A DNA stretch of 64,000 nt from Tridacna crocea (taxonomy: Eukaryota > Mollusca > Bivalvia > Cardiida > Cardiidae). The notes under the pieces are model-generated. The model was given only the letters and a program-made list of their open reading frames with translations, was not told the origin of the DNA and did not search any database. The stretch lies in assembly GCA_943736015.1 (NCBI GenBank), contig OX031060.1:10305501-10369500 (forward strand), given 5' to 3'. Positions within the stretch are counted from its first letter, which is position 1, and each line of letters starts with the position of its first letter. Of this stretch, positions 1 to 64,000 are shown one piece after another. The position numbers were made by a program, and so were the translations under genes.

Positions 1-781
1 GGACAACTCTGACTTCAAAAACTAGTATGAAAGTGACAAAAGCGATATCTGAGGTATGGTTTAAAATTATATCATCTGTGAAAAAAAAGAAAAATTAACG
101 GTCTCATATTTAACTAAAATAAGGTACTGAAATCATGTACTTGTCGAGTTATGGTTGCTGTTTTAGTCACTGTGCGAAACTTTCGGAGAATGTGCGAAAT
201 TGTCGGAGAAACTTAAGTTTCAGAACAAAAAAAATAACATTACTGGAATAAGTAAAATACTTTTTTCTTGTCGAAAAATTCTAATTTTCACTATGACATT
301 TGGTAGGGTCATTCTTTGAGATTTCGAAAAGTATGAAATTTGATACGGAATTTTTCAAGACTCTCCAAAATTTAGAGGGTCTCTTTGAGTTTCAAACTAC
401 CTAAAAATATTGATTTGCAATCTGACTGGTCAAAATATTATTCTTTAATATTCTCTCGCCAGTAATATTATTCTTTCATATTCACCCGCCAGTAATATAA
501 AAACGGAGATGCCTCCAACTAAATCTGTTCCTAATTGTTTTATTTTGTGTACTATTATTCAACTGCAAAAAGTTGTCGCTGAAAGTTGTATATAGTAACT
601 TTTCTTGTGCTTGTATTTACTTATCGCTGTGCAAGAAAATTTTGACATCGCGCAAAACCTTCAGTCTCGCTTGATATCAGATTTTCTCGTGCTGCTAAAA
701 CAAGCACCAAAAAATTTACCACAACATAATATTTCGTGTTTCGCGCGCTGCTCGGAGCAAATAAAATCACCAAAAGTTACT
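1..781. other. No recognised gene
   Basis: AT-rich spacer downstream of claudin-like exon 3. A short direct repeat of CCAGTAATATTATTCTTT type occurs at 450-500. An open frame at 605-808 runs into a MITE and has no recognisable motif. Nothing else seen. Confidence 0.5.
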
Positions 782-1007
782 ATAACTCTTTACCAAATAA
801 CAAACTGATAGACTGGTCCAAATTCAAAGTACTTGCAGACGATAAAATAAATGTGACTGAAAAATGAAAATTTGATTTAGGAAGGGTAGAAAACACTGTG
901 GGGAAAGGAGAAAATGCTGGTTACCAGCATTTTCTCCTTTTCCCACAATGTTTTCAAAAGGCTTCTACCTCATGGTTGTTAAAAGTCGTCATTGTTTGGT
1001 AACGGAA
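782..1007 (+). mobile_element. TTAA-type palindromic MITE (family A)
   Basis: Begins TAACTCTTTACCAAATAACA and ends TTGTTTGGTAACGGAATA, with the core palindrome at 890-957 (GAAAATGCTGGTTACCAGC). Ends are partly decayed. Copy at 50,533-50,758. Confidence 0.8.
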
Positions 1008-1168
1008 TAACATAATATATATATTCTTAATATTCACGAATGTATCCAGAAACATTGTGGTACGGCGAAGATGGAACTCGTGACCAGCAGTTTTTCATTT
1101 TGCCCCGATATTTACAAAAATGATCTGTTACAGGACAGGAACCGTCTACGTAGGGTTTTAAGTTGAAA

Positions 1169-1310
1169 ACCCTTTCCCAACAAATTCACGAACGTTAGAG
1201 ACTGTGGGTGACGGCTATCGAAAACATTGTGCAAAAGTAGACAGATTCAGTAACAGCGTTTTTCTCCTTTTCCCTCAATAATTTGTACCATCTTCAGAGG
1301 CAGTTCCACC
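1169..1310 (+). mobile_element. Decayed MITE fragment (family A)
   Basis: AACCCTTTCCCAACAAATTC, later GAAAACATTGTGCAAAAG and TTTTCTCCTTTTCCCTCAAT mark an old copy with a ruined palindrome. Copy near 50,920-51,061. Confidence 0.5.
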
Positions 1311-1472
1311 ATTTTAACAACGAAATTAAATCATGTTTTTGTATGCAAATAATATCTACAGTACTTTCGATTTGGACTTAGCTATATGTTTGTATTCTAG
1401 TAATCTTTCTAGATTAAAGCAGGAGAAAGATGTACTAAGAATAAGTCCAGTGTTGATGAGATATTCTCAAGG

Positions 1473-1867
1473 TTAATGATGAAATTTTGTCACGAGATGA
1501 TTCCCCGATGGAAAGCCTATGCTGACAACTAGATTTCCTTGCCATTTTGAATTTTGTTCAACGTGGGGTCTGGTTGCACCGGCGTGTTGTGGGTATCCAG
1601 AAATGTGTGAGGGCACAGTGTAATGCCTGGCATCTTGTGAATAAGTAGCCATGGCAACTGTCTGACCTTGTTGGTTCGGTACTTCTCGATTATTCATATT
1701 GCAAGTTCCGATTAACACTAAGACGTAAAGGATTGCAGCCAGGATCCCTCCGACCCCAGTGATAATAATAGAATAAGGAACCAAAAAGAGACTGAATCGC
1801 CCCAGTTCATTGTGGGCACTTACGGTTTGACTCCCGAACCTACCGGTAGCTGCAAGCGCCATAATGC
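1473..1867 (-). CDS. Claudin/PMP22-like gene A, exon 3 (C-terminal)
   Basis: Seen: acceptor CTGCATTTCAG precedes 1,867; the exon opens in the phase required by exon 2 and ends at TAA 1,475-1,473, giving 130 residues. It encodes the rest of membrane segment 3, a loop, a fourth hydrophobic segment (LFLVPYSIIITGVGGILAAI) and a polar tail of about 80 residues, rich in N, Q, H and P, with no obvious PDZ-binding end. Topology (four segments, short N-terminus, cytoplasmic tail) fits the claudin superfamily. It is 15.1 kb from exon 2, but no nearer exon of this type exists between them, and the paralogous exon in gene B (33,724-33,889) starts with the same ALAA stretch. An almost identical copy lies at 51,224-51,618. 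Confidence 0.75.
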
Positions 1868-2097
1868 CTGAAATGCAGAGAAGAAAAAGATTATCAAAGT
1901 AAGTAACAAGAAAAAGTTGATGCAAAGCATCAAAGTCGCCGCAAAAAATTGTTTAATGTTTGGAGAAAGCCGGGGCAATTAAGTAAATGTCAGTTTTCAT
2001 CAGCAGATTTTTTAACACATTATGAAATTGATGGGACTGAATGTATATCAAATCTTGTCTTCTATTATAGTATCTAATACCCTCGCACAGCGCTCTC

Positions 2098-2326
2098 TAA
2101 ACTTTTTTCCAAACGACAAATATCAGACTCGTCAAAATTCAAAGAGTTGGCAGACGACAATTTAAAAAGCGGCAAAAATGATGGAAAATTCGCTAGTAGT
2201 GGCGGAAAGGATTTGATAAAGGAGAAATTGCTTATAATGAGCAATTTCTCCTTATCCAACATGTTTTCCAAAAGAATTTGACAGCACCCATGTGATAACC
2301 CGTGTTTGTTTGGGAAAGTGTTGAAA
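2098..2326 (+). mobile_element. MITE family A, variant core
   Basis: TTTTTTCCAAACGACAAATA start and TGTTTGGGAAAGTGTTG end; core GGAGAAATTGCTTATAATGA with a matching right arm. It lies in the segment absent from the older diverged copy at 48,858-49,616, so it may have inserted after that duplication. Copy at 51,849-52,077. Confidence 0.75.
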
Positions 2327-2339
2327 AACAGGGCTAAGT

Positions 2340-3460
2340 TACTAAATGTTGCTGTCCGAGGAAAGTATGATTCAAGAGGACGTAAGTTTGCAAGGCATGC
2401 TTTCAATTTAACAAGTCTGAAACTACAGAGTTAATAAAGAATCATGGTTTTGCATTGTGATTTATGAACAACAGCGAAAAAGTGGCCACTCTCCAGATTT
2501 TTTCCCACAAAGTAAATTTACCCAGAACTCGATGAGAAATAAACAAAGGGGTTCTAAACAATCTTTGTTTTAAAAACTAAACTTAGAAAAGAAGTAACCA
2601 ATAATAGTCAGATTCAATCATAACCATCATACTCGTTCTTCGGCGGAATTTAACACAATTTCAGCTATGTACAATTTTAGCAGTGGTCATTCAACAGAAA
2701 ACACACAAATAGTAGGAAAAACTAGGTACCAAATAATCAAAATGATAATTAAACCTGTGTAAGAAATGACCAAAGTGGGTACAAAATGACCAACTGGATA
2801 CGAAATGAGCAAAATAGAAAGTGTACGTAGGTCAGAAATAACCAAATTCGTACGAAATGACCTAGGTATGAAATTAATTAGGTACGAAATGACTGGAAAC
2901 CTGTACAGCCTTGACCAATGGAAACAAGGCATTTATTTGGATGCGTCCATTTCTTACGAATAGCGAAAATAAAAGTAATAATTGGGCGGATTTTTTTATG
3001 TTGCAAGTGTTAACAGAACAAAAATAGTATCGTATTGTATATACTTCGTAGTTTAAGAATGAATTAAAAAGCCAGTTTAAGGCAAAGTAGAAAGATTCCT
3101 TATTAACTTAATATCCCTATAAAAAAGAAATTCCCATTGTCCATGTCCTAACTTGAAAAACTATTAAAAATATAGTCGCGCTCATCTGCACGGCGACTAA
3201 TTAGTTTGGTGAAACAAGTTTTATGGCTATACTTTTCCGGCTCAGATGCAAGCATCGCACGTAGATGGAATCACTAATAACGGGAAAAATCCGTTTCTAC
3301 ATAGTTTCAAATACGTTTCCGATGATATGGTTCGGTGACGTATCCCGCGTGCGAAATACTAGTACGTGCGATTTGATTGGTTAAAATGTTAGTTCATAAT
3401 GTTCATCCGCAATCTATGAAAAAGGAAGACACCAGCCATTTAAACGGTGTTGGTTTTAAT
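2340..3460. other. No recognised gene; spacer with GTACGAAATGAC repeats
   Basis: Intron 2 sequence of gene A. Around 2,760-2,900 a short motif GTACGAAATGACC recurs about six times irregularly; the same motif array is in the diverged copy at 49,195-49,315. Nothing else recognised. Confidence 0.4.
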
Positions 3461-3464
3461 TCTT

Positions 3465-3625
3465 TTGCCGTTTAAAGGTGGCCCTTCAGATTTTGAGACG
3501 AAAATTTAACAAAAGTGCAAAAAAAGTCATCCTTAGAGATGTACAAGCTGACACCGAGTAAGGAATAAAAGCACGGAGTACGGATATTTGAGCGGGGGTC
3601 ATCTCAGAAGCTAGGAGGTTATCGA
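3465..3625 (+). repeat. Dispersed repeat with GGCCCTTCAGATTTTGAGAC
   Basis: Shares blocks such as TTCAGATTTTGAGACGAAAA and TGTACAAGC(T/C)GACAC with 10,085-10,260 (partly inverted) and with 40,755-40,900. Non-autonomous element remnants; boundaries unclear. Confidence 0.4.
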
Positions 3626-3869
3626 TAAATGTAATCCGCTACTTACTCTATCCGCATCTACCGTTTTTCTGTCGTACCTGTATAGTTTTTACTCGCCCAG
3701 GATTTCAGTCCGATCATTTTTCCCATCTTTACATTTGGACGTAAATTTATCAAAAAATGACACTGTATTATAGACAGAATAAAGTCCGAATATAAAAGAG
3801 AAAACAAAAATGACCGGGCTGGAACACAGGCTAGGGTTTTTTTTACAATTAAATCTTACTGTCACTAGC

Positions 3870-5100
3870 ATTTAGTCCTTTTCCCGCAATGTTTTCAAAA
3901 TCCATTCATAATCTATGCCTTCGAGCATCCGAGGGATAAGTATCGACCAATACGTATTATCCTTTTTTGGACTGCATAGCGTAACCCGAGTTGGAACTTT
4001 AAGCCTGTCGTAGGTTTTCTGAGTGCTAAAATGCCATCTAATCATTGTAAAACCATTGGCATGTATCTCACTGCTCAGGCGTCGACGACTCGTGTAGTGG
4101 GTAAATAAGATTTTATATCGTTAAATTTCGCATAAATTGAAAAAGAATAGTTTAGGAGAATTTTGTCAATTTTCCCTCTGGCTTTTGATTTACTTCTTGG
4201 CATTAATATTGGTATAATAAATAAAGAGTGATTTACGATTGCTCCAAAATGTGGCCATGTTCATGCGGCGGCTCCCTGAAAGCCGTTTTCCTGGCACATA
4301 TGTGACAAGAGTGAGCAAGCTCCTGCATATGAAACCAAAATATCATTCAGGGATGTTCTGGGAAAAGGGGGCTTAGTGCATCTGCGAAAAGCATCACGCT
4401 GACCTTGGCAGAAAATTTTGGCTATTGATCAGTTTTGTATGTCAAAGGACCAGTCAACCTCATTATTAAGTAGGTTGTTAAAAAAGGTAGATGTCATGTA
4501 CCCATAACTATATGATGACTTATTTGGGACCATGGATAACGGTAATGCATTAACCCCCCCCCCTTTTTTTTTTGCAGAAAATTGCGGGTTGGATACTTAG
4601 ATGAAGCAAACCTTTCTCCGGCTTTTCTCGAGAAAAGTAGTCAGTTACATGCAACGATATATGCAAAGAGAGTTGTGTGAGAAAGCCAGGAAAACATGAG
4701 TACCTTTGTTTCCGTGGAATATATGAAAGGGATCTACTCGCATTTGCGGAAAAACAAAAAGTCAACATCAAACGATTTCATGTGCGCTGGCCAACCTCTG
4801 TCAATTTTTTAAAGAAATTAGTCATTTTAACATGTTTATTTTACAGTCGTTCAACAAATATTTATTTTGCTCGCAAATTAATGTAGATGTCAAATTTTAT
4901 ATTTATGTCAAAAAAAATATAACAAACCCATGGTAAAGTGAATACCGATTTTTATGCACTGGTTTGGGGCCAAAAAATCATAAATTTAAATCATGAAGTA
5001 GCGAGATCCTCTGAGAGACTTTTATGACTTTAATCAAAGTAGCATGTACAATTGACATGATAAAAAACGAAAGCAAATGAAAACACAGCATCATTTAAAA
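3870..5100. other. No recognised gene; MITE scrap at the left edge
   Basis: 3,873-3,900 holds a MITE core scrap (TCCTTTTCCCGCAATGTTTT). The C- and T-run at 4,553-4,572 is a homopolymer block. Small open frames at 4,550-4,886 overlap on both strands and show no motif; they may be upstream parts of the decayed transposase, but I cannot support that. Confidence 0.35.
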
Positions 5101-5265
5101 CCTTACCACACCACAAAATTTTGGACAGGTCTTAAATCGAAAGCACTTGAATACAGCAAATTAAGTGTTACTAAATTTATGTTTCCTGCCTTTGATTGGA
5201 AAGAAAATATTATGTGGAAGGGATAAAAAGCTAGTTGCAACATTTTCTCTTTTTCTTCCACTTTG
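5100..5265 (+). mobile_element. Decayed MITE family A
   Basis: TTACCACACCACAAAATTTT start and TTTTCTCTTTTTCTTCCACT at the core right arm; left arm ruined. It ends directly before the transposase fragment. Copy at 54,851-55,016. Confidence 0.5.
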
Positions 5266-5860
5266 TCGATGTATAGGCCTATACAATGGTCCTCTATTGC
5301 AGAAAGGAGAGAACTGAAGGAAAGTTGGCTTGAAATACATTCTGCTGTTTGGGCGATAGATGGAACAAGCCATGAAATACATGTAGATGTATACCGACCA
5401 GTTCAAAACCAACAACAGTTTTATTCTGGCCATAGAAATTATCACTGCCTTCATACTCAAATTATCGTTGACAATGAAGGTATGATTAGATATATTGAGC
5501 CTGGTTTTCTTGGCCATCAGAATGATGCACCAACTTAAAGAATTATGCGTCAATAGATGCTCAAGATCTACCTTTTCCTGTCGATTGTGTTTTTCTTGCG
5601 GGCCAAATTTACCCAAATGGATACCCAATCATAACGCCGTATAGCACATCTCCGCAGAATACAGGGTCAAGAAAGGGTAATGTGTGAGAGGTACAACAGA
5701 TACTACAGGAGGTATAAAGTGTCTGTTGAACATGCAATCGCTCAGGTAAAGGGGTACAAAAGCTTGAGTTCAGTTTGGCATCACCCCGACAGTTTCTCGG
5801 TGTGACTGTAAGAGTATGCTCTGCTTCTGTATGCTGAAAAAGACGCATCAGTCTCGTAAT
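5251..5860 (+). pseudogene. DDE_Tnp_4 (PIF/Harbinger-like) transposase fragment
   Basis: Seen in three frames: (1) 5,263-5,538 gives AERRELKESWLEI, AVWAIDGTSHEI, FYSGHRNYH, IIVDNEGMI and GFLGHQNDA, i.e. the first and second catalytic Asp regions; (2) from about 5,565, shifted, LPFPVDCVFLAGQIYPNGYP; (3) from 5,677, back in the first frame, CERYNRYYRRYKVSVEHAIA, containing the catalytic Glu block. A stop follows NDAPT and the frame shifts twice, so it cannot make an active enzyme. Order and spacing fit the RNase-H fold nuclease of PIF/Harbinger or ISL2EU elements. The N-terminal DNA-binding part was not recognised, and no terminal inverted repeat could be assigned. Confidence 0.75.
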
Positions 5861-6188
5861 GTAAAAAGGGGGAAGTTTAAAACGTTTTAAGTGAAGACTC
5901 AATATACAAGAATTCTATTATTGAGAAATGCATTATTGGAATATAGTTTTCTTCGAGTTTTTTGCTATTGATGCCTCTTTCGCTTATACCGCCGTATGAA
6001 TACCGGTTTTAGGGGTGTTTTATTACCCTAAAAATGAGGTGTGCGATGCACAATCGGGTTTGTTTGTTTTTTTATGTAAATACTTATTTAGCTAAGATCT
6101 GTTGAGAGAATGTTAAGATCAGGACAGAATGTTGCGGTACCATCATACTGAAGTGATTAGATCTAGAATGGAGGAACAATTGACTTAA

Positions 6189-6409
6189 CCCTTTCCCAAA
6201 CGACAAATTTTTGGACTAGACCAAATTGAAAGCATTTGCAGACGACAATTCAACTCTTGCTGAAAAGATTATTTCTGTCTATGATAGGGTAGAAAACGTT
6301 GTGGGAAAAGGAAAAAATGCTGGTTACCAGCATTTTCTCCTTTTCCCACAATGTTTTCAAAAGGCTACTATTTCAGACCCGTAAAAACCAGGGATTGTTT
6401 GGGAAAGGG
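6189..6409 (+). mobile_element. Intact TTAA-flanked MITE family A (221 bp)
   Basis: Flanked by TTAA at 6,185-6,188 and 6,410-6,413. Ends CCCTTTCCCAAACGACAAAT and TTGTTTGGGAAAGGG form inverted repeats. Central palindrome around 6,335 with GCTGGTTACCAGC. TTAA target plus CCC/GGG termini are the hallmarks of piggyBac-type elements. Copy at 55,940-56,160. Confidence 0.9.
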
Positions 6410-6699
6410 TTAAGAAACCGTGAACGGTTTTACCAAAGGAACCGGTTCATGTTTTTAGTTCATGTTTGGGTGGTTTCAAACTTTGGGTAGTTTACTTGTA
6501 TTGCAAGAGACCAAAGAGTAGTAAACTAAAATCCACAATACGATCCAAAGAAGAGTTACGGCCAAACGTAACTCAGTGTGTTACATATGTTACAATTTCT
6601 CATAGAAATATTACAGACATCGTTTTTATTCTCTGAGAAGTGAAATTTTAGCGTGGTCTATTTAAAAGTACCTTGCAAAAGCAGACGATCGACAGCGAG

Positions 6700-6935
6700 C
6701 ATCTCTTAAAGGGCAAATCCAAAGATTTTTTGACCATACTGTTTTTTTGCTCCAATCAGCTGCAAATCATGGTAGTAAACACGTGTCCATCAGTTTTCAT
6801 AAATACCACCCTGTAACAAGCCATAAATCACGCTCGAATTGTCACACTGATATACGGCCCCAAAAATGGTACATGGCTTACTTCCCCTGATTCGCTTATC
6901 TTCCCTACCTGTGTGACGTCATAGGAGCGTAAGCC
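6700..6935 (+). repeat. Dispersed repeat with TTAAAGGGCAAATC end
   Basis: Begins TTAAAGGGCAAATCCAAAG and ends near GTGACGTCATAGGAGCG. An inverted relative occurs at 9,865-10,075 (CGCTCCTATGACGTCAC ... GATTTGCCCTTTAA) and an inverted fragment at 8,098-8,153. Likely a non-autonomous element of unknown class. Confidence 0.5.
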
Positions 6936-7020
6936 TGTGTTTACAGTCAATAGAAATTAGTAGGAACGCTGATGATTATACGCAGATATCTGAGTATAAA
7001 CAAAGAATTCAGCCGAAAAA

Positions 7021-7370
7021 ATGGTAAATTGTGCAGCCTATGGCTTCAACGTCGAATCCGGAACACATAGAATTAGTATGTTCAAATTTCCGAAGGAATT
7101 AAAAAGGAGGAAACTACGTTTAAACCGGGGCCGGACAGTAACGGCGGATTTTGTGCCATCAGTTCATTCCACATTGTGTCTGAAACACTTCGAGGACAGT
7201 CAGTTCTTAATAAGTCCAAACCTCGTAAAAGAAGTTGGTTATAGAAATATTAGGTTGCGGTTAAAACCTGATGCTATGCCGACATTGTTCGAAACTCCGA
7301 GTCGAAATAAGAACGGCCATAAGACAGACATTCCGCAATGGCAATCTCCAAAAAGAAAAACAAACATAAG
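7021..7370 (+). pseudogene. THAP-domain exon, degenerate
   Basis: Seen: from ATG 7,021 the reading frame gives NCAAYGFN, KFPKE at residues 22-26 and LCLKHFEDSQF at 52-62. This is the C2CH zinc-binding THAP layout (Cys4; Cys53-x2-His56) with the FP motif. The second zinc Cys, expected at residue 9, is Phe, and the invariant Trp near residue 32 is Leu, so zinc and DNA binding are probably lost. A possible donor AAG|GTCAGT lies at 7,370/7,371; the open frame beyond that runs into a palindromic MITE core and has no THAP relation. THAP domains occur in host regulators and in P-element and PIF/ISL2EU-type transposases, so this may be a transposon remnant. A decayed transposase lies 1.2 kb upstream on the same strand. 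Confidence 0.6.
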
Positions 7371-7429
7371 GTCAGTAATTCCTTCAATTGTTTTTCGTAA
7401 CATTTTATCCTTTTCTAGATATCTACATT

Positions 7430-7482
7430 CTGGACAAAGGAGAAATTGGCGCCGTTTTCTCCCTTTTTTTCCCAAATGTTTT
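7430..7482 (+). mobile_element. MITE core fragment within the THAP open frame
   Basis: GGACAAAGGAGAAATTGGCG and CGTTTTCTCCCTTTTTTTCC form a short imperfect hairpin of MITE type, abutting the intact MITE that starts at 7,493. Confidence 0.5.
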
Positions 7483-7492
7483 CAACATTTAA

Positions 7493-7713
7493 CCCTTTAC
7501 CAAGAGACAAAATTTTAGACTGGTCCAAATTAAAAGCACTTGCGGGGAACAAAGTAAATCTAACTGAAAAATTGAAATTTGTTTCCACCAGGATAGAAAA
7601 CATTGTAGGATAAGAAGAAAATGTTGGTTACCAGCATTTTCTCCTTTTCCCACAATGTTTTAAAAAGGCTTCCATCTCAGGGTTGTAAAAACCAGGGTTT
7701 GTTTGGTAAAGGG
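7493..7713 (+). mobile_element. Intact TTAA-flanked MITE family A (221 bp)
   Basis: TTAA at 7,489-7,492 and 7,714-7,717; CCCTTTACCAAGAGACAAAA and TTTGTTTGGTAAAGGG ends; palindromic core. Copy at 57,245-57,465. Confidence 0.88.
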
Positions 7714-7734
7714 TTAATTTGCACATGACATAAA

Positions 7735-8250
7735 AATGGTAATCAAAAAATTGAAATGAAATTTGATTTGGAAAGGATGGAAAACATTATGGGAAAAAGA
7801 GAAAATCTTAGCATTTTCTCTTTTCCTCACAATGTTTTCAAAGGCAACAACATAACGCACTCATCCAAATTCATAACAGATTTTGCAAGTACCAAAGTCT
7901 GGATCGTTTAAATGATGTTAACTTTAAAGTGTTTCAGCTTTTTCTTCCTTTTCCACAATGTTTTCAAAAGGCTTCTTTCTCAGGGTTGTAAAAAACAGAG
8001 GGTCAACTCACCATTCACCAAACACAAAAATTTTAGACTGGTTCAGATTGAAAGCATTTGCAGACAACAAAAGAATTTTGAACCAAAAACATTTGCAGCT
8101 GATTGGAGCAAAAAACAGTATGGTCAAAATATTTTAGGATTTGCCCTTTAAACAGTAAACATCTTTTTCTTCCCACACTGTTTTTCAAATACTCTTTCTT
8201 TGGGTACTGGAAACTAGACCTAGAGTTTGTATGGTAAAGGGTGAAGTCAG
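7735..8250 (+). mobile_element. Mosaic of MITE fragments
   Basis: Three partial family A pieces: core at 7,780-7,845 with shortened arms, a right half at 7,930-8,010, and a left end at 8,020-8,075 (TTTTAGACTGGTTCAGATTG). The inverted dispersed-repeat scrap at 8,098-8,153 and a right end near 8,170-8,245 follow. This looks like nested or rearranged copies. Confidence 0.55.
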
Positions 8251-8557
8251 TATCTGGCTACCCCTAGTCATGGTCATAAATGTTAATCCATCACCGGCCA
8301 TGGTTACATAACATTTGCATATCTCACCCCTTTACACTGTAATGTTTGTTTGTGACAGTAAACCCATGTTACAGCTTTTATCCCATACACTACTCCTCTT
8401 CGACATTTCACTCTTAAAAATGATTTGACAACTAACAATCATTTTGAACAAATTTTGAATTGTATCTTTACACTTCTGATTTGTGGATATTTCCCTGTTC
8501 CTCTCCATATTATGTCTTCTAGACAGGCTACTGAGAGAAATCTTTTGTTTTTACGAC

Positions 8558-8750
8558 CTTTGTGAAGATAGAAAAAACTTTCGAAAACATTCTAGGTAAA
8601 AGAGAAATGCTGCTGACCAGCATTTTCTCCTTTTTCTACAATGTTTTTACCCCATCAAAAACAAGTCCAAACATGCAAGTTAAATTTGATTTGTTGACTC
8701 TAATTGCTTTCAATTCGGTTGAGTCAATAACTTTGATGTTTGGTAATAAT
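8558..8750 (+). mobile_element. Partial MITE family A
   Basis: Core palindrome GAAATGCTGCTGACCAGCAT at 8,600-8,640 with flanks GAAAACATTCTAGG and ACAATGTTTT. It is followed by a rearranged end with GGTAATAATTTAA adjoining the next copy. Confidence 0.55.
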
Positions 8751-8754
8751 TTAA

Positions 8755-8975
8755 TCCTTTCCCAGACGGCAAATTTTGGACCAGACGAAATTCAAAGCAT
8801 TTTGCCGATGACAAATTAACAGTTGCTTAGAAGATGATTTTTCTATATGATAGAGTAGAAAACATTGAGGGAAAAGGAGAAAATGCTTGTTACCAACATT
8901 TTCTCCTTTTCCCACAATGTTTCAAAAAGGCTTCAATTCCTTTCCAATAAAAACCAAGGATTGTTTGGGAAAGGG
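8755..8975 (+). mobile_element. Intact TTAA-flanked MITE family A (221 bp)
   Basis: TTAA at 8,751-8,754 and 8,976-8,979; ends TCCTTTCCCAGACGGCAAAT and TTGTTTGGGAAAGGG; core TGCTTGTTACCAACA. Copy at 58,507-58,727. Confidence 0.86.
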
Positions 8976-9094
8976 TTAAACATGTAAACTTGAGAAACAT
9001 GTCCATACAACTCGTACTAATCTCTTCGGATACTGGTCCCTGTGAACGTAACCAGAACTCGTGCCAAATGTGTGGGATTTTAACCAGCTACCTA

Positions 9095-9265
9095 GTAGAA
9101 AGTAACCTAGTAACCAGCATGATTTATTCTCCTTTTAACACAGTGTTTTACTCTGCTGGAAAAAAAATCAATTTTTGAAATATATAACTTTATTTTGTCG
9201 TCTGCAAGCGATTTCAGTTTGGACCTGTTTAATACTTTGTCGTATGGTAAAGAGTTAAAAATAGA
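9095..9265 (-). mobile_element. Decayed MITE family A
   Basis: TTTGTCGTCTGCAAGCGATT and TCGTATGGTAAAGAGTTAA mark the left end in inverted orientation; the core is damaged (ACCAGCATGATTTATTCTCC). Copy near 58,847-59,017. Confidence 0.5.
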
Positions 9266-9269
9266 AAAT

Positions 9270-9860
9270 ATTGTGGATAAAGGATCAATTGATAGTTACC
9301 CAGAATATAAAATAATTTTGAGAATTGTCTTAATAATCTCGGAACATATTCTTTTATCAAATTTCACGCTTGTTAACAGCATTTCAAACTATTCTTATTC
9401 TCATGAAAATCGCGATCGTGTAACCCTTCACCCATGAGAGAACAAATTTTGTACCTGTCAATGTTTACAGAATTCTTTACATGGTACAAATATAGGATCC
9501 ATCAACAAATAGTTAGAACTAACATCTCACGATTATCAATCGTAAAAGTCAAGAAAAAGGTTATTTGACATGAAACTAAAGTGTTGGAGAAATGTCATGT
9601 ATAGAATATTTCTGTTAGTGACGTTCTCTCCTTAGCCTAATACATGTAAGCGTGATACTCAACACGCTGTTCAAAAGTCTGGCATAACATCGATATTTTC
9701 GACATTAATGGGCGAAATTTTACTTTTATCCTCATCATCAGAAACTATTAAGTTTCATTTAAAATATGGTGGTACATGTACGGCCTTACCGGCCTAGAAT
9801 CGTGTATTTCTTCGTCTCGAATATCGCTCGTTTCACTATCTTAAACAAGGTCCATATTGA
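9270..9860. other. No recognised gene
   Basis: AT-rich intronic spacer. No coding frame, splice pair or repeat recognised beyond its presence in the large duplication. Confidence 0.4.
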
Positions 9861-9864
9861 AACA

Positions 9865-10075
9865 AACGCTCCTATGACGTCACAGATCAAGGTGCGCTAC
9901 AATAAGTAAGGGAGGTAAGCGATGCAAGAAAAACCAATAAGCAAAAATATAAATTGAAAAAAAGTATTTTTACTAATTCTTTTTTCAAATTACAACATTA
10001 CCAGGTTGCCATTTGATAAATGTAGATTTGAAAATTAATCATATCAGAAACTTGTTGATTTGCCCTTTAAATAGC
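9865..10075 (-). repeat. Inverted relative of the repeat at 6,700-6,935
   Basis: CGCTCCTATGACGTCAC at one end and GATTTGCCCTTTAA at the other; GTAAGGGAGGTAAGCGA corresponds to TCGCTTATCTTCCCTAC of the first copy. The middle differs. Confidence 0.45.
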
Positions 10076-10084
10076 AAATTACCT

Positions 10085-10260
10085 TTATCGATAGTCTCGT
10101 AGATTTTGAGACGAACCCCTTGTCTAAACTCCGTACTCCTTGTCAAATATCCGTATTCAGTGTCGGCTTGTACATCTCTTATACTCCCAAAGCCTTTTAA
10201 TTTTCATTCATAAAACCCCAGTAGTCGAAAACCGTCCGACAACACGAGAAATTAGAGATT
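10085..10260 (-). repeat. Dispersed repeat related to 3,465-3,625 and 40,755-40,900
   Basis: Contains GTAGATTTTGAGACGAA, TCAGTGTCGGCTTGTACATC and ATTCATAAAACCCCAGTA; the last block also appears at 40,840-40,860. Element remnant with unclear ends. Confidence 0.4.
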
Positions 10261-10735
10261 TACTACGGCCCAGGTTGACACCAACGGGAGACACGTTCTA
10301 TTTTTAGATGATCAATTCGTTCATTTACATACAGGAATACACAGAAGAAGCTTCAAACATAGCGACGGAAGAAGACATTATGGAAAATAACTATTACCTG
10401 TTTGTTATGATAGGAAATTTGAGCGTTATGAGTCACGTGAAATTCCCACAATGCTTTATTGATTTTTGGCGCGAAATCTAAAAATACCTTAAGAGGCTAC
10501 GTGGCCTTTTAAGGGAATACCATCAGAAAAATCTTTTTTTGCAATTTTATGAATCTTAATTATTGATGATTTTTATTATTTTTTCATAAGAATTTCAGTG
10601 ATATATATATATTTTAATTTGGTGAGATGTAAAATTTCTGAATACCCACCTTTAAGGAAAAAAAGTGAATAATTGTAACATTTTGTTGTTCAAAGTTGTA
10701 AGTATATGAAAAAAGGAATATCATGTTGTAGAAAC

Positions 10736-10872
10736 TTTTCTTGCATTATCTTCCGCTGGATGGCATTTTTGCAACTACGGACCTGTCAAATTTGAGCTTC
10801 CTGGACAATATCTTCCGCTGTGCAATTTTGACAGGCCTTGAAGTAAATGACATGTGCAGACAACTCAAAAAT
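10736..10872 (+). repeat. Short internally deleted copy of the CCGCTAGATGGC repeat
   Basis: Starts CATTATCTTCCGCTGGATGG and ends GACATGTGCAGACAAC, the two ends of the longer family at 25,528-25,890, with most of the middle missing. Confidence 0.45.
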
Positions 10873-10922
10873 GTTATTCTGACATATTCCGCACCTACAT
10901 CTAACCTGGTCTGTATTATATA

Positions 10923-11240
10923 TTGAAAAACAGCCAGTCACGTAATCTAAGCGATGCCCATGTTAATCGATTAGCAATGGAAATATCAGCTAACGTCATA
11001 AAAAGCCTGTTGCTGAAACATGCCAAGCTTAATACTGATAGGCCAAGTCAGAAAATAAACACACAAACTGTTAGTCAACAAAAATGTGTTCAGAAAGGTT
11101 CCGTGAAAACACTTGGTCCCGTTTTACTAAGGCAGTTACGAAGAAAAATTGCATTACATAAAACAAAACAAAAAAAGATTCCAGGAAACGTCGACTTATC
11201 GCAACTGTTTTCTCAAATAATCATGATAGTTATCTCGTGA
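10923..11240 (+). CDS. Unrecognised 105-codon open frame
   Basis: An open frame of 105 residues, basic and rich in K, Q, S and N, starting MKNSQSRNLSDAHVNRLAM and ending at TGA 11,238-11,240. No membrane segment, signal peptide or motif that I know. It sits between two copies of a dispersed repeat (10,736-10,872 and 11,283-11,629) and is not repeated elsewhere except in the large duplication at 60,675-60,992, where one base differs silently (AGCTAA to AGCCAA, around 11,000). It could be an exon of an unknown gene, part of a decayed element, or chance. Confidence 0.2.
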   Translation: MKNSQSRNLSDAHVNRLAMEISANVIKSLLLKHAKLNTDRPSQKINTQTVSQQKCVQKGSVKTLGPVLLRQLRRKIALHKTKQKKIPGNVDLSQLFSQIIMIVIS

Positions 11241-11282
11241 CAGAAATATGCTACCATACTATAGCTACGCAAAACTTTCGCA

Positions 11283-11930
11283 AAGTGCATAGTTATCTTC
11301 CGCTAGATGGCATTCTATAAATACTCATCTATCTAATCTGGGCATCCTGGGTACAGAACCGAACCACTTTCCCATGCGAAAACCGTTACTTTGAATTTCA
11401 CACTAAAATAAACGTTTACTCAATGAAACGCTACCTCGTGTAATTTATTCAGCTATTATCAGCAGTTTAGAGAAATTTGGAGCTAAAGCAGGACTCATTT
11501 CTCTGCAAACGTATTGATGAAAGCTATTTTTTTCCATTGCTACTTTATAGAGCGTAATATTACAGCCTGTCCGCTTTTCTGGCTAGTGATGCGTCATATA
11601 AGACAGGCAGAATCTTCGAAGAATATGACTGATTATTTTTTCGTTTATTTATCGTAGCTATCGGTTGCCCATCTTAGCGACGCCCCCAGAAGACGGTAAG
11701 TTAAGGGGGATAGTGCAAGGATACAGGACGAAACTACTTAGAATTCCACCTGGTTCTTTAACATGCTCGATGTATAGCACCGTCGCACGGGACCTCGGTT
11801 TCACGTCTCATCCGAAAGACTATTAATATTTTTTTTTAGTTGGCTAGCCGAAACATTGTGTTCACGAGTCCCATGCTCTACCTACTGAGCTAATCGGCCG
11901 GTTATGACATGCGCAGACAACTACGCAGAG
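11283..11930 (+). repeat. CCGCTAGATGGC-family element interrupted by a SINE
   Basis: Starts TTATCTTCCGCTAGATGGCA and runs to GAAGAATATGAC (11,629); it resumes as ATGCGCAGACAACT at 11,909. Relatives: 25,528-25,890 (+) and 27,336-27,712 (-). Copy at 61,035-61,682. Confidence 0.6.
11630..11902 (-). mobile_element. tRNA-derived SINE with target-site duplication
   Basis: On the minus strand a tRNA-like head (GGCCGATTAGCTCAGTAGGT, A-box) is followed by a body with TTTCGGATGAGACGTGAAAC and CGAGGTCCCGTG. The B-box part of the head seems deleted. TATGAC flanks it at 11,624-11,629 and 11,903-11,908, and it interrupts another repeat at a site that is continuous at 25,857-25,885. Copy at 61,382-61,654. 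Confidence 0.65.
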
Positions 11931-11981
11931 TGTGTTCGTAACTACTTCAGTAAAACGGGACCTGAAGTAATTACCATTTAA

Positions 11982-12201
11982 CCTTTTCCCAAACGACAAA
12001 TTTTAGATTCTTCCAACATGAAAAAGTTTGTGGACGACAATTTTAACTTTCATTACAATGGCAGAAAATTACTCGAATGGGCATAAAACACTTTGGGAAA
12101 AGGAGAAATTGCTCGTTACGAGCAATTTCTTCTTTTCCCACAGTGTTTTTAAAATACTTGTAATGCAGACACGTAAAAATAAGGGCTTGTTTGGGAAACG
12201 G
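11982..12201 (+). mobile_element. Intact TTAA-flanked MITE family A, ATTGCTCG core
   Basis: TTAA at 11,978-11,981 and 12,202-12,205; CCTTTTCCCAAACGACAAAT and TTTGGGAAACG ends. Core GAAATTGCTCGTTACGAGCA, where the arms differ from the common GCTGG/CCAGC version at matching positions on both sides. Copy at 61,734-61,953. Confidence 0.87.
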
Positions 12202-12209
12202 TTAAGAAA

Positions 12210-12935
12210 GGTAAAGCGGTGAATATCCGGCGAAGAAAAAAATCGTGTAGGTAGATATTAAGCTAAGTGATATAGCAGAGGAACCATACTGACGGTGTTC
12301 TTTAAAAATATATTTAGATAATGTATACATGCAAAGATTTGCTGTAAACGATGGTCCTTTCGGCATACCTCGGGTGATGGGAGCCATCATATCCCTCGGC
12401 TGTAACTGGTGGATTGATAAGTGTAAGATCGGTACATTCATCGCCCGGAAATAAGCCGGTTTACCGTTCTAAAAATTGTAAGGCTATTCTTACAAAAGAA
12501 AACTTGAGTTTCAATTTTCAATCAAAATCTTTCGAACTGTATTTCAGTTGACAAACAGTTCGTACGTTCATTTTTTAACGTGGTTTATCGATTCCGATTG
12601 GAGTTTTCCCCAACAAACAAGCAGATGTGAATAACTTCATCGAGGTTGTTTATGTCGTTTCTAAACAACTGTCAGTGGCGAGCTATATGTAGAATCACGT
12701 GATTCTCATTTCAAAATGGAAATCTCCTTGATACGAACGACGTTTGACGTAGATACGGAATCGGCCGAGCTGTGACGAGTGAACAATGGTCCTATCTTTA
12801 GAATATTTTTCCTGTTAAAAATTAACCATATTACACTTTTAATAATTTGGAGTGAAAAACAAGCTTTATTTATCCATATACATTTATTTACATATCTAGC
12901 AGTTTCTGCTTTCCACTTTTCAGCGATAGAGTTTT
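12210..12935. other. No recognised gene; one small open frame
   Basis: A 41-codon plus-strand frame from about 12,330 to 12,455 (ends WWIDKCKIGTFIARK) has a coding-like look but no known motif. The copy at 62,082-62,207 is identical and so gives no test. The rest is AT-rich spacer. Confidence 0.25.
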
Positions 12936-12938
12936 TTT

Positions 12939-14207
12939 AGCTCACCTGAGCACAACGTGCTCAAGGGGAGCTTTTAGGATCACCAGGTGTCCGTCGTGGG
13001 TCGTCAACAATTCTTTAAACATCAACTCCTCCTAAACCGCAGGGCCAATTTGGACCAAACTTGGCTGGAATGTTCCTTGGGAAGTCCTCTTTCTTCAGAA
13101 ATTGTTCACAGAATTTGATTCCATCAAAAACTCTGGTTGCCATGGCAACCAAATGGAATTTTTTAGCAAATTCTTTAAGAATCTTCTTCTCTGAAACCGC
13201 TGGTCGGATTCTGAAAAAAATTCACAGATATGTTCCTGGGGTGACCCTTTCCAAAACTTGTTCGTGAAATTTTGATCCGTCAAAAAATGTGGCTCTGGTG
13301 AATGGGGGCTACTTGCATTATACAGAAATGAGGGAATTCTTAAAAATTCTTCTCCTCTGAAACCGCTGGTCAGATATTAAAATAATTTCACTGAGATGTT
13401 CTTTGGGTGACCCTTTTCAAAAACTGTTCGCAAAATTTTGATTCGTCAAGATACACAGCTCTGGTGAAAGGGGGCTACTTGCACTATACGCAAATAAAGA
13501 AATTCTTAAAAATTCTTCTCCTCTGAAACTTGGTCAGAATTTGAAATAATTTCACAGAAATGTTCCTTTGATGACCCTTTCCAAAATTGTTCGCGAAATT
13601 TTGATCCGTCGAGAAACACAGCTCTGGTGAATGGGGGCTACTTGCACTATAGGGAAATGAAGAAATTCTTAAAAATTCTTCTTCTCAGAAACCGTTGGGC
13701 AGATTTCGAAATAATTTCACAGAAATGTTCCTTGGATGATCCTTTTCAAAATTTGTTTGCGAAATTTTGATCCATCAAGAAACATGGCTCTGGTGAATGG
13801 GGGCTTCTTGCACTATATGGCTATGAAGAAATTCTTTAAAATTCTTCTTCTCTGAAACGGCTGATCAGATTTTGAAATAATCTCACAGAAATGTTCCGTT
13901 GGTAACCCTTTTCAAAAATTGTTCGCAAAATGTTGATTTGTCTAGAAACATGGATTTGGTGAATGGGTGCTACTTGCACTATTTGGTCTTTAAAATTCTT
14001 TTTCTCTGAACAAAAATTGCTCGAGGAATTTTGATCCATCAAGAAACATGGCTCTGATGGCTGTGGGCTATTTACAATATTCAGACATGAAGAAATTCTT
14101 GAAAATTCTTCAAGTCTAAAATGGCTGATTAGATTTTGAAAAAAAATGGCCATTGTTCTCTCAGAAATTCGGGTGAGCGATCCAGGGCCATCTTGGCCCT
14201 CTTGTTT
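12939..14207 (+). mobile_element. Tandem-core non-autonomous element E1 (pearl/Helentron-like)
   Basis: Left end AGCTCACCTGAGCACAACGT (hairpin GAGCAC/GTGCTC) after a T-run; right end GGTGAGCGATCCAGGGCCAT, hairpin AGGGCCATCTTGGCCCT, then CTTGTTT. GCTCACC and GGTGAGC are subterminal inverted repeats. Between them are about six units of ~164 bp (GAAACCGCTGGTCAGAT ... CTCTGGTGAATGGGGGCTAC). Such layouts are known for bivalve pearl elements and Helentron-derived INEs; the class is inferred. The copy at 62,681-63,785 has one unit fewer. Confidence 0.7.
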
Positions 14208-14477
14208 GGAAATGCGCTCTGTGTTTTTAGAGTCTTAATAGCGACAAAAAAAAATGCAGATGTTTAAATCACACTCTTAATAAGTAGGGAAAATGTGAAA
14301 AAGACAATCTGTTGTAGCTCTGTCGTTTCAAGAATAAGTCTGTAGCAAAAACATGATTTTAAAATCAGGCATAAAATACAGAGAAGATATGGTGGCATGG
14401 CAACTTTTAACCTAATCTTGAAATTAATTTTTCTGCCAGCGTCTAATACTTGTACTGACCGTTGAATAATAGACTTT

Positions 14478-14688
14478 ATTTCATGCTTTCTGGTAGGATA
14501 TCGAGAAATAGAGGTGAAAATATTTTTCGATCTTACACTGGTACCACCAATGAAAATACCGATTCTCACGTTCTTGTTGCCTAGGTAAATTGTGCGTGCC
14601 TGACAACCAGGAAAAGAACTGTACTAGATTTTGATAAAGCTCCTCCCAGAAAGAGTTTAAATCATGAAATAAATAGAATATTTTTTTT
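14478..14688 (+). mobile_element. Hairpin-ended element H1, left part
   Basis: Starts near TTTCATGCTTTCTGGTAGGA and includes GATCTTACACTGGTACCACC, TTCACGTTCTTG and AATAGAATATT. Its hairpin end continues at 15,972 after the inserted element at 14,689-15,971. Confidence 0.65.
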
Positions 14689-15971
14689 AGCTCACCTGAG
14701 CACAACGTGCTCAAGGGGAGCTTTTAGGATCATCCGGTGTCCGTCCTTCGTCGTCCGTCGTGCGTCGCCAACAATTCTTTAAACATCAACTCCTCCTAAA
14801 ACGATAGGCCAATTTGGACCAAACTTGGCTGGATTGTTTCTTGGGAGGTCCTCTTTTAAAAAAAATTGTTCACAGAATTTGATTTCGTCAAAAACTCTGG
14901 TTGCCATGGCAACCAAATGGAATTTTCAAAGAAATTCTTTAATTTCTTTTTTTTTTTTTTTTTTTTTCTGAAACCGCTGGCCAGATTTTAAAATGATTTC
15001 ACAGGGATGTTTCTTGGGTGACCCTTTTCAAAAATGTTCGCGAAATTTTGATCCGTTAAGAAACATGGCTCTGGTGAATGGGGGCTACTCGCACAATACA
15101 GAAATAAAGAAATTCTTAAAAATTCTTCTTCTCTGAAACCGTTGGTCGGAATTTGAAATAATTTCTCAGGGATGTTCTTTTGGTGACCCTTTTCAAAACG
15201 TGTTCGAGAAATTTTGCTATGTCAAGAAACATGGCTCTGATGAATGGGGGCTACTAGCACTATACAAAAATGAAGACATTCCTGAAAATTCTTCTTCTCT
15301 GAAACGGCTGGTCAGATTTCAAAAAAAATTCTCAGGGATGTTCTTTGGGTAACCCTTTTCAAAAATTGTTCGTGAAATTTTGATCCATTGAGAAACATGG
15401 CTCTGGTGAATGGGGCTACTCGCACTATATGGAAATGGAGACATTCTTGAAAATTCTTCTTCTCTGAAACGGCTGGTCAGATTTTAGAATAATTTCACAG
15501 CAATGTTCGTTGGGTGACCCTTTTCAAAAATTGTTCGCGAAATTTTGATATGTCAAGAAACATGGCTCTGGTGAATGGGGGCTACTAGCACTATATAGAC
15601 ATGAAGAAATTATTGAAGATTCTTCTTCTCTGAAACCGCTGGCCACATTTTAAAATAATTTCACAGGGATGTTACTTGAATGACCGATTTCAAAAAGTGT
15701 TCGTGAAATTGTGATCCATCAAGAAACGTGGATCTGGTGAATGGGGTCTACTTGCACTATACAGAAATGAAGAAATTCTTAAAAATTCTTCTTTAATGAA
15801 ACTGATGGTCAGTTTTTGAAATGACTTTTACGGATGACGTTTTGAAAATTACTTGGCAAAATAATAATTTTGTTTCCAATGTTTCAATACCTCCAAAAAA
15901 AAAAAAAATTAGGCTATGGTCCTCTCAAAATTTCAGGTGAGCGATCCAGGGCCATCTTGGCCCTCTTGTTT
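14689..15971 (+). mobile_element. Tandem-core non-autonomous element E2, inserted in H1
   Basis: Same left end (AGCTCACCTGAGCACAACGT) and right end (CCATCTTGGCCCTCTTGTTT) as E1, with ~164-bp core units. It splits a hairpin element in the T-run between AATAGAATATT and CGGTGAAAG; the uninterrupted arrangement is seen at 21,301-21,330. Insertion into T-runs without clear target duplication fits a Helentron-like mechanism. Confidence 0.72.
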
Positions 15972-16095
15972 CGGTGAAAGATCGAAATTTATTTCATCTC
16001 GTGAACACCATCAGTAATATTTTCACGCGTGGCCGATGGTGTTCACTCGATGAAATAAATTTGGATCTTTCACCGGAAAAAACGAATATCCTCTA
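15972..16095 (+). mobile_element. Hairpin end of element H1
   Basis: CGGTGAAAGATCGAAATTTA ... TGATGGTGTTCAC ... ATCTTTCACCGG: both arms of the ~120-bp palindrome, followed by AACGAATATCCTCTAT. Confidence 0.7.
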
Positions 16096-16098
16096 TAT

Positions 16099-16330
16099 CT
16101 TACACTGGTACCACCAGTGAAAACACCGATTTTCACGTTCTTGCTGCCTAGGTTGCGCGTGCCTCACAACCAGATAGGAAACATGACGTCATATACCTTA
16201 TATTTCTCGTGAACACCATCGGTAATATTTTCACGAGTGACTTTGCCACTCGTGAAAATATTACCGATGGTGTTCACTCGATGAAATAAATTTCAATCTT
16301 TCACCGAAAAAAACAAATATCCTCTATATA
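16099..16330 (+). mobile_element. Hairpin-ended element H2, internally deleted
   Basis: ACACTGGTACCACCAGTGAA start, then TTCACGTTCTTGCTGCCTAG, and directly the hairpin arms TCGTGAACACCATCGGTAAT and ATTACCGATGGTGTTCACTC, ending ACAAATATCCTCTATAT. Confidence 0.65.
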
Positions 16331-16569
16331 TTTGGGTCGTTGATATGCCAGTGTCTGTTGGTAAGACAATATAGATTATATGATCATGGTGCGAGTAAAC
16401 CTCAAGAAACACATGATTAGATAACCTATCACCCTGACATGAATAAAATACTGCTGAAAGTGTGTACTCTTATGAATATCCCGGATCAAACCGCTATGAC
16501 TGCTGAAGAAAAATAATTATTTGACGCTCATGTTGCTAAACGCTTAAAATTGCGTACGGTGTAAGTTAA

Positions 16570-16620
16570 AATCAGACTACACAAGCGTGCAGTCTGATCT
16601 TAGATTTACAGTGTCCGATA
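16570..16620. repeat. Short palindromic repeat GATCAGACTGCAC
   Basis: AAATCAGACTACACAAGCGT and GCAGTCTGATCTTAGAT form a hairpin. The same palindrome recurs at 19,130, 20,365, 21,590, 27,915, 29,130, 30,910 and 38,545. Confidence 0.55.
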
Positions 16621-16715
16621 CGGTAAGATTTTCCCCGACAGAAATGATTTCGAAATCTTCTGCTCATGTAAATATCCGACAGAATTTGGCATCGAAACTT
16701 TTTTGAGATCTTTAA

Positions 16716-16982
16716 TCCTTTGCCACACAATGCCGACTTTTAACGACCCTGGGAAAGAAACCTTTTGAAAACATTGAGGGAAAAGGAGAAAATGCAAACA
16801 GCATTTTCTCCTTTTCTCACCGTGTGAATGTTTTCTACTCTATCACTGGGTAATTGCATCATTTGAGCTAAATTAAAATTGTCGTCTGGAAACGCTTTCA
16901 GTTTCGACCAGTCCAAAGAAATTGTCGTCTGCAAACGCTTTCAGTTTGAACCAGTCCAAAAAATTGGCGTTTGGTAAAGAGT
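16716..16982 (-). mobile_element. MITE family A, inverted, with duplicated end segment
   Basis: TTAA at 16,712-16,715, TCCTTTGCCACACAATG end, core near 16,795, and GGCGTTTGGTAAAGAG at the other end. The segment TTGTCGTCTG(C/G)AAACGCTTTC is present twice (16,880 and 16,922), an internal tandem duplication of about 43 bp. Confidence 0.7.
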
Positions 16983-17012
16983 TCAGTAGATTAAAAGAGA
17001 CTTTATACTTAC

Positions 17013-17246
17013 AACTTAAGGCTGACGCAAGACAGGCAATACCTAACACAACCCTCTTAAAGACAGATATCGGATGGCAAACAAGAAATTGAACGGAAAC
17101 GATAGCTGCAAGTATTGCTATTAATCCAATAATCGTCTCAACTCTGTATTCTGTCATGTCCACACTTATTCTGCCGGCTGAAATTGCTATTAATCCAATA
17201 ATCGTCTCAACTCTGTATTCTGTCATGTCCACACTTACTCTGCCGG
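17013..17246 (-). CDS. Claudin/PMP22-like gene A, exon 2, with internal 69-bp tandem duplication
   Basis: Seen: the acceptor CTCTTTATTTCAG precedes 17,246 and the donor T|GTAAGTAT follows 17,013. The exon is in phase with exon 1 (split codon G|CC) and exon 3 (T|GC). It encodes the second membrane segment (VETIIGLIAILAAIVSVQ) and third (VVLGIACLASALS). Its first 69 bases are repeated directly and in frame, so 23 residues beginning AGR(V/I)SVDMTEYRVE occur twice. The inner copy carries its own AG (exon start would be 17,177), so splicing there would remove one repeat and give a 165-nt exon, close to the 159-nt paralogous exon at 34,773-34,931. The outer acceptor has the better pyrimidine tract and matches the paralogue. 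The paralogue lacks the duplication, so it is probably derived. Confidence 0.78.
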
Positions 17247-17567
17247 CTGAAATAAAGAGCGGTATTATCAGAACAGAAACTGCTGCTGCACTTCTCTGTG
17301 AGAGCCACCTGCTCCCAGAAACGATAGCAACAAACAATAACCAAACATTTACTAGGAGTATTTCATGTTTTTCAGTAATTTATTGAGAAATTACGGTGAA
17401 ATGTTGTTTGATATTTCATCGTTACGACCAGTTAAAAATTTTATTTTGGACTCTTCAATACATGGACCCGTGATGATATGACAAACCGACTTCTTTGGTT
17501 ACTGTTGCCATGTCCTCCCAAGTAAACATAGTATACACATTTAATGTAAAGCAGATACCATACTTAA

Positions 17568-17788
17568 CCCTATACTCCATAGATACTAATTTCTACGCAT
17601 TACTTGTAGGGGTCTTTGGAAAACATTGTGGCAAAAGGTGAAATTGCTCGTAACGAGCAATTTCACCTTTTGTCACAATGTTTTCTATGCTATCAAAAGG
17701 TGTCATATACACATAAAAAACAGCTTCATCCTTGCTGTTATTTAGGGTCAATTAGAGATATCATAGAAATGTCTTATGGGGTAAAGGG
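17568..17788 (+). mobile_element. TTAA-flanked MITE family B (221 bp)
   Basis: TTAA at 17,564-17,567 and 17,789-17,792. Ends CCCTATACTCCATAGATACT and TTATGGGGTAAAGGG differ from family A beyond the first bases. The central palindrome (AGGTGAAATTGCTCGTAACG with its mirror) keeps the family A framework ACATTGTGGCAAAAGG. Same length as family A. Confidence 0.82.
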
Positions 17789-17794
17789 TTAAAT

Positions 17795-18255
17795 ATTGCT
17801 GCCGTGACTATTTCCCTCTATAACACAATAGAAAAATATTCCGATCATATTTGTCTGCCGCTCGAGAACTTTCGGTTTAGATTTAGATAGATTAGATAGA
17901 TTTAGATAGAGGATTCATCTAATTTACACACAAGGATATGCAAATGAAATACATATTTCGGGTACCACGGACAACGAAATACTCACTTTAACAAAGTTTC
18001 GGACTTCATTGAGATGGAATAAAACACCCCATAAACATTCATTTTTACCTTAGAATAACAGAACTAAAAAGCTTTTTGTTTTGGTCATGCCATTATCGTC
18101 TGAACATTATATCCGATAACAGTTTACTCTGAATTTCGTGCATTCGAAATATTTACACGCTGTCTGATTCCGCAGAGTGTTGTAAGTCTGAAAAATTTCA
18201 ATTTTAAGTTTAGGGGTGAATTGTTGATTGCTGACTATGTTATACCTCAAGTGTG
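17795..18255. other. No recognised gene
   Basis: Intron 1 of gene A. TTAGATAGATTAGATAGATT at 17,877-17,910 is a short simple repeat. Nothing else seen. Confidence 0.4.
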
Positions 18256-18267
18256 CTGCTAAATTAA

Positions 18268-18487
18268 CCCTTTCCCAAATGACAAATTTTGGACTCTTCC
18301 AAACCAGAAGAGTTTGCAGACGACAATTTTAAATTTGAAGAAAATGCTAGAAAGTTCTCAAAAATGGTAGAAAACATTGTGGGAAAAGGAGAAATTGCTT
18401 GTTACAAGCATTTTCTCCTTTTCCCACAGTGTTTTCAAAAGATGTTTACAGTAGACACGTAAAAACCAGGGCTTCTTTGGGAAAGGG
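18268..18487 (+). mobile_element. Intact TTAA-flanked MITE family A, TTGCTTGTTACAAGC core
   Basis: TTAA at 18,264-18,267 and 18,488-18,491; CCCTTTCCCAAATGACAAAT and CTTCTTTGGGAAAGGG ends. The core variant again differs symmetrically from other copies. Confidence 0.86.
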
Positions 18488-18500
18488 TTAACAAACTTGT

Positions 18501-18917
18501 TAATATCATTGTCGGTAGCTGGTTGATTTTCTATCTAATGATATATGTATGATACATGTACAATGTATATATGACTGTAGATAACGGTTGATTAGGTGAA
18601 TTAGAGTGGCTATTTCATTTGGAATCAAAGACACACCCTACAACTGACAGTACACTTTTAGATGTACTAATCCGGTTCTAAATGGCAATATAATTGTCAG
18701 TAGCTGGTGGATTTATGGTTAATATCATTGTCAGTAGCTGGTTGATTTTCTATCTTAGGATATAATATTATGATACATGTACAATGTATATATGACTGTA
18801 GATAACGGTTGGTTAGGTGGATTAGAGCGGCTATTTAATTTGGAATAAAGACACACCCTACAACTGACAGTATGCCTACACATTTTTATATGTACTAATC
18901 CGGTTCTAAATGGCAAA
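18501..18917 (+). repeat. Tandem duplication of a ~200-bp segment
   Basis: 18,501-18,689 and 18,719-18,917 share TAATATCATTGTC(G/A)GTAGC, ACAATGTATATATGACTGTA, GACACACCCTACAACTGACA and TAATCCGGTTCTAAATGGCA with scattered differences and a small insertion in the second copy. Old local duplication in intron 1 of gene A. Confidence 0.75.
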
Positions 18918-19296
18918 GTCAAATTTTGATTCAGTGAAAATAGTAACATTTGGAGCTTGAATTCTTCCCATTTACAGAAAAAGAACTTAGATGTTGCATC
19001 ATTACATAAAAAGTTTGTGTTCAACACTGTAGTGGTCAGAATTTAAATATTACGTCACAAACAATTAAATCCAAGATTAAAATGTATGGGTTCTTTTTTT
19101 TTGCAATATGACCTGTATAGTGTAGATCCTGTATCAAACAGCACGTTCTGTGCAGTCTGATCTTGATCTACGCTGTCCGCATGAGGTAAGTCCCGCTAAA
19201 CAGCGTAATGTGTAAACATTATCCACACAATCCTTAATTCTACCGATCCTGACAGAAAACAGTTTTGAAAATGTAGTATTTGTCAGCAAAAAAATT

Positions 19297-19562
19297 ATGG
19301 AAGTAAGGCAGGAAGGAAGGGGTGACGAGGGAGGGAGGAAGGAAGGATGGGGTGAGGAGGGAGGGACGAAGGAGGGAAGGGGTGAGGAGGGAGGGAGGCA
19401 GGAAGGAAGGGGTGAGGAGGGAGGGAGGCAGGAAGGAAGGGGTGAGGAGGGAGGAAGGAAGGAAGGGGTGAGGAGAAGGGAGGCAGGAAGGAAGGGGTGA
19501 GGAGGGAGGGAGGCAGGAAGGAAGGGGTGAGGAGGGAGGGAGGAAGGAAAGAAGGAAGGAAT
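19297..19562 (+). repeat. Purine-rich ~30-bp minisatellite
   Basis: Units of GGAAGGAAGGGGTGAGGAGG plus GAGGGAGGCA, about eight to nine copies, in intron 1 of gene A. Open frames through it on both strands are by-products of the unit length and composition. Confidence 0.88.
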
Positions 19563-19684
19563 CTATTACTCTTTCGGATTTGGGGTAGCGATCAATAAAG
19601 ACTGATTGATAAGTTGTGAAAAGTTCTTTCACAATCCGTCTGAAACAATAGGCTTAAACAATAAACTAAGAAAGAAGCGCTTAC

Positions 19685-19949
19685 CTGGAAATCCTAAATT
19701 CTTCAAGAATGCACCAATACTCATCGTCTGGCAAATATTGTTCAAGCAAATCTTAACTTGATCATACCAAAGTCCTAAAGTTAGGCGTGCCTCAGAGCTA
19801 GAATCTTCGTTAAAACTCTCATAATACATGATCATCCAACCAGGGGTCGCAAACCCGACTATTTGAAGTATAAGCGCCATGACCTCGATGACAAGCGCAG
19901 CTATCAGCACTTTTCGTTGGGTTGTGGATCCTTCCGCGACTGGCATCAT
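19685..19949 (-). CDS. Claudin/PMP22-like four-TM protein (gene A), exon 1
   Basis: Seen: reading on the minus strand from the ATG at 19,949 (a second ATG follows at 19,946), 88 codons end at CCAG|GTAAGC, a canonical donor. A hydrophobic segment at residues 14-37 is followed by W38, then GLW at 59-61 and cysteines 68 and 73. This W...GLW...C...C pattern in the first extracellular loop is the signature of the claudin/PMP22/EMP superfamily. Known of the family: such proteins span the membrane four times and act at cell junctions or as membrane organisers. Joined to the exons at 17,013-17,246 and 1,473-1,867, the phases agree (1 then 1) and give about 297 residues. The exact subfamily and partner proteins cannot be read from the sequence. 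The first ATG is taken because no upstream in-frame coding sequence is evident. Confidence 0.8.
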
Positions 19950-19959
19950 TGGTGCGTCA

Positions 19960-20550
19960 GTTGAATCGTTGAATGTTTTACTCAGTTGATCTTTTTATAT
20001 GTTGAATTGTTTGTTTATTTAGTCTTTTTTTCAATGATATTATTTCTAAAGAAATGTCTAAAGCAACTTTCCAGTAATTTTGTAAGGAATAGTTTATTTT
20101 TATTTTTATCGAAACCTGTTGTTATTATATAAATATATTTCGGATCTCACTCAATTGAATGACATTCCATTTACTCCCTATGTTATAATCTGGACGTTGT
20201 CACAACTTCTGCTAGGAAAAAAAAGGTGTTTTACCCGCAAATTAGTAGATATTCACGCTTCAGCACCTTTTAAAAGATTTGAAAATTTCGAAATGCATCT
20301 TTATTTCATGCGCATTTAACACTTACCCCGTTATGTGTTAGAAATACTGATTTTGCAAACAGAGCGGATAAAGATCAGAGAGCACAAAACGTGCAGTCTG
20401 ATCTTTGATTCACACAATCTGCTTTGCTGAGATATTGTAGTCAAGACTGACCTTCAAACAGCATTAATTGGGGTCTTATTGCTACATCTAACATGTTTGT
20501 TGGGTTATTAGGTGATCTGAGGTTTGTACTTTTTTACCGAAACACGACTC
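19960..20550. other. Upstream flank of gene A exon 1; no gene recognised
   Basis: Contains the likely 5' region of gene A (minus strand), but I cannot identify a promoter motif. A short GATCAGA palindrome lies at 20,365-20,420. Confidence 0.35.
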
Positions 20551-20556
20551 CTTTAA

Positions 20557-20775
20557 CCCATTACCACACAATCCCTACTTTTGACGCCCCTGAAAAAGAA
20601 GCCTTTTGAAAACATTGTGGGACAAGAAGAAAATGCTGGTAACCAGCATTTTCTCCTTTTCCCACAATGTTTTCTTCCCTTCACAAAACAAATTTCGAAG
20701 TTTTAGTCACTTTTATTTTGTCGTCTGCAAATGCTTTCGATTTGGACAAACCTAAAAGTGTCGTTTGGTAATGAG
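20557..20775 (-). mobile_element. Intact TTAA-flanked MITE family A (219 bp), inverted
   Basis: TTAA at 20,553-20,556 and 20,776-20,779; CCCATTACCACACAATCCC and TCGTTTGGTAATGAG ends; core GCTGGTAACCAGC. Confidence 0.86.
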
Positions 20776-21017
20776 TTAAGGCCTGCAATACGTAAAAAAA
20801 AGAGGCACTACAGTTGCGTATAGTATCGTTTCGGACCAGCCAGCACATTCCGCCCCGACTTATCCGAAACTTTTCGTTTTCAAGTTAATTTAATGTTTTG
20901 TGCAAGCCTACTGTAGGACAAAATCCAATGCAGTCGTAAAGTGTCGTTTCGGATTAGCAGGCCGGCGCGGAATGCGCAGGCTGATCCGAAACGAGACTTT
21001 ACGCAAATGTACGACTT

Positions 21018-21452
21018 TAATTCATGCTTTCCGGTAGGATATCGAGAAATAGCAGTGAAAATATTTTTCGATCTTACACTGGTATCACCAGTGAAAATAT
21101 CGATTTTCACGTTCTTGTCGCCTAGGTAAATTGCGCGTGCCTAACAACCAGATGGGAAATATGACGTCATATACCTTACATTTCTCGCGCTTGACGTAAC
21201 GTTGCTATGCGGGAGGGGTACGCCACGGGGAATAAGGGAAAAGAAATGTACTGAATTTTAATAAAGCTCCTCCCAGAAAGGGTAAAAAGCATAAAATAAA
21301 TAGAATATTTGTTTTTTTTTTCGGTGAAAGATCGAAATTTATTTCATCGAGTGGACACCATCGGTAATAATTTCACGAGTGGCTGCGATGGTGTCCACTC
21401 GATGAAATAAATTTCGATCGTTCACCGAAAAAAAAGCAAATATCCTCTATGT
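21018..21452 (+). mobile_element. Hairpin-ended element H3 (uninterrupted)
   Basis: From TTCATGCTTTCCGGTAGGAT through TTGCGCGTGCCTAACAACCA and GCGGGAGGGGTACGCCACGG to a terminal hairpin (21,322-21,430; CGGTGAAAGATCGAAATTTA and its mirror), ending CAAATATCCTCTAT. It serves as the empty-site reference for E2. Confidence 0.75.
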
Positions 21453-21724
21453 CCCTTTTCGCGTACTGCAGACCATTTTTTCAGGCAAGGTTTTGAAATA
21501 TAATCCATGTGAATTCAAAACAATTTTTTATCATCATAGCTAAGCAGAATAAATGACAACCGACTTTGGACGGTATAGATTCAAAACCAAACTGTACACA
21601 CATTTTGTACGGTCTGATCTTGATCCATGCCGCCCGACCAAAAGCTCATACTTTCACCTATGGCACGAAAAAGATGGGGAAATGAAAGAAGTAAGGAGAC
21701 AACTCGTATTATTTAAGGAGCGGA

Positions 21725-21800
21725 ATACGTGGAGGGATGTAAGGGGAAATGCTGGCGACCAGCATTTTCCCCTCATCCCACACTGTTTTTTCAAAGGCTC
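21725..21800 (+). mobile_element. MITE core with GGGGAAATGCTGG arms
   Basis: GGGATGTAAGGGGAAATGCT, a CGA centre, and CCAGCATTTTCCCCTCATCC. Both arms differ from the common core at mirrored positions. The TIR ends are not recognisable. Confidence 0.55.
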
Positions 21801-21869
21801 GGGTCTGCTTGACAATCATTTCAATATTTCGACGTTTCGTGAAAGGTTCATTTTTTCCTCTTTTTAGGT

Positions 21870-22320
21870 CTGAAACTGTCCTCGTCTACTATCATCACCA
21901 CTGAGTAATATTTCGAAATGAAAGAGCGAGTTGCTGTTGAGGAACTAAGGTGTTTAGCCGAGTGCAATTTGATATCGGTGTACGCGGTGTATGGAAAAAC
22001 TTCCTATATTGAAAGCGTAGTCCATCACAGTGAAACTTTCCACCAGTCGACACAAAAAGAAACAAGCCAGTAAAACGGATAGTTCGATACCGATAAGGTA
22101 ATGGAAAAGTTTTTATATTTTGAAATACAATATTTACAAGTCCTACACGTTCGACGAAAATAAGCAATTAAGTTGTTTTTTGTAACTTGAATAATTATTT
22201 TTATGATTCGTATGGAGGCATTTTTCTGCCTCGAGATACGAAATAACTATTAGGATAATTTAAGAAAATTATAAAACAGAGTTTTCTGGCAATTTTATCT
22301 AATTAGTGAAAAGTGTTTTG
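21870..22320. other. No recognised gene
   Basis: AT-rich intergenic spacer between genes A and B; no supported feature. Confidence 0.4.
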
Positions 22321-22327
22321 AAAAAAA

Positions 22328-22746
22328 CATGTCGTTGTAAACTTTATTATCTAGAAAATTTACATTGTTCAGTAAATATTTAACATAGAAATTGTACATA
22401 AATATTTTATATAGAAAGTTCGCCATTTCTATGAATTCGGTATTGTTTGGCTTTACGAGATGGCAGTAAGTCGAAATTCTAATTATTTATTATTGTTGCT
22501 TGGTAAATTTTGGCTACACATGAAGTAAACTGAAGTTTGTGAAACATAAAAACGACTCAAATTGCCTCTTTCGAAGGATTTTAAACCATTCAGGCGAACT
22601 TTCTATATATAGATATCAAGAAACGGGTAGAGCACTCGCAATAATTTTATCATGAATGTCAGCTTAGCGGAGAAAATGAGAAACTTTGCGTAAGCTATTT
22701 ACTGAACAATGTAAAATTTCTAGATAATAAAGTTTACCATGACATT
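22328..22746. mobile_element. ~420-bp element with ~50-bp terminal inverted repeats
   Basis: Left end ATGTCGTTGTAAACTTTATT, continuing ATCTAGAAAATTTACATTG, is inverted at the right (CAATGTAAAATTTCTAGAT, then AATAAAGTTTACCATGACAT). No coding capacity; class unknown. No second copy in the window. Confidence 0.68.
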
Positions 22747-22939
22747 CAGGGAATAGGAGAATTCATTTACATACACATCTAATCGCACTTTGTGAATAGG
22801 GTTGGAGACGAAGATGTTCCAAAGCTGTATCTTTTTCTAGATACCATGAATGTCAGTTGTGAGTACCAACGTCCCCAAAAATTGCGATAAAAGTAAAAGG
22901 TATCGCGATATCTATATCGTGAATCCCCGTGGGGTCCCG

Positions 22940-23160
22940 GGGGTTTTTACTGTATAGAATAGGACCTCGGCCTTTCTCTATGGCATGTCGTAGAAGGCGA
23001 CTAAAATTAGAGACAAACGGCTGCTTTCCTCGTAATTCGTAGGATTGCAGCAGGCTGGGTAGTTCTTATTCCAAATCCTATATTTTTTTCTCGATGTAAA
23101 TAGGGTTTGGAATGGGAATCAATCGGCCTGTGGGACCCCGTGTGGTTTAATCGGGGGTAT
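22940..23160 (+). repeat. Repeat with GGCATGTCGTAGAAGGCGAC, 5' to the SINE-like copy
   Basis: Contains two near-copies of a TTC(T)AAATCC(C)TAT-type segment around 23,075-23,115 and shares the GTCGTA(G/A)AAGGCGAC block with the repeat at 23,161-23,415. Probably part of the same composite element. Confidence 0.35.
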
Positions 23161-23415
23161 AAGAATAAACCACTGCAGTCCCGCGATCGTCACATCTGCC
23201 ATTTCATCTGGCGGAACAAAAGTGACAGCATGCATGTCGTAAAAGGCGACAAAAGGGGCATCATTTTGTGTTTCATCCATTCCTCATTTATCATGTTTGT
23301 CTTGTGTTGTTCGACATGTATGTTATTTTCACCTCACATTATTGTTTACTAAGTAAGTGCGCCCAATATGACCTAAGTTGTCGACGGGCCTTAAAACACC
23401 ATTCATTCATTCTAT
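23161..23415 (+). mobile_element. SINE-like repeat with (ATTC)n tail
   Basis: AACCACTGCAGTCCCGCGAT to ACGGGCCTTAAAACACC, then ATTCATTCATTC. A second copy at 44,388-44,645 is about 95% alike and ends in (ATTT)n. Matching 3' ends with different simple tails suggest a retroposed element. No tRNA-type boxes were recognised. Confidence 0.55.
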
Positions 23416-23487
23416 ATCGTGAAACTTTTTATGATCTAGGTAATACTTTAGGGAAGTTTTTTTTTTTTATCGCAACAGTCTTCTTAA

Positions 23488-23706
23488 CCCTTTACAATAA
23501 GGCATTTCTAACGTATCTCGAACTGACCCTAGATAATAGCAAGGATGGAGCCGTTTCTTGTGTGTATATGGCACCTTTTGATAGCATAGAAAACATTGTG
23601 ACAAAAGGTGAAATTGCTCGTGACGAGCAATTTCACCTTTTGCCACAATGTTTTCAAAAGGCTCCTACAAGCAATGCGTAGAAGTGAGTATCTATGGAGT
23701 AAAGTG
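23488..23706 (-). mobile_element. TTAA-flanked MITE family B (219 bp)
   Basis: TTAA at 23,484-23,487 and 23,707-23,710. Ends CCCTTTACAATAAGGC and ATCTATGGAGTAAAGTG; core AGGTGAAATTGCTCGTGACG with mirrored arm. The inverted relative of the copy at 17,568. Confidence 0.8.
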
Positions 23707-23765
23707 TTAAAGTATCCTATATATCTCGTTGCAGAAATGTGCCACCATAGATCTGCACGCACTTT

Positions 23766-25228
23766 CTATGCTCCCCGAAGGGTGAGCATATAGTCGCCGC
23801 TTCGTCTGTCCGTCCGTCCGGTCTTACGGGCCCGACATTGTGGGGTTAGGGCTCATTTGTCCATTTAGTCTCTATGGGGTTCCTTCCGTCCATCTGGTAG
23901 GTTAGGGGTTAGGGTTGTAGGGTTAGGGTTTGTGGGGCTAGGGTTAGCTTGTGGGGTTAACTTTGTGGGGTTATTTGTGTGTATTAGGGTTAGAGCAATT
24001 CGACCTCACAAGGTCCTAAGACCGTCCGTCCGTCCGTCTGTCCGTCCGTCCGTCCGAAGCCATTTCTCCACAACCCCTGGACCAAATTGGATAAAACTTC
24101 TTATATGAACTCCTTAGGGTAAGGCGCCGACGTCTCTTTCCCGGATTTTCAATTTGACCCTGTGTCAGGGAAAAAAGGGGCTTAATGCAAAATTGCAATT
24201 TTTACCAATATCTCATTCAGTTTTAGTCAGAATATCATGAAACCTCATGGTTATATTGTTTATGGAAAGTTTTAGCATGTGCCCTTGCTATTTTTAATCT
24301 GGGCGTTTTTTAAGTTGACGTTCTGTCATGGAAAAAAGGGGTTTCTTGCAAAATTCCAATTTTTACTAATATTTCATTCAGTTTTGGTCAAAATTTCATT
24401 AAACTTCATGGTTATATTGTTTTTGCAAAGTTTCACCATGTGCTCTTGTTTCTTTATCTATGTGTTTTTCAATTTGACCCTCTGTCTTGGAAAAAAGGGG
24501 TATCTTGTAAAATGACAAGGAAAAAGGGGCCTTAATTCAAAACTGCAATTTTTACTAATATCTCATTCAGTTTTGGTCAAAATTTCATGGTTATATCTTG
24601 TTTTACAAGTTTCAGCATGTGCCCTTTGTTTTTTTTTTCAATCTATGAAGTATTAATGCGCAAATTACCTCTTTCCTGGTTTCTCAAATTGAGGCTGCAT
24701 CACAGAAAAAGGCGACTTCATGGAAAAAATTGTTTTTCACTAGTATCTATTTTATTGGTGCTCAAAACTTTGTGAAATTTCAAATCTGAAAGTTGTTGGA
24801 AGGTTGTCCAGGTACCTCTCTTCCGGTTTCTCAATTTCAGGCTGCGTCTCGGAAAAAGGGGACTTCATGTAAAAAATTGTTTGATGTAAAATTTACTGCA
24901 TGACTGCTCAAAATTTTATGAAATTTCGAATTTTGAATTATCATTCAAAAATGCCACAAACCATTTCAATGATCCAATATTGTCTTATGGGAAATGGGGG
25001 CTTAAAGGGGGCTTAGTGGGCTTATTGTCTTCTACAAGTTTGTGTTGGCTATCTCTAAGATGGTACATGTAATTGCCTTTTCACCTCAATTTTTTTTTTT
25101 TTTTTTTTGGGGGGGGGAGGGCATGAACAGGTTCTTTTAGGATAAATGAAGTGAATTTATGTCAATTTTATATATTTTATGACAAGCACTTGTTCTGGGA
25201 GCATAACCCGTCTCTGACGGCTCTTGTT
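23766..25228 (+). mobile_element. Tandem-core element E3 (different family)
   Basis: Left end TATGCTCCCCGAAGGGTGAG (small hairpin) and right end TTCTGGGAGCATAACCCGTC ... GGCTCTTGTT give short inverted repeats (ATGCTCCC/GGGAGCAT). Inside: (GTCC)n at 23,805-23,820 and 24,023-24,055, TTAGGG-like repeats at 23,880-24,000, then four to five ~160-bp units (ATATCTCATTCAGTTTTGGT, TTCATGGTTATATTG, GCATGTGCCCTT), and a T/G homopolymer block near 25,090-25,118. Confidence 0.62.
23880..24000 (+). repeat. Degenerate TTAGGG-like repeats
   Basis: GGTTAGGGGTTAGGGTTG, GTAGGGTTAGGG, GGCTAGGGTTAG and ATTAGGGTTAGA occur with interruptions. TTAGGG is the usual animal telomere unit. Here it lies inside element E3, so it is interstitial and probably not telomeric in origin. 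Confidence 0.55.
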
Positions 25229-25303
25229 ATATTTCAGGTTTGACAAAGTATAGTATCAGTTACTTCAGACGCCCCGAAAAAGCTTTTAGTTAAGCCCTTT
25301 TAA

Positions 25304-25523
25304 CCCATTACCAAACGACAATATTTTGGACTTGTCCAAATTGAAAGTATTAGCATACGACAAAATAAATGTGAATCAAAAATTGAAGTTTGATTTGGGA
25401 AGGTAGAAAACACTGTGGGAAAAGGAGAAAATGCTGGTTACCAACATTTTCTCCTTTTCCCACAGTGTTTTCAAAAGGCTTCTTTCTCAGGGGCGTCAAA
25501 AGTAGGGATTGTGTGGTAATGGG
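25304..25523 (+). mobile_element. Intact TTAA-flanked MITE family A (220 bp)
   Basis: TTAA at 25,300-25,303 and 25,524-25,527; CCCATTACCAAACGACAATA and GTGTGGTAATGGG ends; core GCTGGTTACCAAC. Confidence 0.88.
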
Positions 25524-25527
25524 TTAA

Positions 25528-25890
25528 AACATTATCTCCCGCTAGATGGCATTCTACCAATACACATCCCGCTAGATGTCATTCTACCATTGCACATCTA
25601 TCTAATATGGGCATTCTGGGTACATAAGCGGACTAATTTTTCTAGACGATAACCCTTACTTTGAATTTCAAAATAAAATAAACGTTTACTTAGTAAAACG
25701 CTACCTGGTGCAATTTATTCAGTTATGATCACCTAGCAGGTAATCTATGCACCGAACATTTATCAAAACAGTCCCTACAGGCTTGGGTTTGGCTTCGGTA
25801 TAAGCCGTTTCCCCAAGTATCGGGGAATGGGTGATGCGTCATATAAGGCAGGTCGAATCTTCGAAGAATATGACATGTGCAGACAACGCT
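25528..25890 (+). repeat. CCGCTAGATGGC-family element
   Basis: ACATTATCTCCCGCTAGATG start; the first ~36 bp are repeated once in tandem (CATCCCGCTAGATGTCATTC). Ends GAATATGACATGTGCAGACA. The uninterrupted site here defines the SINE insertion at 11,630. Confidence 0.62.
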
Positions 25891-25914
25891 TTCAAAAGCT
25901 ATGATGGCCTTCAA

Positions 25915-26100
25915 CGATCATAGGGAAAAGTGCTTTAAAAACAATGTGGGAAATGGAGAAAATGCTGTTAACCAGCATTTTCGTCTTTTCGCAAAACCTT
26001 TTCTATTATAGTACAGACAAATCTTGCCATTTGAGCAATATTCGATTTATCGTGAGCAAGTGTTTTAATTTGGACACACCTAATTCACTAGTACAGATGT
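25915..26100 (-). mobile_element. Decayed MITE family A, inverted
   Basis: Core GAAAATGCTGTTAACCAGCA at 25,955-25,980 and the end TTTTAATTTGGACACACCTA. Confidence 0.5.
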
Positions 26101-26112
26101 AAGTAAGGGGGA

Positions 26113-26578
26113 TAGATAGAGGATATTTGTTTTTTTCGGTGAAAGATCGAAATTTATTTCATCTCGTGGACACCATCGGTAATATTTTTACGAGTGGCGT
26201 AGTCACGAGTGAAAATATTACCGATGGTGTTCACGAGATGAAATAAATTTCGATCTTTCACCGAAAAAAAAAACAAATATTCTATTTATTTCATGCTTTT
26301 AACCCTTTCTGGGAGGGGTTTTATCAGAATCCAGTACAGTTCTTTTCCGTTATTCCCTGTGGCGTACCCCTCCCGCATAGCTACGCATTACAATATTACG
26401 TCATGCGCGAGAAATCTAAGGTAAATGATGTCATATTTCCCATCTGGTTGTCAGGCACGCGCAATTTACCTAGGCGACAAGAACGTGAAAATCGGTATTT
26501 TCACTGGTGATACCAGTGTAAGATCGAAAAATATTTTCACTGCTATTTCTCGATATCCTTCCGGAAAGCATGAAATAA
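26113..26578 (-). mobile_element. Hairpin-ended element H4 with ~165-bp palindrome
   Basis: Hairpin at 26,113-26,284: ATAGAGGATATTTGTTTTTT, CGGTGAAAGATCGAAATTTA, CATCGGTAATATT, a short centre near GGCGTAGTC, and the mirrored arm ending AACAAATATTCTAT. The body continues to TTCCGGAAAGCATGAAAT. Inverted relative of H1, H3, H5 and H6. Confidence 0.75.
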
Positions 26579-26699
26579 TGCAGTCCCAGATATTTTCCTT
26601 TACGTATATATTGCAGCACAATCCCTCTTGAAGGACTGGGTATATGTACTTGAAACGGTCGATCCATCAACTGAAGGTGTGTAAACTATGACATGTCAC

Positions 26700-26850
26700 T
26701 TAATATTGCTAGGGTTTTTCCCCGACCAGCATTTTCTTCTTTTCCAACAAAGTTTTCTATCCTATCAAAGAAAAATTGAATCATTTAAGCAACTATGAAA
26801 TTGTCCTTTGGAAATGCTTTCAATTTGGAGTGGTCTTTAATTAATTACCT
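26700..26850 (-). mobile_element. MITE family A fragment
   Basis: CCAGCATTTTCTTCTTTTCC, then TTGTCCTTTGGAAATGCTTT and CAATTTGGAGTGGTC, the right core arm and an end in inverted orientation. Confidence 0.5.
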
Positions 26851-26861
26851 CATTAGTATGA

Positions 26862-27078
26862 TTATCAGACGACAAAATTTTAGACTTGTCCAAACTGAAA
26901 GCAATTGCAGACGACAAAATAAAAGTGACTGAAAATTTGAAATTTGTTTTGTGAAGGGTGGAAAACATTGTGGGAAAAGGAGAAAATGCTGGTTACCAGC
27001 ATTTTATCCTTTTCTCACAATGTTTTCTAAAGGCTTCTTTCTCAGGGGCGTCAAAAGTAGGGATTATGTGGTAATGGG
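26862..27078 (+). mobile_element. MITE family A with tandemly extended right end
   Basis: Left end partly lost (ATCAGACGACAAAATTTTAG); core GCTGGTTACCAGC; right end GTGGTAATGGGTTA. A 24-bp unit (TTACTTGTGCC plus GTGTGGTAATGGG) is repeated about three times to 27,150. Confidence 0.75.
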
Positions 27079-27335
27079 TTACTTGTGCCGTGTGGTAATG
27101 GGTTAATTGTGCCGTGTGGTAATGGGTTACTTGTGCCGTGTGGTAAAGGATTAAGTAAGCACCTTTTATTTTTCAGCCGTAGCAACAGATCTCTTTAAAA
27201 ATTGTTGCAAAAGACAACATTGCTCTTGTTTCGCCTAAATATTTTTTTTTACGTATCAAACCATAACTCATACTACCTTCATCACCAGCACGTTTCCATG
27301 TCAACCATCGTTAACCCTTATCCTGCTAGATAATT

Positions 27336-27712
27336 AACATCGTTGTCTGCGCATGTCATATTCTTAATATCCTTCGAAGATTCGACCTGTCTTATCTGAC
27401 GCATCACTCTCCCCGCTTTCGGGGGAGAATGTAGTATTACGCGCTAAAAAGTAGCGATGGAGAAAATAGCTTTTATCTATACGTTTGAGGAAAAATCAGG
27501 CTTGTTTTAGCTCCAGATTTCTCTAAACTGCTGATCATAGCTGAGTGAATCGCACCAGGTAGCGTTTTATTGAGTAAAGGTTTATTTTATTTCTGAATTC
27601 AAAGTAACGGTTGTCGCGTAAGCAAGTGGTTCGGTTTTGTACCCATGCAGGGTGCCCAAGTTAGATAGATGAGTATTTATAGAAAGCCATCTAGCGGGAG
27701 ATAATGTAACTA
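27336..27712 (-). repeat. CCGCTAGATGGC-family element, inverted
   Basis: CGTTGTCTGCGCATGTCATA at the left and CCATCTAGCGGGAGATAATG at the right, mirror of 25,528-25,890; contains CCCCCGAAAGCGGGG-type hairpin sequence. Confidence 0.6.
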
Positions 27713-27904
27713 ACACGAAACTGTCTAGCCGATAGTCAGGGGCGTAGCTAGCCTCCCCTCCCCCACCACAAAAAAGGGTTCATTCTTTTATTGAAAAGTG
27801 TACTCGACTGCATTTTTCCGTACAGACAGCTACGCCTCTGACAATAAAACCCCAAGTTTTGCTATGGCATAGGTATTTTTGGCAGAAAGATATCTTCTTA
27901 ACGG

Positions 27905-27975
27905 ACAGTGTAGACCCAAGATCAGACTGCACATTGTGTGCAGTCTGATTTTGATCTACAATGTATGCGTAAAGT
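27905..27975. repeat. Short palindromic repeat GATCAGACTGCAC
   Basis: AGTGTAGACCCAAGATCAGA, CTGCACATTGTGTGCAG and TCTGATTTTGATCTACA: a near-perfect hairpin of about 60 bp. Confidence 0.6.
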
Positions 27976-27979
27976 CAGT

Positions 27980-28385
27980 GAGTCGCGTTTAATTTGGAGA
28001 AGCCGGGGAAACACAGTTGATGAAACATTGTGGGAAGAGAGGAACGTGTTGGTAAGTAACATTTTGCTGCATTACTGTGTATTTTTTTTTTACGAAAATT
28101 CATTCCAGCGTGGTCTTCTTGAATTTATCGTCTATCAATACATTGTTTTTTGTGTGTTTGTGTGTGTGTGCGTCTAAAATTTTGTAGTCTGTTATGTATT
28201 GAAAAGGATGTGATATTAAGAAAAATTGGAGGTCGATTTAGAAGTAGAATGGGGGATTTTCTTCATTCAACCCGAGGAAAAAAAACAAGTGGAAAAAAAC
28301 ATGCTTGATGTTTATCGTGCATCAAAATGCACCCACCTGTGTGAGTTGGCGAGACTAAATATTATGTCGATACAGGCTCTAGCGT
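27980..28385. other. No recognised gene
   Basis: A short (GTGT)n stretch at 28,148-28,170 and a MITE-like scrap GAAACATTGTGGGAAGAG at 28,021. Nothing else. Confidence 0.35.
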
Positions 28386-28399
28386 TTTGATGAAATACT

Positions 28400-28855
28400 C
28401 AAAGTAAGACAGACAGACAAGACAGAGAGAGAGAGAAAGCGAGAGAGAAATAAGGAGAGAGACAGACAGACAAGACTGAGAATTAGGGAGAGACAGAGAG
28501 AGAGAATGATAAAGAGACAGACAGGCAAACAGACAGACAGGCAGAGAGAAAGGGGGAGATAAATAAAGAGAAAGACAGGCAGATAAGACAGAGAGAGAGA
28601 AAGCGAGAGAGAAATAAGGAGAGAGACAGACTGAGAGAGAGGGAGAGACAGACAGAGAGAATGATAAAGAGACAGACAGGCAAACAGACAGAGAAACAGA
28701 CAGGCAGACAGACAGAGAGAAAAAGAGAGAGAGAAAGAAAGAGAGACATAGAGACAGACAGACAGACAAAGACAAAGTGCGTTAGAGAGAGAACGACAGA
28801 TAGAGACAGAGAGAATGATAAAGAGACAGACAGAAAAACAGACAGAAAACGCGAC
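28400..28855 (+). repeat. (GACA/GAGA)n microsatellite block
   Basis: About 450 bp of irregular GACAGACA and GAGAGAGA with a higher-order repeat (AATGATAAAGAGACAGACAG recurs about 28,505, 28,659 and 28,814). Long frames on either strand (Ser/Leu/Val/Cys-rich or Lys/Arg/Glu-rich) reflect the repeat. Confidence 0.9.
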
Positions 28856-28859
28856 AATA

Positions 28860-29250
28860 TGGAAGAACGATGATCATAGAGTGATAAGATATCGTGTCTC
28901 ATCATCGTACCACCGTTTTATCGTCATCGTGATTTCGCGTTATCACCAAAGTACTATCGAGCATCGCGTTTAAATTCAACAAATTCATAGGCGATGGCCC
29001 TAATGGTCTTCCATAGTTAAGCGCTGATCATGCCTATAAATAGCTAAAGAAAATCGATTCGATAGTAAAAACCTAATCATTGCTATTTCAAAGTTATACT
29101 TTGGGAAATAATATCTCCTTCTTGGACAGTGTAGATCCAAGATCAGACTGTACTTTCTGTCCCGGAAAGGTCAGCGAGCAGCGCCTCGCACTCTATATAT
29201 GGTGTTTATATGTATTTTCCTGGGTGTCTTTGCATTTTTAACATTTTAAT
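28860..29250. other. No recognised gene
   Basis: Contains half of the GATCAGACTG palindrome at 29,125-29,160 (AGTGTAGATCCAAGATCAGA) without its mirror arm. Otherwise nothing recognised. Confidence 0.35.
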
Positions 29251-29254
29251 CAGT

Positions 29255-29440
29255 TTGACATTTTCAACTTATTCATCAGATGACAAAGTTTTAAACTCGT
29301 CCAAAATCAAAGTAGTCTCAGACGACAGAATAAACATGGCTAAAATTCTAGGATTTATCTAGGAGAGAAAAGTAGAGAAAATGTTGGTGACTATCAATTT
29401 CGCCTTTTCCTACAGTGTTTTCAAAAGTCCTATTTTCCAT
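29255..29440 (+). mobile_element. Decayed MITE family A
   Basis: ATGACAAAGTTTTAAACTCG left end; core GAGAAAATGTTGGTGACTAT damaged; CTACAGTGTTTTCAAAAG. Confidence 0.5.
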
Positions 29441-29449
29441 GGTCTTTAA

Positions 29450-29816
29450 AAATACATGTAGAAACATTTTTGGGAAAGAATATTTTCCAGCATTTTTTTT
29501 TTCCTTTTTTTTCACGAACTTTTCAAAAACCTTTTACATCAAGATCGTTCACAAGATAATGTTTGGTGGGGTCCTGTGTGGCTCAGTGGTAAAGTGTAGG
29601 ACTCGTGACCTGAAGGTCCCAGGTTGGAGCCACGGTGGCTCCGCTGGGTTTTTTCACAGGAGCGTCCTTGGGCAAGACACTTCAGAGCCTAGCTTAGTAC
29701 TGGTGAAACCCAGGAAACATCAATATGTGAAGTGTCGCCGTGATATGACTGAAATACTGTTGAAAGCGGCGTAAAAAAAAAAAAACATTCAAAGGGAATG
29801 TTTGGTAAAGGGTTAA
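29450..29816 (+). mobile_element. MITE right half interrupted by a SINE
   Basis: GGGAAAGAATATTTTCCAGC to AATGTTTGGT (29,567), then the SINE, then AATGTTTGGTAAAGGGTTAA. The right end is intact after the insertion. Confidence 0.6.
29568..29797 (+). mobile_element. tRNA-derived SINE with 10-bp target duplication
   Basis: TGTGTGGCTCAGTGGTAAAG (A-box) and CCCAGGTTGGAGCCACGGTG (B-box-like) form a tRNA head. Next comes a body with GGGCAAGACACTTCAG and a tail GAAATACTGTTGAAAGCGGC followed by an A-run. AATGTTTGGT flanks it at 29,558-29,567 and 29,798-29,807. Confidence 0.75.
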
Positions 29817-29937
29817 AGAACAAAAACTCTAACAGAGTGAACAGGAGGGGTAAGTTATTTCCCTTGTTATAAACTATACCTACGAATGCACGATGAAAAA
29901 ATAAGAAACAGTTTGGCAGCTTCATCGTCAATTCTTC

Positions 29938-30050
29938 GGAGCCCTGGTAGCTAAGTTGATAGTATACGGAACTTGAGAAGGCGGGTGGTTATTGGTTCGA
30001 TCCCATTCTCGGCTCGGTCAATGAGCACGGCTCGATCATATATGACAAAA
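29938..30050 (+). mobile_element. tRNA-like SINE head
   Basis: GCCCTGGTAGCTAAGTTGAT (A-box like) and TTATTGGTTCGATCCCATTC (good B-box) spaced as in a tRNA gene, but no cloverleaf acceptor stem could be closed, so a SINE head is more likely than a tRNA gene. Confidence 0.5.
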
Positions 30051-30227
30051 GGTAAAAGAAATTCTGAAATACTCTATTACATGCATGTTGTAGTTTTTTT
30101 TTTTTTAATGATTATTGCAGAAAAATTGCGTCAATTAATGTAACTTTACAAAGTATATCATGAATATCATGGAAACTTTTGGCTAATAATCAAAAACGAC
30201 TATATAACAGCCTCGTCCACATTTTAA

Positions 30228-30455
30228 CCCTTTACCACATGGAAAAAAAATGTTAACTAGCTTTTAATGAAAGCATTTGTATAGAAAAAAAAAAACTAGA
30301 CTTGTTTCAAATAATGGAGTTTGTTACTGAAAGGGAAGAAAACATTTTGGGAAAAGGAGAAAATGCTGGTTACCAGCATTTTCTCCGTTTCCCAAAATGT
30401 TTTCAAAAGCCCTCTTCTTCTAGGTCATTAAAAGTCAGGATTGTATGGAAAGGGA
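30228..30455 (+). mobile_element. TTAA-flanked MITE family A
   Basis: TTAA at 30,224-30,227 and 30,456-30,459; CCCTTTACCACATGG and TTGTATGGAAAGGGA ends; core GCTGGTTACCAGC inside GGGAAAAGGAGAAAATG, with flank CATTTTGGGAAAAGG mirrored as CCCAAAATG: another symmetric change (TTG to TTT). Confidence 0.8.
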
Positions 30456-30489
30456 TTAAAGTATTTGCAGACCACATATTTAAATGTGG

Positions 30490-30722
30490 CTTCACCCTAT
30501 ACCACACAAGAAAAAATTTTAGACTTTTCCAAATTGAAAGTTTTGCAGACATTAATTTAGATTTGGCTCTTATGATGGCATTATTCTTTGTTAGGGTAAA
30601 ACTATTGTGGTAAAAGGAGAAAATGCTGGTTACCAGAATTTTCTCCTTTTCCCACAATGTTTTTAAAAGTTTTTTTTCTTCTTTCTTGGGATGATTAAAA
30701 CTAGGGATTATGTGGTATAGGG
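30490..30722 (+). mobile_element. MITE family A
   Basis: CACCCTATACCACACAAGAA left end and GGGATTATGTGGTATAGGG right end, then TTAA at 30,723-30,726. The left flank is TTCA instead of TTAA. CCCTATACCA/TGGTATAGGG is a variant TIR changed on both ends. Confidence 0.75.
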
Positions 30723-30734
30723 TTAAATCACGAT

Positions 30735-30835
30735 ACAAGTCTTTTACTATTGTTAGAAAGCATAGCTTATGAGCACTTTCTCCTTTTGCCTCAATGTTGT
30801 CCAACCTTTCAAAGACAGATCTCACAATTAATTAA
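30735..30835 (-). mobile_element. MITE fragment, inverted
   Basis: GAGCACTTTCTCCTTTTGCC and TCAATGTTGTCCAACC: right arm of a family A core and flank. Confidence 0.4.
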
Positions 30836-30904
30836 AAAAACCAATCTGATTTTTTTACCTAAAATTAACCCCTAGGGTACTGAGCGCGAGTCAATGACCT
30901 TTTG

Positions 30905-30970
30905 CGCCTAGTGTAGAGTAAGATCAGACTGCACAGAACGTGCAGTCTGATCTTGAATCAACACTGTCTG
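30905..30970. repeat. Short palindromic repeat GATCAGACTGCAC
   Basis: AGTAAGATCAGACTGCACAG and AACGTGCAGTCTGATCTTGA: the cleanest copy, about 17-bp arms with a small loop. Confidence 0.62.
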
Positions 30971-31054
30971 ATAAGTTGATATTTTCCCTCCAAGACATAA
31001 CTATGAAATAGCAGCGTTTGGCTTCTTATTATAGTCTACAAATTTTCAGCTACT

Positions 31055-31210
31055 TTTACCAAACGACAAAATGTTGAACTCGACCAAATTGAAAGCATTT
31101 GCAGGTGACAAATGATAATTTCTGACTTTGATAGGATAGAAAACAATTTCGTAAAAGTGGAAAATCTTGCTACCAACATTTTCTCTTTTCTCCACAATTT
31201 TTTTATCCAG
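31055..31210 (+). mobile_element. Partial MITE family A
   Basis: TTTTACCAAACGACAAAATG left end and GGAAAATCTTGCTACCAACA decayed core; right end missing. Confidence 0.55.
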
Positions 31211-31362
31211 CGTTCGTCTTCAGGGTTGATGACACTCGAAGTTGTGTGTTGGCGAAGTCACCCTTATGTTATTCGTATAAAATCGCCTTTCATCGCCAAA
31301 GAAACGTACGGATTCGGCTAAGACTCGGGTATTCCGTAATCGATCGGCCGTAATCTTTTTAA

Positions 31363-31557
31363 CTCTTTACCAAACGACAAAATTGAAAGCATTTGCAGAC
31401 GACAAAATAAATGTGACTGAAATTTGAAATTAGTTTGTGAAGGGTAGAAAACATTGTGGGATAAGGAAAAAATGCAGCATTTTTTTTCCTTTCCTACAAT
31501 GTTTTCTAAAGGCTTCTTTCTCAGTGTCGTTCAAAAGTAGGGATTTTAGGGTAATGG
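31363..31557 (+). mobile_element. MITE family A, shortened
   Basis: TTAA at 31,359-31,362; CTCTTTACCAAACGACAAAA left end; reduced core AAAAAATGCAGCATTTTTTT; right end TTTTAGGGTAATGGG. Confidence 0.7.
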
Positions 31558-31659
31558 GTTACGCCACAATCAATGGGAGGAAAATTCACATACAAGTTAT
31601 CTCCCTTGTTAGATTTAAAAAAAAAAAGCAAGGTAACCAAATTGCAACTGGGTTCTTTT

Positions 31660-31745
31660 GAATTTTTTAGTCGCATTTACTGTGTTGTCCGCAAATGCTT
31701 TCAATCTAGACCAGTCTAAGATTTTATCCTTTGGTAAAGAGTTTA
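31660..31745 (-). mobile_element. MITE end fragment, inverted
   Basis: GTTGTCCGCAAATGCTTTCA and ATCCTTTGGTAAAGAGTTTA. Confidence 0.5.
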
Positions 31746-31931
31746 CTAAGAATTGTTGCGATTATTATTATTTGATGTATAATGCATACAACTATATACA
31801 TGTATCATCGAATTCCTTACGATTCTGTCCCTGAAATAACCGTCTTATGTCTCCCATCAAAACATTTTCAAATGCTATCATTTTGGATGAGTCGACATGT
31901 TTATCATCTAGTAAAGATTTCATTTTCTCAG

Positions 31932-33525
31932 CTATAAACCAGCTAAATACTTATGTTCTACTTTAAACGGCATTTTACGATCAAACAGTTTGACAGGCCG
32001 ATCGTCGTAACCAAACAATTGACAATCTTTCAGCAAAAACTTCCGTAATTTTTCCATATACCGCAATGGAACCGTGCGACAAGCTTGGATAAGTGCCTCC
32101 TCACGCTGTTCCTTGACCCTGAGTTTATTGACAGGTTTATTTAGAGCATTCCGTATAGCTACCATAAACGATTCCTTGGTAACATACACGGCCTCTGACG
32201 GATGGAAGGGGAAAAGGTATGGTCTTGGATAAATATCCCCTGATTTGAAGGTCGGACCATACCCGTAAAGCCATGTAATATAACGGGTAGCCGGTTTCCT
32301 GTATAAAGTTCCAGGTTTTAAACATTAACTTGATGTGTAAGTCAGCTGTGTCAAGTGCTGATTCCTTCTCGAAATCGTTAAAACTGATGTTGGAGTCATT
32401 AAATTTGTGTCGCCAGTCTTGCAGTATATATTCTGCGTCTCTATGGAAACTTTCTAATTTTCCGATAAAATCGTATGGCATCCGACAAGGATTGCACTTT
32501 GAACTCATTGGTGCGAAATGCATGTCTAATTTATACCCTTTCTCCGTGAATTTCACAATAAATTTGATAAACTCCGAAAATTTGATGTCATGGCCGTATT
32601 TTAAGCTCATTTCAGACGGGATGCGTCTCGTTGCCTTGGCAATCTTTGTACCCATAGATTTCCAGTACTACTCGTTCGGACAGTAAATCTTATTCACATA
32701 TCCGGAAAATAACCTTGCGTAAGCAGGACGGGGAATCACGTGACACAACAACAAAAAGAATGACCGACATTTGAAGAAATTCCCCACTTCAGGTAAGAAA
32801 ATCTTCAATAATTCCGTTAATACGTGACCGATTGGAATTTGGTTTGAAGCAGAGAAGGCGGAAGGACTCCGGGGATTTGCTTGATGTGTTAGATTTTTTA
32901 GACAACGCCTGATAAAAAAGTTATTGACGAGCAAACAAATTATCCAGGGTAAAAAAATTGTTTGCTCGTCAATAACTTTTTTATCGGGTGTTGTTTAAAC
33001 AATCTAACACATCAAGCAAATCCCTGGAGTCCTTCCGCCTTCTCTGCTTCAAACCAAATTCCAATCGGTCACGTATTAACGGAATTATTGAAGATTTTCT
33101 TACCTCAAGTTGGGGAATTTTTTCAAATGTCGGGTCATTTTTGTTGTTGTTGTGTCACGTGATTCCCCGCCGCGGTAAGGATTGCGCACAAAAATAAAGG
33201 AACTGACTTTGTTCATGAAATGTTCCATTTCGGACGAATTCATCCTTCTTCTTACACTGTGAAAAGAAGGCAGTGCTGACTGAGCCAGAGTCACTTCGAA
33301 CGGGGACGAAAATTGTCCTCCTCCCTTCATTACTGTTAATGTTCGCTTCCAAAAAGATGACGACACTTTCGGAATGTTGCAGAAAAGAATTGAGTGTTTC
33401 CTCTCCACTAGCAGTGTATCTTGTATTTTGGTTGAGTTGTAGGTCAACGGCTGTGGGGTCCCCTGAATGCTGCATGCTCTTTGTAGATGGTGTTTTCGTA
33501 GTGTGTAAAGATCTCTGATGTTTGT
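31932..33525 (-). pseudogene. Carbohydrate sulfotransferase (Sulfotransfer_2 / HNK-1ST type), disrupted exon
   Basis: Seen: after an acceptor TTTTTGTTTCAG at 33,526, the minus strand encodes IPKVSSSFWKR (33,375-33,343), the 5'-phosphosulfate-binding motif, and FVRNPY (33,192-33,175) at the 3'-phosphate-binding site. Further on come LFSGYVNKIYCPN, the conserved CNPCRMPYDFIGKLE block near 32,490-32,450, LQIRG, and a C-terminal LFGYD block near 31,990. Family role: Golgi type II enzymes that transfer sulfate from PAPS to glycans such as chondroitin. Damage: a 451-bp foldback insertion at 32,724-33,174 directly after FVRNPY, an in-frame TAG at 32,670-32,668, and a one-base frame change near 32,200. 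The N-terminal cytoplasmic and membrane part is not seen and would be in upstream exons. The enzyme subtype is not resolved. Confidence 0.82.
32724..33174. mobile_element. 451-bp foldback element inside the sulfotransferase
   Basis: Seen: two arms of about 215-220 bp (32,724-32,940 and 32,955-33,174) are inverted copies separated by a short spacer near AATTATCCAGGGT. Ends read CAGGACGGGGAATCACGTG on the left and the complement of CGCGGCGGGGAATCACGTG on the right. A five-base duplication GTAAG flanks it (32,719-32,723 and 33,175-33,179). Removing one GTAAG plus the element restores the protein frame across FVRNPY-(A)RLFSGY. The arms differ at scattered positions, so it is not brand new. No coding capacity of its own; family unknown. 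Confidence 0.8.
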
Positions 33526-33604
33526 CTGAAACAAAAAGTTAAAAATCACCTGATGAGAGCCTACCACAATCCCGAGTTTAAAAGGCTCGGAAGAAAAAAA
33601 TCCT

Positions 33605-33723
33605 TAACCTTTCACCAAATGACAAAATTATAGACTGATCCGAATTCTAAGCATTTGCAGACGACAATATATTTGTAACTGAAAAATCTTGTGAACACCA
33701 TTGGTAATATTTTTACGAGTGGC
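33605..33723 (+). mobile_element. MITE left end fused to a hairpin-element fragment
   Basis: TTAACCTTTCACCAAATGAC to GCAGACGACAATATATTTG (MITE left end), then TTGTGAACACCATTGGTAAT and TTTTTACGAGTGGCG (one arm of the H-type hairpin). This abuts the truncated gene B exon 3. Confidence 0.6.
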
Positions 33724-33889
33724 GCATGTTTCGAATAACAGTAAGATTAGAACGAGTGCAGCCAGGATTCCTCCGAGTCGAGGATTATAATAGAATAAGA
33801 AACCAGTAAAGGACTTCTTGGCCCTTCAAATATATGGACAGTTAAAACTAAATACCCGAATTTAGCGGAAGCTGCAAGCGCCATAGCAC
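33724..33889 (-). pseudogene. Claudin/PMP22-like gene B, exon 3 remnant (frameshifted, truncated)
   Basis: Seen: acceptor CTACGTTTCAG before 33,889, then a start (AMALAASAKFG) that matches gene A (IMALAATGRFG). Near SYSIII the sequence is one base shorter than gene A, which shifts the frame. The correct frame resumes as GGILAALVLILLLFETC. Similarity stops abruptly at 33,724, where a piece of the hairpin element (33,688-33,723) begins, so the tail and stop codon present in gene A are missing. Inference: a decayed 3' end, cut by mobile-element sequence. Confidence 0.62.
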
Positions 33890-34235
33890 CTGAAACGTAG
33901 AAGAAAAAATAAGCTAAGTAAGTAAAATGTTGGGTGAAGTATGTTATCTTATATGCCTATGCTTTTTTCTAAGATACAGTCATCGCACGCGGATGAAATT
34001 AAACACGCAAAGAAAAACCTGTATCAATACACTGTCAAATAAGTTTCAAACATGGTCCCAGGAGCGGAATACTTACTGCTTTGCGGTTTGATTGGTATTT
34101 CGTTCACTGTTTATCTCCTGTAAAATCTACCTTCCTGCCAGCCACAACTAGTGACACTTGGACCGACATTACCATAATAGGTTATCATCTTAACAACAGT
34201 ATCTTTACTTTAATTGCTGCCATTGAAATTCAAAC

Positions 34236-34540
34236 GCGCTGAGTACCAGTAGCTTAGACTGAGCGTGCAGGAATTGAGAAAAGGGGGTCGTGGGTCCGAT
34301 CCCTGGCTCGGCCAATCTCATTCCGAGGTTTCCTGATAGTCATTGCGATAGTATTCATTCCTCTCCCATCGTTGACCATTGTCTCCACAATGATTATATG
34401 GGAAAGCAGCTTAGACAGAATATTGTGCGGAGTACTGGTAAAGGAGACTCCAGGAAAGCATAAATAGGTGCACTGGCCGCCGCGATAAAACAAAAAAAAA
34501 ATGCTGAAAAATGGCGTTAAACACCAACCAATCAATCAGT
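34236..34540 (+). mobile_element. tRNA-derived SINE
   Basis: TACCAGTAGCTTAGACTGAG and TCGTGGGTCCGATCCCTGGC (A- and B-box-like) head, a ~200-bp body, and the tail GAAAAATGGCGTTAAACACC, then AATCAATCA. This tail type is widespread in molluscan SINEs (recalled, not checked). It sits in intron 2-3 of gene B. Confidence 0.65.
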
Positions 34541-34772
34541 TAAATCTAGACGCATTGCATCACCATGTGCTTTCTTTTGACAGTCACTTGGCATGTAACC
34601 ATGTTTCCCACAACAATATTACACCAACTAACACTGTGGAGTGAGTGAAAAACTGTGGAAGGTGCTTGACATACTCTATATCCCGTTTTAAAGAAAGGAG
34701 ACCGCTGAGGAGTAATTTATTTATTTATTAATCTATTTATTTATTCAAGACTTGAAGAAGAGTCATACTTAC

Positions 34773-34931
34773 AACTAAGGACTGATGCAAGACAGGCTAA
34801 AACCAAAGCCTTACCGCAGCCGTATGTCGGATTTTTATCACGGAGTAGCAACATAAAGGCAACAATGGCGGCAAACATTGATATTATTCCAATAATCGTC
34901 TCAACTCGGAATTCGTCTAATGTGTAAACGC
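34773..34931 (-). pseudogene. Claudin/PMP22-like gene B, exon 2
   Basis: Seen: acceptor TCTTTATTTCAG before 34,931 and donor T|GTAAGTAT after 34,773; 159 nt, phases identical to gene A exon 2. The translation begins GVYTLDEFRVETIIGIIS and ends CLASVLS, matching gene A (EYRVETIIGLIAI ... CLASALS). It encodes membrane segments 2 and 3. It lacks the 69-bp tandem repeat found in gene A. The exon itself is undamaged; its status depends on the broken exon 3. Confidence 0.68.
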
Positions 34932-35099
34932 CTGAAATAAAGAGAAGTACTTAAATATAAAATAATCTTCTTTCTATCGTGGTTTATCGTTCAATAAATC
35001 TAAGTTGTAAGTTATGATGCACAATTATAAATATTTCACGAGGACAATAGCTCGAGCGGTTTACTCATTGCGCCTCATAACTCACAAGCGTGGTTTACT

Positions 35100-35965
35100 A
35101 TAGGGTTAATTCACTTTTTTGAGGTCGTTAACATTCGCAGAGGCCCGAAAAATGCTTTAACGCCCGAGTGCGAAGCACGAGGGTGTTTTAGTATTTCAAG
35201 AGCCTCTGCGAATGTTAACGATCGAATAAAACGTGAATTAATGCTATTATTGAATAAAGTAGAGGTATTTTGACAATAACTTGCAATAATAGCAAATATA
35301 TTTCCATAGAAATGCAAATAAGCGAACTTCACATGTAGTGTACGTAAATGGGTCAAAACCGGCAGTCGGCGAAGAAGTTTTTGTTACGAGTAGTAAAGAG
35401 CCGTTAGTCCTGTATGCCAGTTAAAATTGATTCCCTCGGTGTAAATACACTTCTATTGATTTTTAATACAAACTGGACTTGTGTGGAATAACCTTGACAC
35501 GTAACTTGGAGGATTATGTACAACTAGGTGGATATGAATTTCAGTAACTGAAAGACGACAGAGGGTTCGATCTACATCAAGAGAGGCGGACCGATCACGT
35601 TAAAAAGTGGGTGGGATGTAGCTGGCTGAGAGTACATTTCATGGGCGAATTTTTGTTCAGATTTCGATCAAACTGAGATCTTGTTCGAAATTATGTTCGT
35701 GGTGTACTAATATCACCAAAGACAAGCCGTGAAAAGGATCCAATATGGTACAAATTCCTACAGTCTGATGGTAGGAGTCTAGGGAAAATCTGAAAAAGGA
35801 CAAAAGTTGTTTATAAGGTAGGCCCGAATCGAGGATATTGATAGTACAAAGCTGGGCGTTAACGGTGCGTGAATTTACTGATTACACGTTTTATCCTGTT
35901 AATGCCCGATTTTTATCCGTTAATACATGCTTATAACAGCCCGAAAAAGCACGTTTTATGCAATA
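35100..35965 (+). repeat. Non-autonomous element copy 1 with terminal hairpins
   Basis: Left hairpin: TTAATTCACTTTTTTGAGGT with CGTTAACATTCGCAGAGGCC, mirrored at 35,198-35,240. Right hairpin: GGGCGTTAACGG mirrored as CTGTTAATGCCC, ending GCACGTTTTATGCAATAATA. A longer middle (35,430-35,810) is absent from copy 2. Confidence 0.6.
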
Positions 35966-36487
35966 ATATAGGGTTAATTCACGTTTTTTTCCGTCGTTAA
36001 CATTCGCAGATGCCTGACAAATGCTATAACGCCCTCGGGAGTGCGAAGCACAAGGGTGTTAAAGTATTTTGAGGTCCTCTACGAATGTTAACGACCGAAA
36101 AAAAAAACGTGAACCAATGCTATTATTGCATTAAGTAAAAGTATTTTAACAAAAAATTGCAACAATAGCAAATATATTGCCATAGAAATGCAAATAAGCG
36201 AACTTCAAATGAACTGTACGTAAATGGTTCAAAACTGGAAGTCTGCGGAGAAGTTTTGGTTACGAGCAGTGATGGGCCGATAGTCCTGTATGCCAGTATT
36301 GATTCTCTCAGTGTAACAAATGTTCTTTACAAGGTAGGCCCGAATCGAGGATATTGATAGTACGAAGCCGGGCGTTAACGGCGCGTGAATTTTACTGATT
36401 AATACACTTTTATCCCGTTAACGCCCGGTTTTTACCTGTTAAAACATGCTTATAACGGCCCGAAAAGGCACGTTTTATGCAATAATG
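35966..36487 (+). repeat. Non-autonomous element copy 2, directly adjacent
   Basis: Same ends as copy 1 (AGGGTTAATTCACGTTTTTT; CACGTTTTATGCAATAATG) and strongly similar blocks such as CCATAGAAATGCAAATAAGC, but shorter in the middle. Head-to-tail arrangement with no spacer. Confidence 0.6.
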
Positions 36488-36489
36488 AG

Positions 36490-37090
36490 CCTTGAATAAC
36501 AATCAGCAAACAAGTTTTGAGTTCAAAATGTATTTTCAAGACGAAACAATACCTGGTAAATGTAGAAGGGAAGCAAATCGGCAGTAAACAAGTAATAACA
36601 AACGGTTCAAACCCTTCGAAGACGGACGAAAACACGTCTGGTTTGACCTTAGCAGCCGTCCAGAAACATAATATCGTCTGATGTGGCGGTTATCGAGGAT
36701 CTATTTGACAACGATAGATGGATTACAACCAGAGAAAATGAAGTGACATATTCGGGGATTTTTCGTAAACTCTTGCAAAAGCTGAATTAACCCTATATTA
36801 TATAATTAAAGCGGCCAACAGCTTGGTGAACTATGAAATGGTTTGATTAAAAGTGTTACCTGCGTTGAACAACTTTCGGACACATAGAGGGATAAAAGGA
36901 AATTGCTTGTAACAAGAATTGTGCCCTTGTACAATTGTGGCCGTAGCAATAACTTGTACATTTTTTTAAGAAGATACCAAACTGCTGACATAGAATTTCA
37001 TTTGAGCAAAATGTACAAGTGTGTTACTGCTAAAGGACAAGCATGCATGCCAACGAGCGAACGAACAAGAAAGAAAAGAGAAAAGCTTAC
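36490..37090. other. Gene B intron 1; no recognised feature
   Basis: A small scrap GGAAATTGCTTGTAACAAG at 36,899-36,917 resembles a MITE core. Nothing else. Confidence 0.35.
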
Positions 37091-37298
37091 CTGACAAAGG
37101 AAACGTCTCACAAACATCGTTGCTGCAAGATCTCATAAACCATAGTCCTGCAGATATGTGTGTCTTCCTGTTTAAAGTTACTGAACTGGTGACAGCCCTG
37201 CCGGGGGTTACACAACCAACTATTTGTAGTATAAGGGCCAAGACTCCTATGACAACCGCAGCTTTTCGTCGGGTCTTGAATCCCCTCAAGTCTGACAT
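37091..37298 (-). pseudogene. Claudin/PMP22-like gene B, exon 1 (paralogue of gene A)
   Basis: Seen: ATG at 37,298, 69 codons, then TCAG|GTAAGC, the same position and phase as in gene A exon 1. A hydrophobic segment at residues 13-33 (AAVVIGVLALILQIVGCVTP) aligns with that of gene A (MALILQIVGFATP). GLW at 51-53 and cysteines 58 and 63 keep the loop signature, but the Trp after TPG is replaced by Arg (R34), so the first W of the W-GLW-C-C motif is lost. An in-frame upstream ATG at 37,355 would add 19 residues. Exon 1 is open, but the gene is called a probable pseudogene because of damage in exon 3. A recently recruited different 3' exon cannot be excluded. Confidence 0.65.
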
Positions 37299-37445
37299 CG
37301 TTGGTATGTCAGTTGTCGTTTGGTAAATACATGTATTATATTTAATTGTTCTCATTACTTGTTTGTGTATTTGTTTGTTGATGTGTGACTTTATTCCTTA
37401 AAGAAATAATCTAAAGCAGTTTTTGGATGATTCCTAAACATTTAT

Positions 37446-37878
37446 TTCGTGCTTTTTAGTACGAATCGAGAAATAACGGTTGGATGTTATTCAATCTTTC
37501 AAGGTTACAACCAGTGAAATATACCGATTTCATTTTCTAAACTTTCAATTGAAGGTGGAAACAGTAGTTCCCATGCACTATGCACTAGTTACCTAGTTAA
37601 ACAGCGCGTACCCTTCAACCAGATGGAAATATGACGTAATTTACCCCAAATTTCTCGCGCTCAACGTAATATGGTAACACGCTGAACATTATGCTCCCCT
37701 CCTCAGACATGGAATAAATAGAAGCATGGAATAAATCGAGGGTTTTTTTTTTGGTGAAAGATCGAATTTTATTTCATCTTGTGAACATCATCGGTAATAC
37801 TATAAACACGTAGCGTAATGTGACCGATAATATTCGATCTTTCACCGAAAATAAAAGCAAATATCTCAATATCCTCTT
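37446..37878 (+). mobile_element. Hairpin-ended element H5, decayed
   Basis: TTTCGTGCTTTTTAGTACGA, ATATGACGTAATTTACC, GGTGAAAGATCGAATTTTAT and GATCTTTCACCGAAAAT; one hairpin arm is partly deleted. Confidence 0.6.
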
Positions 37879-38079
37879 TACATTTTATCATTTATTACGA
37901 TAGTAAATTTCACCTATTTACTTTAAGATTCCATATATTTCCTATTTCATCAGCCAGATCTATCTACTGTAACTGTTTTCTACAAGCAACACATGTATAC
38001 GAAAACCTATCTTGAAACCGAAGGATATGCCTGGTTGAACATCTTTTTAAATGCATATTTCATGTAATGCGCTTTTAAC

Positions 38080-38240
38080 ACTTTACCCAGTAACAACACT
38101 TCTCGGTAGTCAAAAATGAAATCATTTGCAGACGATAAAGTCATTGTGACTAAAACCTTGGAATTTGTTGTTGATAGCGTAGAGAACATTTAGGAGAAAA
38201 TGCCGGGTACCAGGTTTTCTCCTTTTCATAAAAGGTTTTA
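38080..38240 (+). mobile_element. Partial MITE family A
   Basis: TTAACACTTTACCCAGTAAC left end; core GAAAATGCCGGGTACCAGGT; right end missing, abutting the next copy. Confidence 0.55.
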
Positions 38241-38241
38241 A

Positions 38242-38442
38242 ACCCTTTACCACACAATCTCGACTTTTTACGACCCTGAGAAAGAAGCCTTTTGAAAACA
38301 TAAGGGGAAAATGTTCTCACAATGTTTTCTCTCCTCTTCGATACAAATTTCAAATTTTCAGTCACTTTTATTAAAATTTTTGTCGTCTGCAAATGCTTTC
38401 AATTTGGACCAGTCTAAAATTTTGTCGTTTGGTAAAGTGTTA
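38242..38442 (-). mobile_element. MITE family A, inverted, core deleted
   Basis: TTAAACCCTTTACCACACAA and TTGTCGTTTGGTAAAGTGTT ends; the palindrome is reduced to AGGGGAAAATGTTCTCACAA. Confidence 0.65.
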
Positions 38443-38759
38443 AAAGTCTTTTTCCACAGGGTCATCAAGGCTTGTGATTGTTTGATACAGGCTCAGTTTA
38501 CACTTACCTGCTTAGCGTTAGTTAGGCCCCTATTGTACCTTTGCACATAGAGAACGTGAAGATTAGACAGAAGAAAAGTGCAGTCTGTTATTTGATGTAC
38601 TGTGTAATATTTTTTGTGTTATATGTCAAGGCCTAAACTATCACCTGACTTTCCTTTCTGCAGACTTTGCAGACATCATATGTTTCATTTGTACAGAATA
38701 AGAGGAGTTGATACTTTACTAATAAGTAATTAGTTTAAACATATTTATTTTACATCGAT

Positions 38760-39279
38760 TCAGAAACAATCGGCCCCTATTTTGACCCCAGCGACATCAT
38801 ATGAAAAATCTCGGTAGAGGTTCACTAGATGCTACATACCAAATATCAAAGCTCTGCACCTACTAGTTTCAGAGAAGAAGAATTTTAAAGTTTTACTTCT
38901 TTGTTCCTATGTTTCAAACTTGTGACGCCCGGGGCTGGGCCAGTTTTGACCCCACGGACATCATATGAACAATCTTGGTAGAGGTCCACTAGGAGATGCT
39001 ACATACCACTTTCAAAGCTCTGCACCTTCTAGTTTCAGAGAAGATTTTCAAAGATTTTGCTATTGTTTTCCTTTTGGTTGCCATGGCAACCAGAGTTATG
39101 GGTGGAATTCAATATCTTGAACACCTTCGGTATAGTTTTACCCAAGGAACATCCCCGCAAAGTTTCATCAAGATTGGCTTAGCGGTTTGGGAGATGTTTA
39201 AAGAAATTGTGGACGACGGACGCCGGACATTGGGCGATCACAAAAGCTCACCATGAGCACTTTGTGCTCAGGTGAGCTA
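38760..39279 (-). mobile_element. Tandem-core element E4, inverted and short
   Basis: Left end on the minus strand at 39,279: AGCTCACCTGAGCACAAAGT. Core: about 1.5 units of the same ~165-bp type as E5 (AGCTCTGCACCT(A/T)CTAGTTT). The right end is missing. Confidence 0.62.
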
Positions 39280-39294
39280 AAAAGGCATAAAAAT

Positions 39295-39425
39295 GAGAAA
39301 TGCTGAAATCCAGCACTTTCCCCCTAAAAAATCCTTATAATTAAATCAGACAATTCCATCATTTTAGCCGCCCTTGATTTGTCGTCTGGAAACCCTTTCA
39401 ATATAGACGAGTCTAAGATTTACTG
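39295..39425 (-). mobile_element. MITE fragment, inverted
   Basis: GAGAAATGCTGAAATCCAGC, TTTGTCGTCTGGAAACCCTT and ATATAGACGAGTCTAAGATT mark a decayed copy. Confidence 0.45.
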
Positions 39426-39439
39426 TAAATAGTGAAAAT

Positions 39440-39985
39440 GCTTTACTTCTACTTTCCGGTAGGATATCGGGAAATAGCAGTGAAAATATTTTTTTCAAAT
39501 TACACCGGTACGACCAGAGAAAATGCTGATTTTCATGTTCTAGTTGCCTAGGTAAATTGGGCGTGCCTCACAACCAGATGGAAATGTGACATCATTTACC
39601 TTACATTTCTCGCGCTTGACGTAATATTGTAATGCGTTGCTATGCGGGAGGGGTACGCCACGGTGAATAACGGAAAAACATTGAGGGAAAAGGAGAAAAT
39701 ACTGGATTGTGATAAAGCTCCTCCCAGAAAGGGTAATAAGCATGAAATAAATAGTATATTTGACGAGTGTTTTTGGTGAAAGTTCGAAATTTATTTCATC
39801 GAGTGAACACCATCGGTAGTATTTTCACGAGTGGCGCAGCCACTCGTGAAAATATTACCGATGGTATTTAATCGATGAAATATGAAAGAAGCCACTCATG
39901 AAAATATTATCGATTGTGTTCACTCGATGAAAGAAATTTCGATCTTCCACCGAAAAAAAAAAAACAACAAATATTCTCTATATAT
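39440..39985 (+). mobile_element. Hairpin-ended element H6 with extra hairpin arm
   Basis: TACTTTCCGGTAGGATATCG start; a small MITE-like insertion (ACATTGAGGGAAAAGGAGAA, 39,677-39,699). The hairpin at 39,774-39,880 is followed by a second, partial right arm (39,893-39,950). Confidence 0.65.
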
Positions 39986-40058
39986 TTCTTGACCAGAGGA
40001 TCCAACTTGAAAATCTGTCAATCTTTCAAGTATTTCCGACTCCAGTTTAGTTTAGGTT

Positions 40059-40285
40059 TAACTCTTTACCAAAAGGCAAAATTTTGGACTGGTCCAAATT
40101 GAAAGCATTTGCAGGCAAGAAAATAAATGTGACTCAAATACTGGAATTTGATTTTGAAAGGATAGAAAAGATTATGGGGAAGGAGAAAATGCTGATTAAC
40201 AGAATTTTCTCCTTTTCCCTAAATGCTTTCGAAAGGCTTCTTAATCAAGATCGTTTAATTTCGGGATTGTATGCTATAGTCTTAA
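40059..40285 (+). mobile_element. MITE family A
   Basis: TTAACTCTTTACCAAAAGGC left end; core GAAAATGCTGATTAACAGAA; right end GGGATTGTATGCTATAG decayed. Confidence 0.65.
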
Positions 40286-40289
40286 GTGT

Positions 40290-40420
40290 ATACCAAACGA
40301 CATCCAAATTGAAAACATTTCCAGACGATAAATTAAATATGACTGAAACGATAATTTTGTCTGAATAGTTCAATCCGATTAAAAGCATAGTGCTGGAAAT
40401 AGAAAATGTCTAAACATGCG
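40290..40420 (+). mobile_element. MITE family A left-end fragment
   Basis: TATACCAAACGACATCCAAA and TTTCCAGACGATAAATTAAA; the rest is lost. Confidence 0.45.
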
Positions 40421-40429
40421 CATGTTTTT

Positions 40430-41280
40430 TGGGTGCATTTGTATGTAAAACCTCTTCAAGTGTGACCAAATACAACTATTTGTTTTTCTGTTTAGTGTTT
40501 TACGGCATACTCTGTGAAAAGAGGACTGTATGCACCTGCCAAAAATATCGACCCGTATCAGCCTGTCTAATCCGTGTCTAATCAACTTGGAAGTTGTAAA
40601 AGGAATAATGGTAAGAGAAAGTCACGTGATACATTGACAGGTGTACTTGTTGTCATGATATGACTGTTCTGTTGATCATCAAACAAACTTCATCAGTATT
40701 TGTTCAGTGTAAGGGCGTATTTGTTATGTAGCTACATATATGTGCGTCTTATTTAAAGGTTTCCCTTCAGGTTTTGGGAAGAAAATTTGACAAAAATACA
40801 AACATGATACTACTACTCCCAAAGCCATTTAGTTTTCATCCATAAAACCCCAGTATTAGAAAACCATCAAACAACAAGAGATTTTAGAGATTTACAATCA
40901 AAGAAGCAAAGTTAATGAAAATAATGTAGCGAGCTGCCATTCTGAGCTTATGAATACTCGAGCTTCGGTTGTCAGGGCATGAGGTTAGGACACCTCTAAT
41001 TCCCCTTTTTTTTTACTACCAATATTGCAATCCGAAAAGCCTGAACGGACAGGGTAAATCATGCAAGATCAGGCCAAACAGGTCACAGTGTCTGTTCTGC
41101 GATCATTGTTTGCTTCCAGATGCTACTCTAAGATCATAATAGTCTTGAAATACAATGGGAATCCATTTTAGACATGTAAAATAGCTTCATTTATTTAGTC
41201 TGCATGGAAAGAGTTACATAATATTATTCACAAAAAGTGGAACTGTTGTGAACTTCGACAAAATCTTTTTTTTAAGCTTT
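40430..41280. other. No recognised gene; one dispersed-repeat fragment
   Basis: 40,755-40,900 resembles 10,085-10,260 and 3,465-3,625 (TTTTCATCCATAAAACCCCA). The remainder shows no supported feature. Confidence 0.35.
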
Positions 41281-41282
41281 TT

Positions 41283-42968
41283 TAACTTTAAAATTCTTCT
41301 TCTCTGAAACTAGAAGGTGCAGAGCTTTGATATTTGGTATGTAGCATCTCCCAGTGAACCTCTACCAATATTTTTCATTTGATGCCCCTTGGGTCAAAAC
41401 TGGCCCCGTTCCGGGGGTCAAAAGTTTGAAACATAGGAACAAAGAAGGAAAACTTTAAAAATCTTCTCTCAAAATAGAAGGTGCAGAGCTTTGATATTTG
41501 GTATGAAGCATCTCTTAGTGGACCTCTACCAAGATTGTTCATATGATGTCCAAGGGGTTAAAACTGGCCACACCCCGGGGGATACAAGTTTAAAACATAG
41601 AAATAAATATGAAAGCTTTTAAATTCTTCTTCTCTGAAACTAGGAGGTGCAGAGCTTTGATATTTGGTATGTAGCATCTCCTAGTGGACCTCTACCAAGA
41701 TTGTTCATACGATGTCTCAGGGGTTAAAACTGGCCACATCCCGGGGGTCACAATTTTAAAACTTAGAAATAAAGAACGAAAACTTTAAAATTCTTCTTTT
41801 CTGAAACTAGAAGGTGCAGAGCTTTGATATTTGATATGTAGCATTTCCTAGTAGACCTCTACCAAGATTGTTCATATGATGTCCCTGGGGTCAAAACTGG
41901 TCCTGCCCCAGGGGTCACAAGTTCGAAACATAGGAACAAAGAATGAAAACTTTCAAATTTTTCTTCTCTGAAACTAGAAGGTGCAGAGCTTTGATATTTG
42001 GTATGCAGCATCTCCTAGTGGACCTCTACCAACGTGGACATGTGATGTCCCTGGGGTGAAAAGTGGCCCTGCCCTGGGGGTCACAAGTTTAAAACATAGA
42101 AATAAAATTGAAAGCTTTTAAATTCTTCTTCTCTGAAACTAGGAGGTGCAAAGCTTTGATATTTGGTATGTAGCATCTCCTAATAAACCTCTACCAAGAT
42201 TGTTTATATGATGCCCCTGGGGTCAAAACTGGTCCCGCCTTGGGGGTCACAAGTTCGAAACATAGGAACAAAAAAGGAAAACTTTAAAATTCTTCTTCTC
42301 TGAAAGTAGAAGGTGTAGAGCTTTGATATTTGGTATGTAGCATCTCCTAGTGGACCTCTACCAAGATTATTCATATGATCACCTGGGATCGAAACTGGCC
42401 CTGCTCTTGGGGTCACAAGTTCGAAACATAGGAACAAAGAAGGAAAACTTGAAAATTCTTCTCCTCTGAAACTAGAAGATGTAGAGCTTCGATATTTGGT
42501 AGGTAGGATCTCCTGGTGGACTTCTACAATGTTTGTTCATATGATGTCCCAGGGTCAAAACTTTCCTTGCGTTGTGGGTCCCAATTTCGAAACATAGGAA
42601 CAAAGAAAGAAAACTTTAAAAATCTTCTCTGAAACTAGAAGTCGTAGAGCTTTGATATTTGGTATGTAGCATCTCTTAGTGGACTACTACAAAGTTTCTG
42701 TATACGATGACCCTGGGGTCAAAACTTGGCTTGCCCCAGGGGTCACAAGTTCGAAACATAGAAACAAAGAAGGAAAACTCTACTTCACTGAAACTAGAAG
42801 GTGTAGAGCTTTGATATTTTGTAAGTAGCATCTCCTAGTGGACCTCTACAAAGTCTTTTCTTAGGATGCCCCTGGGGTCAAAGGTGGCCCCGCCCCAGGG
42901 GTCACAAGTTTGATTTTACAGCTTAGTACTCAGGTGAGCGATATAGGACCATCATGGTCCTCTTGTTT
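41283..42968 (+). mobile_element. Tandem-core element E5 (~10 units of ~165 bp)
   Basis: Units contain TCTCTGAAACTAGAAGGTGC, GAGCTTTGATATTTGGTATG, AGTGGACCTCTACCAAGATT and a C/G-rich CTGGCCCTGCCC(C)GGGGGTC. Starts of consecutive units are 164-166 bp apart. The right end CTCAGGTGAGCGATATAGGA plus hairpin GGACCATCATGGTCC and TCTTGTTT matches E1/E2, so the family is shared, but no left end is seen. Confidence 0.72.
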
Positions 42969-42974
42969 TAATTT

Positions 42975-43203
42975 AAATCATTACTAAACTACAAAAGTTT
43001 TAGATTTGCCCAAATCTAGAGCAGTCGTACACTACAACACAAAAGTGACTGAAAATTTGAAAATTGTTTTGTGAAGGGTAGAAAATATTGTGGGAAAAGG
43101 AGAAAATGCTGGTTACCAGCATTTTGTCCTTTTCCCACAATGTTTACTAAGGGCTTCTTTCTCAGGGTCATCAAAAGTAGGGATTGTGTTGTAATGGGTC
43201 GAT
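42975..43203 (+). mobile_element. MITE family A
   Basis: TCATTACTAAACTACAAAAG left end; core GCTGGTTACCAGC; right end GTGTTGTAATGGGTCG; flanks degenerate. Confidence 0.7.
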
Positions 43204-43426
43204 TCATTACTAAACGACAATATTTTAGGCTTGTCCAAATCGAAAGCATTTGCAGACGACAAAGTAAAAAGTGACAGAAATTTGGAAATTTGTTTTGTGA
43301 AGGGTAAAAAATGCTGTGGGAAAAGGAGAAAATGCTGGTTACCAGTTCTCCTTTAACCACAATGTTTTCTAAAGCCTTATTTCTCAAGGTCCTCAAAATA
43401 TAGGGATTGTGTGGTAATCGGTTAAT
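43204..43426 (+). mobile_element. MITE family A, directly adjoining the previous copy
   Basis: TCATTACTAAACGACAATAT left end; the core has lost much of its right arm (GCTGGTTACCAGTTCTCC); right end GTGTGGTAATCGGTTAA. Confidence 0.7.
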
Positions 43427-43591
43427 GCCGTTTTCAGAATTATTTCAGTTTTGTCGGGCGGCCAGTTTTTTCAGGGCATTCCCACATTACCATCGTCGAA
43501 ATAATGATCAGCGAAAAGATAAAGTAATGAGTCCTGTTCCAATGACTATCATTATTCCTTGGAAAGAAATATGCATGAGGATTCTGACTAG

Positions 43592-44312
43592 CGACACCTT
43601 GTCTCATGTCCTGTACGTTACCGACAATACTACCTTGTCTCAAGTCCTGTACGCCACCGACCTTATTACCTTGTCTCAAGTCCTGTACGCTTCCGACCTT
43701 ACTTCCCTGTCTCACGTCCTGTACGTCATCAACCTTACAACCCTGTCTCACATCCTGTGCGCTACCGACCTTACAACCTTGTTTCGCGTCCTGTACGCTA
43801 CCGACTTTACTGCCCTGTCTCACGTCCTGCACGTTACCGACCTTACTACCTGTCTCACGTCCTGTACACTACCAACCTTATTACCTCATCTCACGACCTA
43901 TAGCTACCGACCTAACTACCTCGTCTCAAATCCTTTACGCCACCGACCTTACTACCCTGTCTCAAGTCCTGAACGTTACCGACCTTGGTACCTCGTCTCG
44001 CGTCCTGTGCGTTACCGACCTTGCTACCTCGTCTCGCGTCCTGTACGCTACCGACCTTACTACCTCGTCTTAAATCCTGTACGCTACCGACCGTACTACT
44101 TGTCTCATGTCCTGTACGTTACCAAACTTATTACCTTGTCTCAAGTCTTTTACGCCACCGACCTTACTACCTTATTTCACGCCCTGTCCGCTACAGACCT
44201 TACTACTTTGTCTCACGTCCTGTACGTTACCGACCTTACTACTTTGTTTCAAGCCCTGTACTTTACCGACCTTACTACCTTATCTCACGTCCTCTCCGCT
44301 ACCGACCCGACT
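43592..44312. repeat. 36-bp minisatellite, ~20 units
   Basis: Units such as CTTGTCTCACGTCCTGTACG plus CTACCGACCTTACTAC, mostly exactly 36 bp. Because 36 is a multiple of three, frames stay open on both strands: plus TLSHVLYATDLT-type, minus QDVRQGSKVGSV-type 12-residue repeats. A few 35-bp units break every frame. No start context, splice site or neighbouring domain supports a real protein. Confidence 0.85.
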
Positions 44313-44387
44313 ACCGGACTTGGAAAATGAAAAAGAAAGTATAGTAACTCAAAAGGAATTATCTTGGGATGTAAATCATAACCAGTA

Positions 44388-44645
44388 TAAGAATCAACCA
44401 CTGCAGTCCCTCGATCGTCACATCTGCCATTTCATCCGGCGGAACAAAAGTGACAGCATGCATGTCGTAAAAGGCGACAAAAGGGGCATCATTTTGTGTT
44501 TCGTCCATTCCTCATTTATCATGTTTGTCTTATGTTGTTGCACATGTATGTTATTTTCACCTCGCATTATTGTTTACTAAGTAAGTGCGCCCTATATGAC
44601 CAAAGTTGTCGACGGGCCTTAAAACGCTATTTATTTATTTATTTA
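44388..44645 (+). mobile_element. SINE-like repeat with (ATTT)n tail
   Basis: Close copy of 23,161-23,415 (CCACTGCAGTCCCTCGATCG ... ACGGGCCTTAAAACGC) followed by TTATTTATTTATTTATTTA. Confidence 0.55.
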
Positions 44646-44699
44646 TTTAAATCATAACCAAGGCGAATGACCGATTACACAAGATTTTAATCAATGATT

Positions 44700-45600
44700 T
44701 AATACAGTGAAATTCGAAAAAAAAAATGGAAATTTTAGGAATTTGCTATTAATAACATGGTAAATATATTTCAATTATTCTTAATTTGTTCGCTGTTTTT
44801 GTATTCAAGCTCTTCGAAGGTTTTAACTTTTTTTTATTATTTCTTTTCTAATACAAGTTATTTATTTATCTATTTATCTATTTTTCATCATTTATTCCGA
44901 ATGTTTTATTTCTCCATTGCATATAAAAATCACAGTGTTTTTTTTTTCTAAACTTGTAGTCAAATCTGTGTACAGCAGCCACCGAAGGGGAATTTTAAAA
45001 GTGGCTGTTGTTTACAGATTGGCTGTTGTCCACGATATGGACTACTTGCACTTTATAGTGTTGCGAATATGATGGTTTCGATAGGTAAAGTTCTTTTATT
45101 TCAGTGAACTTTTAGGGTATTTCTATTAAAAAAAGAACAGTAAAATAGTCTTCTGTGCAAGCAGTAATACATAAACAGCTGCAGTCAAAAAGGATGCTGT
45201 TGTGTAGGTGTCGAAACAATAAAGTCATACCCATTAAGTGACTTCTGTCTGCATTAGACAGATAGCTACTATGCACAAGGTAAGTAAAACAGAAATATGC
45301 ACGGATGGACCTGTGTTGGCTGCTTTTCAGATTGTCTGCTGTTCATGTGTGGCTGCTTGCACAAATTTGACTGTACATGACGTCAAAATGTCAATGATCA
45401 TAAGATGTGGAGAGGGATGTCTCCCTCACTCTCAAAAAAAAGTCGCTAAAACATGGAATTGTGTGGTATTGAACTAAGTAAAAAATATATTTGTATGAAA
45501 TCATTCTGATATCTAACAAAGAAATAAGGCTGTATATTTTGCATATATTTGTGTATATTACATAAAATGCGAAAAATAAAATTAAACGGCTTGAAATAGA
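44700..45600. other. No recognised gene
   Basis: AT-rich with TTTATC-type low complexity at 44,862-44,886. A 79-codon frame at 45,238-45,477 is Cys-rich (CCSCVAAC) but has no known motif or splice context; I do not call it a gene. Confidence 0.3.
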
Positions 45601-45609
45601 ACGTTTTAA

Positions 45610-46465
45610 CAGAGGCTCCCCCCTGCTCCCTAACTCCCTCGCTCGTTTGCTCGCTCCCTGCTCCCTAACTTCCTCGCTTGCTTGATCGCCTTCTGCTCCC
45701 TGAATCCCTTCCTAGCTTGCTTGCCTCTTGCTCCCTAACTCCCTCGCTAGCTCGCTCGCCTCGCGCTCTTTAATTTCCTCGCAAGCTTGCTCGCCTTCTG
45801 TCCTACTTTGCTCGCTCACCTCCAACTCCCAAACTCGCTAGCTTGCTTGATCGCCTCCTGCTCCCTACTGCCTTGCTAGCTTGCTCGCCTCCCGCTCTTT
45901 AACTTCCTCGCTCGCTTGCCCGCCTCTTGCTCCTTAACTGCCTCACCAGCTTGCTCGCCGCCCGCTCTTCAACTTCCTCGCTAGCTTGCTCGCCTTCTGT
46001 TCCCTAATTCCCAAACTTGCTCGCCTCCCGCTCTTTAACTTCCTCGCTCGCTTGCTCGCCTCTTGCTCCTTAACTGCCCCGCTAGTTTGCTTGCCTCCCG
46101 CTCTTTAACTTCCTCGCTCGCTTGCTTGCCTCTTGCTCCTTGACAGCCTCGCCACCTTGCTCGCCTCTCGCTCTTTAACTTCCTCGCTCGCTTGCTCGCC
46201 TCTTGCTCCTTAACTGCCACGCTAGCTTGCTCTCCTCCCGCTCTTTAACTTCCTCGCTCGCTTGCTCTCCTCTTGCTCCTTAACAGCCTCGCCAGCTTGC
46301 TCGCCGCCCGCTCTTTAACTGCCTCGCTAGCTTGCTCGCCGCCCGCTTTTTAACTTCCGCGCTAGCTTGCTCGCCTTCTGTTCCCTAATTCCCTAACTTG
46401 CTCGCTCACCTCCTGTTCCCAAACTCGCTAGCTCGCTTGCTTGCCTCCTGCTCCCTAACTCATGC
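45610..46465. repeat. ~35-bp minisatellite, ~24 units
   Basis: Units like CTCGCTAGCTTGCTCGCCTC plus CCGCTCTTTAACTTC, 33-37 bp, with strong C+T bias. Frames through it do not stay open for long because 35 is not a multiple of three. Confidence 0.88.
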
Positions 46466-46479
46466 TCTCCCAAGCTTCC

Positions 46480-48625
46480 ACTAGTTTTTCTTGATTATGT
46501 CATGGATTTCAAATTCAAAATCATTATTTGTTTCCAACATATTTCAAGACCAGAAAAAAATAAAAGATTTCAAAACGCTCAAGATCATAAATCCGTTAAC
46601 AAAGATAAGGCTGCAAAAAAGCATGGTGGCATCAAAGATTAGGCTGCAAAAAACAGGGTGACATATATATTTCAATTACAAAGGTGGTAAGCATGACGTT
46701 TTCTCTGGAAGAATTTTACAAAACACATCGAAATCATTAAATCTTTCTCAAGCAGCAAATTCTAGACTTCTCTAAATTCAAAGCATCTGCAGACGACAAA
46801 TCTGAAAAAAAGTACGAATAAAATGGAATTATTTCGTAGATTATCTCTCCAAGGCTCGAAAATTATCAATTGTCCCAACATCGTTAAATAGTTTTAACAA
46901 CTCGACATAATGTACTTCTTCTCTATTTATGTAGTTGGTAGTAAAACAGTCAATTCAGTCAAATACGAATACAAAAAAAAAACATGTTCATTTTATTTTT
47001 CAAAAAACAAAAAGCATTAAGTATCTTTTCCTGCCAAATTAGTCAAATTCATGACGTTGCAATGCTCTGCGAGGGGATTTAACTCTTTCGGCGCCAAGTG
47101 CTATATATTCGACCTCTTTCGACGGCCAATTTAAATACACTTCACTGAAAGAACATTCTATTGATATCGGATAAAATCAATATCTGCATAGAATCAACTT
47201 TTGAAAAATTAAAAAAAAAACATGACAAATAATACATGTAGATGAAATAAGTACAAATACACTAACAATGGGTTTTTCGTGCCTCGTCATGCTGGCCGAA
47301 ACTGTTAGGATTTTGGCAAAAGACACGAATGTCAATACACAGACGTTACGTAGTCCGTCTACACAACTATTCTCCACAGACGATACACGTACTAGGCTGG
47401 TACGGGGGAAAATCTGCAGAGTTGTTTTGGACAGTTAGGTAACGCCCGTATATTCACAGATCGAAATAATTCATTGTAAGGTTGGGAATTAGGGTAGTGG
47501 ACCCGTAATACTTCTAGTGCAGCATGGCATAAAATTTCTTGACAGTTGATAAAGACAGAGTTTTACTACAGATAAAATACTTTTGCACGTTTTTAACCGA
47601 CCAGAAATTCCTTTGATGTCTATCTTGAAATTGATTGTTGATACTTTTGGTAGCTTCCAGAAAAGGGAGGTAACTATCATAATCCCTTTATAATGAGAAT
47701 ATAGTGGTTTTAGATATATAAATGATAATTCTAGGAAGGACAAAAAGGAAAAGGTGGTGAAAGAAGTAAAACAAAATACTCATTTTCAATCTTAGCAAAT
47801 TTTGTAGCATACTATGATATTAGAAATGGCTATTTTCTATTACGAGTCCACCACGTGTGAATAACCAAAGATATTTAAAAAATCATAGTTTTCCGGTACA
47901 AATTTAATTTTATTTGATATTTTCACATGGCTTCTCTCTGTCCATCATATATCCTACTGTGAAGAGACGTTACTCCTTATTCCTCCTAAGGGAGACCACC
48001 AATACACAAATAATTTTAACTGTGTCACGGGTTCTTTCCCTTCAACAAAAAAAGGTATTTATTTACTTTTAACTTTTAAGCAAGTATTTGAATAATATTT
48101 CTCTTTTTCTTTCAAATTATTAATTCCACACAATGGCTTTCTTGACAAATACCACTTCAGTGTTCTCGACGCTTTGATAAAAAATCTAGACCGGTTTTAC
48201 AGCAAAACGAGCTGTGCTCGTAATTACCTTTACCAACTCCTGGTGAAATTTTCAGAAGTTTTGACACTTTTACATTCTTATGTAAGTACAATAACTTTTG
48301 TCGCAATTTATTTGAACAGCAAAAGCTGAAGCTTTTGATTGCCCTGTCTCGTTTGTTTTTTATTTCGATGATTCAATATCGGGGGCAATTCATCAAACAA
48401 TTTACGAAAACAATCCTCATGCAAGTACAGCAACTGTTAATTGAATAGCAAAAACTTTAACTGTTGAGGCATTATCTTGTTTTTATTTGGATTTATTGTT
48501 GTAGATTAATTTCTACGGTCAAAAAGACACAGAGTCTTAAGGGTTACTGCCCTATGACTGTGACCAAACATCAGTTAACCTAATTCTGGGCTGACTTAAA
48601 AAATCGTAGCGAAAAAAAAATACAT
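46480..48625. other. No recognised gene; one MITE end
   Basis: 46,738-46,812 holds a MITE left end (TTAAATCTTTCTCAAGCAGC and GCATCTGCAGACGACAAATC). The remaining 1.8 kb is AT-rich without supported coding, RNA or repeat features. Confidence 0.35.
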
Positions 48626-48632
48626 GTATAAC

Positions 48633-48857
48633 CCTTTCCCAAAACGACAAATTTTAGACTCTTCCAAACCGAAAGAGTTAGCAGACGACAATTTTAGATT
48701 ATGACAAAATGGCACAAATTTCTTAAAAAGGGTAGAAAAACACTGTGGGAAAAGGAGAAATTTCTCGTTACGAGCAATTTCTCGTTTTCCCATATAGTTT
48801 TCAAAAGACTTTTACTGCAGACACATAAAAACCTGGACTTCTTTGGGAAAGGGTTAA
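48633..48857 (+). mobile_element. MITE family A at the border of the older duplicate
   Basis: ACCCTTTCCCAAAACGACAA left end and TTCTTTGGGAAAGGGTTAA right end; core GAAATTTCTCGTTACGAGCA. The left flank is TATA rather than TTAA. It abuts the diverged copy that begins at 48,858. Confidence 0.78.
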
Positions 48858-49616
48858 GAAAAATACAAGAAAAAGTTGATGCAAAGCATCAAAGTCGCCG
48901 CAAAAAAAAAATGTTTAATGCTTCAAGAAAGCCAGGGCAAGTAAGTAAATGTCAGTTTTCATCAGCAGATTTTTTAACACATTATGAAATTATGTGAATA
49001 GTAACCTATATCAAAACTTGTCTTCTGTTACAGTATCTAATACCCTAGCACATAACCATCATACCCGTTCTTCGGCGGAATTTAGCACAATTTCAGCAGT
49101 GCACAATTTTAGCAGTGGTCATTCAACAAAAAACACACAAATAGTAGGAAAAACTATCTACAAAATAATCAAAATGATTATTAAACCTGTGTACGAAGGT
49201 TGTACGAAACGACCAACTGGGTACGAAATGACCAAAATTGAAAGTATAAGTAGGTACGAAATGACCAAAATCGTACGAAATTACCTAGGTACGAAATTAA
49301 CAAGGTACGAAATGACTGGAAAGCTGTACAGCCTTGACCAATGGAAACAAGGCATTTATGTGGACGAGTCCATTTCTCACGAATAGCGAAAATAAAAGAA
49401 AAAATTAGGCGGTTTTTTGATGTTGTAAGTATTAATAGATCAACAATAGTATCGTATTGCAATTTGGTAGTTTAAGAATGAATTAAAAAGCCAGTTTAAG
49501 GCGAAGTAACGTTAGAAAGATTCCTTGTTAACCTAACACCAACGAAATTCCCACTATCCATGTCCTAACTCGAAAAACTATTAAAAATATAGTCGCGCGC
49601 TTCTGCGCGGCGACTA
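48858..49616 (+). repeat. Older diverged copy of part of the duplicated unit
   Basis: 48,858-49,030 matches 1,905-2,095 and 49,060-49,616 matches about 2,627-3,208, with frequent substitutions and small indels. The segment between (2,096-2,626, which carries a MITE) is absent here. Its left edge abuts a MITE (48,633-48,857) and it ends about 135 bp before the right copy of the large duplication. This indicates an earlier duplication round. Exon 3, which would lie next to it, is missing. Confidence 0.8.
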
Positions 49617-50532
49617 ATGAAATACCCTCGAGTCTCAGTTTCAGCTGATTCTGAACAAATATCTCAACGGAAATGGTATGAAACTTGAAGCTTTGCCTAA
49701 AATACAATTGAGACAAACTATCTGAGAATTGACACTACAGAAGAGAACAATGGACAACTCTGACTTCAAAAACTAGTATGAAAGTGACAAAAGCGATATC
49801 TGAGGTATGGTTTAAAATTATATCATCTGTGAAAAAAAAGAAAAATTAACGGTCTCATATTTAACTAAAATAAGGTACTGAAATCATGTACTTGTCGAGT
49901 TATGGTTGCTGTTTTAGTCACTGTGCGAAACTTTCGGAGAATGTGCGAAATTGTCGGAGAAACTTAAGTTTCAGAACAAAAAAAATAACATTACTGGAAT
50001 AAGTAAAATACTTTTTTCTTGTCGAAAAATTCTAATTTTCACTATGACATTTGGTAGGGTCATTCTTTGAGATTTCGAAAAGTATGAAATTTGATACGGA
50101 ATTTTTCAAGACTCTCCAAAATTTAGAGGGTCTCTTTGAGTTTCAAACTACCTAAAAATATTGATTTGCAATCTGACTGGTCAAAATATTATTCTTTAAT
50201 ATTCTCTCGCCAGTAATATTATTCTTTCATATTCACCCGCCAGTAATATAAAAACGGAGATGCCTCCAACTAAATCTGTTCCTAATTGTTTTATTTTGTG
50301 TACTATTATTCAACTGCAAAAAGTTGTCGCTGAAAGTTGTATATAGTAACTTTTCTTGTGCTTGTATTTACTTATCGCTGTGCAAGAAAATTTTGACATC
50401 GCGCAAAACCTTCAGTCTCGCTTGATATCAGATTTTCTCGTGCTGCTAAAACAAGCACCAAAAAATTTACCACAACATAATATTTCGTGTTTCGCGCGCT
50501 GCTCGGAGCAAATAAAATCACCAAAAGTTACT

Positions 50533-50758
50533 ATAACTCTTTACCAAATAACAAACTGATAGACTGGTCCAAATTCAAAGTACTTGCAGACGATAAAATA
50601 AATGTGACTGAAAAATGAAAATTTGATTTAGGAAGGGTAGAAAACACTGTGGGGAAAGGAGAAAATGCTGGTTACCAGCATTTTCTCCTTTTCCCACAAT
50701 GTTTTCAAAAGGCTTCTACCTCATGGTTGTTAAAAGTCGTCATTGTTTGGTAACGGAA
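50533..50758 (+). mobile_element. MITE family A (duplicate of 782-1,007)
   Basis: Carried by the large duplication; same sequence as the left copy. Confidence 0.78.
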
Positions 50759-51223
50759 TAACATAATATATATATTCTTAATATTCACGAATGTATCCAG
50801 AAACATTGTGGTACGGCGAAGATGGAACTCGTGACCAGCAGTTTTTCATTTTGCCCCGATATTTACAAAAATGATCTGTTACAGGACAGGAACCGTCTAC
50901 GTAGGGTTTTAAGTTGAAAACCCTTTCCCAACAAATTCACGAACGTTAGAGACTGTGGGTGACGGCTATCGAAAACATTGTGCAAAAGTAGACAAATTCA
51001 GTAACAGCGTTTTTCTCCTTTTCCCTCAATAATTTGTACCATCTTCAGAGGCAGTTCCACCATTTTAACAACGAAATTAAATCATGTTTTTGTATGCAAA
51101 TAATATCTACAGTACTTTCGATTTGGACTTAGCTATATGTTTGTATTCTAGTAATCTTTCTAGATTAAAGCAGGAGAAAGATGTACTAAGAATAAGTCCA
51201 GTGTTGATGAGATATTCTCAAGG

Positions 51224-51618
51224 TTAATGATGAAATTTTGTCACGAGATGATTCCCCGATGGAAAGCCTATGCTGACAACTAGATTTCCTTGCCATTTTG
51301 AATTTTGTTCAACGTGGGGTCTGGTTGCACCGGCGTGTTGTGGGTATCCAGAAATGTGTGAGGGCACAGTGTAATGCCTGGCATCTTGTGAATAAGTAGC
51401 CATGGCAACTGTCTGACCTTGTTGGTTCGGTACTTCTCGATTATTCATATTGCAAGTTCCGATTAACACTAAGACGTAAAGGATTGCAGCCAGGATCCCT
51501 CCGACCCCAGTGATAATAATAGAATAAGGAACCAAAAAGAGACTGAATCGCCCCAGTTCATTGTGGGCACTTACGGTTTGACTCCCGAACCTACCGGTAG
51601 CTGCAAGCGCCATAATGC
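51224..51618 (-). CDS. Claudin/PMP22-like exon 3, duplicate copy (gene A')
   Basis: This is the copy of the exon at 1,473-1,867 inside the 49,752-64,000 duplication. Acceptor, reading frame, stop and the 130-residue translation are identical. Its exons 1 and 2 would lie upstream on the minus strand beyond base 64,000, so only the 3' end and 12.4 kb of intron 2 are visible. If the duplication is real, this is the 3' end of a tandem paralogue of gene A with an intact reading frame. If the duplication is an assembly artefact, it is the same exon counted twice. Confidence 0.7.
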
Positions 51619-51848
51619 CTGAAATGCAGAGAAGAAAAAGATTATCAAAGTAAGTAACAAGAAAAAGTTGATGCAAAGCATCAAAGTCGCCGCAAAAAAT
51701 TGTTTAATGTTTGGAGAAAGCCGGGGCAATTAAGTAAATGTCAGTTTTCATCAGCAGATTTTTTAACACATTATGAAATTGATGGGACTGAATGTATATC
51801 AAATCTTGTCTTCTATTATAGTATCTAATACCCTCGCACAGCGCTCTC

Positions 51849-52077
51849 TAAACTTTTTTCCAAACGACAAATATCAGACTCGTCAAAATTCAAAGAGTTG
51901 GCAGACGACAATTTAAAAAGCGGCAAAAATGATGGAAAATTCGCTAGTAGTGGCGGAAAGGATTTGATAAAGGAGAAATTGCTTATAATGAGCAATTTCT
52001 CCTTATCCAACATGTTTTCCAAAAGAATTTGACAGCACCCATGTGATAACCCGTGTTTGTTTGGGAAAGTGTTGAAA
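51849..52077 (+). mobile_element. MITE family A (duplicate of 2,098-2,326)
   Basis: Carried by the large duplication; same sequence as the left copy. Confidence 0.72.
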
Positions 52078-55001
52078 AACAGGGCTAAGTTACTAAATGT
52101 TGCTGTCCGAGGAAAGTATGATTCAAGAGGACGTAAGTTTGCAAGGCATGCTTTCAATTTAACAAGTCTGAAACTACAGAGTTAATAAAGAATCATGGTT
52201 TTGCATTGTGATTTATGAACAACAGCGAAAAAGTGGCCACTCTCCAGATTTTTTCCCACAAAGTAAATTTACCCAGAACTCGATGAGAAATAAACAAAGG
52301 GGTTCTAAACAATCTTTGTTTTAAAAACTAAACTTAGAAAAGAAGTAACCAATAATAGTCAGATTCAATCATAACCATCATACTCGTTCTTCGGCGGAAT
52401 TTAACACAATTTCAGCTATGTACAATTTTAGCAGTGGTCATTCAACAGAAAACACACAAATAGTAGGAAAAACTAGGTACCAAATAATCAAAATGATAAT
52501 TAAACCTGTGTAAGAAATGACCAAAGTGGGTACAAAATGACCAACTGGATACGAAATGAGCAAAATAGAAAGTGTACGTAGGTCAGAAATAACCAAATTC
52601 GTACGAAATGACCTAGGTATGAAATTAATTAGGTACGAAATGACTGGAAACCTGTACAGCCTTGACCAATGGAAACAAGGCATTTATTTGGATGCGTCCA
52701 TTTCTTACGAATAGCGAAAATAAAAGTAATAATTGGGCGGATTTTTTTATGTTGCAAGTGTTAACAGAACAAAAATAGTATCGTATTGTATATACTTCGT
52801 AGTTTAAGAATGAATTAAAAAGCCAGTTTAAGGCAAAGTAGAAAGATTCCTTATTAACTTAATATCCCTATAAAAAAGAAATTCCCATTGTCCATGTCCT
52901 AACTTGAAAAACTATTAAAAATATAGTCGCGCTCATCTGCACGGCGACTAATTAGTTTGGTGAAACAAGTTTTATGGCTATACTTTTCCGGCTCAGATGC
53001 AAGCATCGCACGTAGATGGAATCACTAATAACGGGAAAAATCCGTTTCTACATAGTTTCAAATACGTTTCCGATGATATGGTTCGGTGACGTATCCCGCG
53101 TGCGAAATACTAGTACGTGCGATTTGATTGGTTAAAATGTTAGTTCATAATGTTCATCCGCAATCTATGAAAAAGGAAGACACCAGCCATTTAAACGGTG
53201 TTGGTTTTAATTCTTTTGCCGTTTAAAGGTGGCCCTTCAGATTTTGAGACGAAAATTTAACAAAAGTGCAAAAAAAGTCATCCTTAGAGATGTACAAGCT
53301 GACACCGAGTAAGGAATAAAAGCACGGAGTACGGATATTTGAGCGGGGGTCATCTCAGAAGCTAGGAGGTTATCGATAAATGTAATCCGCTACTTACTCT
53401 ATCCGCATCTACCGTTTTTCTGTCGTACCTGTATAGTTTTTACTCGCCCAGGATTTCAGTCCGATCATTTTTCCCATCTTTACATTTGGACGTAAATTTA
53501 TCAAAAAATGACACTGTATTATAGACAGAATAAAGTCCGAATATAAAAGAGAAAACAAAAATGACCGGGCTGGAACACAGGCTAGGGTTTTTTTTACAAT
53601 TAAATCTTACTGTCACTAGCATTTAGTCCTTTTCCCGCAATGTTTTCAAAATCCATTCATAATCTATGCCTTCGAGCATCCGAGGGATAAGTATCGACCA
53701 ATACGTATTATCCTTTTTTGGACTGCATAGCGTAACCCGAGTTGAAACTTTAAGCCTGTCGTAGGTTTTCTGAGTGCTAAAATGCCATCTAATCATTGTA
53801 AAACCATTGGCATGTATCTCACTGCTCAGGCGTCGACGACTCGTGTAGTGGGTAAATAAGATTTTATATCGTTAAATTTCGCATAAATTGAAAAAGAATA
53901 GTTTAGGAGAATTTTGTCAATTTTCCCTCTGGCTTTTGATTTACTTCTTGGCATTAATATTGGTATAATAAATAAAGAGTGATTTACGATTGCTCCAAAA
54001 TGTGGCCATGTTCATGCGGCGGCTCCCTGAAAGCCGTTTTCCTGGCACATATGTGACAAGAGTGAGCAAGCTCCTGCATATGAAACCAAAATATCATTCA
54101 GGGATGTTCTGGGAAAAGGGGGCTTAGTGCATCTGCGAAAAGCATCACGCTGACCTTGGCAGAAAATTTTGGCTATTGATCAGTTTTGTATGTCAAAGGA
54201 CCAGTCAACCTCATTATTAAGTAGGTTGTTAAAAAAGGTAGATGTCATGTACCCATAACTATATGATGACTTATTTGGGACCATGGATAACGGTAATGCA
54301 TTAACCCCCCCCCCTTTTTTTTTTGCAGAAAATTGCGGGTTGGATACTTAGATGAAGCAAACCTTTCTCCGGCTTTTCTCGAGAAAAGTAGTCAGTTACA
54401 TGCAACGATATATGCAAAGAGAGTTGTGTGAGAAAGCCAGGAAAACATGAGTACCTTTGTTTCCGTGGAATATATGAAAGGGATCTACTCGCATTTGCGG
54501 AAAAACAAAAAGTCAACATCAAACGATTTCATGTGCGCTGGCCAACCTCTGTCAATTTTTTAAAGAAATTAGTCATTTTAACATGTTTATTTTACAGTCG
54601 TTCAACAAATATTTATTTTGCTCGCAAATTAATGTAGATGTCAAATTTTATATTTATGTCAAAAAAAATATAACAAACCCATGGTAAAGTGAATACCGAT
54701 TTTTATGCACTGGTTTGGGGCCAAAAAATCATAAATTTAAATCATGAAGTAGCGAGATCCTCTGAGAGACTTTTATGACTTTAATCAAAGTAGCATGTAC
54801 AATTGACATGATAAAAAACGAAAGCAAATGAAAACACAGCATCATTTAAAACCTTACCACACCACAAAATTTTGGACAGGTCTTAAATCGAAAGCACTTG
54901 AATACAGCAAATTAAGTGTTACTAAATTTATGTTTCCTGCCTTTGATTGGAAAGAAAATATTATGTGGAAGGGATAAAAAGCTAGTTGCAACATTTTCTC
55001 T

Positions 55002-55611
55002 TTTTCTTCCACTTTGTCGATGTATAGGCCTATACAATGGTCCTCTATTGCAGAAAGGAGAGAACTGAAGGAAAGTTGGCTTGAAATACATTCTGCTGTT
55101 TGGGCGATAGATGGAACAAGCCATGAAATACATGTAGATGTATACCGACCAGTTCAAAACCAACAACAGTTTTATTCTGGCCATAGAAATTATCACTGCC
55201 TTCATACTCAAATTATCGTTGACAATGAAGGTATGATTAGATATATTGAGCCTGGTTTTCTTGGCCATCAGAATGATGCACCAACTTAAAGAATTATGCG
55301 TCAATAGATGCTCAAGATCTACCTTTTCCTGTCGATTGTGTTTTTCTTGCGGGCCAAATTTACCCAAATGGATACCCAATCATAACGCCGTATAGCACAT
55401 CTCCGCAGAATACAGGGTCAAGAAAGGGTAATGTGTGAGAGGTACAACAGATACTACAGGAGGTATAAAGTGTCTGTTGAACATGCAATCGCTCAGGTAA
55501 AGGGGTACAAAAGCTTGAGTTCAGTTTGGCATCACCCCGACAGTTTCTCGGTGTGACTGTAAGAGTATGCTCTGCTTCTGTATGCTGAAAAAGACGCATC
55601 AGTCTCGTAAT
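55002..55611 (+). pseudogene. DDE_Tnp_4 (PIF/Harbinger-like) transposase fragment (duplicate copy)
   Basis: Copy of 5,251-5,860 inside the large duplication, with the same stop and frame shifts. It is older than the duplication and has no independent coding potential. Confidence 0.72.
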
Positions 55612-55939
55612 GTAAAAAGGGGGAAGTTTAAAACGTTTTAAGTGAAGACTCAATATACAAGAATTCTATTATTGAGAAATGCATTATTGGAATATAGTTT
55701 TCTTCGAGTTTTTTGCTATTGATGCCTCTTTCGCTTATACCGCCGTATGAATACCGGTTTTAGGGGTGTTTTATTACCCTAAAAATGAGGTGTGCGATGC
55801 ACAATCGGGTTTGTTTGTTTTTTTATGTAAATACTTATTTAGCTAAGATCTGTTGAGAGAATGTTAAGATCAGGACAGAATGTTGCGGTACCATCATACT
55901 GAAGTGATTAGATCTAGAATGGAGGAACAATTGACTTAA

Positions 55940-56160
55940 CCCTTTCCCAAACGACAAATTTTTGGACTAGACCAAATTGAAAGCATTTGCAGACGACAAT
56001 TCAACTCTTGCTGAAAAGATTATTTCTGTCTATGATAGGGTAGAAAACGTTGTGGGAAAAGGAAAAAATGCTGGTTACCAGCATTTTCTCCTTTTCCCAC
56101 AATGTTTTCAAAAGGCTACTATTTCAGACCCGTAAAAACCAGGGATTGTTTGGGAAAGGG
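55940..56160 (+). mobile_element. MITE family A (duplicate of 6,189-6,409)
   Basis: Carried by the large duplication; TTAA at 55,936-55,939 and 56,161-56,164. Confidence 0.88.
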
Positions 56161-56772
56161 TTAAGAAACCGTGAACGGTTTTACCAAAGGAACCGGTTCA
56201 TGTTTTTAGTTCATGTTTGGGTGGTTTCAAACTTTGGGTAGTTTACTTGTATTGCAAGAGACCAAAGAGTAGTAAACTAAAATCCACAATACGATCCAAA
56301 GAAGAGTTACGGCCAAACGTAACTCAGTGTGTTACATATGTTACAATTTCTCATAGAAATATTACAGACATCGTTTTTATTCTCTGAGAAGTGAAATTTT
56401 AGCGTGGTCTATTTAAAAGTACCTTGCAAAAGCAGACGATCGACAGCGAGCATCTCTTAAAGGGCAAATCCAAAGATTTTTTGACCATACTGTTTTTTTT
56501 GCTCCAATCAGCTGCAAATCATGGTAGTAAACACGTGTCCATCAGTTTTCATAAATACCACCCTGTAACAAGCCATAAATCACGCTCGAATTGTCACACT
56601 GATATACGGCCCCAAAAATGGTACATGGCTTACTTCCCCTGATTCGCTTATCTTCCCTACCTGTGTGACGTCATAGGAGCGTAAGCCTGTGTTTACAGTC
56701 AATAGAAATTAGTAGGAACGCTGATGATTATACGCAGATATCTGAGTATAAACAAAGAATTCAGCCGAAAAA

Positions 56773-57122
56773 ATGGTAAATTGTGCAGCCTATGGCTTCA
56801 ACGTCGAATCCGGAACACATAGAATTAGTATGTTCAAATTTCCGAAGGAATTAAAAAGGAGGAAACTACGTTTAAACCGGGGCCGGACAGTAACGGCGGA
56901 TTTTGTGCCATCAGTTCATTCCACATTGTGTCTGAAACACTTCGAGGACAGTCAGTTCTTAATAAGTCCAAACCTCGTAAAAGAAGTTGGTTATAGAAAT
57001 ATTAGGTTGCGGTTAAAACCTGATGCTATGCCGACATTGTTCGAAACTCCGAGTCGAAATAAGAACGGCCATAAGACAGACATTCCGCAATGGCAATCTC
57101 CAAAAAGAAAAACAAACATAAG
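56773..57122 (+). pseudogene. THAP-domain exon, degenerate (duplicate copy)
   Basis: Copy of 7,021-7,370 in the large duplication, identical in translation including the Phe in place of the second zinc Cys. The shared defect shows the decay came before the duplication. Confidence 0.58.
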
Positions 57123-57244
57123 GTCAGTAATTCCTTCAATTGTTTTTCGTAACATTTTATCCTTTTCTAGATATCTACATTCTGGACAAAGGAGAAATTG
57201 GCGCCGTTTTCTCCCTTTTTTTCCCAAATGTTTTCAACATTTAA

Positions 57245-57465
57245 CCCTTTACCAAGAGACAAAATTTTAGACTGGTCCAAATTAAAAGCACTTGCGGGGA
57301 ACAAAGTAAATCTAACTGAAAAATTGAAATTTGTTTCCACCAGGATAGAAAACATTGTAGGATAAGAAGAAAATGTTGGTTACCAGCATTTTCTCCTTTT
57401 CCCACAATGTTTTAAAAAGGCTTCCATCTCAGGGTTGTAAAAACCAGGGTTTGTTTGGTAAAGGG
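57245..57465 (+). mobile_element. MITE family A (duplicate of 7,493-7,713)
   Basis: Carried by the large duplication; TTAA on both sides. Confidence 0.86.
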
Positions 57466-58506
57466 TTAATTTGCACATGACATAAAAATGGTAATCAAAA
57501 AATTGAAATGAAATTTGATTTGGAAAGGATGGAAAACATTATGGGAAAAAGAGAAAATCTTAGCATTTTCTCTTTTCCTCACAATGTTTTCAAAGGCAAC
57601 AACATAACGCACTCATCCAAATTCATAACAGATTTTGCAAGTACCAAAGTCTGGATCGTTTAAATGATGTTAACTTTAAAGTGTTTCAGCTTTTTCTTCC
57701 TTTTCCACAATGTTTTCAAAAGGCTTCTTTCTCAGGGTTGTAAAAAACAGAGGGTCAACTCACCATTCACCAAACACAAAAATTTTAGACTGGTTCAGAT
57801 TGAAAGCATTTGCAGACAACAAAAGAATTTTGAACCAAAAACATTTGCAGCTGATTGGAGCAAAAAACAGTATGGTCAAAATATTTTAGGATTTGCCCTT
57901 TAAACAGTAAACATCTTTTTCTTCCCACACTGTTTTTCAAATACTCTTTCTTTGGGTACTGGAAACTAGACCTAGAGTTTGTATGGTAAAGGGTGAAGTC
58001 AGTATCTGGCTACCCCTAGTCATGGTCATAAATGTTAATCCATCACCGGCCATGGTTACATAACATTTGCATATCTCACCCCTTTACACTGTAATGTTTG
58101 TTTGTGACAGTAAACCCATGTTACAGCTTTTATCCCATACACTACTCCTCTTCGACATTTCACTCTTAAAAATGATTTGACAACTAACAATCATTTTGAA
58201 CAAATTTTGAATTGTATCTTTACACTTCTGATTTGTGGATATTTCCCTGTTCCTCTCCATATTATGTCTTCTAGACAGGCTACTGAGAGAAATCTTTTGT
58301 TTTTACGACCTTTGTGAAGATAGAAAAAACTTTCGAAAACATTCTAGGTAAAAGAGAAATGCTGCTGACCAGCATTTTCTCCTTTTTCTACAATGTTTTT
58401 ACCCCATCAAAAACAAGTCCAAACATGCAAGTTAAATTTGATTTGTTGACTCTAATTGCTTTCAATTCGGTTGAGTCAATAACTTTGATGTTTGGTAATA
58501 ATTTAA

Positions 58507-58727
58507 TCCTTTCCCAGACGGCAAATTTTGGACCAGACGAAATTCAAAGCATTTTGCCGATGACAAATTAACAGTTGCTTAGAAGATGATTTTTCTATAT
58601 GATAGAGTAGAAAACATTGAGGGAAAAGGAGAAAATGCTTGTTACCAACATTTTCTCCTTTTCCCACAATGTTTCAAAAAGGCTTCAATTCCTTTCCAAT
58701 AAAAACCAAGGATTGTTTGGGAAAGGG
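58507..58727 (+). mobile_element. MITE family A (duplicate of 8,755-8,975)
   Basis: Carried by the large duplication; TTAA on both sides. Confidence 0.84.
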
Positions 58728-60674
58728 TTAAACATGTAAACTTGAGAAACATGTCCATACAACTCGTACTAATCTCTTCGGATACTGGTCCCTGTGAACG
58801 TAACCAGAACTCGTGCCAAATGTGTGGGATTTTAACCAGCTACCTAGTAGAAAGTAACCTAGTAACCAGCATGATTTATTCTCCTTTTAACACAGTGTTT
58901 TACTCTGCTGGAAAAAAAATCAATTTTTGAAATATATAACTTTATTTTGTCGTCTGCAAGCGATTTCAGTTTGGACCTGTTTAATACTTTGTCGTATGGT
59001 AAAGAGTTAAAAATAGAAAATATTGTGGATAAAGGATCAATTGATAGTTACCCAGAATATAAAATAATTTTGAGAATTGTCTTAATAATCTCGGAACATA
59101 TTCTTTTATCAAATTTCACGCTTGTTAACAGCATTTCAAACTATTCTTATTCTCATGAAAATCGCGATCGTGTAACCCTTCACCCATGAGAGAACAAATT
59201 TTGTACCTGTCAATGTTTACAGAATTCTTTACATGGTACAAATATAGGATCCATCAACAAATAGTTAGAACTAACATCTCACGATTATCAATCGTAAAAG
59301 TCAAGAAAAAGGTTATTTGACATGAAACTAAAGTGTTGGAGAAATGTCATGTATAGAATATTTCTGTTAGTGACGTTCTCTCCTTAGCCTAATACATGTA
59401 AGCGTGATACTCAACACGCTGTTCAAAAGTCTGGCATAACATCGATATTTTCGACATTAATGGGCGAAATTTTACTTTTATCCTCATCATCAGAAACTAT
59501 TAAGTTTCATTTAAAATATGGTGGTACATGTACGGCCTTACCGGCCTAGAATCGTGTATTTCTTCGTCTCGAATATCGCTCGTTTCACTATCTTAAACAA
59601 GGTCCATATTGAAACAAACGCTCCTATGACGTCACAGATCAAGGTGCGCTACAATAAGTAAGGGAGGTAAGCGATGCAAGAAAAACCAATAAGCAAAAAT
59701 ATAAATTGAAAAAAAGTATTTTTACTAATTCTTTTTTCAAATTACAACATTACCAGGTTGCCATTTGATAAATGTAGATTTGAAAATTAATCATATCAGA
59801 AACTTGTTGATTTGCCCTTTAAATAGCAAATTACCTTTATCGATAGTCTCGTAGATTTTGAGACGAACCCCTTGTCTAAACTCCGTACTCCTTGTCAAAT
59901 ATCCGTATTCAGTGTCGGCTTGTACATCTCTTATACTCCCAAAGCCTTTTAATTTTCATTCATAAAACCCCAGTAGTCGAAAACCGTCCGACAACACGAG
60001 AAATTAGAGATTTACTACGGCCCAGGTTGACACCAACGGGAGACACGTTCTATTTTTAGATGATCAATTCGTTCATTTACATACAGGAATACACAGAAGA
60101 AGCTTCAAACATAGCGACGGAAGAAGACATTATGGAAAATAACTATTACCTGTTTGTTATGATAGGAAATTTGAGCGTTATGAGTCACGTGAAATTCCCA
60201 CAATGCTTTATTGATTTTTGGCGCGAAATCTAAAAATACCTTAAGAGGCTACGTGGCCTTTTAAGGGAATACCATCAGAAAAATCTTTTTTTGCAATTTT
60301 ATGAATCTTAATTATTGATGATTTTTATTATTTTTTCATAAGAATTTCAGTGATATATATATATTTTAATTTGGTGAGATGTAAAATTTCTGAATACCCA
60401 CCTTTAAGGAAAAAAAGTGAATAATTGTAACATTTTGTTGTTCAAAGTTGTAAGTATATGAAAAAAGGAATATCATGTTGTAGAAACTTTTCTTGCATTA
60501 TCTTCCGCTGGATGGCATTTTTGCAACTACGGACCTGTCAAATTTGAGCTTCCTGGACAATATCTTCCGCTGTGCAATTTTGACAGGCCTTGAAGTAAAT
60601 GACATGTGCAGACAACTCAAAAATGTTATTCTGACATATTCCGCACCTACATCTAACCTGGTCTGTATTATATA

Positions 60675-60992
60675 TTGAAAAACAGCCAGTCACGTAATCT
60701 AAGCGATGCCCATGTTAATCGATTAGCAATGGAAATATCAGCCAACGTCATAAAAAGCCTGTTGCTGAAACATGCCAAGCTTAATACTGATAGGCCAAGT
60801 CAGAAAATAAACACACAAACTGTTAGTCAACAAAAATGTGTTCAGAAAGGTTCCGTGAAAACACTTGGTCCCGTTTTACTAAGGCAGTTACGAAGAAAAA
60901 TTGCATTACATAAAACAAAACAAAAAAAGATTCCAGGAAACGTCGACTTATCGCAACTGTTTTCTCAAATAATCATGATAGTTATCTCGTGA
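60675..60992 (+). CDS. Unrecognised 105-codon open frame (duplicate copy)
   Basis: Copy of the frame at 10,923-11,240; the single base difference does not change the protein. The evidence is equally weak. Confidence 0.18.
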   Translation: MKNSQSRNLSDAHVNRLAMEISANVIKSLLLKHAKLNTDRPSQKINTQTVSQQKCVQKGSVKTLGPVLLRQLRRKIALHKTKQKKIPGNVDLSQLFSQIIMIVIS

Positions 60993-61381
60993 CAGAAATA
61001 TGCTACCATACTATAGCTACGCAAAACTTTCGCAAAGTGCATAGTTATCTTCCGCTAGATGGCATTCTATAAATACTCATCTATCTAATCTGGGCATCCT
61101 GGGTACAGAACCGAACCACTTTCCCATGCGAAAACCGTTACTTTGAATTTCACACTAAAATAAACGTTTACTCAATGAAACGCTACCTCGTGTAATTTAT
61201 TCAGCTATTATCAGCAGTTTAGAGAAATTTGGAGCTAAAGCAGGACTCATTTCTCTGCAAACGTATTGATGAAAGCTATTTTTTTCCATTGCTACTTTAT
61301 AGAGCGTAATATTACAGCCTGTCCGCTTTTCTGGCTAGTGATGCGTCATATAAGACAGGCAGAATCTTCGAAGAATATGAC

Positions 61382-61654
61382 TGATTATTTTTTCGTTTAT
61401 TTATCGTAGCTATCGGTTGCCCATCTTAGCGACGCCCCCAGAAGACGGTAAGTTAAGGGGGATAGTGCAAGGATACAGGACGAAACTACTTAGAATTCCA
61501 CCTGGTTCTTTAACATGCTCGATGTATAGCACCGTCGCACGGGACCTCGGTTTCACGTCTCATCCGAAAGACTATTAATATTTTTTTTTAGTTGGCTAGC
61601 CGAAACATTGTGTTCACGAGTCCCATGCTCTACCTACTGAGCTAATCGGCCGGT
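61382..61654 (-). mobile_element. tRNA-derived SINE (duplicate copy)
   Basis: Same SINE as 11,630-11,902, carried by the large duplication. Confidence 0.6.
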
Positions 61655-61733
61655 TATGACATGCGCAGACAACTACGCAGAGTGTGTTCGTAACTACTTC
61701 AGTAAAACGGGACCTGAAGTAATTACCATTTAA

Positions 61734-61953
61734 CCTTTTCCCAAACGACAAATTTTAGATTCTTCCAACATGAAAAAGTTTGTGGACGACAATTTTAACT
61801 TTCATTACAATGGCAGAAAATTACTCGAATGGGCATAAAACACTTTGGGAAAAGGAGAAATTGCTCGTTACGAGCAATTTCTTCTTTTCCCACAGTGTTT
61901 TTAAAATACTTGTAATGCAGACACGTAAAAATAAGGGCTTGTTTGGGAAACGG
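61734..61953 (+). mobile_element. MITE family A (duplicate of 11,982-12,201)
   Basis: Carried by the large duplication; TTAA on both sides. Confidence 0.85.
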
Positions 61954-62680
61954 TTAAGAAAGGTAAAGCGGTGAATATCCGGCGAAGAAAAAAATCGTGT
62001 AGGTAGATATTAAGCTAAGTGATATAGCAGAGGAACCATACTGACGGTGTTCTTTAAAAATATATTTAGATAATGTATACATGCAAAGATTTGCTGTAAA
62101 CGATGGTCCTTTCGGCATACCTCGGGTGATGGGAGCCATCATATCCCTCGGCTGTAACTGGTGGATTGATAAGTGTAAGATCGGTACATTCATCGCCCGG
62201 AAATAAGCCGGTTTACCGTTCTAAAAATTGTAAGGCTATTCTTACAAAAGAAAACTTGAGTTTCAATTTTCAATCAAAATCTTTCGAACTGTATTTCAGT
62301 TGACAAACAGTTCGTACGTTCATTTTTTAACGTGGTTTATCGATTCCGATTGGAGTTTTCCCCAACAAACAAGCAGATGTGAATAACTTCATCGAGGTTG
62401 TTTATGTCGTTTCTAAACAACTGTCAGTGGCGAGCTATATGTAGAATCACGTGATTCTCATTTCAAAATGGAAATCTCCTTGATACGAACGACGTTTGAC
62501 GTAGATACGGAATCGGCCGAGTGAACAATGGTCCTATCTTTAGAATATTTTTCCTGTTTAAAATTAACCATATTACACTTTTAATAATTTGGAGTGAAAA
62601 ACAAGCTTTATTTATCCATATACATTTATTTACATATCTAGCAGTTTCTGCTTTCCACTTTTCAGCGATAAAGTTTTTTT

Positions 62681-63785
62681 AGCTCACCTGAGCACAACGT
62701 GCTCAAGGGGAGCTTTTAGGATCACCAGGTGTCCGTCGTGCGTCGTCAACAATTCTTTAAACATCAACTCCTCCTAAACCGCAGGGCCAATTTGGACCAA
62801 ACTTGGCTGGAATGTTCCTTGGGAAGTCCTCTTTCTTCAAAAAATTGTTCACAGAATTTGATTCCATCAAAAACTCTGGTTGCCATGGCAACCAAATGGA
62901 ATTTTTTAGCAAATTCTTTAAGAATCTTCTCCTCTGAAACCGCTGGTCAGACATTGAAATAATTTCACAGAGATGTTCTTTGGGTGACCCTTTTCAAAAC
63001 CTGTTCGCAAAATTTTGATTCGTCAAGATACACAGCTCTGGTGAAAGGGGGCTACTTGCACTATACGCAAATAAAGAAATTCTTAAAAATTCTTCTCCTC
63101 TGAAACTTGGTCAGAATTTGAAATAATTTCACAGAAATGTTCCTTTGATGACCCTTTCCAAAATTGTTCGCGAAATTTTGATCCGTCGAGAAACACAGCT
63201 CTGGTGAATGGGGGCTACTTGCACTATAGGGAAATGAAGAAATTCTTAGAAATTCTTCTTCTCAGAAACCGCTGGGCAGATTTCGAAATAATTTCACAGA
63301 AATGTTCCTTGGATGATCCTTTTCAAAATTTGTTTTTCGAAATTTTGACCCATCAAGAAACATGGCTCTGGTGAATGGGTGCTTCTTGCACTATATGGTT
63401 ATGAAGAAATTCTTTAAAATTCTACTTCTCTGAAACGGCTGATCAGATTTTGAAATAATCTCACAGAAATGTTCCTTTGGTAACCCTTTTCAAAAATTGT
63501 TCGCAAAATGTTGATTTGTCTAGAAACATGGATTTGGTGAATGAGTGCTACTTGCACTATTTGGTCTTTAAAATTCTTTTTCTCTGAACAAAAATTGCTC
63601 GAGGAATTTTGATCCATCAAGAAACATGGCTCTGATGGCTGTGGGCTATTTACAATATTCAGACATGAAGAAATTCTTGAAAATTCTTCAAGTCTAAAAT
63701 GGCTGATTAGATTTTGAAAAAAAATGGCCATGGTTCTCTCAGAAATTCGGGTGAGCGATCCTGGGCCATCTTGGCCCTCTTGTTT
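62681..63785 (+). mobile_element. Tandem-core element E1, duplicate copy with one unit fewer
   Basis: Same ends and neighbours as 12,939-14,207 but 1,105 bp instead of 1,269; the 164-bp difference is one core unit missing from the left part of the array. Confidence 0.7.
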
Positions 63786-64000
63786 GGAAATGCGCTCTGT
63801 GTTTTTAGAGTCTAATAGCGACAAAAAAAATGCAGATGTTTAAATCACACTCTTAATAAGTAGGGAAAATGTGAAAAAGACAATCTGTTGTAGCTCTGTC
63901 GTTTCAAGAATAAGTCTGTAGCAAAAACATGATTTTAAAATCAGGCATAAAATACAGAGAAGATATGGTGGCATGGCAACTTTTAACCTAATCTTGAAAT

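Follow-up and report, generated by a model that had tools for sequence, protein, structure and literature searches.

Along a 64,000-nt stretch of Tridacna crocea DNA (contig OX031060.1, positions 10,305,501–10,369,500; hereafter the window), a short TTAA-flanked element recurs with a central palindrome whose arms appear to change together. This raises the question posed by the original prediction, namely whether the hairpin itself is needed or whether the two arms copy each other.

Architecture, abundance and insertion site

In the window, the element was about 225 bp long (model length 225), flanked by TTAA, with a 67-nt central palindrome of two 33-nt arms around a one-base centre. A 65-bp palindrome with 32-base arms had been predicted; the one-base centre and the locations held, but the arms measured 33 nt. 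A total of 45 copies or fragments were found in window positions 1–49,751. Within 6,186–48,857, 39 non-overlapping copies or fragments were counted, compared to the about 35 of the original prediction. The principal copies are listed below.

783–1005, + strand: near full-length copy, palindrome 889–955
2100–2322, + strand: diverged full-length copy
6186–6411, + strand: full-length copy, palindrome 6292–6358
7490–7715, + strand: full-length copy, palindrome 7596–7662; a second fragment starts at 7717
8752–8977, + strand: full-length copy, palindrome 8858–8924
11979–12203, + strand: full-length copy of GCTCG/CGAGC type, palindrome 12084–12150
16715–16917, − strand: copy spanning model positions 25–224
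17566–17791, − strand: full-length CTTCT-subfamily copy (AGGTGAAA/TTTCACCT), palindrome 17619–17685
18265–18489, + strand: full-length copy, GCTTG/CAAGC, palindrome 18370–18436
20555–20778, − strand: full-length copy, palindrome 20608–20674
21710–21798, + strand: fragment with palindrome remnant GGGGAAA/TTTCCCC
23575–23708, + strand: right part of a CTTCT-subfamily copy, palindrome 23589–23655
25301–25525, + strand: best-scoring copy of the window, palindrome 25406–25472, TTAA at 25300–25303 and 25524–25527
25886–26083, − strand: diverged copy, palindrome 25937–26003
26862–27080, + strand: near full-length copy, palindrome 26961–27027
30225–30456, + strand: full-length copy, CATTTTG/CAAAATG, palindrome 30338–30404
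30494–30724, + strand: full-length copy, palindrome 30598–30664
31360–31560, + strand: 201-bp copy with both ends present
38076–38442: two copies joined end to end, 38076–38242 (+) and 38241–38442 (−)
40059–40279, + strand: near full-length copy
42974–43200, + strand: full-length copy, palindrome 43081–43147
43204–43423, + strand: near full-length copy, directly after the preceding one
48629–48855, + strand: full-length copy of GCTCG/CGAGC type, here with TTTCTCGT, palindrome 48736–48802

Window positions 49,752–64,000 repeat the window's first 14 kb and were left out of the counts as duplicates, as were L001, L002, L007 and part of L015. Twenty 10-kb stretches outside the window contained 243 copies or fragments, occupying 21.6% of that DNA. 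About a fifth of the sampled T. crocea DNA is therefore this one short element, and extrapolation from these stretches gave a genome total of roughly 1.3 million copies or fragments. The reversed-sequence control returned no matches, and the exact 31-nt core had none in viral_contigs or in genome_contigs. Of 443 copies, 204 lacked a gap-free palindrome, leaving 239 complete palindromes for the arm statistics.

Among 193 full copies, TTAA was present on both sides in 131 (left 162, right 150). For the copy at L050:6014–6239, four paralogous empty sites were found, each with a single TTAA. At the left end, the first and third positions were C in 176 of 193 copies each, with T (113) or C (76) between them, and the commonest form was CTC rather than CCC. 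The three positions of the right end were G in 182, 162 and 184 copies. The consensus showed short terminal inverted repeats, CYCTTTACCA versus TGGTAAAGGG. The flanking TTAA and the four empty sites bear out the predicted TTAA target, CCC/GGG-type ends and mobility. The element is best read as a piggyBac-type non-autonomous transposon (MITE); the insertion at TTAA was computed directly, and a piggyBac transposase would be the enzyme. Long, conserved palindromes at the centre are not generally known as a feature of piggyBac ends.

A total of 118 matches to PF13843 (piggyBac) were found in the genome, 26 of them stop-free and near-complete. An autonomous piggyBac with matching ends had been proposed as a check; in the 700-bp 3' flanks of four piggyBac clusters, no own end matching the element was seen. 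A diverged relative (L051:1–107) lies beside one piggyBac.

Mirrored changes in the palindrome arms

The predicted arm pairs were present in the individual copies for GCTCG/CGAGC (11,982), GCTTG/CAAGC (18,268), AGGTGAAA/TTTCACCT (17,568 and 23,488), GGGGAAA/TTTCCCC (21,725) and CATTTTG/CAAAATG (30,228). The copy at 25,304, given as GCTGG/CCAGC, is actually GCTGG/CCAAC, with one mismatch. The palindrome at 30338–30404 folds strongly (−33.7 kcal/mol, z −12, DNA parameters).

Across the 239 complete palindromes, 174 mirrored arm changes were counted against 34 expected, with 9–22 for slid pairs. The covariation held within the window alone, where 16 palindromes with arms 34 apart were used and the duplicated part was left out: 17 cells were changed on both sides, compared to 5.6 in shuffles (none of 500 reached 17) and 0–5 for slid pairs. 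Four of the five diagnostic pairs were transversions. With pair 26 left out, transitions made up 26 of 39 mirrored changes, a share that falls between the predictions of stepwise compensation and of arm copying. Wobble cells were symmetric between the strands (sense 384, antisense 358), a test of little power. Pairing of the hairpin is not absolute: the CTTCT subfamily retains an A-C mismatch at pair 21.

Genome-wide, exact cores with both arms of the common type numbered 183,553, those with both arms changed at two pairs (CT/CT) numbered 9,565, and hybrids with CT on the left and the common type on the right numbered 6. Of the 1,410 left-only variants at pair 10, the 100 that were listed comprised 31 T, 36 C and 33 G, so that no one-sided type stands out among them. 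Of the 289 double variants at pair 10, 100 were listed, and 87 of these were a single paired type, with 3 G/C and 3 T/A. For pair 3 alone, the change from G.C to C.G was found 13 times against 0.41 expected from 255 left-only and 296 right-only variants; pair 8 alone was changed on both sides 33 times. Rare paired variants thus exceed the product of the one-sided rates, as tested at pair 3, and the ratio there (13/551) puts in-place copying at the order of 1–2.5%.

Inheritance of paired states and conservation of the palindrome

A tree was built from the rest of the element, with 25 of the 239 palindrome copies dropped because they had too little body sequence. On this tree, 35 paired events were placed compared to 1–7 for slid pairs. 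Internal branches carried 9 paired changes (slid pairs 0–1) and terminal branches 26 (slid pairs 1–6). One-sided changes also occurred on internal branches, 41 versus 9 paired. Branches leading to clades of at least 6 copies carried 8 paired and 7 one-sided changes, the latter on clades of 6–19 copies, and those leading to 2–5 copies carried 1 paired and 34 one-sided changes.

The first subfamily consensuses were built from copies symmetric at five pairs, and their pairing at these positions is therefore by construction. To avoid this built-in pairing, the analysis was repeated with body-only clusters (cut 0.3, five clusters with at least 5 copies). The consensus arms matched fully in four of the five, and seven of eight changed pairs were mirrored. 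The paired states in large clades are inherited.

In a young cluster of 57 copies, singletons had a ratio of alleles inside to outside the palindrome of 0.88, and alleles present in at least 10 copies had one of 0.35. For the common alleles, 40 of 44 carriers were paired, all through the two positions of pair 26. Alleles in 3–9 copies had a mirrored partner in 0 of 20 carriers; four of the latter alleles are C-to-T or G-to-A and may have arisen recurrently. Singletons were paired in 2/44, 1/45 and 3/65 carriers. Sequences L003–L030 were retrieved by similarity to one window copy and consequently favour its subfamily. In the unbiased subset (the window plus L031–L050), which is low in power, singleton ratios were 0.43–0.81 rather than 1, and the contrast between singletons and common alleles reached significance at one of the four cluster sizes (p 0.006) but not at the other three (p 0.32–0.64).

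Four group consensuses agreed at 55 of 66 palindrome columns (107–172), compared to 16/93 left-body and 13/36 right-body columns and 10/13 and 11/17 end columns. The palindrome is thus more conserved between groups than the terminal repeats, by a modest margin. Compared base for base with the body, its positions show 1.6–3.5 times less variation, and conservation falls sharply at the arm edges. The letters are conserved beyond pairing alone, as they also would be in a protein site. Post-insertion repair as the source of this conservation was not favoured, given the sharp edge and the largest young cluster, where singletons showed no clear depletion, although the unbiased subset has too little power on this point.

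Proposed role of the hairpin and related systems

By a slight balance of probability, the element is a piggyBac-type MITE in which the 67-nt palindrome is a cis-acting part favouring copy amplification. A copy whose arm is broken would decay where it sits and rarely give rise to a large lineage, so that paired variants would be the ones to reach high copy number. Such variants would arise among the roughly one million copies through a second hit that restores pairing or, less often, through a template switch that copies one arm onto the other. Amplification, as the presumed selected step, would then spread them. The active form is probably a DNA hairpin or cruciform, present in the donor or in the excised element, that the transposition machinery recognises or tolerates, with piggyBac transposase as the probable enzyme. 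Of the two alternatives posed at the outset, a needed hairpin fits better, because paired changes lie mostly on large clades and one-sided changes on small clades or single copies, and because conservation between subfamilies is far higher in the palindrome than in the body; copying between arms can explain a small excess of rare paired variants. Our best reading is that most arm pairing is inherited and that copying between arms adds a little. A stronger version is possible, though doubtful: amplification of a eukaryotic cut-and-paste element would depend wholly or almost wholly on a DNA hairpin whose pairing, and not just its letters, is selected, and this shared core would have enabled unrelated bodies to turn into MITEs and occupy a fifth of a genome.

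Homogenisation of the arms by template switching or arm-to-arm conversion, in which a mutation in one arm is copied or erased and no function is needed, was considered unlikely as the main cause. It would account for the rare paired variants (above chance at pair 3, and those at pair 8 and the minor doubles at pair 10), for the excess on terminal branches and for the diagnostic transversions, which need no wobble step under copying, and the mechanism is described for RNA stems (PMC8794818). However, copying alone does not lower the per-site rate and so fails to account for the low variation of the palindrome, which is moreover common to groups with unrelated bodies; in-place copying was also rare, and few singleton carriers were paired. 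Less likely again are arms serving as half-sites for a dimeric DNA-binding protein, either the cysteine-rich domain of the transposase or a host factor, and changing together with its preference. The 19-bp palindromic internal repeats of piggyBac are bound by a dimer of the C-terminal domain (PMC7351741), and both the conserved letters and the strand-symmetric wobble, with no sign of an RNA strand, are compatible with such a site; but 67 nt conserved up to the arm edges would be long for a dimer, and paired changes scattered over many positions are more in keeping with pairing than with a handful of contact bases.

The subfamilies agree in their ends and palindrome but have nearly unrelated bodies, as would be expected if bodies had been swapped around a young, recently exchanged palindrome whose similarity and few paired differences reflect shared descent. 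This was judged very improbable, since the palindrome varies 1.6–3.5 times less even against body-sequence neighbours and paired changes recur on several branches. Least probable of all was an RNA hairpin function, such as giving rise to small RNAs or removing copies from transcripts at the RNA level. The stem folds strongly, and DNA transposon inverted repeats reportedly trigger excision from mRNA (cited in PMC13155455). Selection on resident copies should, however, show in singletons, which were not clearly depleted (less clearly so in the unbiased subset); wobble pairs had no strand bias, and a search of the window against Rfam at gathering scores gave no match.

The element can be set beside known systems. 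In TTAA duplication, CCC/GGG ends, short and imperfect terminal repeats and the lack of predicted coding, it resembles piggyBac MITEs in general. The closest published precedent found comes from Acropora corals, whose CMITE families (Wang et al. 2010, PMC2872659) are piggyBac-type MITEs flanked by TTAA and ending in CCC. Their internal region differs less between families than their terminal repeats do, and the authors proposed a role for that region in transposition. The T. crocea element is likewise better conserved internally than at its ends and also occurs in tandem arrays. CMITEs measure about 100 bp, their internal region is 75 bp long and A. millepora is estimated to have 1,600 copies, whereas the T. 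crocea element has 225 bp, a 67-nt palindrome and about 1.3 million copies or fragments. The available text of PMC2872659 contains no word beginning 'palindrom' or 'hairpin'. The piggyBac palindromic repeat lies near the ends (PMC7351741), in contrast to the central position here. Hairpin maintenance by template switching (PMC8794818) similarly keeps a stem paired through mirrored changes, but its units are RNA genes, whereas the pool of dead T. crocea copies allows inherited and later changes to be compared; in-place arm copying looks minor here.

How certain MITEs become so numerous has long been asked, and suspicion has fallen on internal sequences, though with no mechanism to go with it. 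Stowaway MITEs, of another superfamily, may share with the T. crocea element an internal sequence tied to transposition, and no covarying hairpin is known in them. An effect of internal sequence on Stowaway transposition was reported by Yang et al. (2009; cited in PMC11707139 and PMC2872659). In T. crocea, the tendency of the hairpin arms to stay matched during evolution points to a hairpin that aids the element's multiplication. The family's million or so copies record both the changes carried by amplified copies and those arising later, so that selection on the hairpin can be separated from mutation, and the family also provides a natural data set for measuring template switching at a palindrome.

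A TTAA-inserted element of high copy number

The host genome comprises 1.05 Gb in 31 contigs, with the window at G000:C5:10305501-10369500. A profile built from the window copy at 25,300-25,527 was searched against 334 kb of non-redundant DNA, giving 443 non-overlapping copies or fragments (236 near full length); the reversed-sequence control gave no matches. Forty-five of these were located within window 1-49,751. The fixed-coordinate sample L031-L050 (twenty 10-kb stretches, at 10 Mb on 17 contigs and at 50 Mb on three) contained 243, with 1 to 28 per stretch, and the element covered 21.6% of this DNA (bootstrap over stretches 15-28%). Extrapolation from this sample gave a genome estimate of ~1.27 million copies or fragments (0.92-1.65 million). 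The element is ~225 bp long, with consensus ends CYCTTTACCA and TGGTAAAGGG inside TTAA, and its palindrome occupies model positions 106-172 as two 33-nt arms and a one-base centre.

Of the 193 full copies with flanks, 131 had TTAA on both sides; counted separately, the left side had it in 162 copies and the right side in 150. The copy at L050:6014-6239 sits within another repeat, for which four empty paralogues (window:10459-10560, L050, L039 and L011) have a single TTAA at the joint. The duplication is read here as TTAA, although a shorter duplication beside conserved outer bases would leave the identical sequence. Across all 48 searched stretches, 28 of 163 neighbouring pairs with both facing ends intact had one TTAA in common or were at most 4 bases apart, indicating that elements often insert at one another's ends, producing chains of copies.

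The genome contained 118 matches to PF13843, of which 26 covered at least 340 of the 349 positions without a stop; transposases are thus present. Four short 3' flanks of piggyBac matches showed no matching end of their own. By eye, L051 1-107, next to a piggyBac transposase gene on C15, holds a relative that has diverged and retains the right end and a remnant of the hairpin.

Covariation and conservation of the palindrome

The two arms covaried. Among 239 copies with a gap-free palindrome, 174 mirrored double changes were observed against 34.2 expected from column frequencies, and control counts with the partner columns slid by 1-3 gave 9-22. In the window alone (16 aligned palindromes), 17 cells were changed on both sides compared to 5.6 in shuffles, none of 500 reaching 17. 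Subtraction of a local reference, the ten nearest copies by body (the element outside the palindrome), left 55 mirrored pairs against 11.7 expected and 6-16 when slid, with 16 of the 55 supplied by pair 26, a subfamily marker. A tree of 214 copies was then built from the body only and arm changes were placed by parsimony. This gave 9 paired changes on internal and 26 on terminal branches (six slid versions totalled 1-7), 41 one-sided changes on internal and 566 on terminal branches, and 19 unpaired double changes on terminal branches. Paired changes therefore originated repeatedly, yet single changes were mostly one-sided.

The palindrome was also conserved. With the ten copies closest in body sequence as reference, it varied less than same-base body positions for A (0.037 vs 0.122), C (0.082 vs 0.132), G (0.074 vs 0.161) and T (0.040 vs 0.140). 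When copies were grouped by their left arm, the four group consensuses agreed in 55/66 palindrome columns (107-172), 10/13 left-end and 11/17 right-end columns, but in only 16/93 left-body and 13/36 right-body columns, and divergence dropped abruptly at the arm edges. In effect, the element consists of constant ends and a constant palindrome within changeable filler. Clustering by body alone (cut 0.3) gave five clusters of 5 or more copies, three of which kept the common palindrome. One had changes at pairs 3, 8 and 26, all mirrored; another had mirrored changes at pairs 3, 8, 13 and 20 and a one-sided change at pair 21, giving an A-C mismatch.

Inheritance of paired arms and a proposed mechanism

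Paired changes were inherited in large clades. On internal branches, clades of at least 6 copies carried 8 paired changes (pairs 26, 3 and 8 twice each, 13 and 20) and 7 one-sided changes (clade sizes 19, 17, 16, 11, 10, 6 and 6), whereas clades of 2-5 copies carried 1 paired and 34 one-sided. Alleles in clusters of 57, 74 and 153 copies were further sorted by number of carriers. In the young, 57-copy cluster, the palindrome-to-body ratio per site was 0.88 for singletons, 0.58 for two-copy alleles, 0.17 for 3-4 copies, 0.38 for 5-9 and 0.35 for 10 or more. Singletons differed from alleles in at least 3 copies in all three clusters (Fisher, p = 0.0097, 0.0012 and 5e-12, respectively); the singleton ratio of 1.9 in the 153-copy cluster reflects saturated body sites. 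A mirrored partner accompanied 2/44, 1/45 and 3/65 singleton carriers, 0/20, 0/35 and 14/199 carriers of alleles in 3-9 copies, and 40/44, 52/57 and 65/121 carriers of alleles in 10 or more; the 40/44 and 52/57 come entirely from pair 26, counted on its two sides. In the unbiased subset (123 copies, from the window and L031-L050), the singleton contrast was significant in a 42-copy cluster (p = 0.006) and not in clusters of 11, 16 and 25, with singleton ratios of 0.43-0.81. Counted against the reading that pairing is inherited, these results leave equal singleton rates inside and outside unproven. One-sided variants do attain intermediate copy numbers, and firmer evidence comes from how large clades differ from small ones.

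Exact 31-nt cores were counted genome-wide on both strands. Common arms were found in 183,553 cores and changes in both arms at pairs 3 and 8 in 9,565, while the hybrid of changed left and common right arm occurred 6 times; the two-arm forms are large lineages and this hybrid is not. Pair 3 alone was changed on both sides in 13 cores, left-only in 255 and right-only in 296, against a chance expectation of 255 x 296 / 183,553 = 0.41, and pair 8 alone on both sides in 33. Pair 10 gave 289 double variants; among 100 of these listed, 93 were mirrored (87 C/G, 3 G/C, 3 T/A) and 7 non-mirrored, each one step from C/G. When two positions that do not pair, left pair 10 and right pair 5, were combined as a cross-control, the count was 62. 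The small surplus of rare paired forms, amounting to roughly 1-2.5% of the one-sided variants, could stem from arm copying or from small lineages. Left-only variants at pair 10 numbered 1,410 (31 T, 36 C and 33 G among 100 listed) and were unequal between strands (821 and 589; common core 91,934 and 91,619), possibly through a local array of one variant.

The pattern is most simply explained by purifying selection acting on source copies: if its arms no longer match, a copy would rarely give rise to a large lineage. Among about a million copies, chance second hits restoring pairing would permit stepwise compensation without any special mutation. Template switching, described for hairpins in PMC8794818, may contribute alongside. 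The selected step is probably amplification, the folded molecule appears to be DNA rather than RNA, and the acting enzyme is presumably a piggyBac transposase. For piggyBac, PMC7351741 describes internal repeats that are palindromic and to which a protein binds as a dimer. The closest precedent found was the coral CMITEs, TTAA MITEs in which the internal region is the conserved part and a role in transposition was proposed (PMC2872659). Titles and abstracts of mostly open-access literature included no description of a TTAA MITE with an internal hairpin whose arms covary; on this comparison only the pairing evidence is new, the kind of element being already known.

Other repeats and open frames in the window

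Window 1-14249 and 49752-64000 are mutual copies, ~49,751 bases apart, and the 25,300 element recurs at C5:10281047 and C5:10379924. Together these indicate either a tandem segmental repeat with three or more ~50-kb units or an artefact of the assembly. The remaining features were as follows; the sulfotransferase-like frames adjoin the inverted repeat.

13168-13982, 14967-15822, 41284-42910, 62911-63560: 166-bp tandem repeat arrays
15966-16312, 21314-21435, 39770-39956: second hairpin repeat family (CGGTGAAAGATCGAAATTTATTTCATCG...)
35115-35231, 35984-36104: third hairpin repeat family, 3 and 17 bases between arms
32774-33122: inverted repeat, 168-nt arms, 93% complementary, 13 nt apart
32137-32667, 33100-33603, minus strand: sulfotransferase-like open frames (Sulfotransfer_2)
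7000-7518, plus strand: open frame with THAP domain, duplicate at 56752-57270
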